A stretch of 64,000 nucleotides of DNA. Source: Loxodes magnus (Eukaryota; Ciliophora; Karyorelictea; Loxodida; Loxodidae). Shown piece by piece: positions 1 through 64,000 of the stretch. The stretch spans positions 310,001 through 374,000 of the forward strand of contig CAMPDV010000294.1 of the NCBI GenBank assembly GCA_946699065.1, read 5' to 3'. Under the pieces are notes generated by a model. It ran no database searches. It worked only from the letters and a program-made list of their open reading frames with translations, and had not been told where the DNA came from. The translations under genes were made by a program, and so were the position numbers. Position 1 is the stretch's first letter. Every line of letters begins with the position of its first letter.

Positions 1-2668
1 GAGAAGAAAGTAAGTTCAAACTGACCAAAAAACAACTTTAAAGTACTAGCCTCAGAGTTAATAAATTCATTAAAGTATTTAATTGATTATTTATTATATT
101 GGAGCATTACTAGTTAAATTAATAATTTATTAAGATTACTAGACTCAGTATCTTCAATTAAAGATAACCTAATTCTGTATAATACTTCTTATTTATGTAT
201 CTTAATAAACTAACAAGATATATTAAACCTTTAAATATACGATATATTTCATTCTAAGCTTTTATTTACAAGAGGTTTGATAATAAGTATCATTAAACTA
301 ATTTAAAAATAAAATTTAGCTTTAAAGCTTTTTTATGGTAGTTAATATTTTAGGTTTATTTTAGCTTAGAGATATAAGAAAAATCAATTAGGGTAATATG
401 ATCTAAATTAAGAAGAGAGAAATTAAGCAGATAGAATTTTAAAAGATTTGATAGATAATGTTTTAAAGAGACTAAAGTATGAATGTTGTTGTAATTTTGG
501 GGTTTAAATTTATGCCTGTTGAATAGTGTAGTGAATGAAGCAGCAAATTCAAGTCTAAGATATTGAAAAGTTGTAAAAAAAGACTGGAATTTTTATATTC
601 CTAAGAAAATAAAAAATAAACGCAACTGAAAATTTTTGATTTAAGATAATCAAGAAAATGAAAAACTTAAAGAGTGTGTAAAATTATGCTACTTTGAGAA
701 TTTAAATCTCAAACTATCGCATGAATATTTCAATCTAAATTTTATAAAGGCCATTGAATACTTGTAGTTCTAGAAGGATTTATATTTTTTCGTTTTTTCA
801 AAAGGACAATTCTTAGATTTATAAGTTCAAAGTAGACATTTTGGCAATCACTTTGGACATGTACATTTCTCATTTATTCGCAGCTTTTTTATTTAAGATT
901 TTGATTAATTAAATTTTAGTGACTTCTTTTTTATTCATTTAGAAACACTGGAATTCTATAATTATTTAATTCTTCTATAAAACTTTTGTTATTTTATTTT
1001 ATCTATAGAAAACTTGTTAAACCATGCTAAATATCCATTCTGTAACTACTTGCAAACTTAAATATATTTTAAATATCAATCATGCCTTTTCGTTGCAATT
1101 TATTCTTTTAATTTATTCAGAAAAAATTAAAATTTAGAAGCTATTTCATTCTAGATTGCAAATGATATTCTTGAATCTTTTAATTAATAAACTTCAATTT
1201 AAGCTTTAAAATTCTTTTTTTATAGGTTTAATTTGCTTCTCACTTTCATTATTTTTATTTGAATCCTTTCCTATTACTACTAAAGACTGTATTCTTTTTA
1301 AATTTTATGACTAAAACCAACTAGATTAGGATTTCTTGTGACATTAATTTTATTTTTAAATAGCTTATATTAGCTAATCTAATACTTATATTATCTCATA
1401 CTTATTACAAAGAAACATAATATGTTAAGTTTGCTCTTTCTATTAATTCAGAAAATAATAATAGAATATATTTAAAATAGGCTTTCTTTATTAAAAAAGC
1501 TTATAATTTTCTTAATAGCAAGCAACTAATTTTAAGAAAGAGAGTTTTAATAGTGTTAGCAATATAATATAGATTTATATAGAATAATAGAATTAAGCTT
1601 TTATCTTTAAATAATCTAGAATAATTTAGGTATTATTAATTTGAAATGATAATTACAAAAATAACATAAATATAATATTAGTTTGCTATAAAAGAGAAAG
1701 TTATCTAAATGTATTAATTATAACTAATCTAATATCTTTATTAAAGAGAAAATTTAAATTAATAACTAATAAAGCTAAAAGGATAAAATATTAAGTATTT
1801 AATAGACATAATTAAACATATTAAAGCTTATTTTAATAATAAAATTAAATATTACTATTTAATAATTGTAAGATAAAATTAGTGATACACCATTTATAGT
1901 TAGTTTAAATATTTACTTTCTACTACTTATATTTATTACATTTATATATTTTGCTTAGAATCAACATTAAAATAAATTATATTAGTTTATTATTTTAAGA
2001 GAGACTTTTATAAATAAAAAGTTTAAATGAAATAGTAGTAAGAAAGTGGGCAATTAAAAGAGTTTATCTTATAGATTCTAAAAATGTTTTGTTTTAAATA
2101 ATTTGATGTTTTTTAATATTTATTCAAACTAATTAATAAGAAGCTTGGTTTATTTCATTTTTTTTAATTAGTAAAAAACTTAAAGAAATATTTTTTTGAT
2201 TAAATGTAAGTGAAAAACAATAATTAATAACAATAGCCTTAAAAAAATTGTAATATTTTATTTATCATTTATAAGGGTCTATAAAGAAATAAGGTTTTCT
2301 TATTAGGAGTCTTTGATTTAAAGTAAAAATAAGTAGTAACTAATAAATGCATATTAAAGTTATTATAATAAGGATATAATTCTTCGTTATAAAACTTTTG
2401 ATATAATAATCTATCCTTTTATTTAAAAGTAAAAGGATATAAAATAATTAAAATTGTATAAGCTTGTACACTATTAGTTTAATATCTTGTCTTGTTTTAA
2501 GACAAAAATAGAAAAATCAATGTTTAAGAAATTAGATGTTTATAAGTATGCTTAATAAATAATTAAATTGTTTAATTGTATTGAAATAAAGTAAGTAAAA
2601 TTAATTGATTTATTTTAATTAAATATTTATTGAAGTAAGTTATAAAAATTAAAGTGGAGTAAAAATAA
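1..2668. other. AT-rich flank, no gene recognised
   Basis: Very A+T-rich sequence with long homopolymer and TTAA-type runs. I read it for long frames using TGA as the only stop and found no protein family. A mildly G-richer stretch near 380-720 is open for short distances but has no recognisable motif. It looks like germline intergenic DNA or old decayed repeat. Confidence 0.5.
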
Positions 2669-3740
2669 ATGGAGAAAAAAGAAAAGCAATTTACTAAAAG
2701 TATTTTTTTAAGAAAACTCTTAAGAGCGAGAAGCCACATTCTAGGGAAAGTATCTCTACTTCATTTTAAATATGAAATTCTGCCTAACTTATGCTACTAA
2801 AAGTTAATAAATAAGATCAGTTATGACCAAAGTAAAGGTATTTCTTTAATATTTTTTAGACTAAGTCTTTACTGGTCGTACTTCACCTATTTACTCGGTA
2901 GCCATATCAAGTGACCTGAATTGAATTATATCAAGTTCAGGATATCCTGAAAATTCGATAAAGATCTGGAATTTCCAGACAGGTACTCTCCTAAGAACTA
3001 TAACAGGACATACTTCTACTATTTGATCGGTAGTAATCTCCTCAGACTCTAGCTATATAGTATCAGGATCTGATGATAACACGATAAAGATCTGAAACTT
3101 ATAGACTGGTGCTCTCATAAGAACTATAACGGGACATACTTCATATGTTAAATCGGTAGTAATCTCCCCTGACTCTAGCTATATAATATCAGGGTCTGAT
3201 GACACTACTATGAAAATCTGAAACTTATAGACTGGTGCTCTCCAAAGAACTATAACGGGACATACTTCATATGTTAAATCGATAGTAATCTCCTATGACT
3301 CTAGATATATTATATCGGGATCTTGAGATAACACTATAAAGATCTGGGATTTCTAGACTGGTCAGCTTATGCGAAATCTTACTGGGCATTCTTACTCAGT
3401 TTTATCGGTGATAGTGTCTAAGGATAATAGGTATATAATATCTGGTTCTTATGACAGGACTATTAAGATATGGGACTTCTCATCTGGTTAGTGTATTCGT
3501 ACTCTTTAAGGTCATGCAGGTGGTGTATTAAGTATTCAGTTAAGTGTTGATTCGAGTGTTATATTTTCTGGTTCCGGTGACAGAACAATCAAGATCTGGA
3601 ACTTTGATAAGGGTGAGTTTATATAGACTTTATAAGGGCATACTTTAGATATAAATTCTATAGTGTTGAGTGTTGATAATAGATGGTTGGTATCGGGAGG
3701 ATTTGACAAGACGATAAGAAAGTGGAGAGTTTCGAGTTGA
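2669..3740 (+). CDS. WD40-repeat protein with in-frame TGA at Trp positions
   Basis: Seven or so WD40 repeats forming a predicted beta-propeller, probably a protein-protein interaction scaffold. The ATG at 2669 opens a 56-codon leader. Removing a 22-nt GTA...TAG intron (2838-2859) places it exactly in the WD40 frame, giving 350 codons to a TGA at 3738. TAA/TAG are read as Gln. Each repeat shows the expected GH ... SGS-D-TIKIW pattern, and the last ends DNRW, then TIRKWRVSS. Five in-frame TGA codons (2922, 3024, 3093, 3219, 3324) all fall where WD40 repeats carry Trp, for example TIKI-TGA-N beside TIKIWN with TGG. There are no frameshifts over about 880 nt. It is related to the C-terminal part of the pentapeptide-WD40 genes at 34.8-37.3 and 48.1-50.7 kb. 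Whether it is live depends on how TGA is decoded. Confidence 0.72.
2838..2859 (+). other. Predicted 22-nt intron in the WD40 gene
   Basis: The sequence begins GTATTT, is T-rich, and ends TTTTAG. Excising these 22 nt joins the open frame from the ATG at 2669 (phase 1, codon GAC split G|AC) to the WD40 frame that runs to 3738. The reading just after the junction contains a WD40-like TGRTSPIYSVAIS segment. Introns this short are known in several ciliates. It is inferred from frame joining only; cDNA would decide. Confidence 0.6.
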
Positions 3741-4220
3741 GTAACTTATTATTTGACTTAATTAAATTTTACAATTAAAGATATAAGATATTGGTAATGC
3801 ATTTAAATGAATATTTATTGGTAATTATGTTTTTTGTTATATGAAGTGTTTGCTTTATATATTTATTTAAAATTTGTTATATTCTTAAATATTATTGGTT
3901 TAAAAAAAAAAGATTGAGTAATATAGGTTATTGAAATTAGTGAGGTATGTTGACTTAAAGTGGTAATGTTTAAAAATATTTTTAATATAATTTTGTTAAA
4001 TGAAGACATGAAATAAGTTTAAGTTTTATTTTATTCTATAAAATTTTATAGATTTATTTTTAGATTTTGAAAAATTTCAAGTTAAGTATAAATTTTCATT
4101 TTTTTTTGTGAAGTAATTAAAATATTATTTATAAGGTTAAATTTACTTTATAATCTTGATTATTAATTAAAAAATTTAATTTAGTATTTTATTTCAAATT
4201 AAATTTTGTTTTTTATTATT
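3741..4220. other. AT-rich, nothing recognised
   Basis: Downstream flank of the WD40 gene. No coding frame or structured motif is supported. Confidence 0.4.
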
Positions 4221-4315
4221 GATATTTAATATAAATTATTATTATAATTAATTATTATTAATAATAATTAATTATTATTAATAATTAATTATTATTAGTA
4301 TTTATTATTATTATA
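4221..4315. repeat. ATT/TAA microsatellite with palindromic register
   Basis: Alternating ATTATT and AATAAT blocks joined by TTAATTAA-like centres, so the tract can fold back on itself. It lies immediately before a dispersed ~200-bp repeat. Confidence 0.6.
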
Positions 4316-4335
4316 AAATTTTAATATTTAAGTTT

Positions 4336-4545
4336 AATATTTTTCGTTTCAATTGGAAAATTAATTTTTCTGATGGTAATTTTTTATCTTTCAGGTTTAG
4401 AGCTTAAATTTCTTAAAACGAAAAATTTGTTTTTTGCTCAGCGTTTTACACTGCAAAAAATTTTTGGGATGGAATAAATTTAATTATTTCGGGATAAAAA
4501 ATTCTAAATAAGAATAAATTTTTTTATTTCGGAATAAAAAATTTT
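4336..4545. repeat. Direct repeat copy 1 (~200 bp)
   Basis: Begins with TTTCGTTTCAATTGG, carries CTCAGCGTTTTACACT in the middle and ends in TTTATTTCGG-ATAAAAAAT units. A diverged copy follows about 575 bp later in the same orientation. The distal part is itself a short tandem of a TTATTTCGGRATAAAAAAT motif. No coding content was recognised. The function is unknown; it could be a terminal part of a mobile element. Confidence 0.6.
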
Positions 4546-4914
4546 TAAATTGGAATAAAAACTTTGAAAGTAATTTTTAAAAAAGTTTTTAACATTTCTT
4601 AGTAAAGAGTTTCTAAAATAATTTTGAAAATAATTATCTAAAATCGTTTTAGAAATAAAATTTTAAAATTAATTTTAAAAATGTTTGAATTTTTTTAAGG
4701 AATTTTTTTGCAAATTTTTTTTATAAATATTTCTGGGACAGGATACATTTTTTTTTTATGCAAAAAAGGGCAAATTTTTTTTTAAAAGAATTAAAACTAA
4801 AAAAATTTTGAATTTTGGGATGCTAATTTAATTTTTTAAGTTATATGTTAATAAATATATTTAAATATGTTTATTCTTGTATTTAAGTTAATAATAAATT
4901 TTAATTTTTGTGTT

Positions 4915-5120
4915 TAATATGTTTCGTTTCCGATTGGAAAATAAAATTTTCTGAAATTTAGTTTTTTATTTATCATTATCTTTAGTCTTAAGACCTTAAA
5001 TTTCATGAAAATAAAAAATTTGTTTTTTGACTCAGCGTTTTACACTACCAAAGATTTTCGGCACAGAATAAATTTTTTTATTTCGGGATAAAAAATCCTA
5101 AATAAGAATAAAATTTCAAG
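4915..5120. repeat. Direct repeat copy 2 (~200 bp)
   Basis: Matches 4336-4545 through the shared TTTCGTTTC...ATTGGAAAA start, GACTCAGCGTTTTACACT core and TTATTTCGGGATAAAAAAT end, with many substitutions and small indels between. Confidence 0.6.
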
Positions 5121-5406
5121 AAAAAATTCCAAATATAAAAGATTTTTGAGAAAAAAATAGGAATTAAAAAAAATTTTATATTAAAATAGAATTTGGAAAT
5201 TTTTTTTGTTGAAATGGTATTTTGTAAAAATAAAAACATTTTTTTTGTTAGGAAAATTTTTTGATTTGAAAAATTTTGAGCAAAATTTTTTGTTTTTGAT
5301 TAAAAAATATATTTTTGATAAGGTTCATTATTTTTGAAATGATAAAAAAAATTTTAAGTCTGGAATCTAATTTTACTCAGTTTTTCTCGTCTTGCTCTTG
5401 CATTAC

Positions 5407-6006
5407 TCAAATATCATTCTCTAAATTTTAAATTGACTCATAGAATCCGACTTTAGCTCTTCGGTCTACCATATGGACTTCGTCATAATCTTCATGGTTT
5501 ATCAGATCCTGACTTATTGTAAACATCTCTTCCTTCCGGGAGTTTAATTCCTCTTCGAGTTTTTTTATGTTTCTAATAAGTAGATGAATCAGCTGTTTCA
5601 TCTATTCAGAGTTCATTTGTTCTATTTCAATGTTGTCTAAATCAAAATTAATAGGATCTATATTAAATTATTGTACTTTACCTTCTTCGTTTATTTTTTA
5701 TTTCTTCGTTATTATTTTTATCGAGTCAGTTGAGTGGTTTCTTTTTTCAGTTTTCAATGGAGGCGTTGAGAGCTGTGTCAACTTTTCTGTTCTGAATTTT
5801 TGTCTCAGTTCCTGCTTGTCCTTTGATGGAAGAAGTCTGCTTTATTTTAATTTAGCATTTTTTATTAATTCTTCTAATTTGTTTTGTTGTTCTGGTTATT
5901 TTTATTAAGAAGAGCGTTAAGTTGAAGAAGACGTGGCGAGAATATTTGCTTCTGATTTTCTCTCCTGTTCTTAGGTGGTAAAAAAACCCTTCTTGAAGCC
6001 AGGCAT
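5407..6006 (-). CDS. ORF1-like coiled-coil protein (copy A)
   Basis: A 199-residue frame from ATG (complement of 6004-6006) to TGA at 5407, reading TAA/TAG as Gln. It opens MPGFKKGFFTT, which matches the start of the zinc-knuckle ORF1 proteins at 15.9, 27.9 and 38.4 kb (M-x-G-F/L-K/R-K-G-F). A low-complexity TSSSTQ segment follows, then a Lys/Glu/Gln-rich region predicted to be coiled coil, ending near YESIQNLENDI. No CCHC knuckle follows, so relative to its relatives this is the 5' half only. The frame continues past the TGA with still hydrophilic, coding-like residues (VMQEQDEKN, a second TGA at 5377, then VKLDSRLK). That fits readthrough or TGA as Trp. It probably encodes the RNA-binding partner of a non-LTR element. 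Confidence 0.62.
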
Positions 6007-6640
6007 TTTATATTATATATTATATCTATAAAAAATGGGAAATATTTTGTACAATATAAAAAGAAACATATATAGCATAATAAAAAGCAAAGTTTTTACT
6101 AAGCCGATAATGCTAATAGTACACAATTTCATAAATAACCTTAATAATTAGCTATTTTTTGTTTTATTCTAAATTATTAGACAACTAAATTATAATTTAT
6201 AATTTAAGCATTCCTTTAATAAATGTTTGCTTTAATATATAATTTAGTGTTTTTTATTTAAGATACTAAATATTCATAAACATAATAATATTTAAGGTGC
6301 TTTAATTAAAATAAATTAAAAAAAACAACTAATTTAAATTTAAAATATCTTATCAAGAAAATTAAATTAAAATGTTTTCATATTCATTTTCTAATTAAAT
6401 AGTCATTATTTTTTGCTTATTTATCTATTTGATTGATATTTTAAAGATTGTAATTATATTTATTCATAAAATATGATATCAACTGAAAATTGCTAGATTA
6501 TTTAAAGATAAAAACTTAATTCTTAAAACAATTCTTTTATAAGATAAACAGTAATAAGATGATATTATAGCTTAAAAATAACATTTTTTCTTGCAAATTG
6601 ATTTATAAAACAAAACTTAATTTTAAGTGAGATTAATTGA
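6007..6640. other. AT-rich, nothing recognised
   Basis: Short interval between the minus-strand ORF1-like gene and the plus-strand LINE-A. It is dominated by TTTAATAA-like runs and no frame or element boundary could be placed. Confidence 0.35.
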
Positions 6641-7439
6641 AGATGAGCAAGAATTTGAGGAAATATAAAATAAATAGGTTGTAAGATACAATAAATCGTC
6701 AAAAATATTTAGAATCTTTCCTGCAAACTTATCTAGAATTCTTTTAGATAGATTAAGATAATCTTTAAGTTTAAAATGAATTTATCAAAAATAATATCTA
6801 ATACAATGCTGATTAAACATTAGGATTATTTATTCCAGACTCAAGTTATAACGAAATTTCCTCGAGATCTTATTAAGAAATATGTAGGCCTAAAAGGGCT
6901 AACTCAGTATATAAAGAAGCACATATTATATCTGGAAGAATAAACAAATAAGTAACTAATCTTCATGAAAAAGTGAAACGACATTCTGAATGACTTCAAG
7001 TCTAATTTGCGAAAGTTTGAAAAAATAAAGCAAAAAAGAAATTTTACTTCTAAATGAAGATGCTAAAGAAATATTTTCACATACCAAGAAAATTAAAAAC
7101 CCTAAAAAAATAAATTAAATGAACTTTAATTAAGAAATCAAAAATAAATCCATTGAGTCATGGAAGAATTTATTTTTAACAAAAATTTTAATCATACTAA
7201 ATAATATAATTCTCAGTAATTAAAAAATAGATAAAATATAAGATAGTATTTAGGAAATTAAATATTACCAACTCTCATATTTATAAGGATTTTATCATTT
7301 TACCATACAAGAAATTATAAAAGAAATTACGAATGGAAAAGTAGCTTTTCAGCTTGAATAAAAGGTGAATTTCTGAAATATGGTGGATAATATTTTTTAA
7401 TAATTCTTCACTCTTCTTTGAATAATATGTTAAGATTTG

Positions 7440-8170
7440 GAAGAATCCCTTAGGAATTAAATACATTATCAGTAATTCCAATATTTAAAAAAGGAAATAA
7501 AGATGACTGGAAAAACTGACTACCTATTTCTCTTATTAATATTATTATAAAACTATATTATAAAGCTTTAACTAAAAGCTTTAACTAAAAGACTATACAA
7601 TCTGCTTCTTTAGATAAATTTGATTCACCCTTCATAAATGGGATTTATAAAAATTAGATAAAAAACTTAATAAAATTGAATAATATTACAAATAATTGAT
7701 AACTATCGGAAAAGTGCTAAAAGTAAGACTAATTGATAGCAACACTGATAGATGTTGAAAAAATGTTTGACTCAATAGAAAGAAGACTTTTATTAGATCA
7801 ATTAAAGAGAGTTAAACTACCACTTGGAATAATAATAACCTTAGAATCGTTTTACAAAAACCTAAATTCTTCATTTAAAATAGATGTAAAGAACACCAGA
7901 ACATTATAATATAACAATGGAGTTATGTAAGGAAGTGAGCATGGACTAGTTTTAGCATTGTTGTATTATGACGTAGTAATTAGATATTTGGAAAGTAAAA
8001 GTACCTTATTGGAATTCAAATGCCAGGGTTGGAGTACTAGCTTTACATGCAGACGATGAGCAGATGATCTGATTCTTCTTTCCAAAACTTCAAAGTAGAT
8101 GCAGGATTTAATAAATGAAACAAGTAAGCATTTTTACATAAACTCACTTAAGGATCAATGTTATCAAATC
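7440..8170 (+). pseudogene. Reverse transcriptase domain of LINE-A
   Basis: RNA-dependent DNA polymerase core of a non-LTR element. Readable motifs, in more than one frame, are: GRIPQELNTLSVIPIFKKGN-DDWKN-TGA-LPISL (the NWxPISL block of LINE RTs; the TGA at 7517 sits on the conserved Trp), TLIDVEKMFDSIERRLLLDQL (catalytic block A), NGVMQGSEHGLVLALLYYD (block B), and ALHADD near 8,041-8,055 (catalytic ADD). A small GATGAGCA/GATGATC duplication just after ADD shifts the frame. The copy is therefore a fossil, but family assignment is safe. Confidence 0.78.
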
Positions 8171-8895
8171 TTAATGCATCTAAATTTTAAAGAATCATTA
8201 TAAATAATAAATCTTAAATTTATGATTAGATAATTAACCAATTATTTAAAAGGAACTAGTAACGTATTTAGATGTAATGCTACATTGGAAAAAGAATTTT
8301 AATTCTCATTGAAAGAAGTCGTGTTCAAATATTTAGCTGCAATGAAAAAAGTTGCTTTTTAACTTATAAGATATAAGAATGTGATTTCTTGACATTTTAA
8401 AACTTTATGCAGACTTTTTACATTACCTAAAGCAGAATATGGAGAGAACTAGAACCATGGTGTATTCAGAAAGGAATAACTGGAGTTTTGAATAGAATTG
8501 AATCAAATATGAGAATGATTTCAAGAAAAGCACTTTAAGCAACAACTCCAACATCAACAAGTTATATTTCATAAATTTAAACTGGTTATCTTTCAAACAC
8601 ATTATGGCAATACATTTTTTTAAATTCTATTATAAAATGAAGAAAGAAAGTATTGATTTTCCAACATCGACAATAGACTCTCTTTTCATTACCAACTGAA
8701 AAAAAAATTTCAATGCTATGATCAAGTTTAGCAATTATCAGACCTCTATAGTATCTACCTGTAGAATTCCAAGATTATTACAAATTAAAAAATTTTTACT
8801 AAATATATAAGAGACAAAATACAATAATATTTCTATAATACAGCTACTCAAAAGTTTAAGAGAATGAAAAAAGCTAAAATATATACTAAGCAGTT

Positions 8896-9208
8896 ATAAT
8901 TTAAAAGATGGTGGGAGCTGAGAATGACCTTCGTGACAACACTTTCTGGTTTTATGGTTAGGAACAAGTTCCTTTCCTGTCGCTGAGAAAGTCCCTGGTC
9001 AAAGTCATTTTCTGAAGGGAACACTGTCTTTGAGATTATCCGCTCTTGGTAGGGGCTTGAAGCCTGGCTGCTCATAGCGATGGAGCTCCCTAGCAGCTGT
9101 GCCTGGAGCACAACAGGATATTCCCGTTATTCCATAAAAAGAGAGCTTCGGGTCGTGCAATCGGAAAGGAGTTTCCGGTCCAAAAACTTTTTTAGTTGAA
9201 ATTAATTA
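8896..9208. mobile_element. GC-rich SINE-like insertion inside LINE-A
   Basis: A 313-bp block much richer in G+C than its surroundings. It is flanked by an exact 15-bp direct repeat ATATACTAAGCAGTT (8881-8895 and 9209-9223), the hallmark of target-primed insertion. It contains no sustained protein frame in the ciliate code. It is full of short stems, for example GGAAC-AA-GTTCC near 8,960 and GGAAA-GGAG-TTTCC near 9,165, and stems using GGAGCTCC and CCTGGAGCACAACAGG near 9,085-9,120. This suggests a structured RNA origin. The orientation is probably minus, because the left end is AT-rich (TTTAAATTAT when reversed), but this is not certain. No tRNA, 5S or 7SL match was evident by eye. Confidence 0.7.
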
Positions 9209-9840
9209 ATATACTAAGCAGTTTAGTAATCTTAACTTAACCAATTTCTAGTAATTACTTACATTAAGTTGAACAAATAATTTAGACAAGAAATTATCAG
9301 TATATATAAACTTAGAACCCAATTTTTTAATTTTCGAAAAGATCTTTAAACTTGTCACATTATCCTATTGATAATCCCTACTGTATGTGTGGAGAGTATG
9401 GTCATTTTAGTACATTTTTAAATGTATATACTATTCTAATATAAGAGATTGACTATCGTAAAAGATTGGGAATTATGACTTAAGACGCTTTATAATATAT
9501 GATTAAGGACTTATAAACTTCTTTCCAAAGTCTTATTTGGGATATTTAGATTTATAAATAAAAATATTTCACAAGAAACTTATATCAAGAAGATTAGAAT
9601 TATTAGAAATGGAAAAAGTAAAAAAGGAAGGCATAAAGAGAGACTATAACAAGAGTAATTAAAAATTGATGAGATCAAGATTATAATTAAAAAACATTAA
9701 AAACATTTACTAATGTCTAATTGAAGGAAGCAATTCTTGCAGTTATAGATGTCTAAAAACTATTTTAATTTAAAATTTAAATAAACAGTTTCATACAATA
9801 ACTCTATTATTAAATTGAAATATTAAAAAAATAGAATTAA

Positions 9841-10107
9841 TTAAATTGGTATTTTTCGTACTTCTATATGTAATCCAATTTCTATCTATCGGTACTGAAG
9901 AGTTCCATTAATGCGGTATGTTATTTTATTATGCCTGAGTTGTAATTTTTAAAATGTCTCTTTATATAAAACTGAGATAGATTATTCTTATTCTTTAAAT
10001 TGAGTTTTCTACTTTATTTTTTTTTAAGTTACTTATTTTATAAATTTTATTTTCTGCTAATTTTATTAGCTCACCATATTTTCCTAGCTTTTTTCACCCT
10101 TAGACAT
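9841..10107 (-). pseudogene. 5' fragment of the coiled-coil/pentapeptide/WD40 gene (isolated copy)
   Basis: ATG at complement 10105-10107 opens MSKGEKSQEN, homologous to MSNVEKKQEKQDK at 23,803. The frame continues through a Lys/Gln-rich segment with QEQSIS...YKETFQKLQLRHNK, matching the array copies. Homology stops near 9,840, where LINE-A-derived sequence begins, so only about the first 90 codons survive. It lies downstream, on the same strand, of the RING-Kelch gene at 10,716-12,110, reproducing the gene order of the array units. Confidence 0.6.
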
Positions 10108-10715
10108 CCCTCCTAAAAACTTGATTTTTATGTTGTTTTAATCTTACTGATCTTCATATTAATGTCGAAAAGTTATTATGATTGAATTTTTATCGAGAGT
10201 ATAGGAGTTGTAATGGCTTGATTTTTTTATTAGCTATAGAAGGATATTTTTAAGTATATATAGTAGTTAGTTTAAATGCGAAAGGAATTAATTTATTCTA
10301 GATTTGAAGATGTTGATTTTGATGATAGTAGTGATGACTTAATTGATATTAGATATAGGTATAGCTAAATGATAATTTGATAATAGTTTTGATTTGATTA
10401 GATAAATAATATAATCTAAGTAGTACTTATATAATTTGAATATAAGGATGTATTTAGAAATAGTTTTTGACTGTGTTGAATATGTTTTGGTATATTATAA
10501 GCTGTATGTTTGTATCTGAATAATGATTTTATTTGAATAATAGATTTTTAAAGATGCTTAGATAAAATTTGATTCTTTATTTATTTAAGATGCTTTAGAT
10601 ATTTTAATAATTAGTAAAATATTTACCTAATAAAGATCTTTAAACTACTTCTTTGCATATAAAACTATATTTATTATAAATAATATTAATAATATAGATA
10701 TATTTATTATGTTTA
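10108..10715. other. Intergenic spacer between RING-Kelch and coiled-coil/WD40 gene
   Basis: About 600 bp present in all four cassettes (also near 23,804-24,423, 37,311-38,759 and 50,675-51,275), diverging with small indels. A plus-strand frame starting ATGTCGAAAAG near 10,162 gives a short aromatic, acidic peptide with two conserved in-frame TGAs. I do not call it a gene because later codons are not conserved. Confidence 0.4.
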
Positions 10716-12110
10716 TCAGTTATGACTTTTAATACTTCTATAACTCTATTTTTCTAAATCAATCCTCATTATTGAAACTTTTCTCTATTCTACAGCAAAA
10801 ACATATCCATAGTTATTTCTTATTTTCATCTCCGTTAAAGCTAAAACATCTTTAAAAATTTAATTTTACTATCATTATTCTTTATTTCTTTTATATATTC
10901 TTCTTGAAAATTCTTTACTAGAATAATTTTTCATACCTCCACATATGACAAAAGGTACTAAAGAAACTATAGGAGAACCAACAGCTTCAAGAAGGCTCAA
11001 ATTTTACTTACTCCATTTATCATTCTATATGTTATATTTTCATATATCTTCCAAAGCTTATCTTTTCTATTTTGCACCTCCAAAAGAATAAATATTTTAT
11101 TCATCTTTATCTACTACTAAAGTTTAATAAGTTATTTAAAATGGAAATTAAGAACATTTTTATCATTTACTTTAGTTTCATATCTATAACTTTTCTACTG
11201 ATTATAGCCATTGATAATTACTTGTAATTCCTCCAATCACATAAAGATATTTTTAAGCAGCTGCTATTCCAAAGTCTCCTCTTTCCTCATTTAGATCACT
11301 AAGTTTTATTCTATTACTTTCATAATCAAATTATCAAGTTTCTTTTATTCATTTCTTTTAATTTTCGTTATATCCTCCAATTAAATATAACTTATTTTAA
11401 TATTATATACTTTTATTTTCAATAGGAATTATAATTTAAACTTAGACTTATCGTAATTACTCTGTTTAAATATTAAATAAACTTAATTTTTAAATTCTTC
11501 AATCAAAAAAGTGAATATAGTTAGATTATATAAAGTGCTAGCTTAGTTTATCTTAATTAGCCTAAATCTTATTTGGTTATTTAGTATTGTGTTATAGTTT
11601 TTATCTTATTAGATTGTAAGTTAATTTAGAGTTTAGTATTGTAGGTGGTTATGAGTTATATTAGAGTATAGTTGGTTTTAGTGATTAGTAGAATTAGATA
11701 ATATTTGAGTGTTATTTTTGGTAGATAAATGTTGGTTAATGATTGATGATGATATTAGTTAGTGGTATTATGAGAGTATTACTAATGTTTGATTATTTGG
11801 TTGTAATGGTTTTAGATTTTTCCATAATTTACCTCCTTATCTCTTTTAATTTCTATCTAGCATCTTAAATCTTTTATATGTATTATTAGTTTTAAAATAT
11901 CACTCTTATTAAATCACTTTCTTAAGGTAAATCATCAAATCTAAAATGGAATCCTTTTTAACAAATAGGACATTACATTATGCCTTATAATCAGTACTGA
12001 GTATTCAAACACAAACCACAGTAAATATGTCCACAAGGTAAGACAGTTGGAAGAGCATTAGTTAAGTTGTAATCTTCTAAGCAGATTAAGCATTTTGGTA
12101 ACGCTTACAT
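10716..12110 (-). CDS. RING-finger / Kelch-repeat protein, copy 1
   Basis: 465 codons from ATG (complement 12108-12110) to TGA at 10716. Residues 7-50 form a C3HC4 RING: CLIC, then C26-G-H28, C31-x2-C34, and CPIC at 47-50. A Gln/Asn-rich linker (about 70-210) follows. Kelch repeats then fill the C-terminal half, with LYVIGG, IYSFGG and CGG turns and K-Y-N-...-NDKW ends. RING-Kelch architecture suggests an E3 ubiquitin ligase whose propeller binds substrates. In-frame TGA lies at codons 40, 204, 259, 311, 316, 357 and 413. Codons 259, 316 and 357 are Kelch Trp positions, 40 is the usual hydrophobic/Trp site after the RING, and 413 is TGG in the other three copies. Codon 311 is Ala or Gly elsewhere. 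All four copies have the same length, which argues the frame is maintained. Confidence 0.72.
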
Positions 12111-12210
12111 TTTTATTATTATTTAGACTACAAAAGCTATAAAGCTAATTTATAACAGTTACCATCAAAAATACAGTCAATAGTATCTAAAACTACATTA
12201 TTACTTTATT

Positions 12211-14928
12211 ACATACTTTAAATAATCCAATATTAGGATATTATATCAAGTAACAATCCTATATTCTGTATGCCGCCAATCTAGGATTGAAACTGCTTAT
12301 TAAATTTAATAAAGAAATGAAAGAGTTTTACAACTTAATCAGATCTTTGATATTATTTTTAAGAAAAAAGTCTCTGTCATAAAATCTTTAAAATACTAGG
12401 AGGAGAACATAAAAAAAAGGGACAGAAATCTTAAAACTAAGCTTCCTATCAAAAACGTAGATAATTTAGAACATCAACTCAGATTACAGCTCTATGAAAA
12501 TCATTATAATGGAAGAAGAAAATAAAATAGCAAATCGCAGTAAAATGATGACGAGAATATGCAGCTTAAAACTGCTAAAAGAGTAGAAGTTACCTATTTC
12601 AATTAATTTGTAGAAGAAAATTACTGCAATCAAAGATTTAGTCCATAGCAGAAATGCAAGAAATGAAATCGTTCAAGCATTTCTACGATATCTGAATTAA
12701 GAAAATGGTAAAAATATTTAGAGTATGAAAATCCTTCAGGTAGGAATTAATTATTATATAATTAAAAAATAAGGAAACATTCACACAATTCGGAAATAAT
12801 AAAATGAAGAGAAGGAATTTTTTAATGCCAAATAGCAAAAAAATATAGAGGAATTCTTCAACACTAAGAGCAACCGATTCATTGAACACTTAACATCTAT
12901 TCAAGTCTGAACAAGGTAGAAACCCACCGGAGCAGTCGGAAAAATAGCATGTACAAAAATCGGAACCGTAAAAGACCAACGTGAACCTATGGAAAAATGA
13001 GAACTTATTTAGAATTGAAGGAGATCAAAGATGTAGAAAATATACCAGATAAGTTAGACGAAGGAGGTATAACCACTAACTTGAATCATCGTCAATTTGA
13101 AAATGTATGAACTATAGCCAAAAAGTGCATAGTAACAAATTAATAATTAAGAAAAAGGCTATAAAGAAAGCAACTAAAAATGCTAAGCAAATAAAAATCA
13201 GGTTGATACATTCAGAAATCAGGAATAAAATGCCTTATATAAAGAGAAACAGATAGCGAAGGAAAAGAAAGTGAAGAAAACTGAAGAGTATAAACTTCAA
13301 ATAGATTACCACGTTTTATTTCTAGCAAAAGCAACAAGTTTAAACAATACTAAGGTTATTTTAAAAGCGATCGACTTTAATAGATACTTAACTTCAAATT
13401 TAAATAAATAAAACTGAGACAAAACTATCAATGTCACAAAAAAACAGAAAGTAAAATAGGAAATATGAAAAAAAAACTGAAATAACTAGAAAACAATGAC
13501 ATGAAGGAAATAGGCATAAACAGCAAGATGTCTCAAAAAAGATAGAAAAAAAAATATAATGGCAAGGAAGATAGTATCGAGTAAAAAAGCGAAGACATAA
13601 GTACAGGAAAAATAATAAACATTAGAACAATTTGGTTTTCACGCTATTAAATAAAAGAAAGCTAAAATTGCAGGGTAGGAGGATTAAGAAAAAAAGGAAG
13701 TAAAAGAAAATATTAATATAATAAAATAGACAGAATTAAACATAGGCACAACAAATACCAGAAGAATAAAATCAAGCAAGAAAGAATTAAGCAAGCTTAT
13801 GTGAGAAAAGAAGATAGAAATTATGGCGATTTAAGAAATATTTACGGATCAAATTGCCGAAATGCTTATAAACATTGATTCAGAGCAATAATAAAATTAA
13901 GCACAAAAAACTGCAAAGGAGTTGCCTTTTATATAAAAGATGGAATTAATCGCAGAAATAAAATATTGGATATAGCGGATCTCAATCTAGCAGAATTATT
14001 TTAGAGAGGAAGATTAATAGGTTAAATACTTGATGGTCGGCTGGCATTGATAAACGTATAAAGCACTATAATATCTGGATCTTATTAATTAATACTCTTT
14101 TATGAAAGTCTATAATAATACAAAATAACAGCAAGTAGTAAGAATTATAAATTTTAGGGAATTTTAACGTACATATTCCTCAATTTTTACTGTATGAGCA
14201 GAATAATTCAGGCTAATACTTATTAAACTTGATCAAAGATTATCTTTTAGAATGTAAAGATCCAAATTAAGATCCAACCTTAATCATAACATAAGGGAAA
14301 GAAAATTCAAAATAGAATAATTCTTAACGGATCAATATTATAACACCTAAAATTATCAGCACAAAATTTTATCAATAGAAACTAATGGGAAAGCATTAGC
14401 CAGGTAAAATAAAGATAAAAATTGTGGAAGAATATCGAAAAAGCCCATAAATTAAAAGGATAAACTTTCAAAAATTAATGCAATAAAAGGTTCAAGAAAG
14501 ATTCAAAGAATGATTTGAGAAAATAGATTTTAGCGAGTTCGAAACTTTAGATAGCGAAGCTTACTATGAAAATGATTAAAATATATCCAAGAAGCGATCA
14601 AAGCGATATTTGGTTTTGTAACAAATAAAATGAGAAAATACTAATATACAGTAGAAATAATAAAACTAGAAAAGAATTCTAATAGCAGGTGAAATAAGTA
14701 AAATATCTAATTAGATAAGGATATTAATAAATTGATAATTTCATTAAAATGAGAAAGAAGCAAGGAGAAAATTTAGACTGCATCAAAAAAAGATAGGAAA
14801 AATCAATTAAATATTTTCTTTGATGAAATTAATTAAGGAAAATTAAGCAACAATTAAAAAGGAATATAAAAATGATTAAAGTAGAGAAAATATGTACCAT
14901 GGACATTAATAAGGAAAAGGTTCTTCTA
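12211..14928 (+). mobile_element. LINE-C copy 1 (5' part, endonuclease only)
   Basis: Begins exactly where the four RING loci stop matching each other (after TTATTACTTTATT). It is collinear with 52,771-55,490. The first 1.4 kb is Lys/Glu-rich coding-like sequence (for example LELKEIKDVENIPDKLDEGG near 13,010). An APE-type endonuclease region follows, with EIMAIQE near 13,830 (TAA for Gln), GVAFYIKDG near 13,920 and LINV near 14,050. At 14,154-14,177 the catalytic block reads GNFNVHIP, where the other copy has GDFNAHIP, so the metal-binding Asp is changed. A single-frame connector continues to about 14,925, where homology to the other copy ends and no RT is present. It is 3'-truncated or recombined. 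Confidence 0.7.
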
Positions 14929-15942
14929 TCAATAATGTTTAATTTAAATATATATCATTAAAAGAATGTCTAGAGTAAAATCTTGCATCTATTGTACATT
15001 TATACTGGTTTTTTTTTTAAATTAAATTAAATTAAAGTGTTAAAGAAGGATCGTCTACTTAAAAGCTTCCTACTTCCCTATCCAACCAATAGGAACTTGA
15101 TCTCTAGGTGGTCTTCTCCTCCCTTCACTGTCAAGTTTTCGGAATGGTTGTCTCTTCATATAGCTTGCTTTCTTCTTATAAATTTCTCCATTCCTGGTTG
15201 GGTAAAATTAGGTTAGGTCATTCCATATTTTCTATTAAATCTCCTTTCTCTTCCAGCATCGTCTCCATAGGTGGTCTGTTCTCTTGCAGATGTAACATTT
15301 TTTCCTAAAATATTTCTCTTTAGTTTACTCAATTGGCTTATTATTCTCTTATTCGATCTCCATTGGGATAGATTGCATAGCCTATTATTTTACACTTGTC
15401 TCTAATTTTTCCAATTTGATATGAATATTTTCATTCGATTCGTATAATTGTTCCAGCTGCCTATCGAATTCGTCAATTCTGATATTCATTGCAGCCTGGT
15501 TTAAGTTTCTAGGAGCATGGGTTTCCTCATCTTCTAAATGTTCTTGCTGTTCTTAAGCTAGTTCTTCAATCTGTTTTTCCAGATCTTTATTTTTTCCTAT
15601 TAATGCTAAGATAAGCTTAGCCATTTCCTCCTTCGTCATTCCTAAGATTTGTTCTTTATTGAGATCTCCGAGGTCCATGTAGGGGTTGAATGTCCTAATC
15701 TAGGCCTGAAAGTTACTAATCTTTTGCTTCTTGGGAAGGTCCTCAGTCGATATTGTTGCATGTTAGTGTTTCTAGGGTTGTCTGGGGGGTGTTGTTTAGA
15801 GTTGCTCCTATATGGTTTAAGAAGAAGGTTTGGTTTTGGAAGATGACGTGTGGTGTTTAGAAATTTAGGTTTCCTGCTTCCTCTCTTCCTTTTTAGCTTA
15901 GAAAGAGGTGGTATAGAAGCCCTTTTTGAAACCTTCTACCAT
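14929..15942 (-). CDS. Zinc-knuckle ORF1 (gag-like) protein, copy B
   Basis: Open from ATG (complement 15940-15942), MVEGFKKGFYTT, through a Ser/Thr/Pro/Gln-rich segment and a coiled coil (about 90-185). It then has a CCHC knuckle CYICKRTDHLWRRC (CX2CX4HX4C, about residue 220) and a basic tail ending near DQVPIGWIGK. It probably coats element RNA as a chaperone. All five Trp are TGG and there is no internal TGA: the best-preserved ORF1 in the window. The insert that carries it (15,010-15,953) contains no in-frame TGA at all. The first TGA (14929) is in flanking DNA beyond the poly(A). Natural termination would have to use TAG at 15070 or 15055, TAA at 15040, or fail. Confidence 0.72.
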
Positions 15943-15953
15943 ATTATTTTTTT
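15010..15953 (-). mobile_element. ORF1-only retroposon with poly(A) and 14-bp TSD
   Basis: The exact duplication ACATTTATACTGGT is at 14996-15009 and 15954-15967. Read on the minus strand, the insert starts 11 nt before the ORF1 ATG. It ends with ACACTTTAATTTAATTTAA plus a run of ten A directly against the TSD. It therefore looks like a reverse-transcribed mRNA inserted by LINE machinery, carrying only the zinc-knuckle gene and no RT. The ~830-bp insertions at 27,866 and 37,578 share the plan: very short leader, the same ACACTTTAATTTAAT 3' motif and TSDs of 14-15 bp. Confidence 0.82.
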
Positions 15954-15967
15954 ACATTTATACTGGT

Positions 15968-17440
15968 AGAGGATATTTTGGTTATGTTTAGCGCTGAATA
16001 TGAAAAGGTACTAATTAGACTATATTTATTAGTTAAAGGAATAGTCTTATGAAGACTAAGTTGGTGTTTATATTGTCTCTAGATTGATCTATACTTGGTA
16101 ATGATTTATAACTAAAAGCTGATTGATTGACTATGAAGGTATCTAAGACTTAGTTGAAGGTAGTAAATAGTATGTGGTATTTGAAGCATATTGGTATAAT
16201 AACTCTCTGTCTAGATCTAAATGTTTTAAGTAGCTGATGATAGTTTGTTTAGTGAATATTGGCATTAATGTTACATAATGAAATAGTTGGATTTGAAGGT
16301 AAATAGAAATAATTTAGTATGTTTTTAAGTTTGGAAGATATATTGAAATAAGTAAAGGATAAAATCTAAGGAGTATTAAGGTATAGCTTAAGCATATAGC
16401 CAAATTAAAGTTAGAAAATATAGTAATAAAAGTTGATAAAGCTAAGTATAATATATACTATCTCAATTATATATTTTAAGGTATATAAATAAGCTAGTGA
16501 TATCTATTAGGTAAATAATAAAGCTCAGATTTAGTATGAAGCAAATTAAACCTAATAAATTTCAGTAAGTAATAGAACGTTAAGTTTAGAAAAGAAAATA
16601 TAGATTAACTTCAAGCTAAATAGGAGTAAGATATTATTAATGAAGTCAACTCTTAATTCACTTACTAACAAAATTTGAATCAGTTTAGTTGATTTTAGTC
16701 TAAAAGTGTGTTTTGACATGCTTAGTAAGAAAGTTTGACTAGAATCTGTAGGAAATAGAAGCTGGTAAATAACTTTGATGAGCAAAATAAAGTAATGTTA
16801 TTATATAAAAAGCTTAGTTAACTTGAATAAATAGCAGAATATTTTAAGGTTATTCATGTTCTAAGAGATTTTATAGGGATTTGAAGATAAAGAGTATATC
16901 AATAGATAAATTATATCCCTAAACTTGAGGGAATAAAATAAATTTATTAAAAGAACTCTAAAAATGAACGAGAGTATAACTATCTAGCTTCTTTTCATGT
17001 AAGAAGTCAGATATCTAATGGTTAGCTTGTATTATTAAGAAGTCAAGGAAAGAAGTTTGATAAAGAGGAAATTCTTAAGAAATATTAAAAAAGATTAATG
17101 ATAATTAGAATCATCCTGAGTTGAATAAAAAATGTAAGATCAAGAAATAATTTGTCTTCAGAATAAATTATCTAGACAATATAGAGATATAAGATTTGAA
17201 AGATAAATAAAGAACTTTATTTACTTAAGAAAGAAGAGTAGATGATTTTAGTTTGAATCAAGAACGTATATATATAGTATATTATAGAGATTATCTTAAG
17301 TTATACTTCTAATGCTTTTAGTCATTATAGAAAATTAAATTAATGCATAAATACGAGTACTAAGAAACGCTATACATTCTAATTAATTTGATATATGTTT
17401 ATAAGAGTTTTATTATAATTTACTTAATAAGAAATTATTA
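15968..17440. other. Unassigned coding-like region
   Basis: Past the retroposon the sequence is less AT-rich and frames are open for long stretches on the plus strand. One example is 16,885-17,196, which reads YIPKLEGIKQIYQ... and FHVRSQISNGQLVLLRSQGK, with one TGA at 17122. Another frame near 16,540-16,900 has TGA in Trp-plausible contexts. I recognised no domain. It could be a further decayed element. Confidence 0.35.
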
Positions 17441-18100
17441 AGATTTTATTTTTAAATTTACCACAAAATATCCATTATTTTCATATTTCTGTCTTCCTAA
17501 CTAGCAATATTAGTAAAACTTTGTTCTACAAGACATTTGACGAATCCTTCTATTTAATAACATGTCTTAACAATACTTTACTATTCCATTATTTTCCATA
17601 TTTTTACTCTTTCTAGGTTTTCATTTGGAAATCTTGCTTGATGTCTAAATAATTAGTCTAGGGGTTATTTACAATGTCAATTGGTATGACTTTTGATAGA
17701 TATTTTAGATGATTAGTAAGGCACTTTTTAGAAATTTTAGATTGACAATGTAACATCCTTGTTGATCTACTTCTAGGATACTTTTGTTTAACTGCAGGTT
17801 CTTAACTTTAATCTTGCTATTAATTCTCCTAATTGAATAGCTAAACCTAAATTTCCTCTATTAATCATTTGAATTTCTTATATAAAAACTTTATCTATTT
17901 TCTCTTAAAAATCCCTTATAGATATTTTGCTTAAGTTCATACTTGATAGAACTCCAAGATATTGGGTCTTTATTAATATTCATACTAAAAGCATCTTAAT
18001 AGCAAATTATTAATTTAGTGAGCTTACTAGATCATTTATCTTCAAAAGGTTATAATTAAATCTAGGTAACTGTACAAGGTATTAACTTGTACAGAATCAG
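17441..18100 (-). other. Coding-like remnant, minus strand, unidentified
   Basis: Reads on the minus strand as MNINKDPISWSSIKYELKQ... (about 17,990 downward) and, in another frame, RHQARFPNENLERVKIW (about 17,650-17,600). Frame switches suggest a pseudogene. It lies downstream of the Cys-rich frame at 18,273-19,259 and may be the end of the same decayed protein. No family was recognised. Confidence 0.3.
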
Positions 18101-18272
18101 AAAAACTCATAATTGATTAAAAAGTAAGTTTAAGGGTATAAAGCTATACTTTTAACTTTAGAGTACAAAGATAAAAGATCTATCTCAGTTATTAATCATA
18201 TAAATGATTATTCAATAAGCTTCTATATTAGTCATTTAAACTCATTTTTCAAATATTACAATGTATAGAGCT

Positions 18273-19259
18273 TCATATATATAGATTTAGGTAAAAACCA
18301 TTCAAACAAAAACAGACTATTATTAACTCTTTAAAACTTATATAATCCATTCTTTTACAAGGACAATCAACTTTAGCTTTATTTCCACAAGGACATTCTA
18401 TTTTACAATTTGCTTTATGGATCACAAAGGCACATTTTAGACTATTTATTCAATCGGATTTGAATAAGAGATAGTGGCTTTTCCTATTTAGATACTTACA
18501 ATGTTTCCTATTAACTTGATTCATTTTCATCTTTTTTAAAATTTTGAGCATGATATTAATCCAAAGCTTCTTACACCTTACCTAAGAAGCTATATGTTGA
18601 TTCTTGATGCTTGACAGATGTCTAAATAATCTAATAATACTTGTCACTATTAATTTAAGAAGCCAACTTGCTTTCTTGTTCTAATTTTATAGCCAATATT
18701 CTAACTTCTGACTAAGAAGAACAGCTTGATTTGGCTAAAATATCTCTCTACTATCTCTTATCCGTTTGATTTGGCTTTTAATTAGGATGGATATAAGTGT
18801 ATATAATTTGATTTATAGATGTCCTTTAGAGCTGAGGTTAATAAAGGCGTAGCTAATCTTGCATATAATTAGATAATAATGAAATAAAGGCCTATGGCTA
18901 ATTGATGGCATTTTCATATGTTTCTCCTTTAATACTTTGATGGTTATTAATTGGTAGCTAGCTATATATATAAGTGCTTCTTTTGAAGGTTGCTTGTGTT
19001 TTTCATTTGAGATAAATCTCTTAAAAATAGAGTTTCTTAGATAGCTATATTATTATACATAAGAGTATCTAATGGATATATAGTAATTAATACTCCAGAT
19101 ATTAATAAATCTCTATAGAAGGGATAATTCTTAATTATTAGTAAAGTAGAGATAAAATGCCATATATGATGTATTAAACTCAGTTAGATATATAAAAATG
19201 AGCTAAATCTAGTTAATAGCTAATTAATATATGCAATTAGACAGTTAACCTTACTCCTA
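18273..19259 (-). pseudogene. Long minus-strand frame with Cys-rich tail, unidentified
   Basis: A 329-codon frame with a single internal TGA (18450) before the terminal TGA. The C-terminal part is Cys-rich: KCAFVIHKANCKIECPCG followed by NKAKVDCPCKRMDY (about 18,420-18,340), a possible zinc-binding cluster. Upstream it reads REIFQPNQAVLLSQKLEYW. A second minus-strand frame is also open for about 250 codons over the same DNA, so I cannot be certain which was coding. A transposase remnant is possible but not shown. Confidence 0.35.
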
Positions 19260-19660
19260 TCATTAACTCAAAAGTGTTTGATGTAAACTGAAAATAGGGA
19301 AGTTTATAAAGGTTATGTAGCAAGATATTAAACTGCAAATTGCTAGGATCTAAATAAGAAGCTAAAATACTATAATGTTGATTATGATCTCTATTAGCAT
19401 CTTAAATACTTTTAACTATTTACTTAGTAAAATTGTATACCTAGCTAATCACTTAAAGACTAGAATCAATAAATTTCATAATGTCACTCAATCTAGAGTA
19501 TTGGCCTAATATCATTAGTATGTCTTAATGATTGTTTAAACTCATCTTACTGAATTTTAGATGTTTTTTCAATAATTTTCAAAAGCTTAAGGCTTATAAC
19601 TGGAAATTAAATTAAGATTTGTACAGAAGATTAAAGCTTTTTTATAGAATTATGTAAATA
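19180..19660 (-). pseudogene. Minus-strand frame, possible transposase fragment
   Basis: A coherent frame with ATG at complement 19543-19545 (MSLNNHQDILMILGQYSRLS) that continues upstream. It includes DHNQHYSILASYLDPSN, which faintly recalls the LDP block of hAT-type transposases. It ends at TGA 19180. An in-frame TGA at 19579 reads SF-TGA-KLLKKH. This is an eye-level resemblance only; I would not name a family from it. Confidence 0.28.
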
Positions 19661-20661
19661 GGTCAGCTTCTCAACTAGGTATTATGCTTCAGTCAATATC
19701 TTAATTATTATCTTGGATTAAAACAAGCATAGAAACTAGTTCAAGAGTAAGATATCTTTATTTCTAAAACTGTTACAAATTACTTGTGCCAATCAAAAAA
19801 AGACTCACAAAAACATTCAGCTTTTATTTTTCTTGCTATGACAAACTGATTTCAGATTATAGTTCCTTAATATCTTTCTACTAGTTTAATCTAAAGTGGA
19901 AAAAAGTAAATATTCTCTATATAAAGCGAAAGAAACCATCCATAAAAAAGTAAGAGATATTATTATAGTGCAGGTACTTAATTAACTTCAATTGATCAAT
20001 TTCATTTAAAAAACTTGCTTAAATAAATAAATCTTTTAGAAAGGTTAAAGATGAATATTCCCCTTCTTTGAGCCTTAGCCAATAAGAATTAAAAGAGTAT
20101 AATTAGATATTCGTTATTGTAAAATAGGTCCAACATTTAAGTTCTTCTACTTTAATTTTCTTCTTCCAATTATTCTTATAAAGCTAAAACTTCTACTCCT
20201 TATTTTTACTTTTATTCTTGTAAATCCTTAATTTAACACAAGCTATGGAGCTAATAGCTGGTTTAAGACAATGATGCAAATCATATGATTAAAAGGGAAG
20301 CTAATTAAATAAATAGAAGCAATTCTTACCTCGTATCTTCGTATTGAGTAACTAAAATTCATTCGATATATCTCCTTTAAACTATGAGTAGAAAATTAAG
20401 ATTTAATTAAACATAAACTCTCTTAAATTGGAGTAACAAACTTTAACCCAATAAGTATAAGTACAAACTTAAAACCCTAAATTTAAAAACACATAACAGA
20501 CTTTAAGTCTCTAGACTTATACATCAAATTCTTAAAGCAAAACCTAATCTTAGAGGCTTCAAAATTTAACATCATCAAAGATAGCTTTTAATTTCATATT
20601 TATATGCAAATTTCCATTTACCATCATAAAATCAATATATGCACTTTTCATCCTCATTATT

Positions 20662-22100
20662 ATGTAAACCATAGATTCAAGTACTCCCACAATATTTCCT
20701 ATCTTAAAACCTAATTCACTCTCCTTACTTCAAATTGTCAAAACATTGCTTAAGCAAGTAAATACAGTTAAATAGAAGAGAGGCTTTAGATATGAGACAG
20801 CACTATGTTACATAATTAATCAATGCAGATTAGTTTTTATATCTCTAAGTTAATGGACCAGAAGTCTATAACTAATTCAGACTGCAATAAAGCAGTTTAT
20901 AACGCTAATGGACAAATACTACTTTGATTAAGAAAATGCAAACTCTTTGCTTGCTTTTATATAATACTACAACTGGAAAAATCTTCCATTTTAAATGAAT
21001 CTAATTAGTACAATGAAGCAGTCAGTAATTGAACAGGATTTAACTATGAACAATTTTTCAGAATCATTCCCAAAAAGTCCTTTAATTTAAACTATAAAAT
21101 TTCATAAAATATAGTAGAATATGGAGTCACTAAGCTTTTCTTACTTATTAACGAAGATTACTCTTAAAGAATTTGACCATAGTCAATTATCCTTAAATCT
21201 AAAAAATGGATTTGTTTTAATCCTTAGCTACAGAAATTCTCGCAGTCTTTGGAAAATTAGTTTTAAAGGTCTTATTGGATTCTAGTTCAGTGATAGAGTG
21301 ACTTTGAGTGAGGTAAAATATTAATTTTATTGCTTAGAGCTATCTTTAAACTCAGTTTTATATTAGATCTCTTTAAATTAAATAGACTAAAAGTAACTGA
21401 TTAGTATTAAGTTTAAGACATATAACATCTTAAAATTAAGCTAATTTAAGTAGGAAGTATAGAGGTTTATAAATTGAGATAATTAAAGATATTATCTGAC
21501 CTCCAAATGCAACAGACACACCCTCTCAGGGTTAAAAAGAGTTGCCGATTTCATGATTATAGCAATACATATGGTAGCTATATAAGCTGAGTAGATGGAT
21601 ATTACAAGGGAAGAGAATTTGGTTTCCACATAATAAATATCAGAAATTATACTTTAGCATTTTACAAAATCAAGCAAACATATATTTATACAGGCGCAAG
21701 TGTATTTAACTATGATATGAGCGAATGATCACAAACGAAGGATTAGTATGGACTTATCCGTTTAATATCTGCAAGTAACTTACTTACTATTAAACTAACG
21801 GAGTTTTATGTAGACCTAAGATTTATTTTACTTTTCACTTCTGGAGGAAATACAGCTCCTGATTTATCTTACTCTTTGTGATTTCCTTATTCCGTCCGAA
21901 CTAACACAAGATCTACTTTTTAAGGATAAGTTTCTGCTTTATTATATATCCTTTTAAACGCAAAATAAATCTAAGTTAGGTTTTTTAAGAAATTATGTTT
22001 TTTTATCTATTCGATTTTTTTGTATCTCAAACATCTTTATTTTATGTTTCCTAGTCTTCTACACAGTCAGCATATAATTGATCTTCTTTTTATTACTTGA
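20662..22100 (+). CDS. Predicted three-exon gene of unknown function
   Basis: Exon 1 from ATG 20662 is 217 codons with no TGA, unusual at this base composition. Removing a 25-nt GTAAAA...TTAG intron (21313-21337) and a 22-nt GTATAG...TGAG intron (21457-21478) keeps one frame to TGA 22098, for 464 codons in total. Later exons read FHDYSNTYGSYIS-TGA-VDGYYKG, then ASVFNYDMSE-TGA-SQTK and APDLSYSL-TGA-FPYSVR. The four internal TGAs (21398, 21588, 21726, 21879) sit in contexts compatible with Trp. The last ~45 codons are hydrophobic and may lie beyond the real end. G+C rises locally across 21,490-21,900. No known domain was recognised; a structural or element-borne protein is possible. Confidence 0.42.
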
Positions 22101-22261
22101 TTAATTATCTTATTTTTATATTTTATTATTATTTAAGTTTGATTACACAATCTCCATTGGATTGTGTATAGCTTTAATCATAAGTTATTAATGGTTTATT
22201 TAATTAAGATTTCTAGTTTCTTATATTTTATTTTCTGTTTTTTCTTAATTAAATAGAAGTG

Positions 22262-22840
22262 TAGAAGCTTTTAAGCTAAATTCTGTATTAAAGATTTATT
22301 ACTTAATTTTAAAGTAAATGCTGCTTATTTGCTTAATTAATTGCTAAACATTTAAACATAAGAAAAAATGAATTTTATTATTTTACTTTTTAGATTAATG
22401 TATTTCACTCATTATTTATAGAAAATATTAAAAAATGTGCTCTAATTATTGAGATAAAGAGAAGTTATTAAGGTCTTATAGTTAGGTTTTCTATTATTTG
22501 AAGGGTTGTAGATCTTAAAAGTTAGTATTATCTCAGTTTAATGAGCTAATAATTTGATAAGGAAGGAGTTGTAAATAAGTAATAAATTGTAAGATGAAAT
22601 GATGTAAAAATTTGATTAGAAATTTTTAGAAAACTAAATGAAAAATGAAATATAAATAGGATAGTAAAGATAAAAATAAGAATAAAAGAATTTTTATAAA
22701 GAATTTAATCATTCACAATCAAAAAGTAAAGCTATATCTCTTGCAAATAATTTAATTAATTGTATAATGCATTAAAAGGATTATCTTTTCGAATTGGAGA
22801 TTTAAACAATTATTTAAAAAGATTGGAGTGATGAAAAGAA
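22262..22840 (+). repeat. Direct repeat bracketing the array, left copy
   Basis: Shares AAATTCTGTATTAAAGATTT and TTATTTGCTTAATTAATTGC, and a ~290-bp block (22,555-22,840), with 57,951-58,556 in the same orientation. The middle ~200 bp is diverged. It ends where the first array unit begins inside a truncated gene. Confidence 0.6.
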
Positions 22841-23803
22841 TAACAGTTACTTTTTGGAACATATTTTGTTCAATGGGTTTTTGATTATAGCATTTTTTTC
22901 TTCTATAATGCTAAACTTTAGTTTTTTCCATAAATCTAAGTTAATTAAGTCATTTTATCTCAGCTTTTATTCATTTAAATGATCTTTTATTTTTCTATCA
23001 GTTACTATCTATCTCAGGTGCAATTTAAATAATTATTTAAGCAATTTTTATTCTTTAGAATTAAATATTGTGTACCAATCTTTATAATTTCTTATCTTTT
23101 ATTTAGCATTCTTTATGTATCTTATTTATATTTATATATCTTTTATTTCAACGTGTTGTTTCTTATTACATATTTTACTATTTTTTTTAATTTTTCAACC
23201 CAATTGATTATTAATTTTATTCGCTTTTTTATCTTCTTCATAGTATCGTGTCTATTTTTTGATAGTTTATACATTATCATATTGCCAAATTACTTAACTT
23301 TACACATATGTAAAACTTTTTGTTTGGTTTTTCTGAAGGCTTTTAGCTACTTTTCTGTTGGATCTAACCTTTTGTTTATACCAAAGTGAATTAGGTAGTT
23401 ATAATTATTGTAGTATTAATTTATATTTATCTTCTTGTTAAAATATAAAAAGTTTCATATTATTATTTATATACTAAGAATTTATTAATTTATTCTTAAT
23501 CAAAGAAAACAGTTAGAATAAGTCCAGTTGCTATTATTCGTACTTAATCTATATATTATCCAAATTCTCTCTAACAGTACTCAAGAGTTCCATTAATGCA
23601 AACATTATTTTATTTTTTCTATGCTTGAGTTGTAACGTTTAAAATGTCTCTCTATAATCGATAGATTATTCCTATTTCTTAGACGAAATTTTCTATTTTA
23701 TTCTCTTTATTTTCTTCAAAAAATTGCTCATTTAAAATATTTTATTTTCTGTTAATTTTATTAGTTTATCTTATTTTTCTTGCTTTTTCTCAACATTAGA
23801 CAT
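22841..23803 (-). pseudogene. Coiled-coil/pentapeptide/WD40 gene, unit 1, truncated after the N-terminal domain
   Basis: ATG at complement 23801-23803 (MSNVEKKQEKQDK) begins about 320 codons in one frame with a single TGA (23195, NNQLG-TGA-KIKK). The protein is Lys/Gln-rich and probably coiled coil, with stretches such as RKNKIMFALMELLSTVREN and KDWYTIFNSKEQKLLKQLF. It breaks off near NPLNKICSKK at about 22,845, exactly where array homology ends, so the pentapeptide and WD40 parts present in units 2 and 3 are missing. The N-terminal part here is the best preserved of all copies; the frames at 37.3 and 50.7 kb are shifted. Confidence 0.62.
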
Positions 23804-24423
23804 CCCTTCTAAAAGCCTTATTTGGATGTAACTGAGTATAGTTTAATGGTATATCATATTAATCTCGAAAATTTATTATGTTTGAGTTTTTATCGAGAAC
23901 ATATGCGTTATAATGGTTTGATTTCATTATTGGCTTTAGAAGATACATTTTTAATTATATATGGTAGTTAGTTTAAATAATATAAAGGAAATAATGTATT
24001 CTAAATTAGAAGATGTTGAATTAATGATAGTAGCTATGACTTAATTAGTATTTAGATATAGGTATAGCTTAATTATTATTTTATTATAGTTTTGATTTGA
24101 TTAGATAAATAATAGAGTAATCTAAGTAGTACTTTTATAATTTTAATATAAGGATGTATTTAAAGATAGTTCTTTTTACTATGTTGAATATGTTTTGGTA
24201 TGTTATAAGTTGTATGTTTGTATATGAATAATGATAATATTTGAATAATAGATTTTTAAAAATGCAAAGATAAAATTTAATTCTTTATTCATATCCTATT
24301 ATTAAAGTATTTAGTAGATTAACCATTTTAATAAGTAGTATCCTAATTATATATCTTTAAACTACTTCTTTACATATGAAACTATATTAATTATAAATAA
24401 TATAGATATTATTATTATGTTTA

Positions 24424-25818
24424 TCAGTTATGACTTCTAATACTTCTATAACTCAATTTTTCTAAATCAATCCTCATTATTGAAACTCTTCCCTATTCTT
24501 CAGCAAAAACATATCCATAGTTATTTCTTATTTTCATCTCCGTTAAAGCTACAACATCTTTAAAAATTTAACTTTATTGCCATTATTCTTTGCTTCTTTT
24601 ATATATTCTTCTTGAATATTCTTTAGTAGAATAATTTTTTAAACCTCCAAATATGATAAAAGGCTCTAAAGAAACTATAGGATAAGCAACAGCTTCAGGA
24701 AGACTCAAACTTTACTTACTCCATCTATCATTCTATATGTTATATTTTCATATATCTTTTAAAGATTATACTTTCTAATTTGTACCTCCAAAAGAGTAAA
24801 TATTTTATTCATCTTTATCTACTACTAAAGTTTAACTTGCTATTTAAAATGGAAATTAAGAGCAGTTTTATCATTTACTTTAGTTTGCTATCTTTAACTT
24901 TTCTACTGATTATAATATTTGATTATTATTAGTAATTCCTCCAACCACATAAAGATACTTTTAAGCAGTTGCTATTCCAAAACCACTTCTTTCCTCATTT
25001 AGATCACTAATTTTTATATTATTACCTTTATAATCGAATTATCAAGTTTCTTTTATTGTTTTATTTTAATTTAAGTTATATCCCCCAATTAAATATAACT
25101 TATTTTAATATTCTATACTTCTATTGTAAATAGGAATTGTAATTAAAACTTAGACTTATCGTAATTACTCTGTTTAAATATTAAATAAACTTAATTTTTA
25201 AATCCATTAATCGAAATAGTGAATATAGTTAGATTATATAAAGTGGTAGCTTAGTTTATGTTAATTAGTCTAAATCTGATTTGGTTACTTAGTATTGTAT
25301 TATAGTTTTTATCTTATTAGATTGTAAGTTAATTTAGAGTTTAGTATTGTAGGTGGTTATGAGTTATATTAGAGTATAGTTGGTTTTAGTGATTAGTAGA
25401 ATTAGATAATATTTGAGTGTTATTTTTGGTAGATAAATGTTGGTTAATGATTGATGATGATATTAGTTAGTGGTATTATGAGAGTATTACTAATGTTTGA
25501 TTATTTGGTTGTAATGGTTTTAGATTTTTCCATAATTTACCTCCTTATCTCTTTTAATTTCTATCTAGCATCTTAAATCTTTTATATGTATTATTAGTTT
25601 TAAAATATCACTCTTATTAAATCACTTTCTTAAGGTAAATCATCAAATCTAAAATGGAATCCTTTTTAACAAATAGGACATTACATTATGCCTTATAATC
25701 AGTACTGAGTATTCAAACACAAACCACAGTAAATATGTCCACAAGGTAAGACAGTTGGAAGAGCATTAGTTAAGTTGTAATCTTCTAAGCAGATTAAGCA
25801 TTTTGGTAACGCTTAAAT
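24424..25818 (-). CDS. RING-finger / Kelch-repeat protein, copy 2
   Basis: Same 1,395-nt frame and domain order as copy 1: RING at residues 7-50, Gln/Asn-rich linker, Kelch propeller. Kelch motifs are clear here: LYLIGGY, LYVVGGI, IYSFGGT, then KDI-TGA-KYNIQNDRW and IIFGGL. In-frame TGA lies at codons 40, 259, 316 and 357. At codon 204 the other copies have TGA; here TAA-TGG is found across codons 204-205. The start codon position is ATT instead of ATG (25816-25818), the only obvious start loss among the four, so this copy may be silent or use another start. Downstream on the same strand lies the truncated coiled-coil gene. Confidence 0.68.
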
Positions 25819-26049
25819 TTTTATTATTATTTAGACTACAAAAGCTATAAAGCTAATTTATAACAGTTACCATCAAAAATACAGTCAATAGTATCTAAAA
25901 CTACATTATTACTTTATTTAGTATCTAATTATATATTTTGGTATAAGTATAAAATAAATAAATGTATATAAGTAAATTAGATGATTAATGCAAGCAACAT
26001 ATATAACATAAAATAATTTATTAAAGTGACTTCACCTTTATTTGGTTTG

Positions 26050-26843
26050 TCACTAATTAGTTTATGAGTTTTAAGATGTAAATGAATCGTTCAGGTCTTT
26101 TTCAGAGCTTGCTTCTTCTATTGCATATCGTGTTGTACAGATTTAACCTTTCTTGATCTTAGGAATTTTTCTTCAATCTCAATTAGGTCCCAATATCTTC
26201 CTCGTCCTTCTTTTTTGAGCATTTACTATATCCAATAGTAATTTATCTCCACTGTATAATTTTTTCTTGTAAAGTTTTCCTTCTGGAGAACAGTATAAAT
26301 TTGTCATATTATTTCATATCTTTCAATTATTAGATTCTTGCTTCTTCTGAAAATACCAGCATCTTCTAAAGATGTGTCCAACCTTTTAGCAATAAAAACA
26401 TCTTGATTTACAATATTTCGAGTTATGTCCTATTTTTAAGCATTTTTAGTATTTTTAGCATTTTTAGCATTTTTAGCATTTTTAAAAAATTGACAATTTT
26501 TTTCCGATCCGAAAAAGAAATTAAATTTTGTTCTTCTATTACCATAGGATCATTATTAAGATTAGAATTGTATGGTTTATTAATTTCTACTATTTTTTGC
26601 TCCGTTTTTTCCAGTTTTTAATTACCTTGCAACATCAAGGGTTTAGTGCTTATTTCCGTTTTTAACCATTAATTTTCGTTTTATAATTATTGCACAGTAA
26701 AAGTTAGAGAATCTAATCGTTAAATAAAGTCTAGAAGTGATTGTTGGATTTTTTTGTTTTCCGCTCTAGAGAGTATATTCGATTAGAGAGTTTGATTACT
26801 GGATTTGGTGTTAGTTTTTGGTTGATTATTTGTTAGGAGGCAT
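26050..26843 (-). pseudogene. Zinc-knuckle ORF1, copy D (unit 1)
   Basis: ATG at complement 26841-26843 (MPPNKQSTKN). A Gln/Asn-rich N-terminus is followed, after frame changes, by two adjacent CCHC knuckles: KCLKIGHNSKYC preceded by a KCQ repeat, then CFYCQKVGHIFRRC. The C-terminal part reads NLYCSPEGKLYKKKLYSGDK and RYAIEEASSEKDLNDSF. It resembles ORF1-B (KI-TGA-NNM here aligns with KIWNDL there, again TGA on Trp). A 9-bp repeat (AAATGCTAA, encoding Lys-Cys-Gln) at the first knuckle differs in copy number from the unit-2 copy and breaks its Cys spacing or frame. It is a decayed RNA-binding protein of a LINE. Confidence 0.62.
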
Positions 26844-27851
26844 TTGATTTATATAATATTTTGAATGAAAATAAAGTAAATTTAAGGTTTATTAATAGTT
26901 TGATATAGTTGTATTTTACTTAATTTAAATATATAATATTATTTATATATAATATTTATTTATACTTTAGTAGCTTAAGTTATTTATAAACAGCTTATTT
27001 ATATAACTATGCTTAATAATTTTTAGTACTTAGAGAAATATATTTAAAGATAATCTAAATTTATATAAAATAATAATTTTAACTTAGATAAATAAATAAA
27101 ATATCTAATTTGTAATAAAAGAAAAGTAATAAAAGAGAAATATATAATATGAGATAAGAATTAATAAAATAATTATATAAATATACAGATATAAAATATA
27201 TATGCTTTTAGTAAATACAAGTATTAGTAATAGATTTATAAATTATTATAAAATAATATCATCTAAACCTAAAATAATTAAACAATAAACTGCAGAAATA
27301 TTTTAGTTAATTAAAAGAGTTAAAAAAGGAAAGTAAAATGATTATAATATTTAAATTTTGTCAAGTTAGATTTAATTTTTAAACTAAAGGTAAAAATGCA
27401 TTTTTTAAGACCCTTTCTGTCTAAATTAATTTATAAAAAGTTAAAAATATAAAAGGCAACAATATTTATAATTTAAAAATAAAACAAATAAAAAGAAACC
27501 ATTAATTAAAATAAATAAGATAGTTATAAATTTGTATTTATGTTATTTTTACATATAACATAAATAAAAAATATATAGATTAATATAAAATTCATTAAAT
27601 TAAACTAAAATTTCTTAATCAGTTACATATTTATAAGATTTTAGTTGGCCATTAATATTTCGATAGTATAATTTCTTTTTTAAAATTTTCTAATATGATG
27701 TATATTACAAGAAATGAAACAATAGATAATAAAAAATTTTAAATAAAATTGAAATTGATATACAATAAAATTAATAAAAATATTTTATAGATATTTATTA
27801 AGTTAAATAGATATCCTTTTATTAAATTTAATAGCTTCAAATTATATTTAA
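26844..27851. other. AT-rich spacer, nothing recognised
   Basis: Extremely A+T-rich, nearly identical to 41,160-42,167 of unit 2. No coding frame is supported. Confidence 0.45.
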
Positions 27852-27865
27852 ATTAATTATATAAT

Positions 27866-28699
27866 ATATAAAAAATGGCAGAAGGTCTCAGGAAGGGTTT
27901 TTTTCCAGCTCCATAGAAAAAGGAAAAAAAAACCAGAGACTTCTAATTCTTCTCCTACCACGTCTTCTTTAATAATATAATAATTTTCTTAGGCACTTTA
28001 ACCCCCAAATTTAGAAAAATAAAGATAATCTTAAATTGAATAAGAAATTAAATCAACAGAAACTGACTAAAGCAAGCGAGACTTTTTACTCCCATAGCCA
28101 CGATCAAGCAACTACATGAAAAGTGGTAACTAAAAAATAATGTAGAAATAGAAAAATGATGAATAGCTAATAATAGAATAACTTGTGAAATCTATCCGTA
28201 ACCTATAAGAAGAAGTTTAAATATTAAAGAAAGAAAACCAAAAATTACTATAGAAAAGTTAAAACAATGAAGAAAGATTAATGAAACAGGAAATCGAAGT
28301 GAAACTTTTGGGAGAAAAAAGAATTTAACCTTAAACTTTAGCTGAAAATAAAATGGAACTAGAATACTCAAAACCCTTAGAGATAACTCCTCCCAGAAGG
28401 ATCGTCAAGCTGTGCTACCTATGCAAATCAAAATTCCACACATACAAGAGATGCAAGATATATTTGGATAAACAGAGAAGAAACAGTGAAGAGATTTGGA
28501 GAGAACTTTCAAGAATTTATGTAGACAAGGATGGAAGAATATTTAGAAGGAGGCTTTTTCAAGGGAGTGCCAGAACTCCAAAAAAACTGGGAGTCCCGAA
28601 CTTTTATTTTAAACCTCAAGGAACGAACTCTGGAGGTATGTATTGAAGGGGTTTAAAATCCCCGGAGATACGAACACTTTAATTTAATATAATATTATT
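27866..28699 (+). mobile_element. ORF1-only retroposon, copy X
   Basis: An 834-bp insertion between exact 14-bp duplications ATTAATTATATAAT (27852-27865 and 28700-28713). The unoccupied site is visible in unit 2 at 42168-42181, where the flanks are continuous. The insert starts 9 nt before ATG and ends with ACACTTTAATTTAATATAAT and an ATT-rich tail. It contains only the zinc-knuckle gene. The twin at 37,578-38,405 lies in a different target. Confidence 0.88.
27875..28646 (+). pseudogene. Zinc-knuckle ORF1 protein, copy C-X (one frameshift)
   Basis: Opens MAEGLRKGFFPAP, then is shifted by one extra nucleotide in an A run near 27,920. After that the frame is continuous to TGA 28644. Order: Ser/Thr-rich segment, long coiled coil (RNLQEEVQILKKENQKLLQK), CCHC knuckle CYLCKSKFHTYKRC (about 28,410-28,450), and a basic tail ending GTNSGGMY. 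With the shift repaired the length is 257 codons. Expected role: nucleic-acid-binding ORF1 protein of a LINE, or a mobile gene of its own. A GGGG-TTTAAAA-TCCCC hairpin follows the stop. The sister copy at 37,634 lacks this error but has a different one-base loss. Confidence 0.75.
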
Positions 28700-28719
28700 A
28701 TTAATTATATAATTAATTT

Positions 28720-29440
28720 CTTAACTTAACTAAAAATATCTTGGTTAATAGGTACTCTTTCTTATTAATTTTCCCTGTTTAAACAAAGTTTCTCCTCTCA
28801 CGAATATAGCTCATCTTAACCAATAAAATGTCGGGTTTCGACATTCTTAATGGTAACTTCCTCGCCATCAGATTCAATACATTAATTTTACTAATTGAGT
28901 TCTTCTTGGATTTATTTTAGTTTATCATTCATTAATTTTATTTTATTCTTTAGAACTTTAATTTATTTTTTCGGTTCTTCTATTTCCTCTTTCATTATCT
29001 ATATTTGATTCTGTCAGTTCTGTTACACTAATGATATCTTACTCCTGTAAATTCTAATAGAATTGTACCAAAGCTTGTTGTATTTTACTAGGTATTTTTA
29101 ATGTGCTTCTTCAGAGTTAGTTTATACTTTTTGTATTGTTATTATATGAGAGCAGTTTCGCTGCTACATCAACTAAATTTTATTCTTTTTTGGAGAATTA
29201 TTGTTTCCTCAATTTTCTATAGGTATTGATATTCTTACTCGCTTAAATCCAATTTATTCAATTACTTTTTCTATCTTTTTTCTAATTCATCAGTTTCTAA
29301 TCAATTTTTTATAGATTTCTAATTTCTTTCTTGTAAGGCCTTCATTTAATCTCTATCTTTTGTAGATATATTTCTAACCGTTATAAAGTTAGCTTGAATC
29401 AGGAGCTTTTTATTTTGATTAGATGATTCCAAAAAGCGTA
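28720..29440 (-). pseudogene. Coiled-coil ORF remnant (unit 1)
   Basis: Minus-strand coding remnant, Lys/Glu/Gln-rich: DRDQMKALQERNQKSIKN-TGA-LE near the start and KLDLSEQEYQYLQKIEETI, then after shifts KLMNDKLKQIQEELN and IESDGEEVTIKNVETRHF near the end. TGA falls at plausible Trp in SIKN-TGA-LETDE. Probably a coiled-coil ORF1-type protein without a recognisable knuckle. A small perfect stem AATGTCG/CGACATT lies at 28827-28845 and is kept in unit 2 with a loop change only. Confidence 0.5.
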
Positions 29441-30859
29441 GGTTGATTCCAGAATAATATAAATGGTTTTATCGGTCACTTGATAAGATGAAAAGATGGT
29501 TTTCTTTTACTTTTGATATTAATATTGGTTAAATGTTCTGATATTTGTTCTAGTATTTAGTCTTAAGCCTTATATTAGTTAATAAGGTGTTTATGTAAAA
29601 TATATAAGATGGAGAGTAATAGGGTATAGTTTCTAGACTATGATATGTATAATAAAAATGAGTAAATATCTAGTTTAAATAATAGTAAATTTAGTAATTT
29701 AGATATATAATGATTTTAGTTAATATTTATACAACTAAATATAAAACTTACATTTAAATTAGCTTATAAACAAATACAAGATATATAAACATTATTATTA
29801 ATAGATCTCATATTTTAAAATTAATAAATCATCATCCACAATTTATAAGAAAACCTTAAATTACTTTAATTCTAAAAATTTAATAACTTTATAAATAATA
29901 TTAAATAGAATTAAATAATAAACCAATCATTTTAAGACTATTCATCTTTATTCTTATATCTTTATAATCTTCTTTTTATTTCTACTTTACATTTCTTATT
30001 TAAAACTACTTTAATCCAACACATTTCACTCCAAAGTCAACCAAATTCTATATTCTATTATTTTTATATCATCATTACTATTCAAACAGTGCTATTCTAA
30101 AATTAAAAATCAATGATTGTAAGTCCAATTTATTTTTTCATGTTAATATATAAAAGTAAGAAGAATATATTCTTATGAAAGCGCTCTTTAGACTAAAATT
30201 TATTAAAACAATTTTATTAAACAAATCAATTCATTATATCTTTTTAACACCCCGTTGCTAATTAAAAAACATTACTAGAAAGCTTAAATTTTAAATTAAT
30301 AAGATAAAAAGTAAAATTTAATGCTTTAATTTAAAATTTATTTTGTTTAATTATTAATTAACTTAAATCAACTGAAAAACTAGTTTACAAGTTTACTTTA
30401 AGCTATTTAATAATCTTATATCAATGTAAATCAATTTACCTATTTCTTAATATTTTTTAAATTTAACTGATAATATGAAAATTTTAAAAATGATTAATAA
30501 ATAAAATTTATAAAGTGATTTAGAAAGCAATTTAATAATATAATTTAAAATTAACACAAAGTTTAGAAATGGGAAAAGCTAACTATAGCAACTGTTTAAG
30601 CATTTATTTTTGCTAAATTTATTTTCTCTCGTTACCTTTTATATTATCATTTTTTATTAATTTGATAAACTATAACTATTTAAACTACTTTTCCTATAAA
30701 AAACATTAGATTAAATGAGTAGTTCTTTATTCAATTATTCAATCTTATTTTATAGAAATAAATTATGCTTCTTTTTAATTATTATCTGCTTTATTTTTAT
30801 AGTTTAATAAAATAATCTGCCACAGATTAAATCAGGATTTTCAAGGCTCAAATAAGGAG
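29441..30859. other. AT-rich spacer, nothing recognised
   Basis: Shared with unit 2 (42,916-44,200) apart from one ~95-bp deletion there. No frame or motif is supported. Confidence 0.4.
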
Positions 30860-31430
30860 TTATCAATATCTAGAGAGGCTAGGACTAACAAGGGGTATAA
30901 AAAAGATCACCTAACCGAATTAAGACAACTATTATTGAAGAGAAGTCTAGGAGTTAGTCTAAATATATAATTAATTCACAGTCTCTGATTTCATTACAAA
31001 ATAGTAAATAAGCTATTATTAGCTGATTAAAAGTGTCTTTAAATTTATTGAAACTTTCTTTAATTTTTCTCGACTCAATTTTGATTAAATCTTAAGACAT
31101 TCCGTTTTATCCAAATGGGAATTTTTATGCGATCTTTAATCTTGGATTTTTTAAAAACAAGCAATTATCTTAAATAGGTATTAATTTTAGAAAACTGTAA
31201 GTTTCCTCAAGACTTAACATCATCATCTTTAATATTTGCCTTATTATACGATATGTGAAGTAAGGAGATTTGAATCAAGAGCCAGGAATCATAGAATATT
31301 AGCAAGCTGTCAGTCAAGCTTTAAAACAAGCGATAAATATTAATAAGTTAAGTCTATCCTCTAGAGACCGTCGATCCTTATCTACAGTGACTAGCTGAAA
31401 GACCAAACTGACAGTAGCCATAAATCAAAT
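30860..31430. repeat. Structured non-coding repeat, unit 1
   Basis: GC-richer than its surroundings and present again at 44,215-44,800 and, for its first part, at 63,490-63,660. Distant base-pairing is possible: GACTAAC near 30,886 with GTTAGTC near 30,953, and CTGTCAGT near 31,307 with ACTGACAG near 31,408. The latter pair, opening GTCAGTCAA and closing ACTGAC, resembles the larger stem in the LINE-B 3' region at 31,841-31,994, so it may be a relative of that module. Confidence 0.5.
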
Positions 31431-31608
31431 TTAAATTATTAAATTAAATATAATATAAATAAAAAAATTGATTAAATATACAAAATTATGAACAAAAAGG
31501 GATTAAAAAAATAGAATATTTTCATAAAAATCTATTCATTATAAAATATATATAACAGTAAAAAAAATGTAATTTTGATATAAATAATAAATAAATAAAA
31601 ATTATTAT

Positions 31609-32005
31609 AGAGCGCATAGCACCTCATTGGTGTGCAGCTCTTTCAATATTAATATTTAATATTAAGAAAATGTTCTCATGTTTCTTGTTAAAATTCTAGA
31701 GGTCCGATGAGTCATGTCAGCTTCTCCAAATGGGGAATCTTCTTATTAAAAATTATTCTTAAATCTTGAGTCAAATGCTTCAGTCTTCTTGAATAAAGTC
31801 TAAATAAGAGATAGTTATTAAGTCGGTAATTAGAAAGTCCGTCAGTCAAACTTTCATACTGCTAGAGAGAACCCTCGGGGTAAGTTAGGTATGTCTTAAC
31901 GAAGCTTATGCACCCTTCCCCGTGGTGGCATCTAGTACGAGATTACTCGCAATGCAGTATACACTGCACCAGATTACCTACTAGTTTGGCTGACGCGACC
32001 GACAT
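31609..32005 (-). ncRNA. Structured 3' UTR of LINE-B, copy 1
   Basis: The terminal stem-loop 31609-31641 pairs AGAGC with GCTCT around a GCAC/GGTG inner helix; LINE-C ends with the same hairpin at 57,352. Further in, GTCAGTCAAACT (31841-31852) pairs with AGTTTGGCTGAC (31983-31994) over 12 bp, enclosing TGCAGT-ATAC-ACTGCA (31953-31968), CGAG-ATTA-CTCG and a CGGGG/CCCCG helix. Unit 2 changes within these stems keep pairing through G-U. Likely the RT-recognition or self-folding part of the element RNA. It is a folded element of unknown class, not an identified Rfam family. Confidence 0.6.
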
Positions 32006-33409
32006 CCATTTTATATATAATATATAATAATAATAAACTATAAGAGTTTCAATATTTTAAATATTGAGACATAAATGTATAATTATTGGTAAATAACCTG
32101 CAAATTATGTTAAATTTAAAACTTTTTGCGTTTTCAATCAGGGCTCTGTTTCACTCTCATTTTGATAAAGATTCATTTAATTCATTAAATCTACTTATTA
32201 TATTCTTTTAATAAATCTACTTCTTCACTCTATTCTTTAAAAATATTTAATCTTCTTCTTAATAATTATTGATGGAATATTTTCATGTATTTATCTACTT
32301 TAATCATCTTATTTTTTGTAAATTATTGACTAATATAGTTTTAGTCATATAAATTAATCTTCTTTAATCTTTTCCAGTAATTATTTTGTGTTTGTTAAAA
32401 TTCTTAAAAATGTCTGAATAAAGATTACATTGGAAATTGTGCTCAAATGTATCAAGATCCTATCTGCATAAATAAAGTTAGTTTAATTATGTTTCGATAT
32501 ATCGTTGATTCAGTTCTTATTAAAAATTATAAGTTTAAGTTCTTAGTTTATAGATTGAAATAGTTTCTTGGATTAGATGTCTATTGTATTTGGTGTATGC
32601 TATTAAAGAGAAAACATTATAATTACTTTCTATTTAATCAATGAATCTTTTTGCAGTTTACATTACTGCATTCCTTTAATGACATTCTTAGAAGAATTTT
32701 TAGATTTAAATATTGAGATGCTTATTAAACTCTTTGAAATAATAAGTTCTTTAAATATCTAAATCATATTTTTAAATGCTTTTATCTACATATTTCTTGT
32801 AGGGAAGGTTAAATTTATTGCACTTTTTAAGTAAAAAGGCTATATCTGAGTTAGTATTTTCCTAGCTGAATCAAGTTAATTTTCAGTAAAGACGTATAAA
32901 TTTTTTATATCGAAGAGTGGATAAATGAAAGTCAATTTAAATCAATAAAACAAGATTCAATAAAGGAAGATTAAGAATATTTGAAAGCTAATCTTGATAT
33001 AAATCTTCGTGATCTAGTAATTTTACTAGGCATTCCTTTAATTCCTGAAATTACTACTTAAGGAGTTTATTGCTTCCATATTCTACTTTGGGCAAAATGA
33101 AAGCTCTACAAAGGTTTTTATAACTAATTAGAGATAAATGCCATATTTGGAAAGTACAGTAGTCGTTTTCAAAATTGGTCTCCTGTATACAGAAACCTTT
33201 TCTTCACAATGCTTTTTATAATTTTACTTGTTACCCAATTTTTAACCTAGATAAGAGATTAAATGTTTCTATGTGATTGGAATTCCATTAATGTTTAAGT
33301 TAATTTCAGTTTCTTTCTCTTTTTTCTCAGAAATTTAACTGTTTCACATTTCTTTGCATTTATATTTTAAATCTTACTCAAGTAAAAATTTAATAGTTTC
33401 TGGGCATTT

Positions 33410-33760
33410 TTTAGGAATCTGCAAATTAAATTAAATCATCAGCAAAATCACACACAACGAAAGATCTGGAACAAATATTAAATCCTAGTTTCTTTTAATT
33501 ATTTTCTAAATATCTTAATGTCATAGTATAGAATTGCAAGTACAGGACCATGATTACTTCCTTATAGAACACCATTATTAATCTTTACTGTTCTAGTAAG
33601 ATATCCATCAATAATAAACTTAATATCAATATTGTTATAAAATGATTCTAGAGCAAGATCTAAGTCTAGTCTTCTTAAATTATCAAAAAGTAATTTCCTA
33701 TGTATATTATCAAACATCTTTTCTACATCAATTAAAGTATAAATTCGTTATTTTTTCTTG
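33410..33760 (-). pseudogene. Reverse transcriptase core of LINE-B, copy 1
   Basis: Blocks A and B are in one frame (DVEKMFDN then LQGSNHGPVLA, TAA read as Gln). The FADD catalytic block (about 33,455-33,435) is in another frame, so at least one indel lies between. It is homologous block by block to LINE-A RT (DVEKMFDSIERRLLLDQL). Confidence 0.75.
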
Positions 33761-34260
33761 ATCATCTACAATTTAAATCAATGATTTATTAAACAGTTCA
33801 AAATTAGTTAAGTAGTAGAACGTTTACAGAGATATCCAAACTAAGCAGAGTATAAAATATTTCGTTCATATATATAATTATAAAGCCTTTAAGTAATTAC
33901 CCTATTATAAATTTTTAACACACACTTTAGCAAAGCAATAGGTTGCAATTACTTCAAATATTTTTACTTGCTTATTTGAAAATAGGAATATATATTAACC
34001 TTTCAAACCTCTCGGTATACTAAACGTGATAAACATATTATTTATAAAACAAGTAATTATTTTATATAATTCTTACCCTCCATATTTAATTTAAGACCAT
34101 CCTGCTTTGTTGTTTGCTAGTTAAGATATTATTTTTTAATTTAAAATTCGTAAAAAAAGATTCTCTAAAGATGACTCAATTGGTAGTTGTTGATAAAAGA
34201 GTAGTTTTTATATATTAAATTAATCTTATTATTGTATTTCTTGTTGACTAAGATTTGAAG

Positions 34261-34776
34261 GGTTATAGAGTTTTAAAGAGTTAATAAATAGTTAGTGTTA
34301 GTTTTAATTATAATTAATTTAGTTAGGAATTTTTGGGTTTCTATTTAATATAATTAAATTATGTTTTTGTATACTAATTTGATATATAATTTGATATTTT
34401 TGCTTAACTATTATTTTCTCTCAAAGCTTCTTTCTATAAAAAGTTTAAAATATTTTCTTATGAGATATATAGATATTTTTTAATATAATAAATTAATTTT
34501 ATATATTTTGCTTATGATAATTAACTAATGTCAGATTTTCTATCAAAAATTAGTTTATAAAATAAAAATAATTAAAAGCATTTCTTTTACATAAAATAGC
34601 CTTTTATTAATACATTTATTTAACTATTTTATCTTTAAGGACTCAAATATATTTTCAAAACTACAATTAAACATCTGCAATGTCTCTCTATTGCAATTCA
34701 CTCTAACTTCACATTTATTCAATTTAATTAAAAATTTGCTTGCTTTTTAACTTAACACTTAACTAATTTTCAGACT
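34261..34776. other. AT-rich spacer downstream of the WD40 pseudogene
   Basis: No feature recognised. Identical in unit 2 (47,620-48,140). Confidence 0.4.
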
Positions 34777-37310
34777 TCAAAGTAAATTTTACACACTCCA
34801 CTTTCTCATTATTTCATCAGCTATTAATAAGAGTCATTTGTTGTCCTTACTTATTATTACTGAATATACTTCACCTTAATGTTTTATTAAGGTTATTAGA
34901 TTATCGCCTGGTTAAAAATTCCATAATTAGATAGTTGAGTCACGGCAACAAAATATAAAATTATTATCATTTGTTACTGCTAAACTTATAACGCTATTAA
35001 AATATCCTTTTAAAGTTCGAATATATTGTCTATCAAAAGTCCCATATCTTTATTGATTTGTCAATTCTCTGACATTATTAATTTATTATCATGACTTAAA
35101 ATTATTGCTCTAATCTGGTCTTTATGTTTTTGAAAAAGCGAATACATTGTCCAGTTTAGAAATTTCATTTCTTAATAGTCTTAACAAAACTTCCCGATAC
35201 TATTGATTTATAATCTCATGTTAAAACCACCGATCTTACTCAATTCATATGTCCCTACAAAGTACGCTTCAGTTACAGATAAGATGAAACTATTATGTCT
35301 CTGCAAAGTAGCAAATGATTATGGTGATTCCAGTTATACGTTAGTTAAATTTACTTTATTAAAATTACAATTTATTAGACATGCATTTCTTAAGTTAACA
35401 CCATACATGTTGGTATTTTATAATTTACAATCTTACAGCAATTAATCACTTAAATAAGCCCCTTTGATTCTTATTGCTTCTAAACTTTTTATATAAACAC
35501 ATATTTTAAATTCTTCATAATAGTTATAGCATTAGCTGAGGCTTATTCTACATAATTAAAAGTTTTAGATAATTCAATTAATTTTTTATTTTATATAACA
35601 AGTTTTAACTTTAATTCTGCTTTAATTGGTTTCAAATTTCTTTATTATAGCATAATTAGATTTATTCAAACTATTTTATTTCAACTTTGGACCGGATAAA
35701 ACTTAATTTGACAATTTTACTGCAAATATACCAACAATCTCATTTAATATCATATTAATACTTTTAAATTCAATACTCGCCTAATCAATTTTCTACTTCA
35801 TATGTCTACGAAACTTTATTCTTCAGTTTATATTAATTTCCTTTAAACTATTTGGAGCCAATTACTGAGAGATTTAATTTACATTAAGCCTTCATTTTAA
35901 AATTAGCTATAAGTCTAAATCATTTACTTTTATTACTTAAACCATATTTTTAATTCAATCTACAAACATTTCTTGAGTTGCCATTATGTATATTTTTTCA
36001 AGCATTAATTTACATAACTGTTCTTTATTTTACTTTTTTCCTCTTATATTATCAGTTCCTATATTTATTAGTTTAAAACAATCAAATTTTCTTGAATTTA
36101 TTGTTTGATTCTTCCTATTTATTTTAACTATTTTAGGATTACTTGCTTGTCTTTTTCAAAACCAAACTACTCTAATGCTTATGATTATATTTACGTTCTA
36201 TGTATACTATCTTTTCTGATTTTTATTTATTATTTATTATTGAAAGTAGTTGTATTTATTAGTTGTGGAAGTGAATTAGTTACTTGTTGGAACTTATTTT
36301 GTTCGATGGGTTTTGAAAATGTAATCTTTTTTTCATGGTGTTAAACTTTGGCTTTTCCATACATATAAGATATCTTAAATCACTTTATCTCAACATTTAA
36401 TCAGTTAAATGATCTTTCATTATTATAAATTGCTGACTATCTCATGTGTAATTTAAATAATTATTAAAGCAATTTTTATATTTTAGGGTTCAAATTTTTG
36501 CTTGTTACTCGTCTTTATTATTTCTTTAGGTTTTCTATTTTTATCTATGTATCTTTTATTTCAGTGTACTATTTTTTGTTACATATTTTACCACTTTTTA
36601 ACGTTCAAGCATAATTGATTATTAACTTTATTTCTTTTTATCTTCTTCATTACTTAGTACTGTATCTTATTTTTTTAAAGTTTATACCTCATTATATTAC
36701 CATTTTATTTAAATTTACATGTAAATTTTTTCTTCCATTCGAGTAGGAATATTTTCTGGATAAGTGGTTTCTAATATTTCTAGGTATATATTTGTTCTAT
36801 TATCAAGTCAGTTGTTTCTATTACTGTATGCAAAACTGTCTTTTATATTTCCGAAGGTTTTTAGCTTTTTTTCTTTTGTAATTAAACTTTTGTAATAGTG
36901 GATTAGGTAGCTAATATTGTTGTTAATATTAGTTAATATTTCTCTTCTTGATAGAAATATCATAAGATTAATATTATAATTTTTTATGCTAGTAATTTAT
37001 TAAGTTATTCTTAATCAGATAAAAAATAGAAAAAATTGAGATGATACTATTCTTACTTAATCTATATGCCATCCAAAATCTCTATATGTATCTGAAGATT
37101 TCCATTACTGCGACACATTTTTTATTTTTGTTATACTTGAGTTTTAATTTTTTAAATCTTCTCTATAAAAATTGAGATAGATTATTCTTATTTTTTAAAT
37201 GGATTTTTTTATTTTATTTTCTTTAAAAAGTTGCTTATTTTAGAAAATTTCATTTTCTGCTAATTTTTTAGTTCATCATATTTTCCTTGCTTTATTTCAT
37301 CATTAGACGT
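34777..37310 (-). pseudogene. Coiled-coil / pentapeptide / WD40 protein, unit 2 copy
   Basis: Minus-strand gene of about 845 codons. The N-terminal coiled coil begins where unit 1 has ATG (here ACG, 37308-37310) and includes NPSNKISSNK. A middle region contains EQASANAITIMKN and SLEAIRIKGAYLSD. Pentapeptide repeats follow (GVNLRNACLINCNFNKVNLT, about 35,430-35,350). WD40 repeats run from about 35,300: QGHMN-TGA-VRSVV, IVSGSFVKTIKK-TGA-NFQTGQ, STIQLWNF, and finally SKDNK-TGA-LL...MRKW. TGA repeatedly occupies WD40 Trp sites. Several one- and two-base frameshifts (near 35,480, 35,100 and 35,050) make it a pseudogene. Pentapeptide-WD40 proteins are scaffold-like. It shares C-terminal architecture with the gene at 2,669. 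Confidence 0.65.
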
Positions 37311-37577
37311 TCTTTCTAAAAGTTTTATTATGATGTTGTTTAAATCTTACTGATCTATCATATTAATATCGAAAATTTATTATGATTGAGTTTTTATCTA
37401 GAGTATAATAATTATACTGGCTTGATTTCATTATTGGCTATGGGACATTTTTAATTATTCAAAGTTGCTAGTTTAAATGATGAAAGGAAATAATGTATTT
37501 TAGACTTGAGATGTTGACTTGATGAAAGTAGTGATTACTTAATTAGTATTTAGATATAGATATAGCTTAATGATAAT

Positions 37578-38405
37578 AATAATAATAATATACTAAATTA
37601 AAGTGTTCGTATCTCCAGGGATTTTAAACCCCTTCAATACATACCTCCAGAGTTCGTTCCTTGAGGTTTAAAATAAAAGTTTGGGACTCCCAGTTTTTTT
37701 GGAGTTCTGGCACTCCCTTGAAAAAGCCTCCTTCTAAATATTCTTCCATCCTTGTCTACATAAATTCTTGAAAGTTCTCTCCAAATCTCTTCACTGTTTC
37801 TTCTCTGTTTATCCAAATATATCTTGCATCTCTTGTATGTGTGGAATCTTGATTTGCACAGGTAGCACAGCTTGACAATTCTTCTGGGAGGAGTTATCTC
37901 TAAGGGTTTTGTGTATTCTAGTTCCATTTTATTTTCAGCTAAGATTTAAGGTTAAATTCTTTTTTCTCCCAAAAGTTTCACTTCGATTTCCTGTTTCATT
38001 AATCTTTCTTCATTGTTTTAACTTTTCTATAGTAATTTTTAGTTTTCTTTCTTTAATATTTAAACTTCTTCTTATAGGTTACGGATAGATTTCATAAGTT
38101 ATTCTATTATTAGCTATTCATCATTTTTCTATTTCTACATTATTTTTTAATTACCACTTTTCATGTAGTTGCTTGATCGTGGCTATGGGAGTAAAAAGTC
38201 TCGCTTGATTTAGTCAGCTTCTGTTGATTTAATTTCTTATTCAATTTAAGATTATTTTTCTAAATTTGGGGGTTAAAGAGCCTAAGAAAATTATTATGTT
38301 ATTAAAGAAGACGTGGTAGAGAAGAATTAGAAGTCTCTGATTTTTTTTCCTTTTTCTATGGAGCTGGAAAAAAACCCTTCTTGAGACCTTCTGCCATTTT
38401 TTTAT
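37578..38405 (-). mobile_element. ORF1-only retroposon, copy Y
   Basis: An 828-bp insertion in the RING-Kelch downstream spacer of unit 2, between exact 15-bp duplications TAGCTTAATGATAAT (37563-37577 and 38406-38420). The equivalent positions near 10,370, 24,068 and 50,930 are unoccupied, so the insertion is specific to this unit. The leader before ATG is 8 nt, and the distal end carries ACACTTTAATTTAGTAT plus an ATT repeat. It is nearly identical to copy X and so recently mobile. Confidence 0.9.
37634..38397 (-). pseudogene. Zinc-knuckle ORF1 protein, copy C-Y (one frameshift)
   Basis: Starts MAEGLKKGFFPAPQKK and stays in frame through KKSETSNSS, where copy X is broken. It then loses one C in TCTCTACC near 38,313 (copy X has TCTCCTACC). 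The remainder is in frame through the coiled coil and knuckle CYLCKSRFHTYKRC to TGA 37634. The differences from copy X include a 6-nt deletion. Neither copy is intact, yet they have separate lesions, so the parent was intact recently. Confidence 0.75.
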
Positions 38406-38759
38406 TAGCTTAATGATAATTTGGCTATAGTTTTGATTTGATTAGTTAAATAATAGAGTAATCTAAGTAGTACTTTTATAATTTGAATATAAGGATGTAT
38501 TTAAAGATAGTTTTTTTGACTATGTTGAGTATAAGTATGTTATAAGTTGTATGCTTGTATCTGAATAAAAATAATATTTAAATAATAGATTTTTAAGATG
38601 TTTAGATAAAATTTGATTCTTTTTTATTTCACACGCTTTAAATATTTTAATAAGTAGTAACATATTTACCTAACTATAGATCTTTAAACTACTTCTTTGC
38701 ATATAAAACTATATTTATTATAAATAATATTAATAATATAGATATTATTATTACGTTTA

Positions 38760-40154
38760 TCAGTTATGACTTCTAATACTTCTATAACTCAATTTTTCTA
38801 AATCAATCCTCATTATTGAAACTCTTCTCTATTCTATAGCAAAAACATATCCATAGTTATTTCTTATTTTCATCTCCGTTAAAGCTTCAATATTTTAAAA
38901 AATTTAACTTTATTGCCATTATTCTTTGCTTCTTTTATATATTCTTCTTGAATATTCTTTCGTAGAATGATTTTTCATACCTCCAAATATGACAAAAGGC
39001 TCTAAGCAAACTATAGGAAAAGCAACAGTTTCAGGAAGATTCAAATTTTACTTACTCCATCTATCATTCTATATGTTATACTTTCATATATCTTTTAAAA
39101 TCTATTTTTTCTAATTTATCCCTCCAAAAGAATAAATATTTTATTCATCTTTATCTACTACTAAAGTTTAAAAAGCTATTTAAAATGGAAATTAAGAACA
39201 GTTTTATCATTTACTTTAGTTTGCTATCTTTAACTTTTCTACTGATTATAATATTTGATTATTATTAGTTAATCCTCCAACCGCATAAAGATATTTTTAC
39301 GCTGCTGCTATTCCAAAGAAACCTCTTCCCTCATTTAGATCACTAAGCTTTATTCTATTACCTTCATAATCAAATTATCAAGTTTCTTTTATTGCTTTCT
39401 TTTAATTTCTGTTATATCCTCCAATTAAATATAACTTATTCTAATATTCTATACTTTTACTAAGCTCTGGAATTATAATTTAAACTTAGACTTATTTTAA
39501 TTACTCTGTTTAAATATTAAATAAACTTAATCTTTAAATTTTTCAATCAAAAAAGTGAATATAGTTAGATTATATAAAGTGGTAGCTTAGTTTATGTTAA
39601 TTAGTCTAAATCTTATTTGGTTACTTAGTATTGTATTATAGTTTTTATCTTATTAGATTGTAAGTTAATTTAGACTTTAGTATTGTAGGTGGTTATTCGT
39701 TATATTAGAGTATAGTTGGTTTTAGTGATTAGTAGAATTAGATAATATTTGAGTGTTATTTTTGGTAGATAAATGTTGGTTAATGATTGATGATGATATT
39801 AGTTAGTGGTATTATGAGAGTATTACTAATGTTTGATTATTTGGTTGTAATGGTTTTAGATTTTTCCATAATTTACCTCCTTATCTCTTTTAATTTCTAT
39901 CTAGCATCTTAAATCTTTTATATGTATTATTAGTTTTAAAATATCACTCTTATTAAATCACTTTCTTAAGGTAAATCATCAAATCTAAAATGGAATCCTT
40001 TTTAACAAATAGGACATTACATTATGCCTTATAATCAGTACTGAGTATTCAAACACAAACCACAGTAAATATGTCCACAAGGTAAGACAGTTGGAAGAGC
40101 ATTAGTTAAGTTGTAATCTTCTAAGCAGATTAAGCATTTTGGTAACGCTTACAT
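38760..40154 (-). CDS. RING-finger / Kelch-repeat protein, copy 3
   Basis: 1,395 nt, ATG at complement 40152-40154, TGA at 38760. The RING half is almost identical to copies 1, 2 and 4. The Kelch half differs at scattered sites but has no net length change. In-frame TGA at codons 40, 204, 259, 316 and 357; codon 413 is TGG. The retroposon at 37,578 lies beyond its stop, within the spacer to the next gene, and does not interrupt it. Probable substrate-binding ubiquitin ligase, by architecture only. Confidence 0.72.
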
Positions 40155-40385
40155 TTTTATTATTATTTAGACTACAAAAGCTATAAAGGTAATTTATAAC
40201 AGTTACCATCAAAAATACAGTCAATAGTATCTAAAACTACATTATTACTTTATTTAGTATCTAATTATATATTTTGGTATAAGTATAAAATAAATAAATG
40301 TATATAAGTAAATTAGATGATTAATGCAAGCAACATATATAACATAAAATAATTTATTAAAGTGACTTCACCTTTATTTGGTTTG

Positions 40386-41159
40386 TCACTAATTAGTTTA
40401 TGAGTTTTAAGATGTAAATGAATCGTTCAGGTCTTTTTCAGAGCTTGTTTCTTCTATTGCATATCGTGTTGTACAGATTTAACCTTTCTTGATCTTAGGA
40501 ATTTTTCTTCAATCTCAATTAGGTTCCAATATCTTCCTCGTCCTTCTTTTTTGAGCATTTACTATATCCAATAGTAATTTATCTCCACTGTATAATTTTT
40601 TCTTGTAAAGTTTTCCTTCTGGAGAACAGTATAATTTTGTCATATTATTCCATATCTTTCAATTATTAGATTCTTGCTTCTTCTGAAAATACCAGCATCT
40701 TCTAAAGATGTGTCCAACCTTTTAGCAATAAAAACATCTTGATTTACAATATTTCGAGTTATGTCCTATTTTTAGCATTTTTAGCATTTTTAGCATTTTA
40801 AAAAATTGACAATTTTTTTCCGATCCGAAAAAGAAATTAAATTTTGTTCTTCTATTACCATAGGATCATTATTAAGATTAGAATTGTATGGTTTATTAAT
40901 TTCTACTATTTTTTGCTCCGTTTTTTGCAGTTTTTAATTACCTTGCAACATCAAGGGTTTAGTGCTTATTTCCGTTTTTAAGCATTAATTTTCGTTTTAT
41001 AATTATTGCACAGTAAAAGTTAGAGAATCTAATCGTTAAATAAAGTCTAGAAGTGATTGTTGGATTTTTTTGTTTTCCGCTCTAGAGAGTATATTCGATT
41101 AGAGAGTTTGATTACTGGATTTGGTGTTAGTTTTTGGTTGATTATTTGTTAGGAGGCAT
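40386..41159 (-). pseudogene. Zinc-knuckle ORF1, copy D (unit 2)
   Basis: Collinear with 26,050-26,843 and about 20 bp shorter, the difference lying mainly in the 9-bp AAATGCTAA tract. One T is also lost there, so the first knuckle reads KMLKIGH instead of KCLKIGH. The second knuckle CFYCQKVGHIFRRC is intact in sequence. Same C-terminal region with TGA in Trp-like contexts. Confidence 0.6.
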
Positions 41160-42189
41160 TTGATTTATATAATATTTTGAATGAAAATAAAGTAAATTTA
41201 AGGTTTATTAATAGTTTGATATAGTTGTATTTTACTTAATTTAAATATATAATATTATTTATATATAATATTTATTTATACTTTAGTAGCTTAAGTTATT
41301 TATAAACAGCTTATTTATATAACTATGCTTAATAATTTTTAGTACTTAGAGAAATATATTTAAAGATAATCTAAATTTATATAAAATAATAATTTTAACT
41401 TAGATAAATAAATAAAATATCTAATTTGTAATAAAAGAAAAGTAATAAAAGAGAAATATATAATATGAGATAAGAATTAATAAAATAATTATATAAATAT
41501 ACAGATATAAAATATATATGCTTTTAGTAAATACAAGTATTAGTAATAGATTTATAAATTATTATAAAATAATATCATCTAAACCTAAAATAATTCAACT
41601 ATAAACTGCAGAAATATTTTACTTCATTAAAAGAGTTAAAAAAGGAAACTAAAATTATTATAATATTTAAATTTTATCAAGTTAGATTCAATTTTTAAAC
41701 TAAAGGTAAAAATACATTTTTTAAGACCCTTTCTGTCTAAATTAATTTATAAAAAGTTAAAAATATAAAAGGCAACAATATTTATAATTTAAAAATAAAA
41801 CAAATAAAAAGAAACCATTAATTAAAATAAATAAGATAGTTATAAATTTGTATTTATGTTATTTTTACATATAACATAAATAAAAAATATATAGATTAAT
41901 ATAAAATTCATTAAATTAAACTAAAATTTCTTAATCAGTTACATATTTATAAGATTTTAGTTGGCCATTAATATTTCGATAGTATAATTTCTTTTTTAGA
42001 ATTTTCTAATATGATGTATATTACAAGAAATGAAACAATAGATAATAAAAAATTTAAAATAAAATTGAAATTGATATACAATAAAATTAATAAAAATATT
42101 TTATAGATATTTATTAAATTAAATAGATATCCTTTTATTAAATTTAATAGCTTCAAATTATATTTAAATTAATTATATAATTAATTTCT
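41160..42189. other. AT-rich spacer with empty retroposon site
   Basis: Matches 26,844-27,865 plus 28,714 onward without the 834-bp insertion. The single ATTAATTATATAAT at 42168-42181 is the pre-insertion target. No gene recognised. Confidence 0.5.
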
Positions 42190-42915
42190 TAACTTAACTA
42201 AAAATATTTTGGTTAATAGGTACTCTTTCTTATGAGTTTTCCCTGTTTAAACAAAGTTTTTCCTCTCACGAATATAGCTCATCTTCATCCATAAAATGTC
42301 GGATTTCGACATTCTTAATGGTAACTTCCTCGCCATCAGATCAAATACATTAATTTACTATTTGAGTTCTTCTTGGATTTATTTTAGTTTCTCATTCATT
42401 AATTTTATTTTATTCTTAAGAACTTTAATTTATTTTTTCAGTTCTTCTATTTCCTCTTTCATTATCTATATTTGATTCTGTCAGTTCTGTTACACTAATG
42501 ATATCTTACTCCTGTAAATTCTAATAGAATTGTACCAAAGCTTGTTGTATTTTACTAGATCTTTTTAATGTGCTTCTTCAGAGTTAGTTTATACTTTTTG
42601 TATTGTTATTATAGGAGATCAGACTTGCTGCTACATCAACTAAATTTTATTCTTTTTTGGAGAATTATTGTTTGCTCAATTTTCTATAGGTATTGATATT
42701 CTTACTCGCTTAAATCCAATTTATTCAATTACTTTTTCTATCTTTTTTCTAATTCATCAGTTTCTAATCAATTTGTTATAAATTTCTAATTTCTTTCTTG
42801 TAAGGCCTTCATTTAATCTCTATCTTTTGTAGATATATTTCTAACCGTTATAAAGTTAGCTTGAATCAGGAGCTTTTTATTTTGATTAGATGATTCCAAA
42901 AAGCGTAGGTTGATT
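42190..42915 (-). pseudogene. Coiled-coil ORF remnant (unit 2)
   Basis: Near-identical duplicate of 28,720-29,440, with the same frame changes and a few substitutions. Coiled-coil composition, no recognisable knuckle. Confidence 0.48.
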
Positions 42916-44214
42916 CCAGAATAATATAAATGGTTTTATCGGTCACTTGATAAGATGAAAAGATGGTTTTCTTTTACTTTTGATATTAATATTGGTTAAA
43001 TGTTGTGATATTTGTTCTAGTATTTAGTCTTAAGCCTTATATTAGTTAATAAGGTGTTTATGTAAAATATATAAGATGGAGAGTAATAGGGTATAGTTTC
43101 TAGACTATGATATGTATAATAAAAATGAGTAAATATCTAGTTTAAATAATAGTAAATTTAGTAATTTAGATATATAATGATTTTAGTTAATATTTATACA
43201 ACTAAATATAAAACTTACATTTAAATTAGCTTATAAACAAATACAAGATATATAAACATTATTATTAATAGATCTCATATTTTAAAATTAATAAATCATC
43301 ATCCACAATTTATAAGAAAACCTTAAATTACTTTAATTCTAAAAATTTAATAACTTTATAAATAATATTAAATAGAATTAAATAATAAACCAATCATTTT
43401 AAGACTATTCATCTTTATTCTTATATCTTTATAATCTTCTTTTTATTTCTACTTTACATTTCTTATTTAAAACTACTTTAATCCAACACATTTCACTCCA
43501 ATTTATTTTTTCATGCCAATATATAAAAGTAACAAGAATATATTCTTATGAAAGCGCTCTTTAGACTAAAACAATTTTATTAAACAAATCAATTCATTAT
43601 ATCTTTTTAACACCCCGTTGCTAATTAAAAAACATTACTAGAAAGCTTAAATTTTAAATTAATAAGATAAAAAGTAAAATTTAAGGACTTAATTGTAATT
43701 TTATTTTAAATAACTCTTAGTTAATTTAAATTAACTGAAAACTAGTTTACAAGTTTACTTTAAGCTATTTAATAATCTTATATCAATGTAAATCAATTTA
43801 CCTATTTCTTAATATTTTTTAAATTTAACTGATAATATGAAAATTTTAAAAATGATTAATAAATAAAATTTATAAAGTGATTTAGAAAGCAATTTAATAA
43901 TATAATTTAAAATTAACACAAAGTTTAGAAATGGGAAAAGCTAACTATAGCAACTGTTTAAGTATTTATTTTTGCTAAATTTATTTTCTCTCGTTACCTT
44001 TTACATTATCATTTTTTATTAATTTGATAAACTATAACTATTTAAACTATTTTTCCTATAAAAGACATTAGATTAAATGAGTAGTTCTTTATTTAATTAT
44101 TTCAATCTTATTTTATAGAAATAAATTATGCTTCTTTTTAATTATTATCTGCTTTATTTTTATAGTTTAATAAAATAATATGCCACAGATATAATCAGGA
44201 TTTTCGAGGCTCAA
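42916..44214. other. AT-rich spacer, nothing recognised
   Basis: Duplicate of 29,441-30,859 with a ~95-bp deletion after TTCACTCCA near 43,499. The missing piece in unit 1 is bounded by short repeats, suggesting slippage. Confidence 0.4.
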
Positions 44215-44800
44215 ATAAGGAGTTATCAATATCTAGAGAGGCTAGGACTAACAAGGGGGTATAAAAAAGATCACCTAACTGAATTAAGACAACTATTATT
44301 GAAGAGAAACCTAGGAGTTAGTCTAAATATATAATTAATTCACAGTCTCTGATTTCATTACAAAATAGTAAATAAGCTATTATTAGCTGATTAAAAGTGT
44401 CTTTAAATTTATTGAATCTTTCTTTAATTTTTCTCGACTCAATTTTGATTAAATCTTAAGACATTCCAGTTTCTCCAAATGGGAATTCTTATGCGATCTT
44501 TAATCTTGGATTTTTTCAAAACAAGCAATTATCTTAAATAGGTATTAATTTTAGAAAACTGTAAGTTTCCTCAAGACTTAGCATCATCATCTTTAATATT
44601 TGCCTTATTATACGACATGTGAAGTAAGGAGATTTGAATCAAGAACCAGGAATCATAGAATATTAGCAAACTGTCAGTCAAGCTTTAAAACAAGCGATAA
44701 ATATTAATAAGTTAAGCCTATCCTCTAGAGACCGTCGATCCTTATCTACAGTGACTAGCTCAAAGACCAAACTGACAGTAGCCATAAACCAAATTTAAAT
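44215..44800. repeat. Structured non-coding repeat, unit 2
   Basis: Copy of 30,860-31,430 with scattered changes. The CTGTCAGT/ACTGACAG pairing is kept. Confidence 0.5.
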
Positions 44801-44964
44801 TCTTAAAATAAGTATAATATAAATAAAAAAATTGATTTAATATACAAAACTACGAATAAAAAGGTATTATAAAAATAGAATATTTTAATAACATTATTCA
44901 TTATAAAATATATATAACAGTAAAAAAAATGTAATTTTGATATAAATAATAAATAAATAAATAA

Positions 44965-47630
44965 AAATTATTATAGAGCGCGTAGCACCTCATTGGTGTG
45001 CAGCTCTTTCAATATTAATATTTAATATTAAGAAAAATGTTCTCATGTTTCTTGTTAAAATTCTAGAGGTCCGATGAGTCATGTCAGCTTCTCCAAATGG
45101 GGAATCTTCTTATTATAAATTATTCTTAAATCTTGAGTCAACTGCTTCAGTCTTCTTGAATAAGGTCCAGATAAGAATTAGTTATTAAGTCGGTAATTAG
45201 AAGGCCCGTTAGTCAAACTTTCATACTGCTAGAGAGAACCCTCGGGGTAAGTTAAGTATGTCTCAACGGAGCTTTTCCACCCTTCTCCGTGGTGGCATCT
45301 AGTGCAAGATTACTCGAAATGCAGTATACATTGCACCAGATTACCTACTAGTTTGGCTGACGCGGCTGACATCCATTTTTTATATATATAATAATAATAA
45401 TAAACCATAAGAGTTTCAATATTTTAAATATTGAGACATAAATGTATAATTATCGCTAAATAACCTGCAAATTATGTTAAATTTAAAACTTTTTGCGTTT
45501 TCAATCATGGCTCTGTTTCACTCTCATCTTGATAAGGATTCATTTAATTCATTAAATCTACTTATTATATTCTTTTAATAAATCTACTTCTTCGCTCTAT
45601 TCTTTAAAAATATTTAATCTTCTTCTTAATAATTATAGATGGAATATTTTTATTTTCATGTTTATTTAATCATCTTATGTTTTGTAAATTATTGACTAAT
45701 ATAATTTTATTCATATAAAATTAGTCTTCTTTAATCTTTTCCAGTAATTATTTTGTGTTTGTTAAAATTCTTAAAAATGTCTTAATAAAGATTACATTGG
45801 AAATGGTGTTCAAATGTATCAAGGTCCTATCTGCATAAGCAAAGTTAGTTTAATTATGTTTCGATATATCGTTGATTCAGTTCTTATTAAAAATTATAAG
45901 TTTAAGTTCTTAGTTTATAGATTGAATAGTTTCTTGGATTAGATGTCTATTGTATTTGGTATATGTTATTAAAGGGAAAACATTATAATTACTTTCCATT
46001 TAATCAATAAATCTTTTTGCTGTTCACATTACTACAATCCTTTAAAGGCATTCTTAGAAGAATTTTTAGATTTAAATATTGAGATGCTTATTAAACTCTT
46101 TGAAATAATAAGTTCTTTAAATATCTAAATCATATTTTTCTATGCTTTATCTACATATTTCTTGTAGGTAAGGTTAAATTTATTCCACTTTTTAAGTAAA
46201 AAGGCTATATCTGAGTTAGTATTTTCCTAGCTGAATCGAGTTAATTTTCAGTAAAGATGCATAAATTTTTTATATCGAAGAATGGATAAATGAAAGTCAA
46301 TTTAAATCAATAAAACAAGATTCAATAAAGGAAGATTAAGAATATTTGAAAGCTAATCTTGATATAAGTCTTTGTGATCTAGTAATTTTTCTAGGCATTC
46401 CTTTAATTCCTGAAATTACTACTTAAGGAGTTTATTGCTTTCATATTCTACTTTGGGCAAAATGAAAGTTCTACAAAGGTTTTTATAACTAATTGGAGAT
46501 AAATGCCCTATTTGGAAAGTACAGCAGTCGTTTTCAAAATTGATCTCCTGTATACAGAAACCTTTTCTTCACAATGCTTTTTATAATTTTACTTGTTACC
46601 CAATTTTTAACCTAGATAAGAGATTAAATGTTTCTGTGTGATTGGAATTCCATTAATGTTTAGTTAATTTCAGTTTCTTTCTCTTTTTTCTCAGAAATTT
46701 AACTGTTTCACATTTCTTTGCATTTATATTTTAAATCTTACTCAAGTAAAAATTTAATAGTTTTTGGGCATTTTTTAGGAATCTGCAAATTAAATTAAAT
46801 CATCAGCAAAATCACGCACAACGAAAGATCTGGAACAAATATTAAATCCTAGTTTCTTTTAATTATTTTCTAAATATCTTAATGTCATAGTATATAATTG
46901 CAAGTACAGGACCATGATTACTTCCTTATAGAACACCATTATTAATCTTTACTGTTCTAGTAAGATATCCATCAATAATAAACTTAATATCAATATTGTT
47001 ATAAAATGATTCTAGAGCAAGATCTAAGTTTAGTCTTCTTAAATTATCAAAAAGTAATTTCCTATGTATATTATCAAACATCTTTTCTACATCAATTAAA
47101 GTATAAATCCATTATTTTTTCTTGATCATCTACAATTTAAATCAATGATTTATTAAACAGTTCAAAATTAGTTAAGTAGTAGAACGTTTACAGAGATATC
47201 CAAACTAAGCAGAGTATAAAATATTTCGTTCATATATATAATTATAAAGCCTTTAAGTAATTACCCTATTATAAATTTTTAACACACACTTTAGCAAAGC
47301 AATAGGTTGCAATTACTTCAAATATTTTTACTTCCTTATTTGAAAATAGGAATATATATTAACCTTTCAAACCATTTGGTATACTAAACGTGATAAACAT
47401 ATTATTTATAAAACAAGTAATTATTTTATATAATTCTTACCCTCCATATTTAATTTAAGACCATCCTGCTTTGTTGTTTGCTAGTTAAGATATTATTTTT
47501 TAATTTAAAATTCGTAAAAAAAGATTCTCTAAAGATGACTCAATTGGTAGTTGTTGATAAAAGAGTAGTTTTTATATATTAAATTAATCTTATTATTGTA
47601 TTTCTTGTTGACTAAGATTTGAAGGGTTAT
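44965..47630 (-). mobile_element. LINE-B copy 2 (minus strand), unit 2
   Basis: Collinear with 31,595-34,260: terminal hairpin 44975-45007, structured 3' UTR to about 45,372, then RT remnants up to about 47,560 with the same motifs and frame changes. In the long 3' UTR stem the left arm is GTTAGTCAAACT (45208-45219) against AGTTTGGCTGAC (45350-45361): C-G has become U-G, so pairing is retained. It was duplicated with the unit and is not an independent insertion. Confidence 0.75.
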
Positions 47631-48140
47631 AGAGTTTTAAAGAGTTAATAAATAGTTAGTGTTAGTTTTAATTATAATTAATTTAGTTAGGAATTTTTGG
47701 GTTTCTATTTAATATAATTAAATTATGTTTTTGTATACTAATTTGATATATAATTTGATATTTTTGCTTAACTATTATTTTCTCTCAAAGCTTCTTTCTA
47801 TAAAAAGTTTAAAATATTTTCTTATGAGATATATAGATATTTTTTAATATAATAAATTAATTTTATATATTTTGCTTATGATAATTAACTAATGTCAGAT
47901 TTTCTATCAAAAATTAGTTTATAAAATAAAAATAATTAAAAGCATTTCTTTTACATAAAATAGCCTTTTATTAATACATTTATTTAACTATTTTATCTTT
48001 AAGGACTCAAATATATTTTCAAAACTACAATTAAACATCTGCAATGTCTCTCTATTGCAATTCACTCTAACTTCACATTTATTCAATTTAATTAAAAATT
48101 TGCTTGCTTTTTAACTTAACACTTAACTAATTTTCAGACT

Positions 48141-50674
48141 TCAAAGTAAATTTTACACACTCCACTTTCTCATTATTTCATCAGCTATTAATAAGAGTCA
48201 TTTGTTGTCCTTACTTATTATTACTGAATATACTTCACCTTAATGTTTTATTAAGGTTATTAGATTATCGCCTGGTTAAAAATTCCATAATTAGATAGTT
48301 GAGTCACGGCAACAAAATATAAAATTATTATCATTTGTTACTGCTAAACTTATAACGCTATTAAAATATCCTTTTAAAGTTCGAATATATTGTCTATCAA
48401 AAGTCCCATATCTTTATTGATTTGTCAATTCTCTGACATTATTAATTTATTATCATGACTTAAAATTATTGCTCTAATCTGGTCTTTATGTTTTTGAAAA
48501 AGCGAATACATTGTCCAGTTTAGAAATTTCATTTCTTAATAGTCTTAACAAAACTTCCCGATACTATTGATTTATAATCTCATGTTAAAACCACCGATCT
48601 TACTCAATTCATATGTCCCTACAAAGTACGCTTCAGTTACAGATAAGATGAAACTATTATGTCTCTGCAAAGTAGCAAATGATTATGGTGATTCCAGTTA
48701 TACGTTAGTTAAATTTACTTTATTAAAATTACAATTTATTAGACATGCATTTCTTAAGTTAACACCATACATGTTGGTATTTTATAATTTACAATCTTAC
48801 AGCAATTAATCACTTAAATAAGCCCCTTTGATTCTTATTGCTTCTAAACTTTTTATATAAACACATATTTTAAATTCTTCATAATAGTTATAGCATTAGC
48901 TGAGGCTTATTCTACATAATTAAAAGTTTTAGATAATTCAATTAATTTTTTATTTTATATAACAAGTTTTAACTTTAATTCTGCTTTAATTGGTTTCAAA
49001 TTTCTTTATTATAGCATAATTAGATTTATTCAAACTATTTTATTTCAACTTTGGACCGGATAAAACTTAATTTGACAATTTTACTGCAAATATACCAACA
49101 ATCTCATTTAATATCATATTAATACTTTTAAATTCAATACTCGCCTAATCAATTTTCTACTTCATATGTCTACGAAACTTTATTCTTCAGTTTATATTAA
49201 TTTCCTTTAAACTATTTGGAGCCAATTACTGAGAGATTTAATTTACATTAAGCCTTCATTTTAAAATTAGCTATAAGTCTAAATCATTTACTTTTATTAC
49301 TTAAACCATATTTTTAATTCAATCTACAAACATTTCTTGAGTTGCCATTATGTATATTTTTTCAAGCATTAATTTACATAACTGTTCTTTATTTTACTTT
49401 TTTCCTCTTATATTATCAGTTCCTATATTTATTAGTTTAAAACAATCAAATTTTCTTGAATTTATTGTTTGATTCTTCCTATTTATTTTAACTACTTTAG
49501 GATTACTTGCTTGTCTTTTTCAAAACCAAACTACTCTAATGCTTATGATTATATTTACGTTCTATGTATACTATCTTTTCTGATTTTTATTTATTATTTA
49601 TTATTGAAAGTAGTTGTATTTATTAGTTGTGGAAGTGAATTTGTTACTTGTTGGAACTTATTTTGTTCGATGGGTTTTGAAAATGTAATATTTTTTTCAT
49701 GGTGTTAAATTTTGGCTTTTCCATAGATATAAGATATCTTAAATCACTTTATCTCAACATTTAATCAGTTAAATGATTTTTCATTATTATAAATTGCTGA
49801 CTATCTCATGTGTAATTTAAATAATTATTAAAGCAATTTTTATATTTTAGGGTTCAAATTTTTGCTTGTTACTCGTCTTTATTATTTCTTTAGGTTTTCT
49901 ATTTTTATTTATGTATCTTTTATTTCAGTGTACTATTTTTTGTTACATATTTTACCACTTTTTAATGTTCAAGTATAATTGATTATTAACTTTATTTCTT
50001 TTTATCTTCTTCATTACTTAGTACTGTATCTTATTTTTTTAAAGTTTACACCTCATTATATTACCATTTTATTTAAATTTATATGTAAATTTTTTCTTCC
50101 ATTCGAGTAGGAATATTTTCTGGATAAGTGGTTTCTAATATTTCTAGATATATATTTGTTTATTATCAAGTCAGTTGTTTCTATTACTGTATGTAAAAAT
50201 GTTTTTTTATATTTCCGAAGGTTTTTAGCTTTTTTTCTTTTGTAACTAAACTTTTGTAATAGTGGATTAGGTAGCTAATATTGTTGTTAATATTAGTTAA
50301 TATTTCTCTTCTTGATAGAAATATCATAAGATTAATATTATCATTTTTTATGCTAGTAATTTATTAAGTTATTCTTAATCAGATAAAAAATAGAAAAAAT
50401 TGAGATGATACTATTCTTACTTAATCTATATGCTATCCAAAATCTCTATATGTATCTGAAGATTTCCATTACTGCGACACATTTTTTATTTTTGTTATAC
50501 TTGAGTTTTAATTTTTTAAATCGTCTCTATAAAAATTGAGATAGATTATTCTTATTTTTTAAATGGAGTTTTTTATTTTATTTTCTTTAAAAAGATGCTT
50601 ATTTTAGAAAATTTCATTTTCTGCTAATTTTTTAGTTCATCATATTTTCCTTGCTTTATTTCATCATTAAACGT
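48141..50674 (-). pseudogene. Coiled-coil / pentapeptide / WD40 protein, unit 3 copy
   Basis: Same length (2,534 nt) as the unit 2 copy. The C-terminal ~1.5 kb is virtually identical to it, including all frameshifts, whereas the N-terminal part differs at several percent. The start position is again ACG (50672-50674). Pentapeptide and WD40 repeats are as described for 34,777-37,310. Shared lesions plus patchy identity mean the inactive form was copied or converted between units. Confidence 0.63.
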
Positions 50675-51275
50675 TCTTTCTAAAATTTTTATTATGATGT
50701 TGTTTAAATATTACTGATCTATCATATTAATATCGAAAATTTATTATGATTGAGTTTTTATCGAGAGTATAATGGTTATACTGGCTTGATTTCATTATTG
50801 GCTATGGAACATTTTTAATTATTCAAAGTTTCTAGTTTAAATGATGAAAGGAAATAATGTATTTTAGACTTGAGATGTTGACTTGATGAAAGTAGTGATT
50901 ACTTAATTAGTATTTAGATATAGGTATAGCTTAATTATTATTTGATTATAATTTTGATTTGATTAGATAAATAGTAATCTAAGTAGTACTTGCATAATTT
51001 GAATATAAGGATGTATTTAAAGATAGTTTTTTTGACTGTGTTGAATATGTTTTGGTATGTTATAAGTTGTATGCTTGTATCTGGATAAAAACAATATTTA
51101 AATAATAATTTTAAAGATGTTTAGATAAAATTTGATGCTTTATTTATTTCAGACGCTTTAAATATTTTAATAAGTAGTAACATATTTACTTAATTATATA
51201 TCTTTAAACTACTTATTTACATATAAAACTATATTATAAATATTATTAATAATATAGATATTATTATTATGTTTA

Positions 51276-52670
51276 TCAGTTATGACTTTTAATACTTCTA
51301 TAACTCAATTTTTCTAAATCAATCCTCATTATTGAAACTCTTGGCTCTTCTATAGCAAAAACATATCCATAGTTATTTCTTATTTTCATCTCCGTTAAAG
51401 CTGAAACATCTTTAAAAATTTAACTTTATTGCCATTATTCTTTGCTTCTTTTATATATTCTTCTTGAAAATTCATTCGTAAAATAATTTTTTAAACCTCC
51501 AAATATGACAAGAGGCTCTAAAGAAATTATAGGAAAAGCAACAGCTTCAGGAAGACTCAAACTTTACTTACCCCATCTATCATTCTATATATTATATTTT
51601 CATATATCTTTTAAAGTTTATCCTTTCTAATTTGCACCTCCAAAAGAATAAATATTTTATTCATCTTTATCTACTACTAAAGTTTAAAAAGCTATTTAAA
51701 ATGGAAATTAAGAGCAGTTTTATCATTTACTTTAGTTTCCTATCTTTAACTTTACTACTGATTATAATATTTGATTTTTACTAATTAATCCTCCAACCAC
51801 ATAAAGATAATTTTAAGCAGGTGATATTCCAAAGGTACCTCTTCCCTCATTTAGATCACAAAGTTTTATACTATTACCTTCATAATCAAATTATCAAGTT
51901 TCTTTTATTGCTTTCTTTTAATTTCTGTTATATCCTCCAATTAAATATAACTTATTTTTATATTCTATACTCCTATTGCCTAAAGGAATTATAAATTAAA
52001 CTTAGACTTATCGTAATTACTCTCTTTAAATATTAAATAAACTTAATTTTTAAATTTCTCAATTAAAATAGTGAATATAGTTAGATTATATAAAGTGGTA
52101 GCTTAGTTTATGTTAATTAGTCTAAATCTTATTTGGTTACTTAGTATTGTATTATAGTTTTTATCTTATTAGATTGTAAGTTAATTTAGAGTTTAGTATT
52201 GTAGGTGGTTATGAGTTATATTAGAGTATAGTTGGCTTTAGTGATTAGTAGAATTAGATAATATTTGAGTGTTATTTTTGGTAGATAAATGTTGGTTAAT
52301 GATTGATGATGATATTAGTTAGTGGTATTATGAGAGTATTACTAATGTTTGATTATTTGGTTGTAATGGTTTTAGATTTTTCCATAATTTACCTCCTTAT
52401 CTCTTTTAATTTCTATCTAGCATCTTAAATCTTTTATATGTATTATTAGTTTTAAAATATCACTCTTATTAAATCACTTTCTTAAGGTAAATCATCAAAT
52501 CTAAAATGGAATCCTTTTTAACAAATAGGACATTACATTATGCCTTATAATCAGTACTGAGTATTCAAACACAAACCACAGTAAATATGTCCACAAGGTA
52601 AGACAGTTGGAAGAGCATTAGTTAAGTTGTAATCTTCTAAGCAGATTAAGCATTTTGGTAACGCTTACAT
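51276..52670 (-). CDS. RING-finger / Kelch-repeat protein, copy 4
   Basis: 1,395 nt, ATG at complement 52668-52670, TGA at 51276. RING residues all present (C7, C10, C26, H28, C31, C34, C47, C50). TGA at codons 40, 204, 259, 316 and 357; codon 311, TGA in copy 1, is GGA here. A LINE-C insertion starts 100 bp upstream of the ATG at 52,771, at the same base as in copy 1, so its promoter region has been displaced by about 4.6 kb. Confidence 0.72.
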
Positions 52671-55619
52671 TTTTATTATTATTTAGACTACAAAAGCTAT
52701 AAAGGTAATTTATAACAGTTACCATCAAAAATACAGTCAATAGTATCTAAAACTACATTATTACTTTATTACATACTTTAAATAATCCAATATTAGGATA
52801 TTATATCAAGTACCAATCTCACAATTAGCATGCCGCCAATCTAGGATCGAGGCTGCTTAGTAAATTTAGCAAAGACATGAAAGAGCTTTACAACTTAATC
52901 AGATTATAGATATTATTTTTAAGAAAAGTGTGTTTGTCGCAAAATATTTAAACTACTAGGAGGAATGCACAAAAAGAGGCAGAAATCTTAAAACTAAGTA
53001 ACCTATCAAAAAAGTAGGTAATTTAGAACATCAAATCAAACAGCAGCTCTGTGCAAATTATTATAATGAGGAAAGAAAAGAACGAATAAATTCCATAAAA
53101 TGAGAACGAAAATATGCAGCTGAAAACCGCTTTAAGAGTAGGAGTTACCTATTTCAATCAATTTTTAGGAGAAAATTATTATAACCAAAGGCTTAGTTCA
53201 TCAGAAATGCAAGAAAATGAAATCGATCAAGCATGTATGAATTAAGGATATGGTAAAATATTGAGAGTATGAAAATCCTTCAGACAGGAATAATTATTAT
53301 TTGATTCAAAAATAAGGAAACAGTCAGACAATTTGGAAATAATTAAACTGGAAGAGTAGATACCAAAAGAACAAAGAAAAATAGAGGAATTCTACAAAAT
53401 TAATAACTATCTGATTGATTGAGCACTTAACATCTATTCAAGTTTGAACCAGGTAGAAATCCATCTTTAGCAGCACGATAAAATATTATATACAGAGATC
53501 GGAACCGTAAAAGGTACAACGTGAGCCAATGGGAAAATGAAAACTTATTTAGAATTGAAGGAGATCAAAGATGGAGAAAGTATACCAGATAAGTTAAAAG
53601 AAGGAGGTATAAGCACTTACTTGAGTCAGTCTGGAAATCCCATACATGTATCTTTGTATCGCCAACTATTAATTTGAAAATATATGAACTGTGACAAATA
53701 AGAGCATAACACAAATTAATACTTAGGAAAAAGGGCTATAAGGGAATCGATTAAAAATGTTGAGGAAGTAAAAATCATGTTGATTTATTCGGAAATCAGG
53801 AATAAAATGCCTTACTATAAAGAGAGACAGATAGCGAAGGAAAAGAAAGTGAAGGAAACTGAAGAGAGTAAACTTCAAATAGATTAACACGTTTTATTTC
53901 TAGCAAAAGAAGCAAGTTTAAACAATACTAAGGTTACTTTAAAAGCGATCGACTTTAATAGATACTTAACTACAAAATTAAATAAATAAAACTGAGACGA
54001 AGCAATCAATGTCACAAAAAACAAAAAGTAAAATAGGAAATATGGCAAAACAAATGAAGCAACTAGAAAGTAGTGATAGAAAGAAAGTATGCATAAACAC
54101 AACGCTGTCTCAGAAAAGACATAAAATATATAATGGTAAGGAAGATAATATTGAGTAAAAATATTGAAGACATAAGTACAGGAAAAATAATAAACATTAT
54201 AACGATTTTGTTTTCACGCTATTAAAGAAGTAGAAGCTAAAAATGCAGAGTAGGAGGATCAAGAAAAATAGGAAGTACAAGGAAATAATAATATAATAAA
54301 ATAGACAGAATTAAACATAGGCACAGCAAATGTCAGAGTATTAAAATCAAACAAGGAAGAATTAAGCAAGATTATGTGTGAAAAGAAGAAGAAATTATGG
54401 CGATTTGAGAAATGTTTGTGAAAAAACTGCTGAAATACCTTATATATACGGATTCAGAGCAATAATAAAATTGAGCACAAAACATTGCAAAGGAGTAGCA
54501 TTTTATATAAAAGATGGATTATCCGCAGAACCGAAGTATTTGATATAGAGGACCTCAATCAAGCAGAATTATTTTAGAGAGGAAGATTAATAGGTTTAAC
54601 ACTTGATGATCAGCTAGCATTGATAAACGTATATAGCACTACAACATCTTACTCTGATTAATTAATACCCTTTTTTGAAAGTTTATAATAATAAAAAATA
54701 GCAGCAAACGCAAATGATAATAAATTTCAATATTAGGAGATTTTAATGCTCATATTCCCCAATTTAAAATCGTATGAGTAGAACAATACAGGCTAATACT
54801 TATTTAACTGATGAAAGATTATCATTTGGAATGTAAAAATCCAAATCAAGATCCTTCCTACATCATAACATAAAGGAAAGGAAAATTTAAAATAGAATAA
54901 TTCTTAAGGGATATCATGCCTAACATTATCAGCACAAAATTCTATAAATAGAGACCAATAGAAGATTATTAGTCAGGTAAATAAAGATAAAAATTGCGGA
55001 AGAATATCGAAAAAAACTCATAATTTAAAAGGATAACTTTCAAAAATTAAAATAATAAAAGGTTCAAGAGAGATTGAAAGAATGATTCGAGAAAATAGAT
55101 CTTAGCGAATTCAAAAATTAAGTTAGTGAAGCATACTTTGAAAAATGATCAGAATATATCCAAGAAGCGATCAAAGCAATATGTGAATTTGTAACAAATT
55201 AAATGAGAAAATGCTAATATACAACAAAAATAATAAAACCAAGAAAACATTTCTAATAGCAGACGAAATAAGTAAAATGTCTAATTAGAAAAGGATGCTT
55301 ATAAATTGATAATTATATTAAAATGAGATAAGAATCAAGGAGAAAATTTAGACTGCATCAAAAAAAGATAGGAAAAATCAATTAAATATTTTCCTAGATG
55401 AAATTAATTAAGGAAACTTAAACAACACTTGAAAAGGAATATAAAAATGATTAAAGTAGAGAAAATTACACCATGGACATTAATTAACAAAAAGGATATT
55501 CCAAATTTAAAAAAAAGCTGAGAGAAGCTCTATAAAAGTGGCAAATACAGATTAAAAGACTCATACAGGAGTACATAAACAGAATAAGTTAAAAAAGAAA
55601 AATTTAGTGTGCTATATAG

Positions 55620-56440
55620 AAAAGCTCTCCTTTAAAAAAGCTGCAGGACCTGATGGAATATAAATAGGAACAATAAGAGCTGGAGAAGATAAGCTTGTTA
55701 ACCTAATCACAATATTAGCATAGAAAATAATACAATCCGGAGCTATGCCAAGTAAAATTAAAGGATCTTTTATTATATTATTTCATAAAAAAGATAGAGC
55801 GGAAGATCTTATGAATTATAGGCCGATTTGTCTTTTAATTCATATAGTAAAAATTTAGATCTCTGATTATTTGGATAAATAAACTCATATTTGAGCAGGT
55901 GTGACGATGAATTATAATATGGCTTAAAGCAAGGCGAATCATGCTTATAACAAATCTTCAATCTAAGAACTTTACAAGAATGACTTCAGCAAAATAATTA
56001 AGAAGAAGCAGTAATATTTATTGATATTAAAAAAGCATTTGATTCTATAATAAAAGAAGATATATGAAAGATACTAAATGAAATTGAAATACCCGAGTAA
56101 ATAAGCAAGCTTATTGCTGAATTGTACAGAGAAGAAACAAAGTTAAAAATAAATGATTTAATATCAGAACAGTTTTAAACGGGGGAAAGGAATTAAATAA
56201 GGTAGCACTTGTTCCCCAAAGTTATTCAATACTATAATAAATAAACTTCTCAACTAACTAAGATAAAACAAAGTAGGAATAACTATAAGTATGGAATTAG
56301 AATATTATACAAAGGAAAGATATATGGGAGCATTAGCATATGCAGATGACATTGTAATGATTATAAGTCCAGGCCAATTACAAGAGATGATTGAAATACT
56401 ACAACAGTGATCGTAATAATAAGATGAAAATTACAAATAA
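55620..56440 (+). pseudogene. Reverse transcriptase domain of LINE-C copy 2
   Basis: Clear non-LTR RT: KKAAGPDGIQIGTIRAG (start of block 1), SFIILFHKKDRAEDLMNYRP (fingers), FIDIKKAFDSI (block A), and YADDIVMI at about 56,337-56,360 (catalytic YADD). A frameshift sits between the fingers and the GFKQGESC block near 55,900. TGA at 55981 (LQE-TGA-LQQ) and 56065 (KEDI-TGA-KIL) are in frame and Trp fits both, the second very well. TAA/TAG serve as Gln throughout. Confidence 0.8.
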
Positions 56441-56944
56441 GACGTAGTGAATGCTATGAAAAGGATAGACAATGAAAATTTGACAAATAATATATATAAA
56501 TAAAATGGTAATATTAAGAGTGAAGGAATATAAATATTTAGGATACTGATTTCTAGAAAGTATCTTTTTGAACAAAATTTACAGTCAAGAATATGTCAAA
56601 AAGCATAAGCATGAATTTGTGTAAGCCAGCTAATTTCTTATCTAAGGTTCCATTCATTGATCAATTTATTGATAGTAAGCAAAAGAGATTAAGCTATTTA
56701 TTTTATATTTTAAACTTCTTTTATTAACTTCTAATCTTCCAATTATATAATAAGAATAATTACTTAAGTTATGTATATTGTTAAATGTTTTCGTGGGGAA
56801 TACTTATTTTTTGGAGTCATATTTTTATATGATTTCATAATAGTTTTATTAATTAAAGTTTGATGAATAAATGATTAATTTAATTTTAAATTATTATATA
56901 TTTTAAAACCGCCATAGTTGTTTGAAGGTGAACAACAAGGTCGT

Positions 56945-57154
56945 CTTCATCAGAGGTTGGGGAAGTTAAGTACCCATAATCGACTTTATGTCTTCCTCTG
57001 CTTTGGTTTGGCCTAGAGATATAAGATTCTTAGACCTTCGGCACTGGCTTAACTTGGATTTAATTCTGGAACGAAAAAGAAATAATATTGCGAACTTCAT
57101 CAGAGGTGGGGAATTTAAGTACCCATAATTGACACATGTCGTCCTCTGCTTTGG
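56945..57154 (+). ncRNA. Duplicated hairpin module in the LINE-C 3' UTR
   Basis: Two ~60-nt copies (56945-57006 and 57095-57154) share CTTCATCAGAGG, GGGGAA-TTAAGTACCCATAAT and CCTCTGCTTTGG. CAGAGG pairs with CCTCTG, GGGG with the ACCC segment, and the inner GAC(TT/AC)-ATGTC varies between copies, consistent with a conserved fold. Just downstream, GGACCTCCAGC near 57,188 resembles GGACCTCTAG of the LINE-B 3' UTR. Confidence 0.55.
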
Positions 57155-57230
57155 TGATGCAATGAGACACAATCCTGCCATGTCATTGGACCTCCAGCAA
57201 GTATTAAAGATTACGAGTATTCTAAAATTA

Positions 57231-57340
57231 TATCAGTATTGAGCATTTTTATCAGTACTGAATAATTATACCAGTATTGAACAAGGTTTATCAGTATCTG
57301 ATAATTTTATCAGTAACAAACATTCTTGTCAGTATGAAAC
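57231..57340 (+). repeat. ~20-nt tandem repeat (TATCAGTAT units)
   Basis: Six degenerate units each starting with a variant of ATCAGTAT/ACCAGTAT/GTCAGTAT, spaced about 18-21 nt apart. Between the paired hairpins and the terminal hairpin of LINE-C. Confidence 0.7.
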
Positions 57341-57351
57341 ATTTTTTTTAA

Positions 57352-57385
57352 AGAGCTGCGGACCAACGAGAGTGGTATGCGCTCT
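57352..57385 (+). ncRNA. Terminal 3' hairpin of LINE-C
   Basis: AGAGCTGC ... GCGCTCT stem with inner ACCA/TGGT pairing. LINE-B's end (minus strand of 31609-31641) has the same outer stem and loop side, with inner ACACC/GGTG instead: compensatory change. It is followed by a TTTA-type tail in both families, as at many LINE 3' ends. Confidence 0.65.
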
Positions 57386-57653
57386 ATAATAAAATTTATT
57401 TATTTATTTATATATATTTTGTTAGAACTTAGGCATTCTCTTTATTCTTTCAGAGAACTATATTTAAAATTGCATAGTTTAAATATTAATTATAAATCTA
57501 ACTTTTTGTAAAATGAGTAAATAGTTTTTATAAATAAATGAAAAGAAAATAAAAATATATAAGATAAATTTATAAATAGCATTGTAACATAACATAATTT
57601 ACTAATTTGTCAATACCTTTATTTGGCTTGTTATTTATGTGTTATAAAAAGTC

Positions 57654-57900
57654 TCAAGAATCGTCGAAAGACTTATTGAAATTGTTAATTTCTTCTTCAA
57701 ATTCATATTCTTTAATTGCATATCTTTGGCTTCTAATCTATCCTTTCTTTGCCGTTAGTATTTTATTCGAATCTCAGTCTTTTCCAAGCATTTGATTTTT
57801 TCTACTTATTTTGATTTTAAAAATATTTGCTAGAGTGATATATCTCCACCAATAATTTTTCCTTTATAGATCACCTCCAGACACAGAATAAATATAAGAA
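57654..57900 (-). pseudogene. ORF1-D related C-terminal fragment (unit 3)
   Basis: Minus-strand frame reading SVSGGDLQRKNYWWRY ... LGKD-TGA-DSNK ... RYAIKEYEFEEEINNFNKS and TGA at 57654. It aligns with the ORF1-D C-terminus (SPEGKLYKKKLY ... LGPN-TGA-D ... RYAIEEASSEKDLND). The TGA after LG(K/P)(D/N) is conserved between the two. Knuckles and N-terminus are missing. Confidence 0.55.
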
Positions 57901-57950
57901 AGGTTTTTTAAGGAGTAGTTTATTTTTGTTTTTATGTATTTTTGGTATCT

Positions 57951-58556
57951 CCAAGTTTTTAAACTAAATTCTGTATTAAAGATTTGATTATAATTATAGA
58001 GTTACTTAATTTCAATTAAATGCTGTTTATTTGCTTAATTAATTGCTAAACTACATCCTTTAGTTTTTATTTTAGCTTATAGCGAACAAATCTAAATAAA
58101 GGTATCTTATAGTTAATTAGAGAATTGGTTTTATGTGGGATTTGATATATAATAATTTAATATTGGATGATATATTAAAAATAATAAGATAAAGAAGATG
58201 TTTAAAAATAGAAAGTTATTGATGTTAATTTTGAAGAATAATGTATTTTTGGTAGATATATTGATAAGGAAAGAAGAAAATTGTTGTAAATAAGTAATAA
58301 ATTGTAAGATTAAATTAAGTAAAAATTTGATTAGTAAGTTTTTTATAAACTAAATGAAAAATGAAATATAAATAGGATCGTAAAGATAAAAAGTAAGAAT
58401 AAAAGAATTTTTATAAAGAATTTAATTATTCACAATCAAAAAGTAAAGTAATATCTCTTGCCATTAACTGAACTAATTGTATAATACATTAAAAAGATTA
58501 TCTTTTCGAATTGAAAATTTAAGCAATTATTTAAAAAGGTAGGAGTGATAATAAAT
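57951..58556 (+). repeat. Direct repeat bracketing the array, right copy
   Basis: Partner of 22,262-22,840, same orientation, best conserved at both ends (57,951-58,050 and 58,260-58,556). The array therefore sits between two copies of this sequence. Confidence 0.6.
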
Positions 58557-59244
58557 GTAACAAAAAATAAGATAAATTTGTAATTAAAAAGCATAAAAAT
58601 TATACCTAGTTTAAAAATGGATGCAATTAAAATGAATGGTAAATAAATAGAAATTATACATAAAATAAAGGTAAAATTATAAAAATAAATGTAAATTCTA
58701 TTTTTTGTAATATTGGTTTATTTCTTGTTATTAACAACTTTTATTTTTAAGACATCAAATTTTATTAAAAAGAACTTTCTCTAAATTACTTAATTTATTA
58801 GTAATATTCAATAGTCATCAAATTTATCGAAACATTTATAAAGTTTTAGCATATTTGCAATCTTTATTTTCTACTATTTTTTTATTTATATTAATATTTT
58901 ATTAAGTTATTCTGATAATAATTTTAATTAAACTCAAATAAAACCTATTATTATTCAATATATATTTAAGCTAATATAATTTATAAATTAATAATCATAT
59001 ATAAAGCTATAAATTTGCTATAGTACAGATAATTAAGATTTAAATCAAACTAATTAAAAATTTAAATTAAAGACATTATACTGACTATAGCATTATTATC
59101 AAGCTTGGCTTATATTGTTATTTATATTATAAGTCTATAACCACTAATTTGATTAACAAAAATTATTAATGCGACGTTACCGTTAATAGTTTTGTAATGA
59201 ATTAACTTTTATTTTAATTTAAATGTTCTTATTATTATTTTTGT
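58557..59244. other. AT-rich, nothing recognised
   Basis: No coding frame or known repeat could be supported. Confidence 0.35.
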
Positions 59245-59550
59245 CTTAGTATATTATCAAATGAGACACTTAATTTTTTCATATTAGGAATCTTCTTATT
59301 AAAATATTATTTTAATATTTTATTGCAAATACACAGTCTTTTAAAATAAAATTCAAATTCAAATAAAAGGTTAAAGTGTTGTCAGTCAAACTTTCAAATG
59401 CTAGCAAAAATTCTCGAGCAAGTTAGACATATCTCTTTTGAGTTTATCCATTCTTATTCGTAGTGACATCTAATGCGAGATTACCCTCAATACAGTTATT
59501 CACAGTTCCAGATTACCTACAAATTTTTCCAACTATGAATAGATCCATAT
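59245..59550 (-). repeat. Degenerate third copy of the LINE-B 3' UTR
   Basis: Matches 31,690-32,005, including GGAATCTTCTTATTA, GTCAGTCAAACTTTCA and the GTAGTGACATCTAATGCGAGATTAC segment (GTGGTGGCATCTAGTACGAGATTAC in unit 1). The terminal hairpin and tail are absent. Stems are partly broken, so it is an old copy. RT sequence of the same element resumes only at 62,195. Confidence 0.6.
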
Positions 59551-60411
59551 AAATGATATAATCTTATTAATATTAGTATATGAATAGGTTTATTAGCAAA
59601 TAATGTTTATAGGTATTTATTTAAATAAAGTTTAATTTTATAAGTAAGAAATTTAAAATAAAGATAAAATTAAATAATTTGTTTAAATAGTTCTAAGTAA
59701 TATTATTTAATGCTATAAATCTTTTATTTTTATTATTATTGAAACTTTAAATTAAAGTAAACTATATATTAAGTATTTAAATTACCTTCTAGGAATTTAA
59801 AGAAACTGCTACTTAAGTTTGCTTCTAAAGAACTAGAAAAATTTGAGAAATAAACAAGGTTTGATATTAAATGAAAGGAAGAAATGAGGAGAATAAATAA
59901 ATATACTAGCAAATAAAATTAACATATAAAGTGTGAATTATATTAATGATTAATTAATTAATTTAATATATAAATTATAAATATAGCTATTATTATAAAT
60001 TAATAGTTTACCTAAAACTATAAATATAAAGTTAAATACTTTATGGATTAAATAATAAAATAGCACTAAATTAAATTTAACATATTAGAGAAATAAATTT
60101 AAAATACTTAGTAAATTAATTGTTTATAATTGGTATTAGAATAATAAATAATAAAATTATTCTAATAAAAATTAATTATTTAAATAATTTAACTAATATT
60201 TATAATTAATAGAATTATATTAATTATTATTATATCCCATTATCAAAAATTAAGTTTATCTCTATATAAATAGAGTATAATATATTTAATTATTGTACCA
60301 TCTGTACTTTTAAAAGCTATTTTTATTATTTTTTATATATTTAATTACTTTTAATGTTACTCGTTATTATTTTAATATCCTAAAATTTTATAATAGGAAG
60401 AAAAAGATAGA
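59551..60411. other. AT-rich, nothing recognised
   Basis: Among the most A+T-rich parts of the window; no feature supported. Confidence 0.35.
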
Positions 60412-61170
60412 ATGCTACAAGAAGAGCTTTTGCAACACTTTCAAAAAAACAGGAATGAAAATCAGAAGCATAATTACTTCAATTTACGTTCACTAAAAAT
60501 TACATCTTCGTATAAAGTTCAAATCCATAAATCATAAAGATAGGAAAGGTACGCAAATAAACCAAAAAATTTTAAATAAGATGAGAAATTAAAGCAATAA
60601 AATAAAATGTAAAAAGCTAGATAGTACATAAATTTTACTTAAGATAAAGGCAACAAACATTAGTTAACTAGTGCTGATGAAATTCAATATTCAGAAAAAG
60701 GTCTAAATTGAAAGAAACGAAAAAATCATTCAAAAACAGAAGCAAGAAAACATATAAAATTAATCAAAATAATGATTTAAGAAAGAGAAATAGATATCTT
60801 TGGACCATCTAGTGGAAATAGAGTAAATAAATCGCCTAACTTGTCGAAAGGGACAAGAAATAGCACGAGAAATTAAAGCTCTGAAATGCGCGACAAAAAG
60901 AGCTAAAGGAAGCTTCTTAAAATTTAGAAATATAAAAAGAAACAATCCTTATTCATCGATAAAAGGTGTTTTAAATTTGTCAAGAAGAAATTTTAATACT
61001 GCGGAAGTTGGTCATATCTCTTTAGGATTTGTTAGAAATTTAAATTTAATAAAGAAATTATCGAAAATAATAATACCATGAAAATAGTCAGAAAGAAAAA
61101 ATCAAGACCATTTTGAAAGATAAACTAAAAATAAACTAACATAATGTTCTGTAACCAAACTAAAACGTCA
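60412..61170 (+). pseudogene. ORF1-like basic protein remnant (copy E)
   Basis: One frame from ATG 60412 (MLQEELLQHFQKNRNENQK) is open for more than 200 codons with only two internal TGAs (about 60,707 and 61,114). Very Lys/Arg/Gln-rich. The first ~40 nt resemble the 5' end of the other ORF1 genes in a shifted register. Near 60,967-61,030 a degenerate knuckle-like segment appears (RCFKFVKKKFQYC in one frame, EVGHISLGF in another, compare KVGHIFRRC in ORF1-D). Probably a decayed zinc-knuckle ORF1. Confidence 0.45.
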
Positions 61171-62194
61171 AAAAAGTGAAAAAATTAAGAAGAATGGGTA
61201 TTGAAAACTCGGGATTCTCCAGGTTTTCAATCTTACAAAAAATGTATGTCCTGAAAATTTTTTTGAAACATAAGGAAGTATTAACTGCTGTTTTCTGTAT
61301 TAGATTTCGATTCCTTTGTAATAGAAAATTTTAATTTATCTTTGTTATTATAATTAAGATTACTAAAACTAAATAATTCTTTCAGACTCAAATATTTTAT
61401 TAAATTAAACATTAAATGAAGCATAAATAATTTATTATCTTATAAAAGTAAACAAATAAAAAATTGTTAAGCTTAAATTTTAAATTATTAATAAAAGTAA
61501 ATTTGAGCTTAAAGCTAATAAAAAAAGAAATTTAAAATTTTAATATTTAAGATTTATCATAAAGATATATTAAATATGCTATTTAAAAAAAGTAAAAATA
61601 GTTTTAAAAGTTTAATTATCTAAAGATAAATTGTTGCTTTAAAAAGCCAAGTAACGCACATCTAGATTAAAAAATTATAATAAAAAATTTGAACTAAAAA
61701 TAATGAAAACTTAATAAAAATAATTATGATATTTTTTTATTTTTAATTACTCAAAATAATATAATGATGTATTTGTGGAAATATATTTGTCTATTAAAAA
61801 ATTATCTTGTACAGCTTTTTAAAATTTTAAATATAATATACTTTTAGATTTTAAATAATTGTAAAATTTTGTTAATATTGAACAAATACTTGATAAGAAT
61901 AAATATAAGTTATCTATAAAATATATTTTCTACATATTAAAAAATATAGATGCTATATTTTATTCCTTCTTTCTTTATTTACAAAAAAATGTAAATATTT
62001 GAATATAAAATATAATAAAAATAAATATTAATTATAAATATTTTAAATTATGAAAATAGCTTGAATATTTTCTTTAGTTGTAATTTATTATTTCAAACTA
62101 TAATAGCAAATATCCTTGTTTAATATCAAAAATAAAATTTTATTTTCTCTACATTAAATATTACATATTAGTTTATTTTTCTAACCTGAGTATT
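61171..62194. other. AT-rich, nothing recognised
   Basis: No supported gene. Separates ORF1-E from the LINE-B RT fragment. Confidence 0.35.
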
Positions 62195-63020
62195 TAATTT
62201 TATACTTCCTTATAGAACACCATTATTAATCTTTATTGTTCTAATAAGATATCCATCAACAATAAACTTAACATCAATATTGTTATAAAATGATTCTAGA
62301 GCAAGAATTTAGTTTAATGGAGGCCTTAGTCTTCTTAAATTATCAAAAAGTAATTTCCTATATATACTATCAAACATCTTTTCTACATCAATTAAAGTAG
62401 CAATTCATTATTTTTTTCTTGATTATCTATGATGTAAAAAATGATTTATTAAACAGTTCAAATTTATTAAGTAGCAGAACGTTTACAGAGAAATCCAAAC
62501 TAAGCTGAGTATAAAATATTTCGTTCATATATATAATTATAAAGTCTTTAAGTAATTGCCTTATCATAAATTTGTAACCAACAATTTAGCAAAGCAATAT
62601 CCCCAATTATTTCAAATATTTTATTTCCTATTTGGAGATAGGAAATATATTAACTTTTTTCAAATCATTCAGTATATTAAACGTTCTAAACATATTATTT
62701 ATAAAACAATTAATTATTTTATATAATTCTTACCCTCCATATTTAATAAGTTCAGCTTTAGGACAATAAAAAACTGAGGCTTTATTGATTGCTAGTTAAG
62801 ATATTATTTTTTTAATTTCAAATTCCAAAAAAGAGGAATACTCTAAAGATGACTCAATTCATAGTTGTTGATAAAATTCTTATTTTATATATTCCATTTA
62901 TCTTATTATTGGAAAAATTCTATTCCTTCTTAACTAAGATTTGAATGCTTATTAAAAACTTGAGTTTCTCAACTTTTAATAAATAATTACTGTTAGTTTT
63001 AATTATAATTCATTTAGCTA
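62195..63020 (-). pseudogene. Degenerate third copy of LINE-B reverse transcriptase
   Basis: Collinear with 33,555-34,330: the block B end, the DVEKMF block A (near 62,375) and the upstream fingers region, with many substitutions and small indels. The downstream half of the RT is missing and replaced by unrelated DNA, so this copy is interrupted or rearranged. Confidence 0.65.
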
Positions 63021-63489
63021 CGAATTTCTGGGTTTATTAGATTCTTAACTTATTTAAACACTACTACTTAAGCATTTTTATTGAGATCATAATATCTTTT
63101 TGTATTCTTCTAATATTCTAAATTATTACCAGCTAAAGTCAACAATGTTTTCCACAGCTTTTTGCACTCTAAACTACCTTTTACAACTTTCCTATTTAAA
63201 TTTTATCTGGCATTTTGACCTCGTTTTATTCTTCTTCTCAACATTCAAATATATTTTCCAAACTTGTAATTGATTTCTATCATACTGTTTCAAATCTTTC
63301 ACCCTACAACTTAAATTTTTAAATTAGTACTTAAACATTTCTCACATAAAACGCAAGAGAGATCCAATCAAATATATTTTCTATTTAGTACATCAAAATG
63401 CTCTTCTTATACCTCACACCTGAATATTTACATTTAGAGTATATATAATATATCATCGATTAACCAGTTGTATGTACTAAATTATTTTC
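63021..63489. other. AT-rich, nothing recognised
   Basis: No feature supported. Confidence 0.35.
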
Positions 63490-63660
63490 CATTTTAGATT
63501 AACAAAAGAGCATAAAAAAGGTCTTCCACCGAATAGATACAACCATTATTGAAGATAAGCCTAGGAATAGGCTAAAAATACAATGAATTCGGATGTCTCT
63601 GATTTTACAACAAAATAGTAAATAATCTATTTATTAGCTGATTAGAGTTATGCTAGATTT
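63490..63660. repeat. Third partial copy of the structured repeat
   Basis: Same orientation as 30,885-31,060: ATAAAAAAG, ACCGAAT, ATTATTGAAGA, CCTAGGA, GTCTCTGATTT and ACAAAATAGTAAATAA are all recognisable in order. Confidence 0.55.
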
Positions 63661-63699
63661 CCAGTATGATATCTAAATCTGAATGGAGGTAATAAGGTA

Positions 63700-64000
63700 T
63701 TAATAAAAAAACTAGAAATAAGACCAAGATTTATGGCATGATAAGAGACCTTCAGCTTCTGAAATATTTCACAAGATATGAATAGCAAATTTAAAAATTA
63801 TTGATAGAAGTAGAAAGAACTGGTTGAAGGAGAAAATTGAGAATCTTAGCAAAAGTTTGCACAAAGTGGAACTAAAAGAGCAGGAAAACGGTCAAATGAT
63901 AATATAATAATAAAATTCAAGATTTATGCCTAAACTCGAAACGAAAAGATACTTTCACAACAATTATTGAAGTATCTGTAAAGAAGATGCAAAGTATTTT
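63700..64000 (+). other. Coding-like sequence running off the window
   Basis: Less AT-rich. One plus-strand frame reads IYGMIRDLQLLKYFTRY then LLIEVERTG-TGA-RRKLRI, and another reads NWLKEKIENLSKSLHKVE. Basic composition fits an element protein. No family can be named and the end lies outside the window. Confidence 0.3.

Follow-up and report, generated by a model that had tools for sequence, protein, structure and literature searches.

Locus and features

The window analysed here, a stretch of 64,000 nucleotides of DNA, carries a seven-repeat WD40 propeller gene, four tandem, near-identical copies of a RING-Kelch gene, decayed LINE reverse transcriptases (RT), and pseudogenes with pentapeptide and WD40 parts. 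No tRNA genes and no Rfam families were found within the window. No relatives of the WD40 gene were found among the viral contigs searched, nor of the RING-Kelch gene among the viral or genome contigs searched. Pfam scans covered the window outside 36.7-52.7 kb, with only some of the frames scanned at 1-4 kb and 10.3-12.2 kb. Simple codon-bias gene finders were of little use; two runs, one of them seeded in the wrong frame, recovered the WD40 stretch only. A TGA-free table-6 frame of 818 codons on the minus strand (26102-28558) was rejected as a gene, having neither codon-position bias nor a Pfam match.

TGA in the WD40 propeller gene

The WD40 gene and the five TGA codons inside it, all of them seen again on the plus strand where the original prediction had put them, are as follows.

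2772..3740, + strand, WD40 propeller gene of seven repeats, final codon TGA at 3738-3740
2922..2924, + strand, TGA in repeat 1, HMM column 17, log-odds Trp 1.2 below Thr 1.75 and Tyr 1.9
3024..3026, + strand, TGA in repeat 2, column 7, log-odds Trp 1.76, Asn 1.8
3093..3095, + strand, TGA in repeat 2, strong Trp column (0.72 Trp), log-odds Trp 5.98, next Arg -0.69
3219..3221, + strand, TGA in repeat 3, strong Trp column, log-odds Trp 5.98, next Arg -0.69
3324..3326, + strand, TGA in repeat 4, column 23 (GSxD), log-odds best for Trp at 2.07, Asp 0.95

With TGA translated as Trp, the gene matches Pfam WD40 over 7 stretches (E 1.5e-75), and the 7 repeats were also recovered by an HMM search with TGA masked. 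In-frame ATGs lie at 2772 and 2823, and the start position is uncertain. Five TAG codons at WD40 HMM columns score 6.0 for Lys and 5.5 for Gln; four of the six TAA codons fall within the first 31 codons. As a side observation, TAA codons 246 and 288 directly precede GH in repeats 6 and 7.

Summed over the five internal TGAs, Trp scored +17.0 bits and the runner-up, Tyr, +1.3, under an HMM built on the 120 sequences listed out of 4919 homologs that a search with TGA masked had found. Drawing five aligned positions at random from the gene gives an equal Trp score with a probability of 3e-5. In a control on 24 other codons with at least 4 sites each, the true meaning was ranked top for 21, and the three misses were by 0.5-2.9 bits; the same control calls the Tyr codon TAT as Trp, 2.9 bits off. 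On three of the five TGA sites by themselves, Trp (5.0) and Tyr (4.0) are not told apart. UGA is also the selenocysteine codon in many eukaryotes. Cys scored -2.4 bits over the same five sites where Trp reached +17.0, and the probability that UGA stands for selenocysteine here is negligible.

A different reading is that UGA is a stop only, as in an ordinary ciliate with code table 6, and that the internal TGAs are TGG-to-TGA transitions in dead genes. The WD40 repeats speak against such decay. Five consecutive repeat windows of 126 nt gave 10 pairs, and in all 10 pN/pS was lower in frame (0.42-0.62) than in the other frames (0.70-2.88). These comparisons show purifying selection between the repeats, in the read-through frame only. 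Moreover, 19 of 19 G bases are retained at conserved Gly and Asp columns, yet 5 of the 11 Trp codons are TGA (Fisher 0.003; both tallies counted by hand).

TGA in the RING-Kelch copies

The four RING-Kelch copies all lie on the minus strand, and Pfam Kelch and RING matches were obtained for copy 2 with TGA taken as Trp.

10716..12110, - strand, RING-Kelch copy 1, TGA at codons 40, 204, 254, 259, 311, 316, 357, 413; terminal TGA at codon 465
24424..25818, - strand, RING-Kelch copy 2, TGA at codons 40, 259, 316, 357; terminal TGA at codon 465
38760..40154, - strand, RING-Kelch copy 3, TGA at codons 40, 204, 259, 316, 357; terminal TGA at codon 465
51276..52670, - strand, RING-Kelch copy 4, TGA at codons 40, 204, 259, 316, 357; terminal TGA at codon 465

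The start of copy 2 is uncertain because its first codon is Ile, Met in the other copies. Codons 259, 316 and 357 are TGA in four of four copies, and at codon 413 copy 1 has TGA where copies 2-4 have TGG, both as originally described; the exchange at codon 413 favours Trp. Codon 40, in the RING domain, is likewise TGA in all four, and codon 204 is TGA in three, with TAA in copy 2. The counterexample already noted at codon 311 was seen again (TGA in copy 1, GCA/GCA/GGA, that is Ala or Gly, in the others), and codon 254 is a second such site, with TGA in copy 1 and ACA/GCA/GCA (Thr or Ala) elsewhere. Both sites favour decay.

The reading frame itself argues otherwise. Over 1856 codons in the four copies it takes in 179 TAA and 25 TAG without indels. 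After codon 40 there are 0 indels among 143 variable columns, while the 3' flank has 11 in 77 (Fisher 1.6e-5); set against the comparison of unit 2 with unit 3, with 24 gap openings and 209 mismatches, the difference is again marked (Fisher 1.0e-5). The RING-Kelch frame is thus kept through all internal TGAs. With the selection on the WD40 repeats, this means that constrained frames run on through internal TGAs, against the stop-only UGA of table 6.

In a Pfam substitution test on the RING-Kelch copies Trp came top at the TGAs in 10 of 15 models and was tied in 1, and 4 of the 15 do not favour it; the test omits PF17123 and PF23412, which have no clear TGA coverage, and PF09778, which appeared with a single residue. 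In the RING models the advantage of Trp is small, at most 1.4 bits. For PF24681 the score was 60.0 under Trp against 98.3 under Tyr, and it is unstable, because the Trp value became 100.6 on a query one residue longer. A further point against Trp comes from solved Kelch structures: the four Protein Data Bank alignments listed put Glu at codons 259 and 357, wherever these are covered, and codon 316 one place past the Trp of designed Kelch proteins. A protein search with copy 3 masked gave no match at 1e-5 among 4640 candidates. Pooled pN/pS was about 0.83 in frame, and the other frames gave 0.75 and 0.78; therefore there is no purifying selection on RING-Kelch residues, a point on the side of decay. 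A dN/dS argument for RING-Kelch coding was accordingly rejected, the value of 0.83 being unsupportive.

Taken over the five WD40 and RING-Kelch gene copies, 27 of 42 Trp codons are TGA, and TGA makes up 1.2% of 2178 codons. A-to-I editing of the mRNA, turning UGA into UGG with no tRNA reading of UGA, would likewise yield Trp at every TGA. It would be required at all 27 of these 42 codons, and we know of no A-to-I editing of UGA to UGG in ciliates; we consider it very improbable.

LINEs and pseudogenes

Other frames in the same window have decayed, a point in favour of the decay reading.

7337..7966, + strand, decayed LINE reverse transcriptase, TGA at 7355, 7517 and 7697, 128.6 bits, by eye frameshifted near an ADD motif
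55637..56242, + strand, decayed LINE reverse transcriptase with its match spread over two frames, TGA at 55864, 55892, 55981 and 56065, none Trp-favoured
34888..35438, - strand, pentapeptide and WD40 pseudogene, broken up over three frames, TGA on Trp-favoured columns at 35240 and 35165 and on a Pro column at 35216
48252..48618, - strand, WD40 part of the pentapeptide and WD40 pseudogene in the next unit, TGA pattern as at 34888..35438

The RT matches at 7.3-8.0 kb and 55.6-56.2 kb are spread over more than one frame, and the LINE RT has 19 distant relatives at 23-31% identity. Of the 14 TGAs in LINE RT matches, four fall on columns where the log-odds of Trp exceed 1, a single duplicated site accounting for two of the four, and 2 of the 14 derive from a weak 15-bit match. 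The summed Trp score of the 14 is -1.2 bits, with Met and Tyr higher. Two RT sites that had been singled out for Trp did not hold up: 7517 lies on a column scoring 4.3 for Tyr and 3.1 for Trp, and 56065 on a Leu/Phe column, with Trp at -0.9. On the minus strand, around 15.0-15.9 kb, a frame resembling LINE ORF1 has four TGG and no TGA, which counts against UGA as Trp. The claim that TGA sits mainly on Trp in the RT frames falls, and the LINE support for UGA as Trp is to be dropped, because the 14 TGAs of these decayed frames have no Trp preference.

The same frames serve as a built-in neutral control. TGA lies on Trp columns in 4 of 14 cases in the LINEs versus 5 of 5 in the WD40 gene (Fisher 0.011), which counts against decay as the source of the WD40 TGAs. 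The original prediction of TGA on Trp across unrelated genes stands for the WD40 and RING-Kelch genes and fails for the RT frames, and scoring of TGA sites against family HMMs divides in the same way (Trp +17.0 bits in WD40 and top in 10 of 15 Kelch and RING models, -1.2 in RT). The caveat of decay raised with it is disfavoured for the first two families by the lack of RING-Kelch indels, the purifying selection in WD40 and the 19 of 19 G bases kept; we regard decay in a table-6 ciliate as improbable. As first proposed, the WD40 and RING-Kelch genes are best read with UGA as Trp, or as Trp and stop.

Gene ends

Both genes seem to end at TGA in karyorelict fashion (table 27). The terminal TGA of the WD40 gene (3738..3740, + strand), a probable stop, stands behind the last repeat, where GC falls from 34.9% in the gene to 16% over the 100 nt behind; the last 25 codons contain no TGA, TAA or TAG. 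In the RING-Kelch gene codon 465 is TGA in 4 of 4 copies, and the first indel follows 20 nt behind it. Upstream there is no TAA for 44-47 codons and no TGA for 51 codons in copy 1 and 107 in copies 2-4, while three of the four copies have TAG at -23 and copy 1 has it at -10. Among the last 25 codons of the five sequences, a small sample of which four are near-copies, only TAG is found, twice in copy 1 and once each in copies 2 and 3; copy 4 has none of the three codons there. In this small sample UGA and UAA, but not UAG, are depleted over some 20 codons before the stop, a feature of table 27.

The true stop might instead be a TAA behind the terminal TGA, under a Condylostoma-type code (table 28) in which UAA, UAG and UGA are all dual and UGA means Trp. 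All four RING-Kelch copies have TAA as codon 466, and an in-frame TAA lies 7 codons past the WD40 terminal TGA, both in favour of such a code. TAG, however, is still used 10 and 23 codons ahead of the RING-Kelch end; in C. magnum UAA, UAG and UGA are all reported lost upstream of stops, according to excerpts of PMC4967479. We judge this code unlikely here.

Discussion

UGA very probably means Trp inside these genes. The code as a whole is likely that of table 27, the karyorelict type, with UAA and UAG read as Gln, UGA as Trp internally and terminal UGA as stop. This type of code is already known, from a small ciliate group. The DNA would then belong to a ciliate-like nuclear genome in which UAA and UAG are translated as Gln and UGA as Trp within coding sequence, and UGA near the mRNA end would terminate translation. 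By analogy with published work, the tRNA that reads UGA may be a near-cognate tRNA-Trp(CCA) whose anticodon stem is shortened, and the release factor might prevail only at a UGA near the transcript end.

How one triplet can stand for both an amino acid and a stop is a long-standing question in the study of translation. Here two gene families point to a dual UGA from sequence alone, without transcripts, and the tandem RING-Kelch copies form a natural test, the frame being intact through the internal TGAs and indels appearing soon past the last one. If UGA is used as heavily genome-wide, the organism would be a good one in which to study how termination and Trp are discriminated. Gene prediction with table 1 or 6 would fragment the WD40 and RING-Kelch genes.

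The code can be compared with several known ones. The standard ciliate code (table 6) would share UAR as Gln and differs in having UGA as a stop only, a misfit with the WD40 and RING-Kelch frames. The karyorelict code (table 27; Loxodes magnus, Parduczia sp.) would have in common UAR as Gln, UGA as Trp inside genes and UGA at their ends, as given in excerpts of PMC11441545 and PMC4967479. The excerpted text of PMC11441545 adds further likenesses: in L. magnus UGA and UAA are depleted before the stop and UAG is not; GC of CDS and 3'UTR is 33.5/18.6%, against 34.9/16% for the WD40 CDS and its flank; and the karyorelict genome is LINE-rich with signs of duplication. For UGA usage, excerpts of PMC4967479 give 0.120% for Parduczia sp. 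and, for C. magnum, 0.042%. The 1.2% of codons here exceeds both values, in domains that are Trp-rich and with four of the copies near-identical. With low probability, the window comes from a ciliate lineage not yet described, which uses UGA as its majority Trp codon (27/42 here) and still as a stop. The dual codon would then be captured far beyond the usage reported for Parduczia sp. and C. magnum, and the border of stop and sense would show as a stretch lacking both UGA and UAA. Condylostoma magnum (table 28) would share the sense use of all three stop codons and UGA as Trp. It differs in that its genes can also terminate at UAA or UAG and that all three codons are depleted upstream of stops (PMC4967479, in excerpt), whereas TAG is kept here. 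Finally, in Amoebophrya sp. ex Karlodinium veneficum all three stops are contextually translated and UGA is probably Trp, according to excerpts of PMC12005148; that organism differs in being a dinoflagellate.

Probable Tryptophan at In-Frame TGA Codons of the WD40 Gene

Read with TGA as Trp, the plus-strand frame at 2772..3740 comprises seven WD40 repeats (Pfam E = 1.5e-75). Its five internal TGA codons (2922, 3024, 3093, 3219, and 3324), like the codons named for the RING-Kelch genes, lie where the original prediction placed them. To avoid circularity, TGA was masked in the homolog search, which gave 4919 proteins at 1e-10 out of 8000 that were scored; a repeat HMM was built from the 120 of these that were listed. 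The predicted Trp identity was favored by this model: the summed log-odds were +17.0 for Trp, +1.3 for Tyr, and +0.1 for Arg, a margin of 15.7 bits, and the Trp sum was matched by five random positions with P = 3e-5. The bulk of the score comes from two codons in a strong Trp column; the remaining three sum to 5.0 for Trp and 4.0 for Tyr, and thus would not by themselves separate the two residues. In a control on codons represented by four or more sites, the known amino acid ranked first for 21 of 24; the misses were AGA, TAT, and TTT, for which Lys, Trp, and Val led by 1.5, 2.9, and 0.5 bits, respectively.

The gene contains tandem 126-nt repeats, and in all ten pairs from five consecutive windows of this length, which are non-independent, pN/pS was 0.42-0.62 in the read-through frame versus 0.70-2.88 in the other frames. 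At conserved HMM columns (one residue above 0.6) it keeps Gly at 6/6, His at 6/7, Ser at 7/7, Asp at 6/7 (the seventh being Glu), Ile at 6/7, and Leu at 3/5; the seven conserved Trp columns hold TGG five times and TGA twice. Another explanation is decay, G-to-A changes in dead genes turning TGG into TGA at Trp positions. However, decay of five of the 11 Trp codons, the number that are TGA, should be accompanied by loss of G elsewhere in the gene, whereas by hand count 19 of 19 G bases are kept at Gly and Asp columns (Fisher, 0.003).

Decayed Frames

The window holds these LINE remains and pseudogenes:

34888-35438, duplicate 48252-48618, minus strand: pentapeptide-repeat and WD40 pseudogene
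33526-34005, 46890-47363, and 62201-62598, minus strand: LINE reverse transcriptase fragments, seemingly of one family, two of them inside tandem units
about 15.0-15.93 kb, minus strand: frame resembling a LINE ORF1, in which a CCHC-type zinc knuckle is seen by eye

It had been proposed both that LINE TGA codons occupy Trp positions and, as a caveat, that decay enriches TGA there; the reverse transcriptase data do not confirm the first and disfavor the second. In reverse transcriptase matches located with an HMM from 19 LINE homologs, 14 TGA codons sum to 4.5 for Met, 3.8 for Tyr, and -1.2 for Trp. The column of 7517 favors Tyr (4.3; Trp, 3.1), and that of 56065 favors Leu (1.7; Phe, 1.5; Trp, -0.9). 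Trp-favored columns hold 4/14 LINE codons versus 5/5 in the WD40 gene (Fisher, 0.011, or 0.0065 with a duplicated LINE site taken once). In this genome, then, decay alone does not concentrate TGA at Trp columns. This adds weight to the evidence from the intact genes, and the LINE frames were dropped as evidence for UGA as Trp.

In each of the two near-identical pseudogene copies, TGA lies on a Trp-favored column at two of three sites; the intact WD40 gene ends in a similar repeat (DNRWL, with TGG, versus DNK-TGA-L in the pseudogene). The ORF1-like frame has four TGG codons, zero TGA, and no Pfam match, and is among the few bins over the strict threshold in a crude coding scan.

RING-Kelch Genes

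GC content of the window is 23.8% by base counts (20.8-29.0% in 4-kb bins); ARAGORN found no tRNA in it, and Rfam at gathering score found no family. Between 10.3 and 53 kb lie four tandem units, spaced by 13.7, 14.3, and 12.5 kb, each with one minus-strand RING-Kelch gene. Identity between units 2 and 3 is 97-98% over their aligned parts. All four gene copies share a stretch of about 400 nt at the gene start (alignment columns 100-499) without a single difference, which suggests gene conversion. An inverted repeat of 683 nt, 98% complementary, occupies 28021-28703 and 37577-38259, with 8.9 kb between, and a 9-nt tandem array (ATTTTTAGC) at 26432-26484 and 40768-40799 differs in copy number between units 2 and 3.

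All four copies have 465 codons, with TGA at 40, 259, 316, 357, and 465, and with TGA as Trp the RING and Kelch domains of copies 1 and 2 are detected by Pfam. When each of the 20 amino acids was put at TGA in copy 2, the predicted Trp scored highest in 10 of the 15 Pfam models covering a TGA, which overlap and are hence not 15 independent tests. Of the other models, zf-C3HC4_3 puts Trp level with Gly, Tyr leads by 0.1 bit in NANM, zf-C3HC4 gives Asn 26.6 and Trp 24.7, and Prok-RING_4 gives Tyr 20.8 and Trp 19.5; PF24681 was unstable (Trp 60.0 or 100.6 between two runs; Tyr 98.3). The RING margins for Trp are at most 1.4 bits, and in Kelch_1 Glu (57.7) is second to Trp (58.6). Among solved structures (174 sequences with E no higher than 1, of which 60 were listed and four shown aligned), the best matches are designed Kelch proteins, which have Glu opposite codons 259 and 357; codon 316 falls one place past a Trp. 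The Kelch sites are therefore less informative than WD40 on the residue meant. Copy 1 has further TGA codons at 254 (Thr/Ala in the others) and, as the original prediction had conceded, at 311 (Ala/Gly), as well as a new TGG at 301; this copy may be starting to decay, or it may simply have gained Trp residues.

The frame says more than the Kelch residue matches. No indel separates the aligned copies anywhere between the start and the terminal TGA; the counts are 0 per 143 variable columns past codon 40, 0 per 100 past 259, and 0 per 46 past 357, compared with 11 per 77 in the 3' flank (Fisher, 1.6e-5, 1.7e-4, and 0.016, respectively). The 10,690-base alignment of units 2 and 3 contains 209 mismatches and 24 gap openings, a rate predicting 16 indels in the frame, where none is observed. 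Past TGA 465 an in-phase 9-nt indel comes first, at 20 nt, and the first indel to break the frame follows at 40 nt. A contrary sign is pN/pS, which is 0.83 in frame compared with 0.75 and 0.78 in the other frames; the RING-Kelch residues are therefore fast-evolving.

Termination and Code Type

At the terminal TGA, GC content falls from 34.9% to 16% in the WD40 gene and from 23.9-24.8% to 8.5-14.3% in the RING-Kelch genes. In the latter, about 10% of the codons as far as -50 are TAA, yet the last 44-47 codons have none; the final TGA before the terminal one is at -52 in copy 1 and -108 in copies 2-4, and TAG stands at codon -23 of three copies and at codon -10 of copy 1. The four copies count as one lineage for this pattern. 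In a Condylostoma-type code (table 28), the TAA behind the terminal TGA may be the real stop: it directly follows TGA 465 in 4/4 RING-Kelch copies and lies seven codons on in the WD40 gene. This proximity in both families is compatible with either table 27 or table 28.

Trp as the best residue in WD40, together with frame maintenance in RING-Kelch, makes it probable that UGA is a Trp codon; that it is so and that termination also follows the karyorelict code (table 27) appears, as a joint claim, fairly probable from these sequences. The WD40 gene (2772-3737; 34.9% GC) has six TAA, four within the first 31 codons, and five TAG; the four RING-Kelch copies (about 24% GC) have 179 TAA and 25 TAG, a codon use unlike that of WD40. 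Among Trp codons of the five gene copies, four of them near-identical, 27 of 42 are TGA. The code type is already known, and this high UGA share is the one feature that goes beyond the descriptions consulted. The RING-Kelch ends, where TAA and TGA are lost and TAG is kept, are like those reported for L. magnus in PMC11441545, and the GC step, LINE remains, duplication, and end-of-gene pattern would, by resemblance to that account, fit a Loxodes-like karyorelict.
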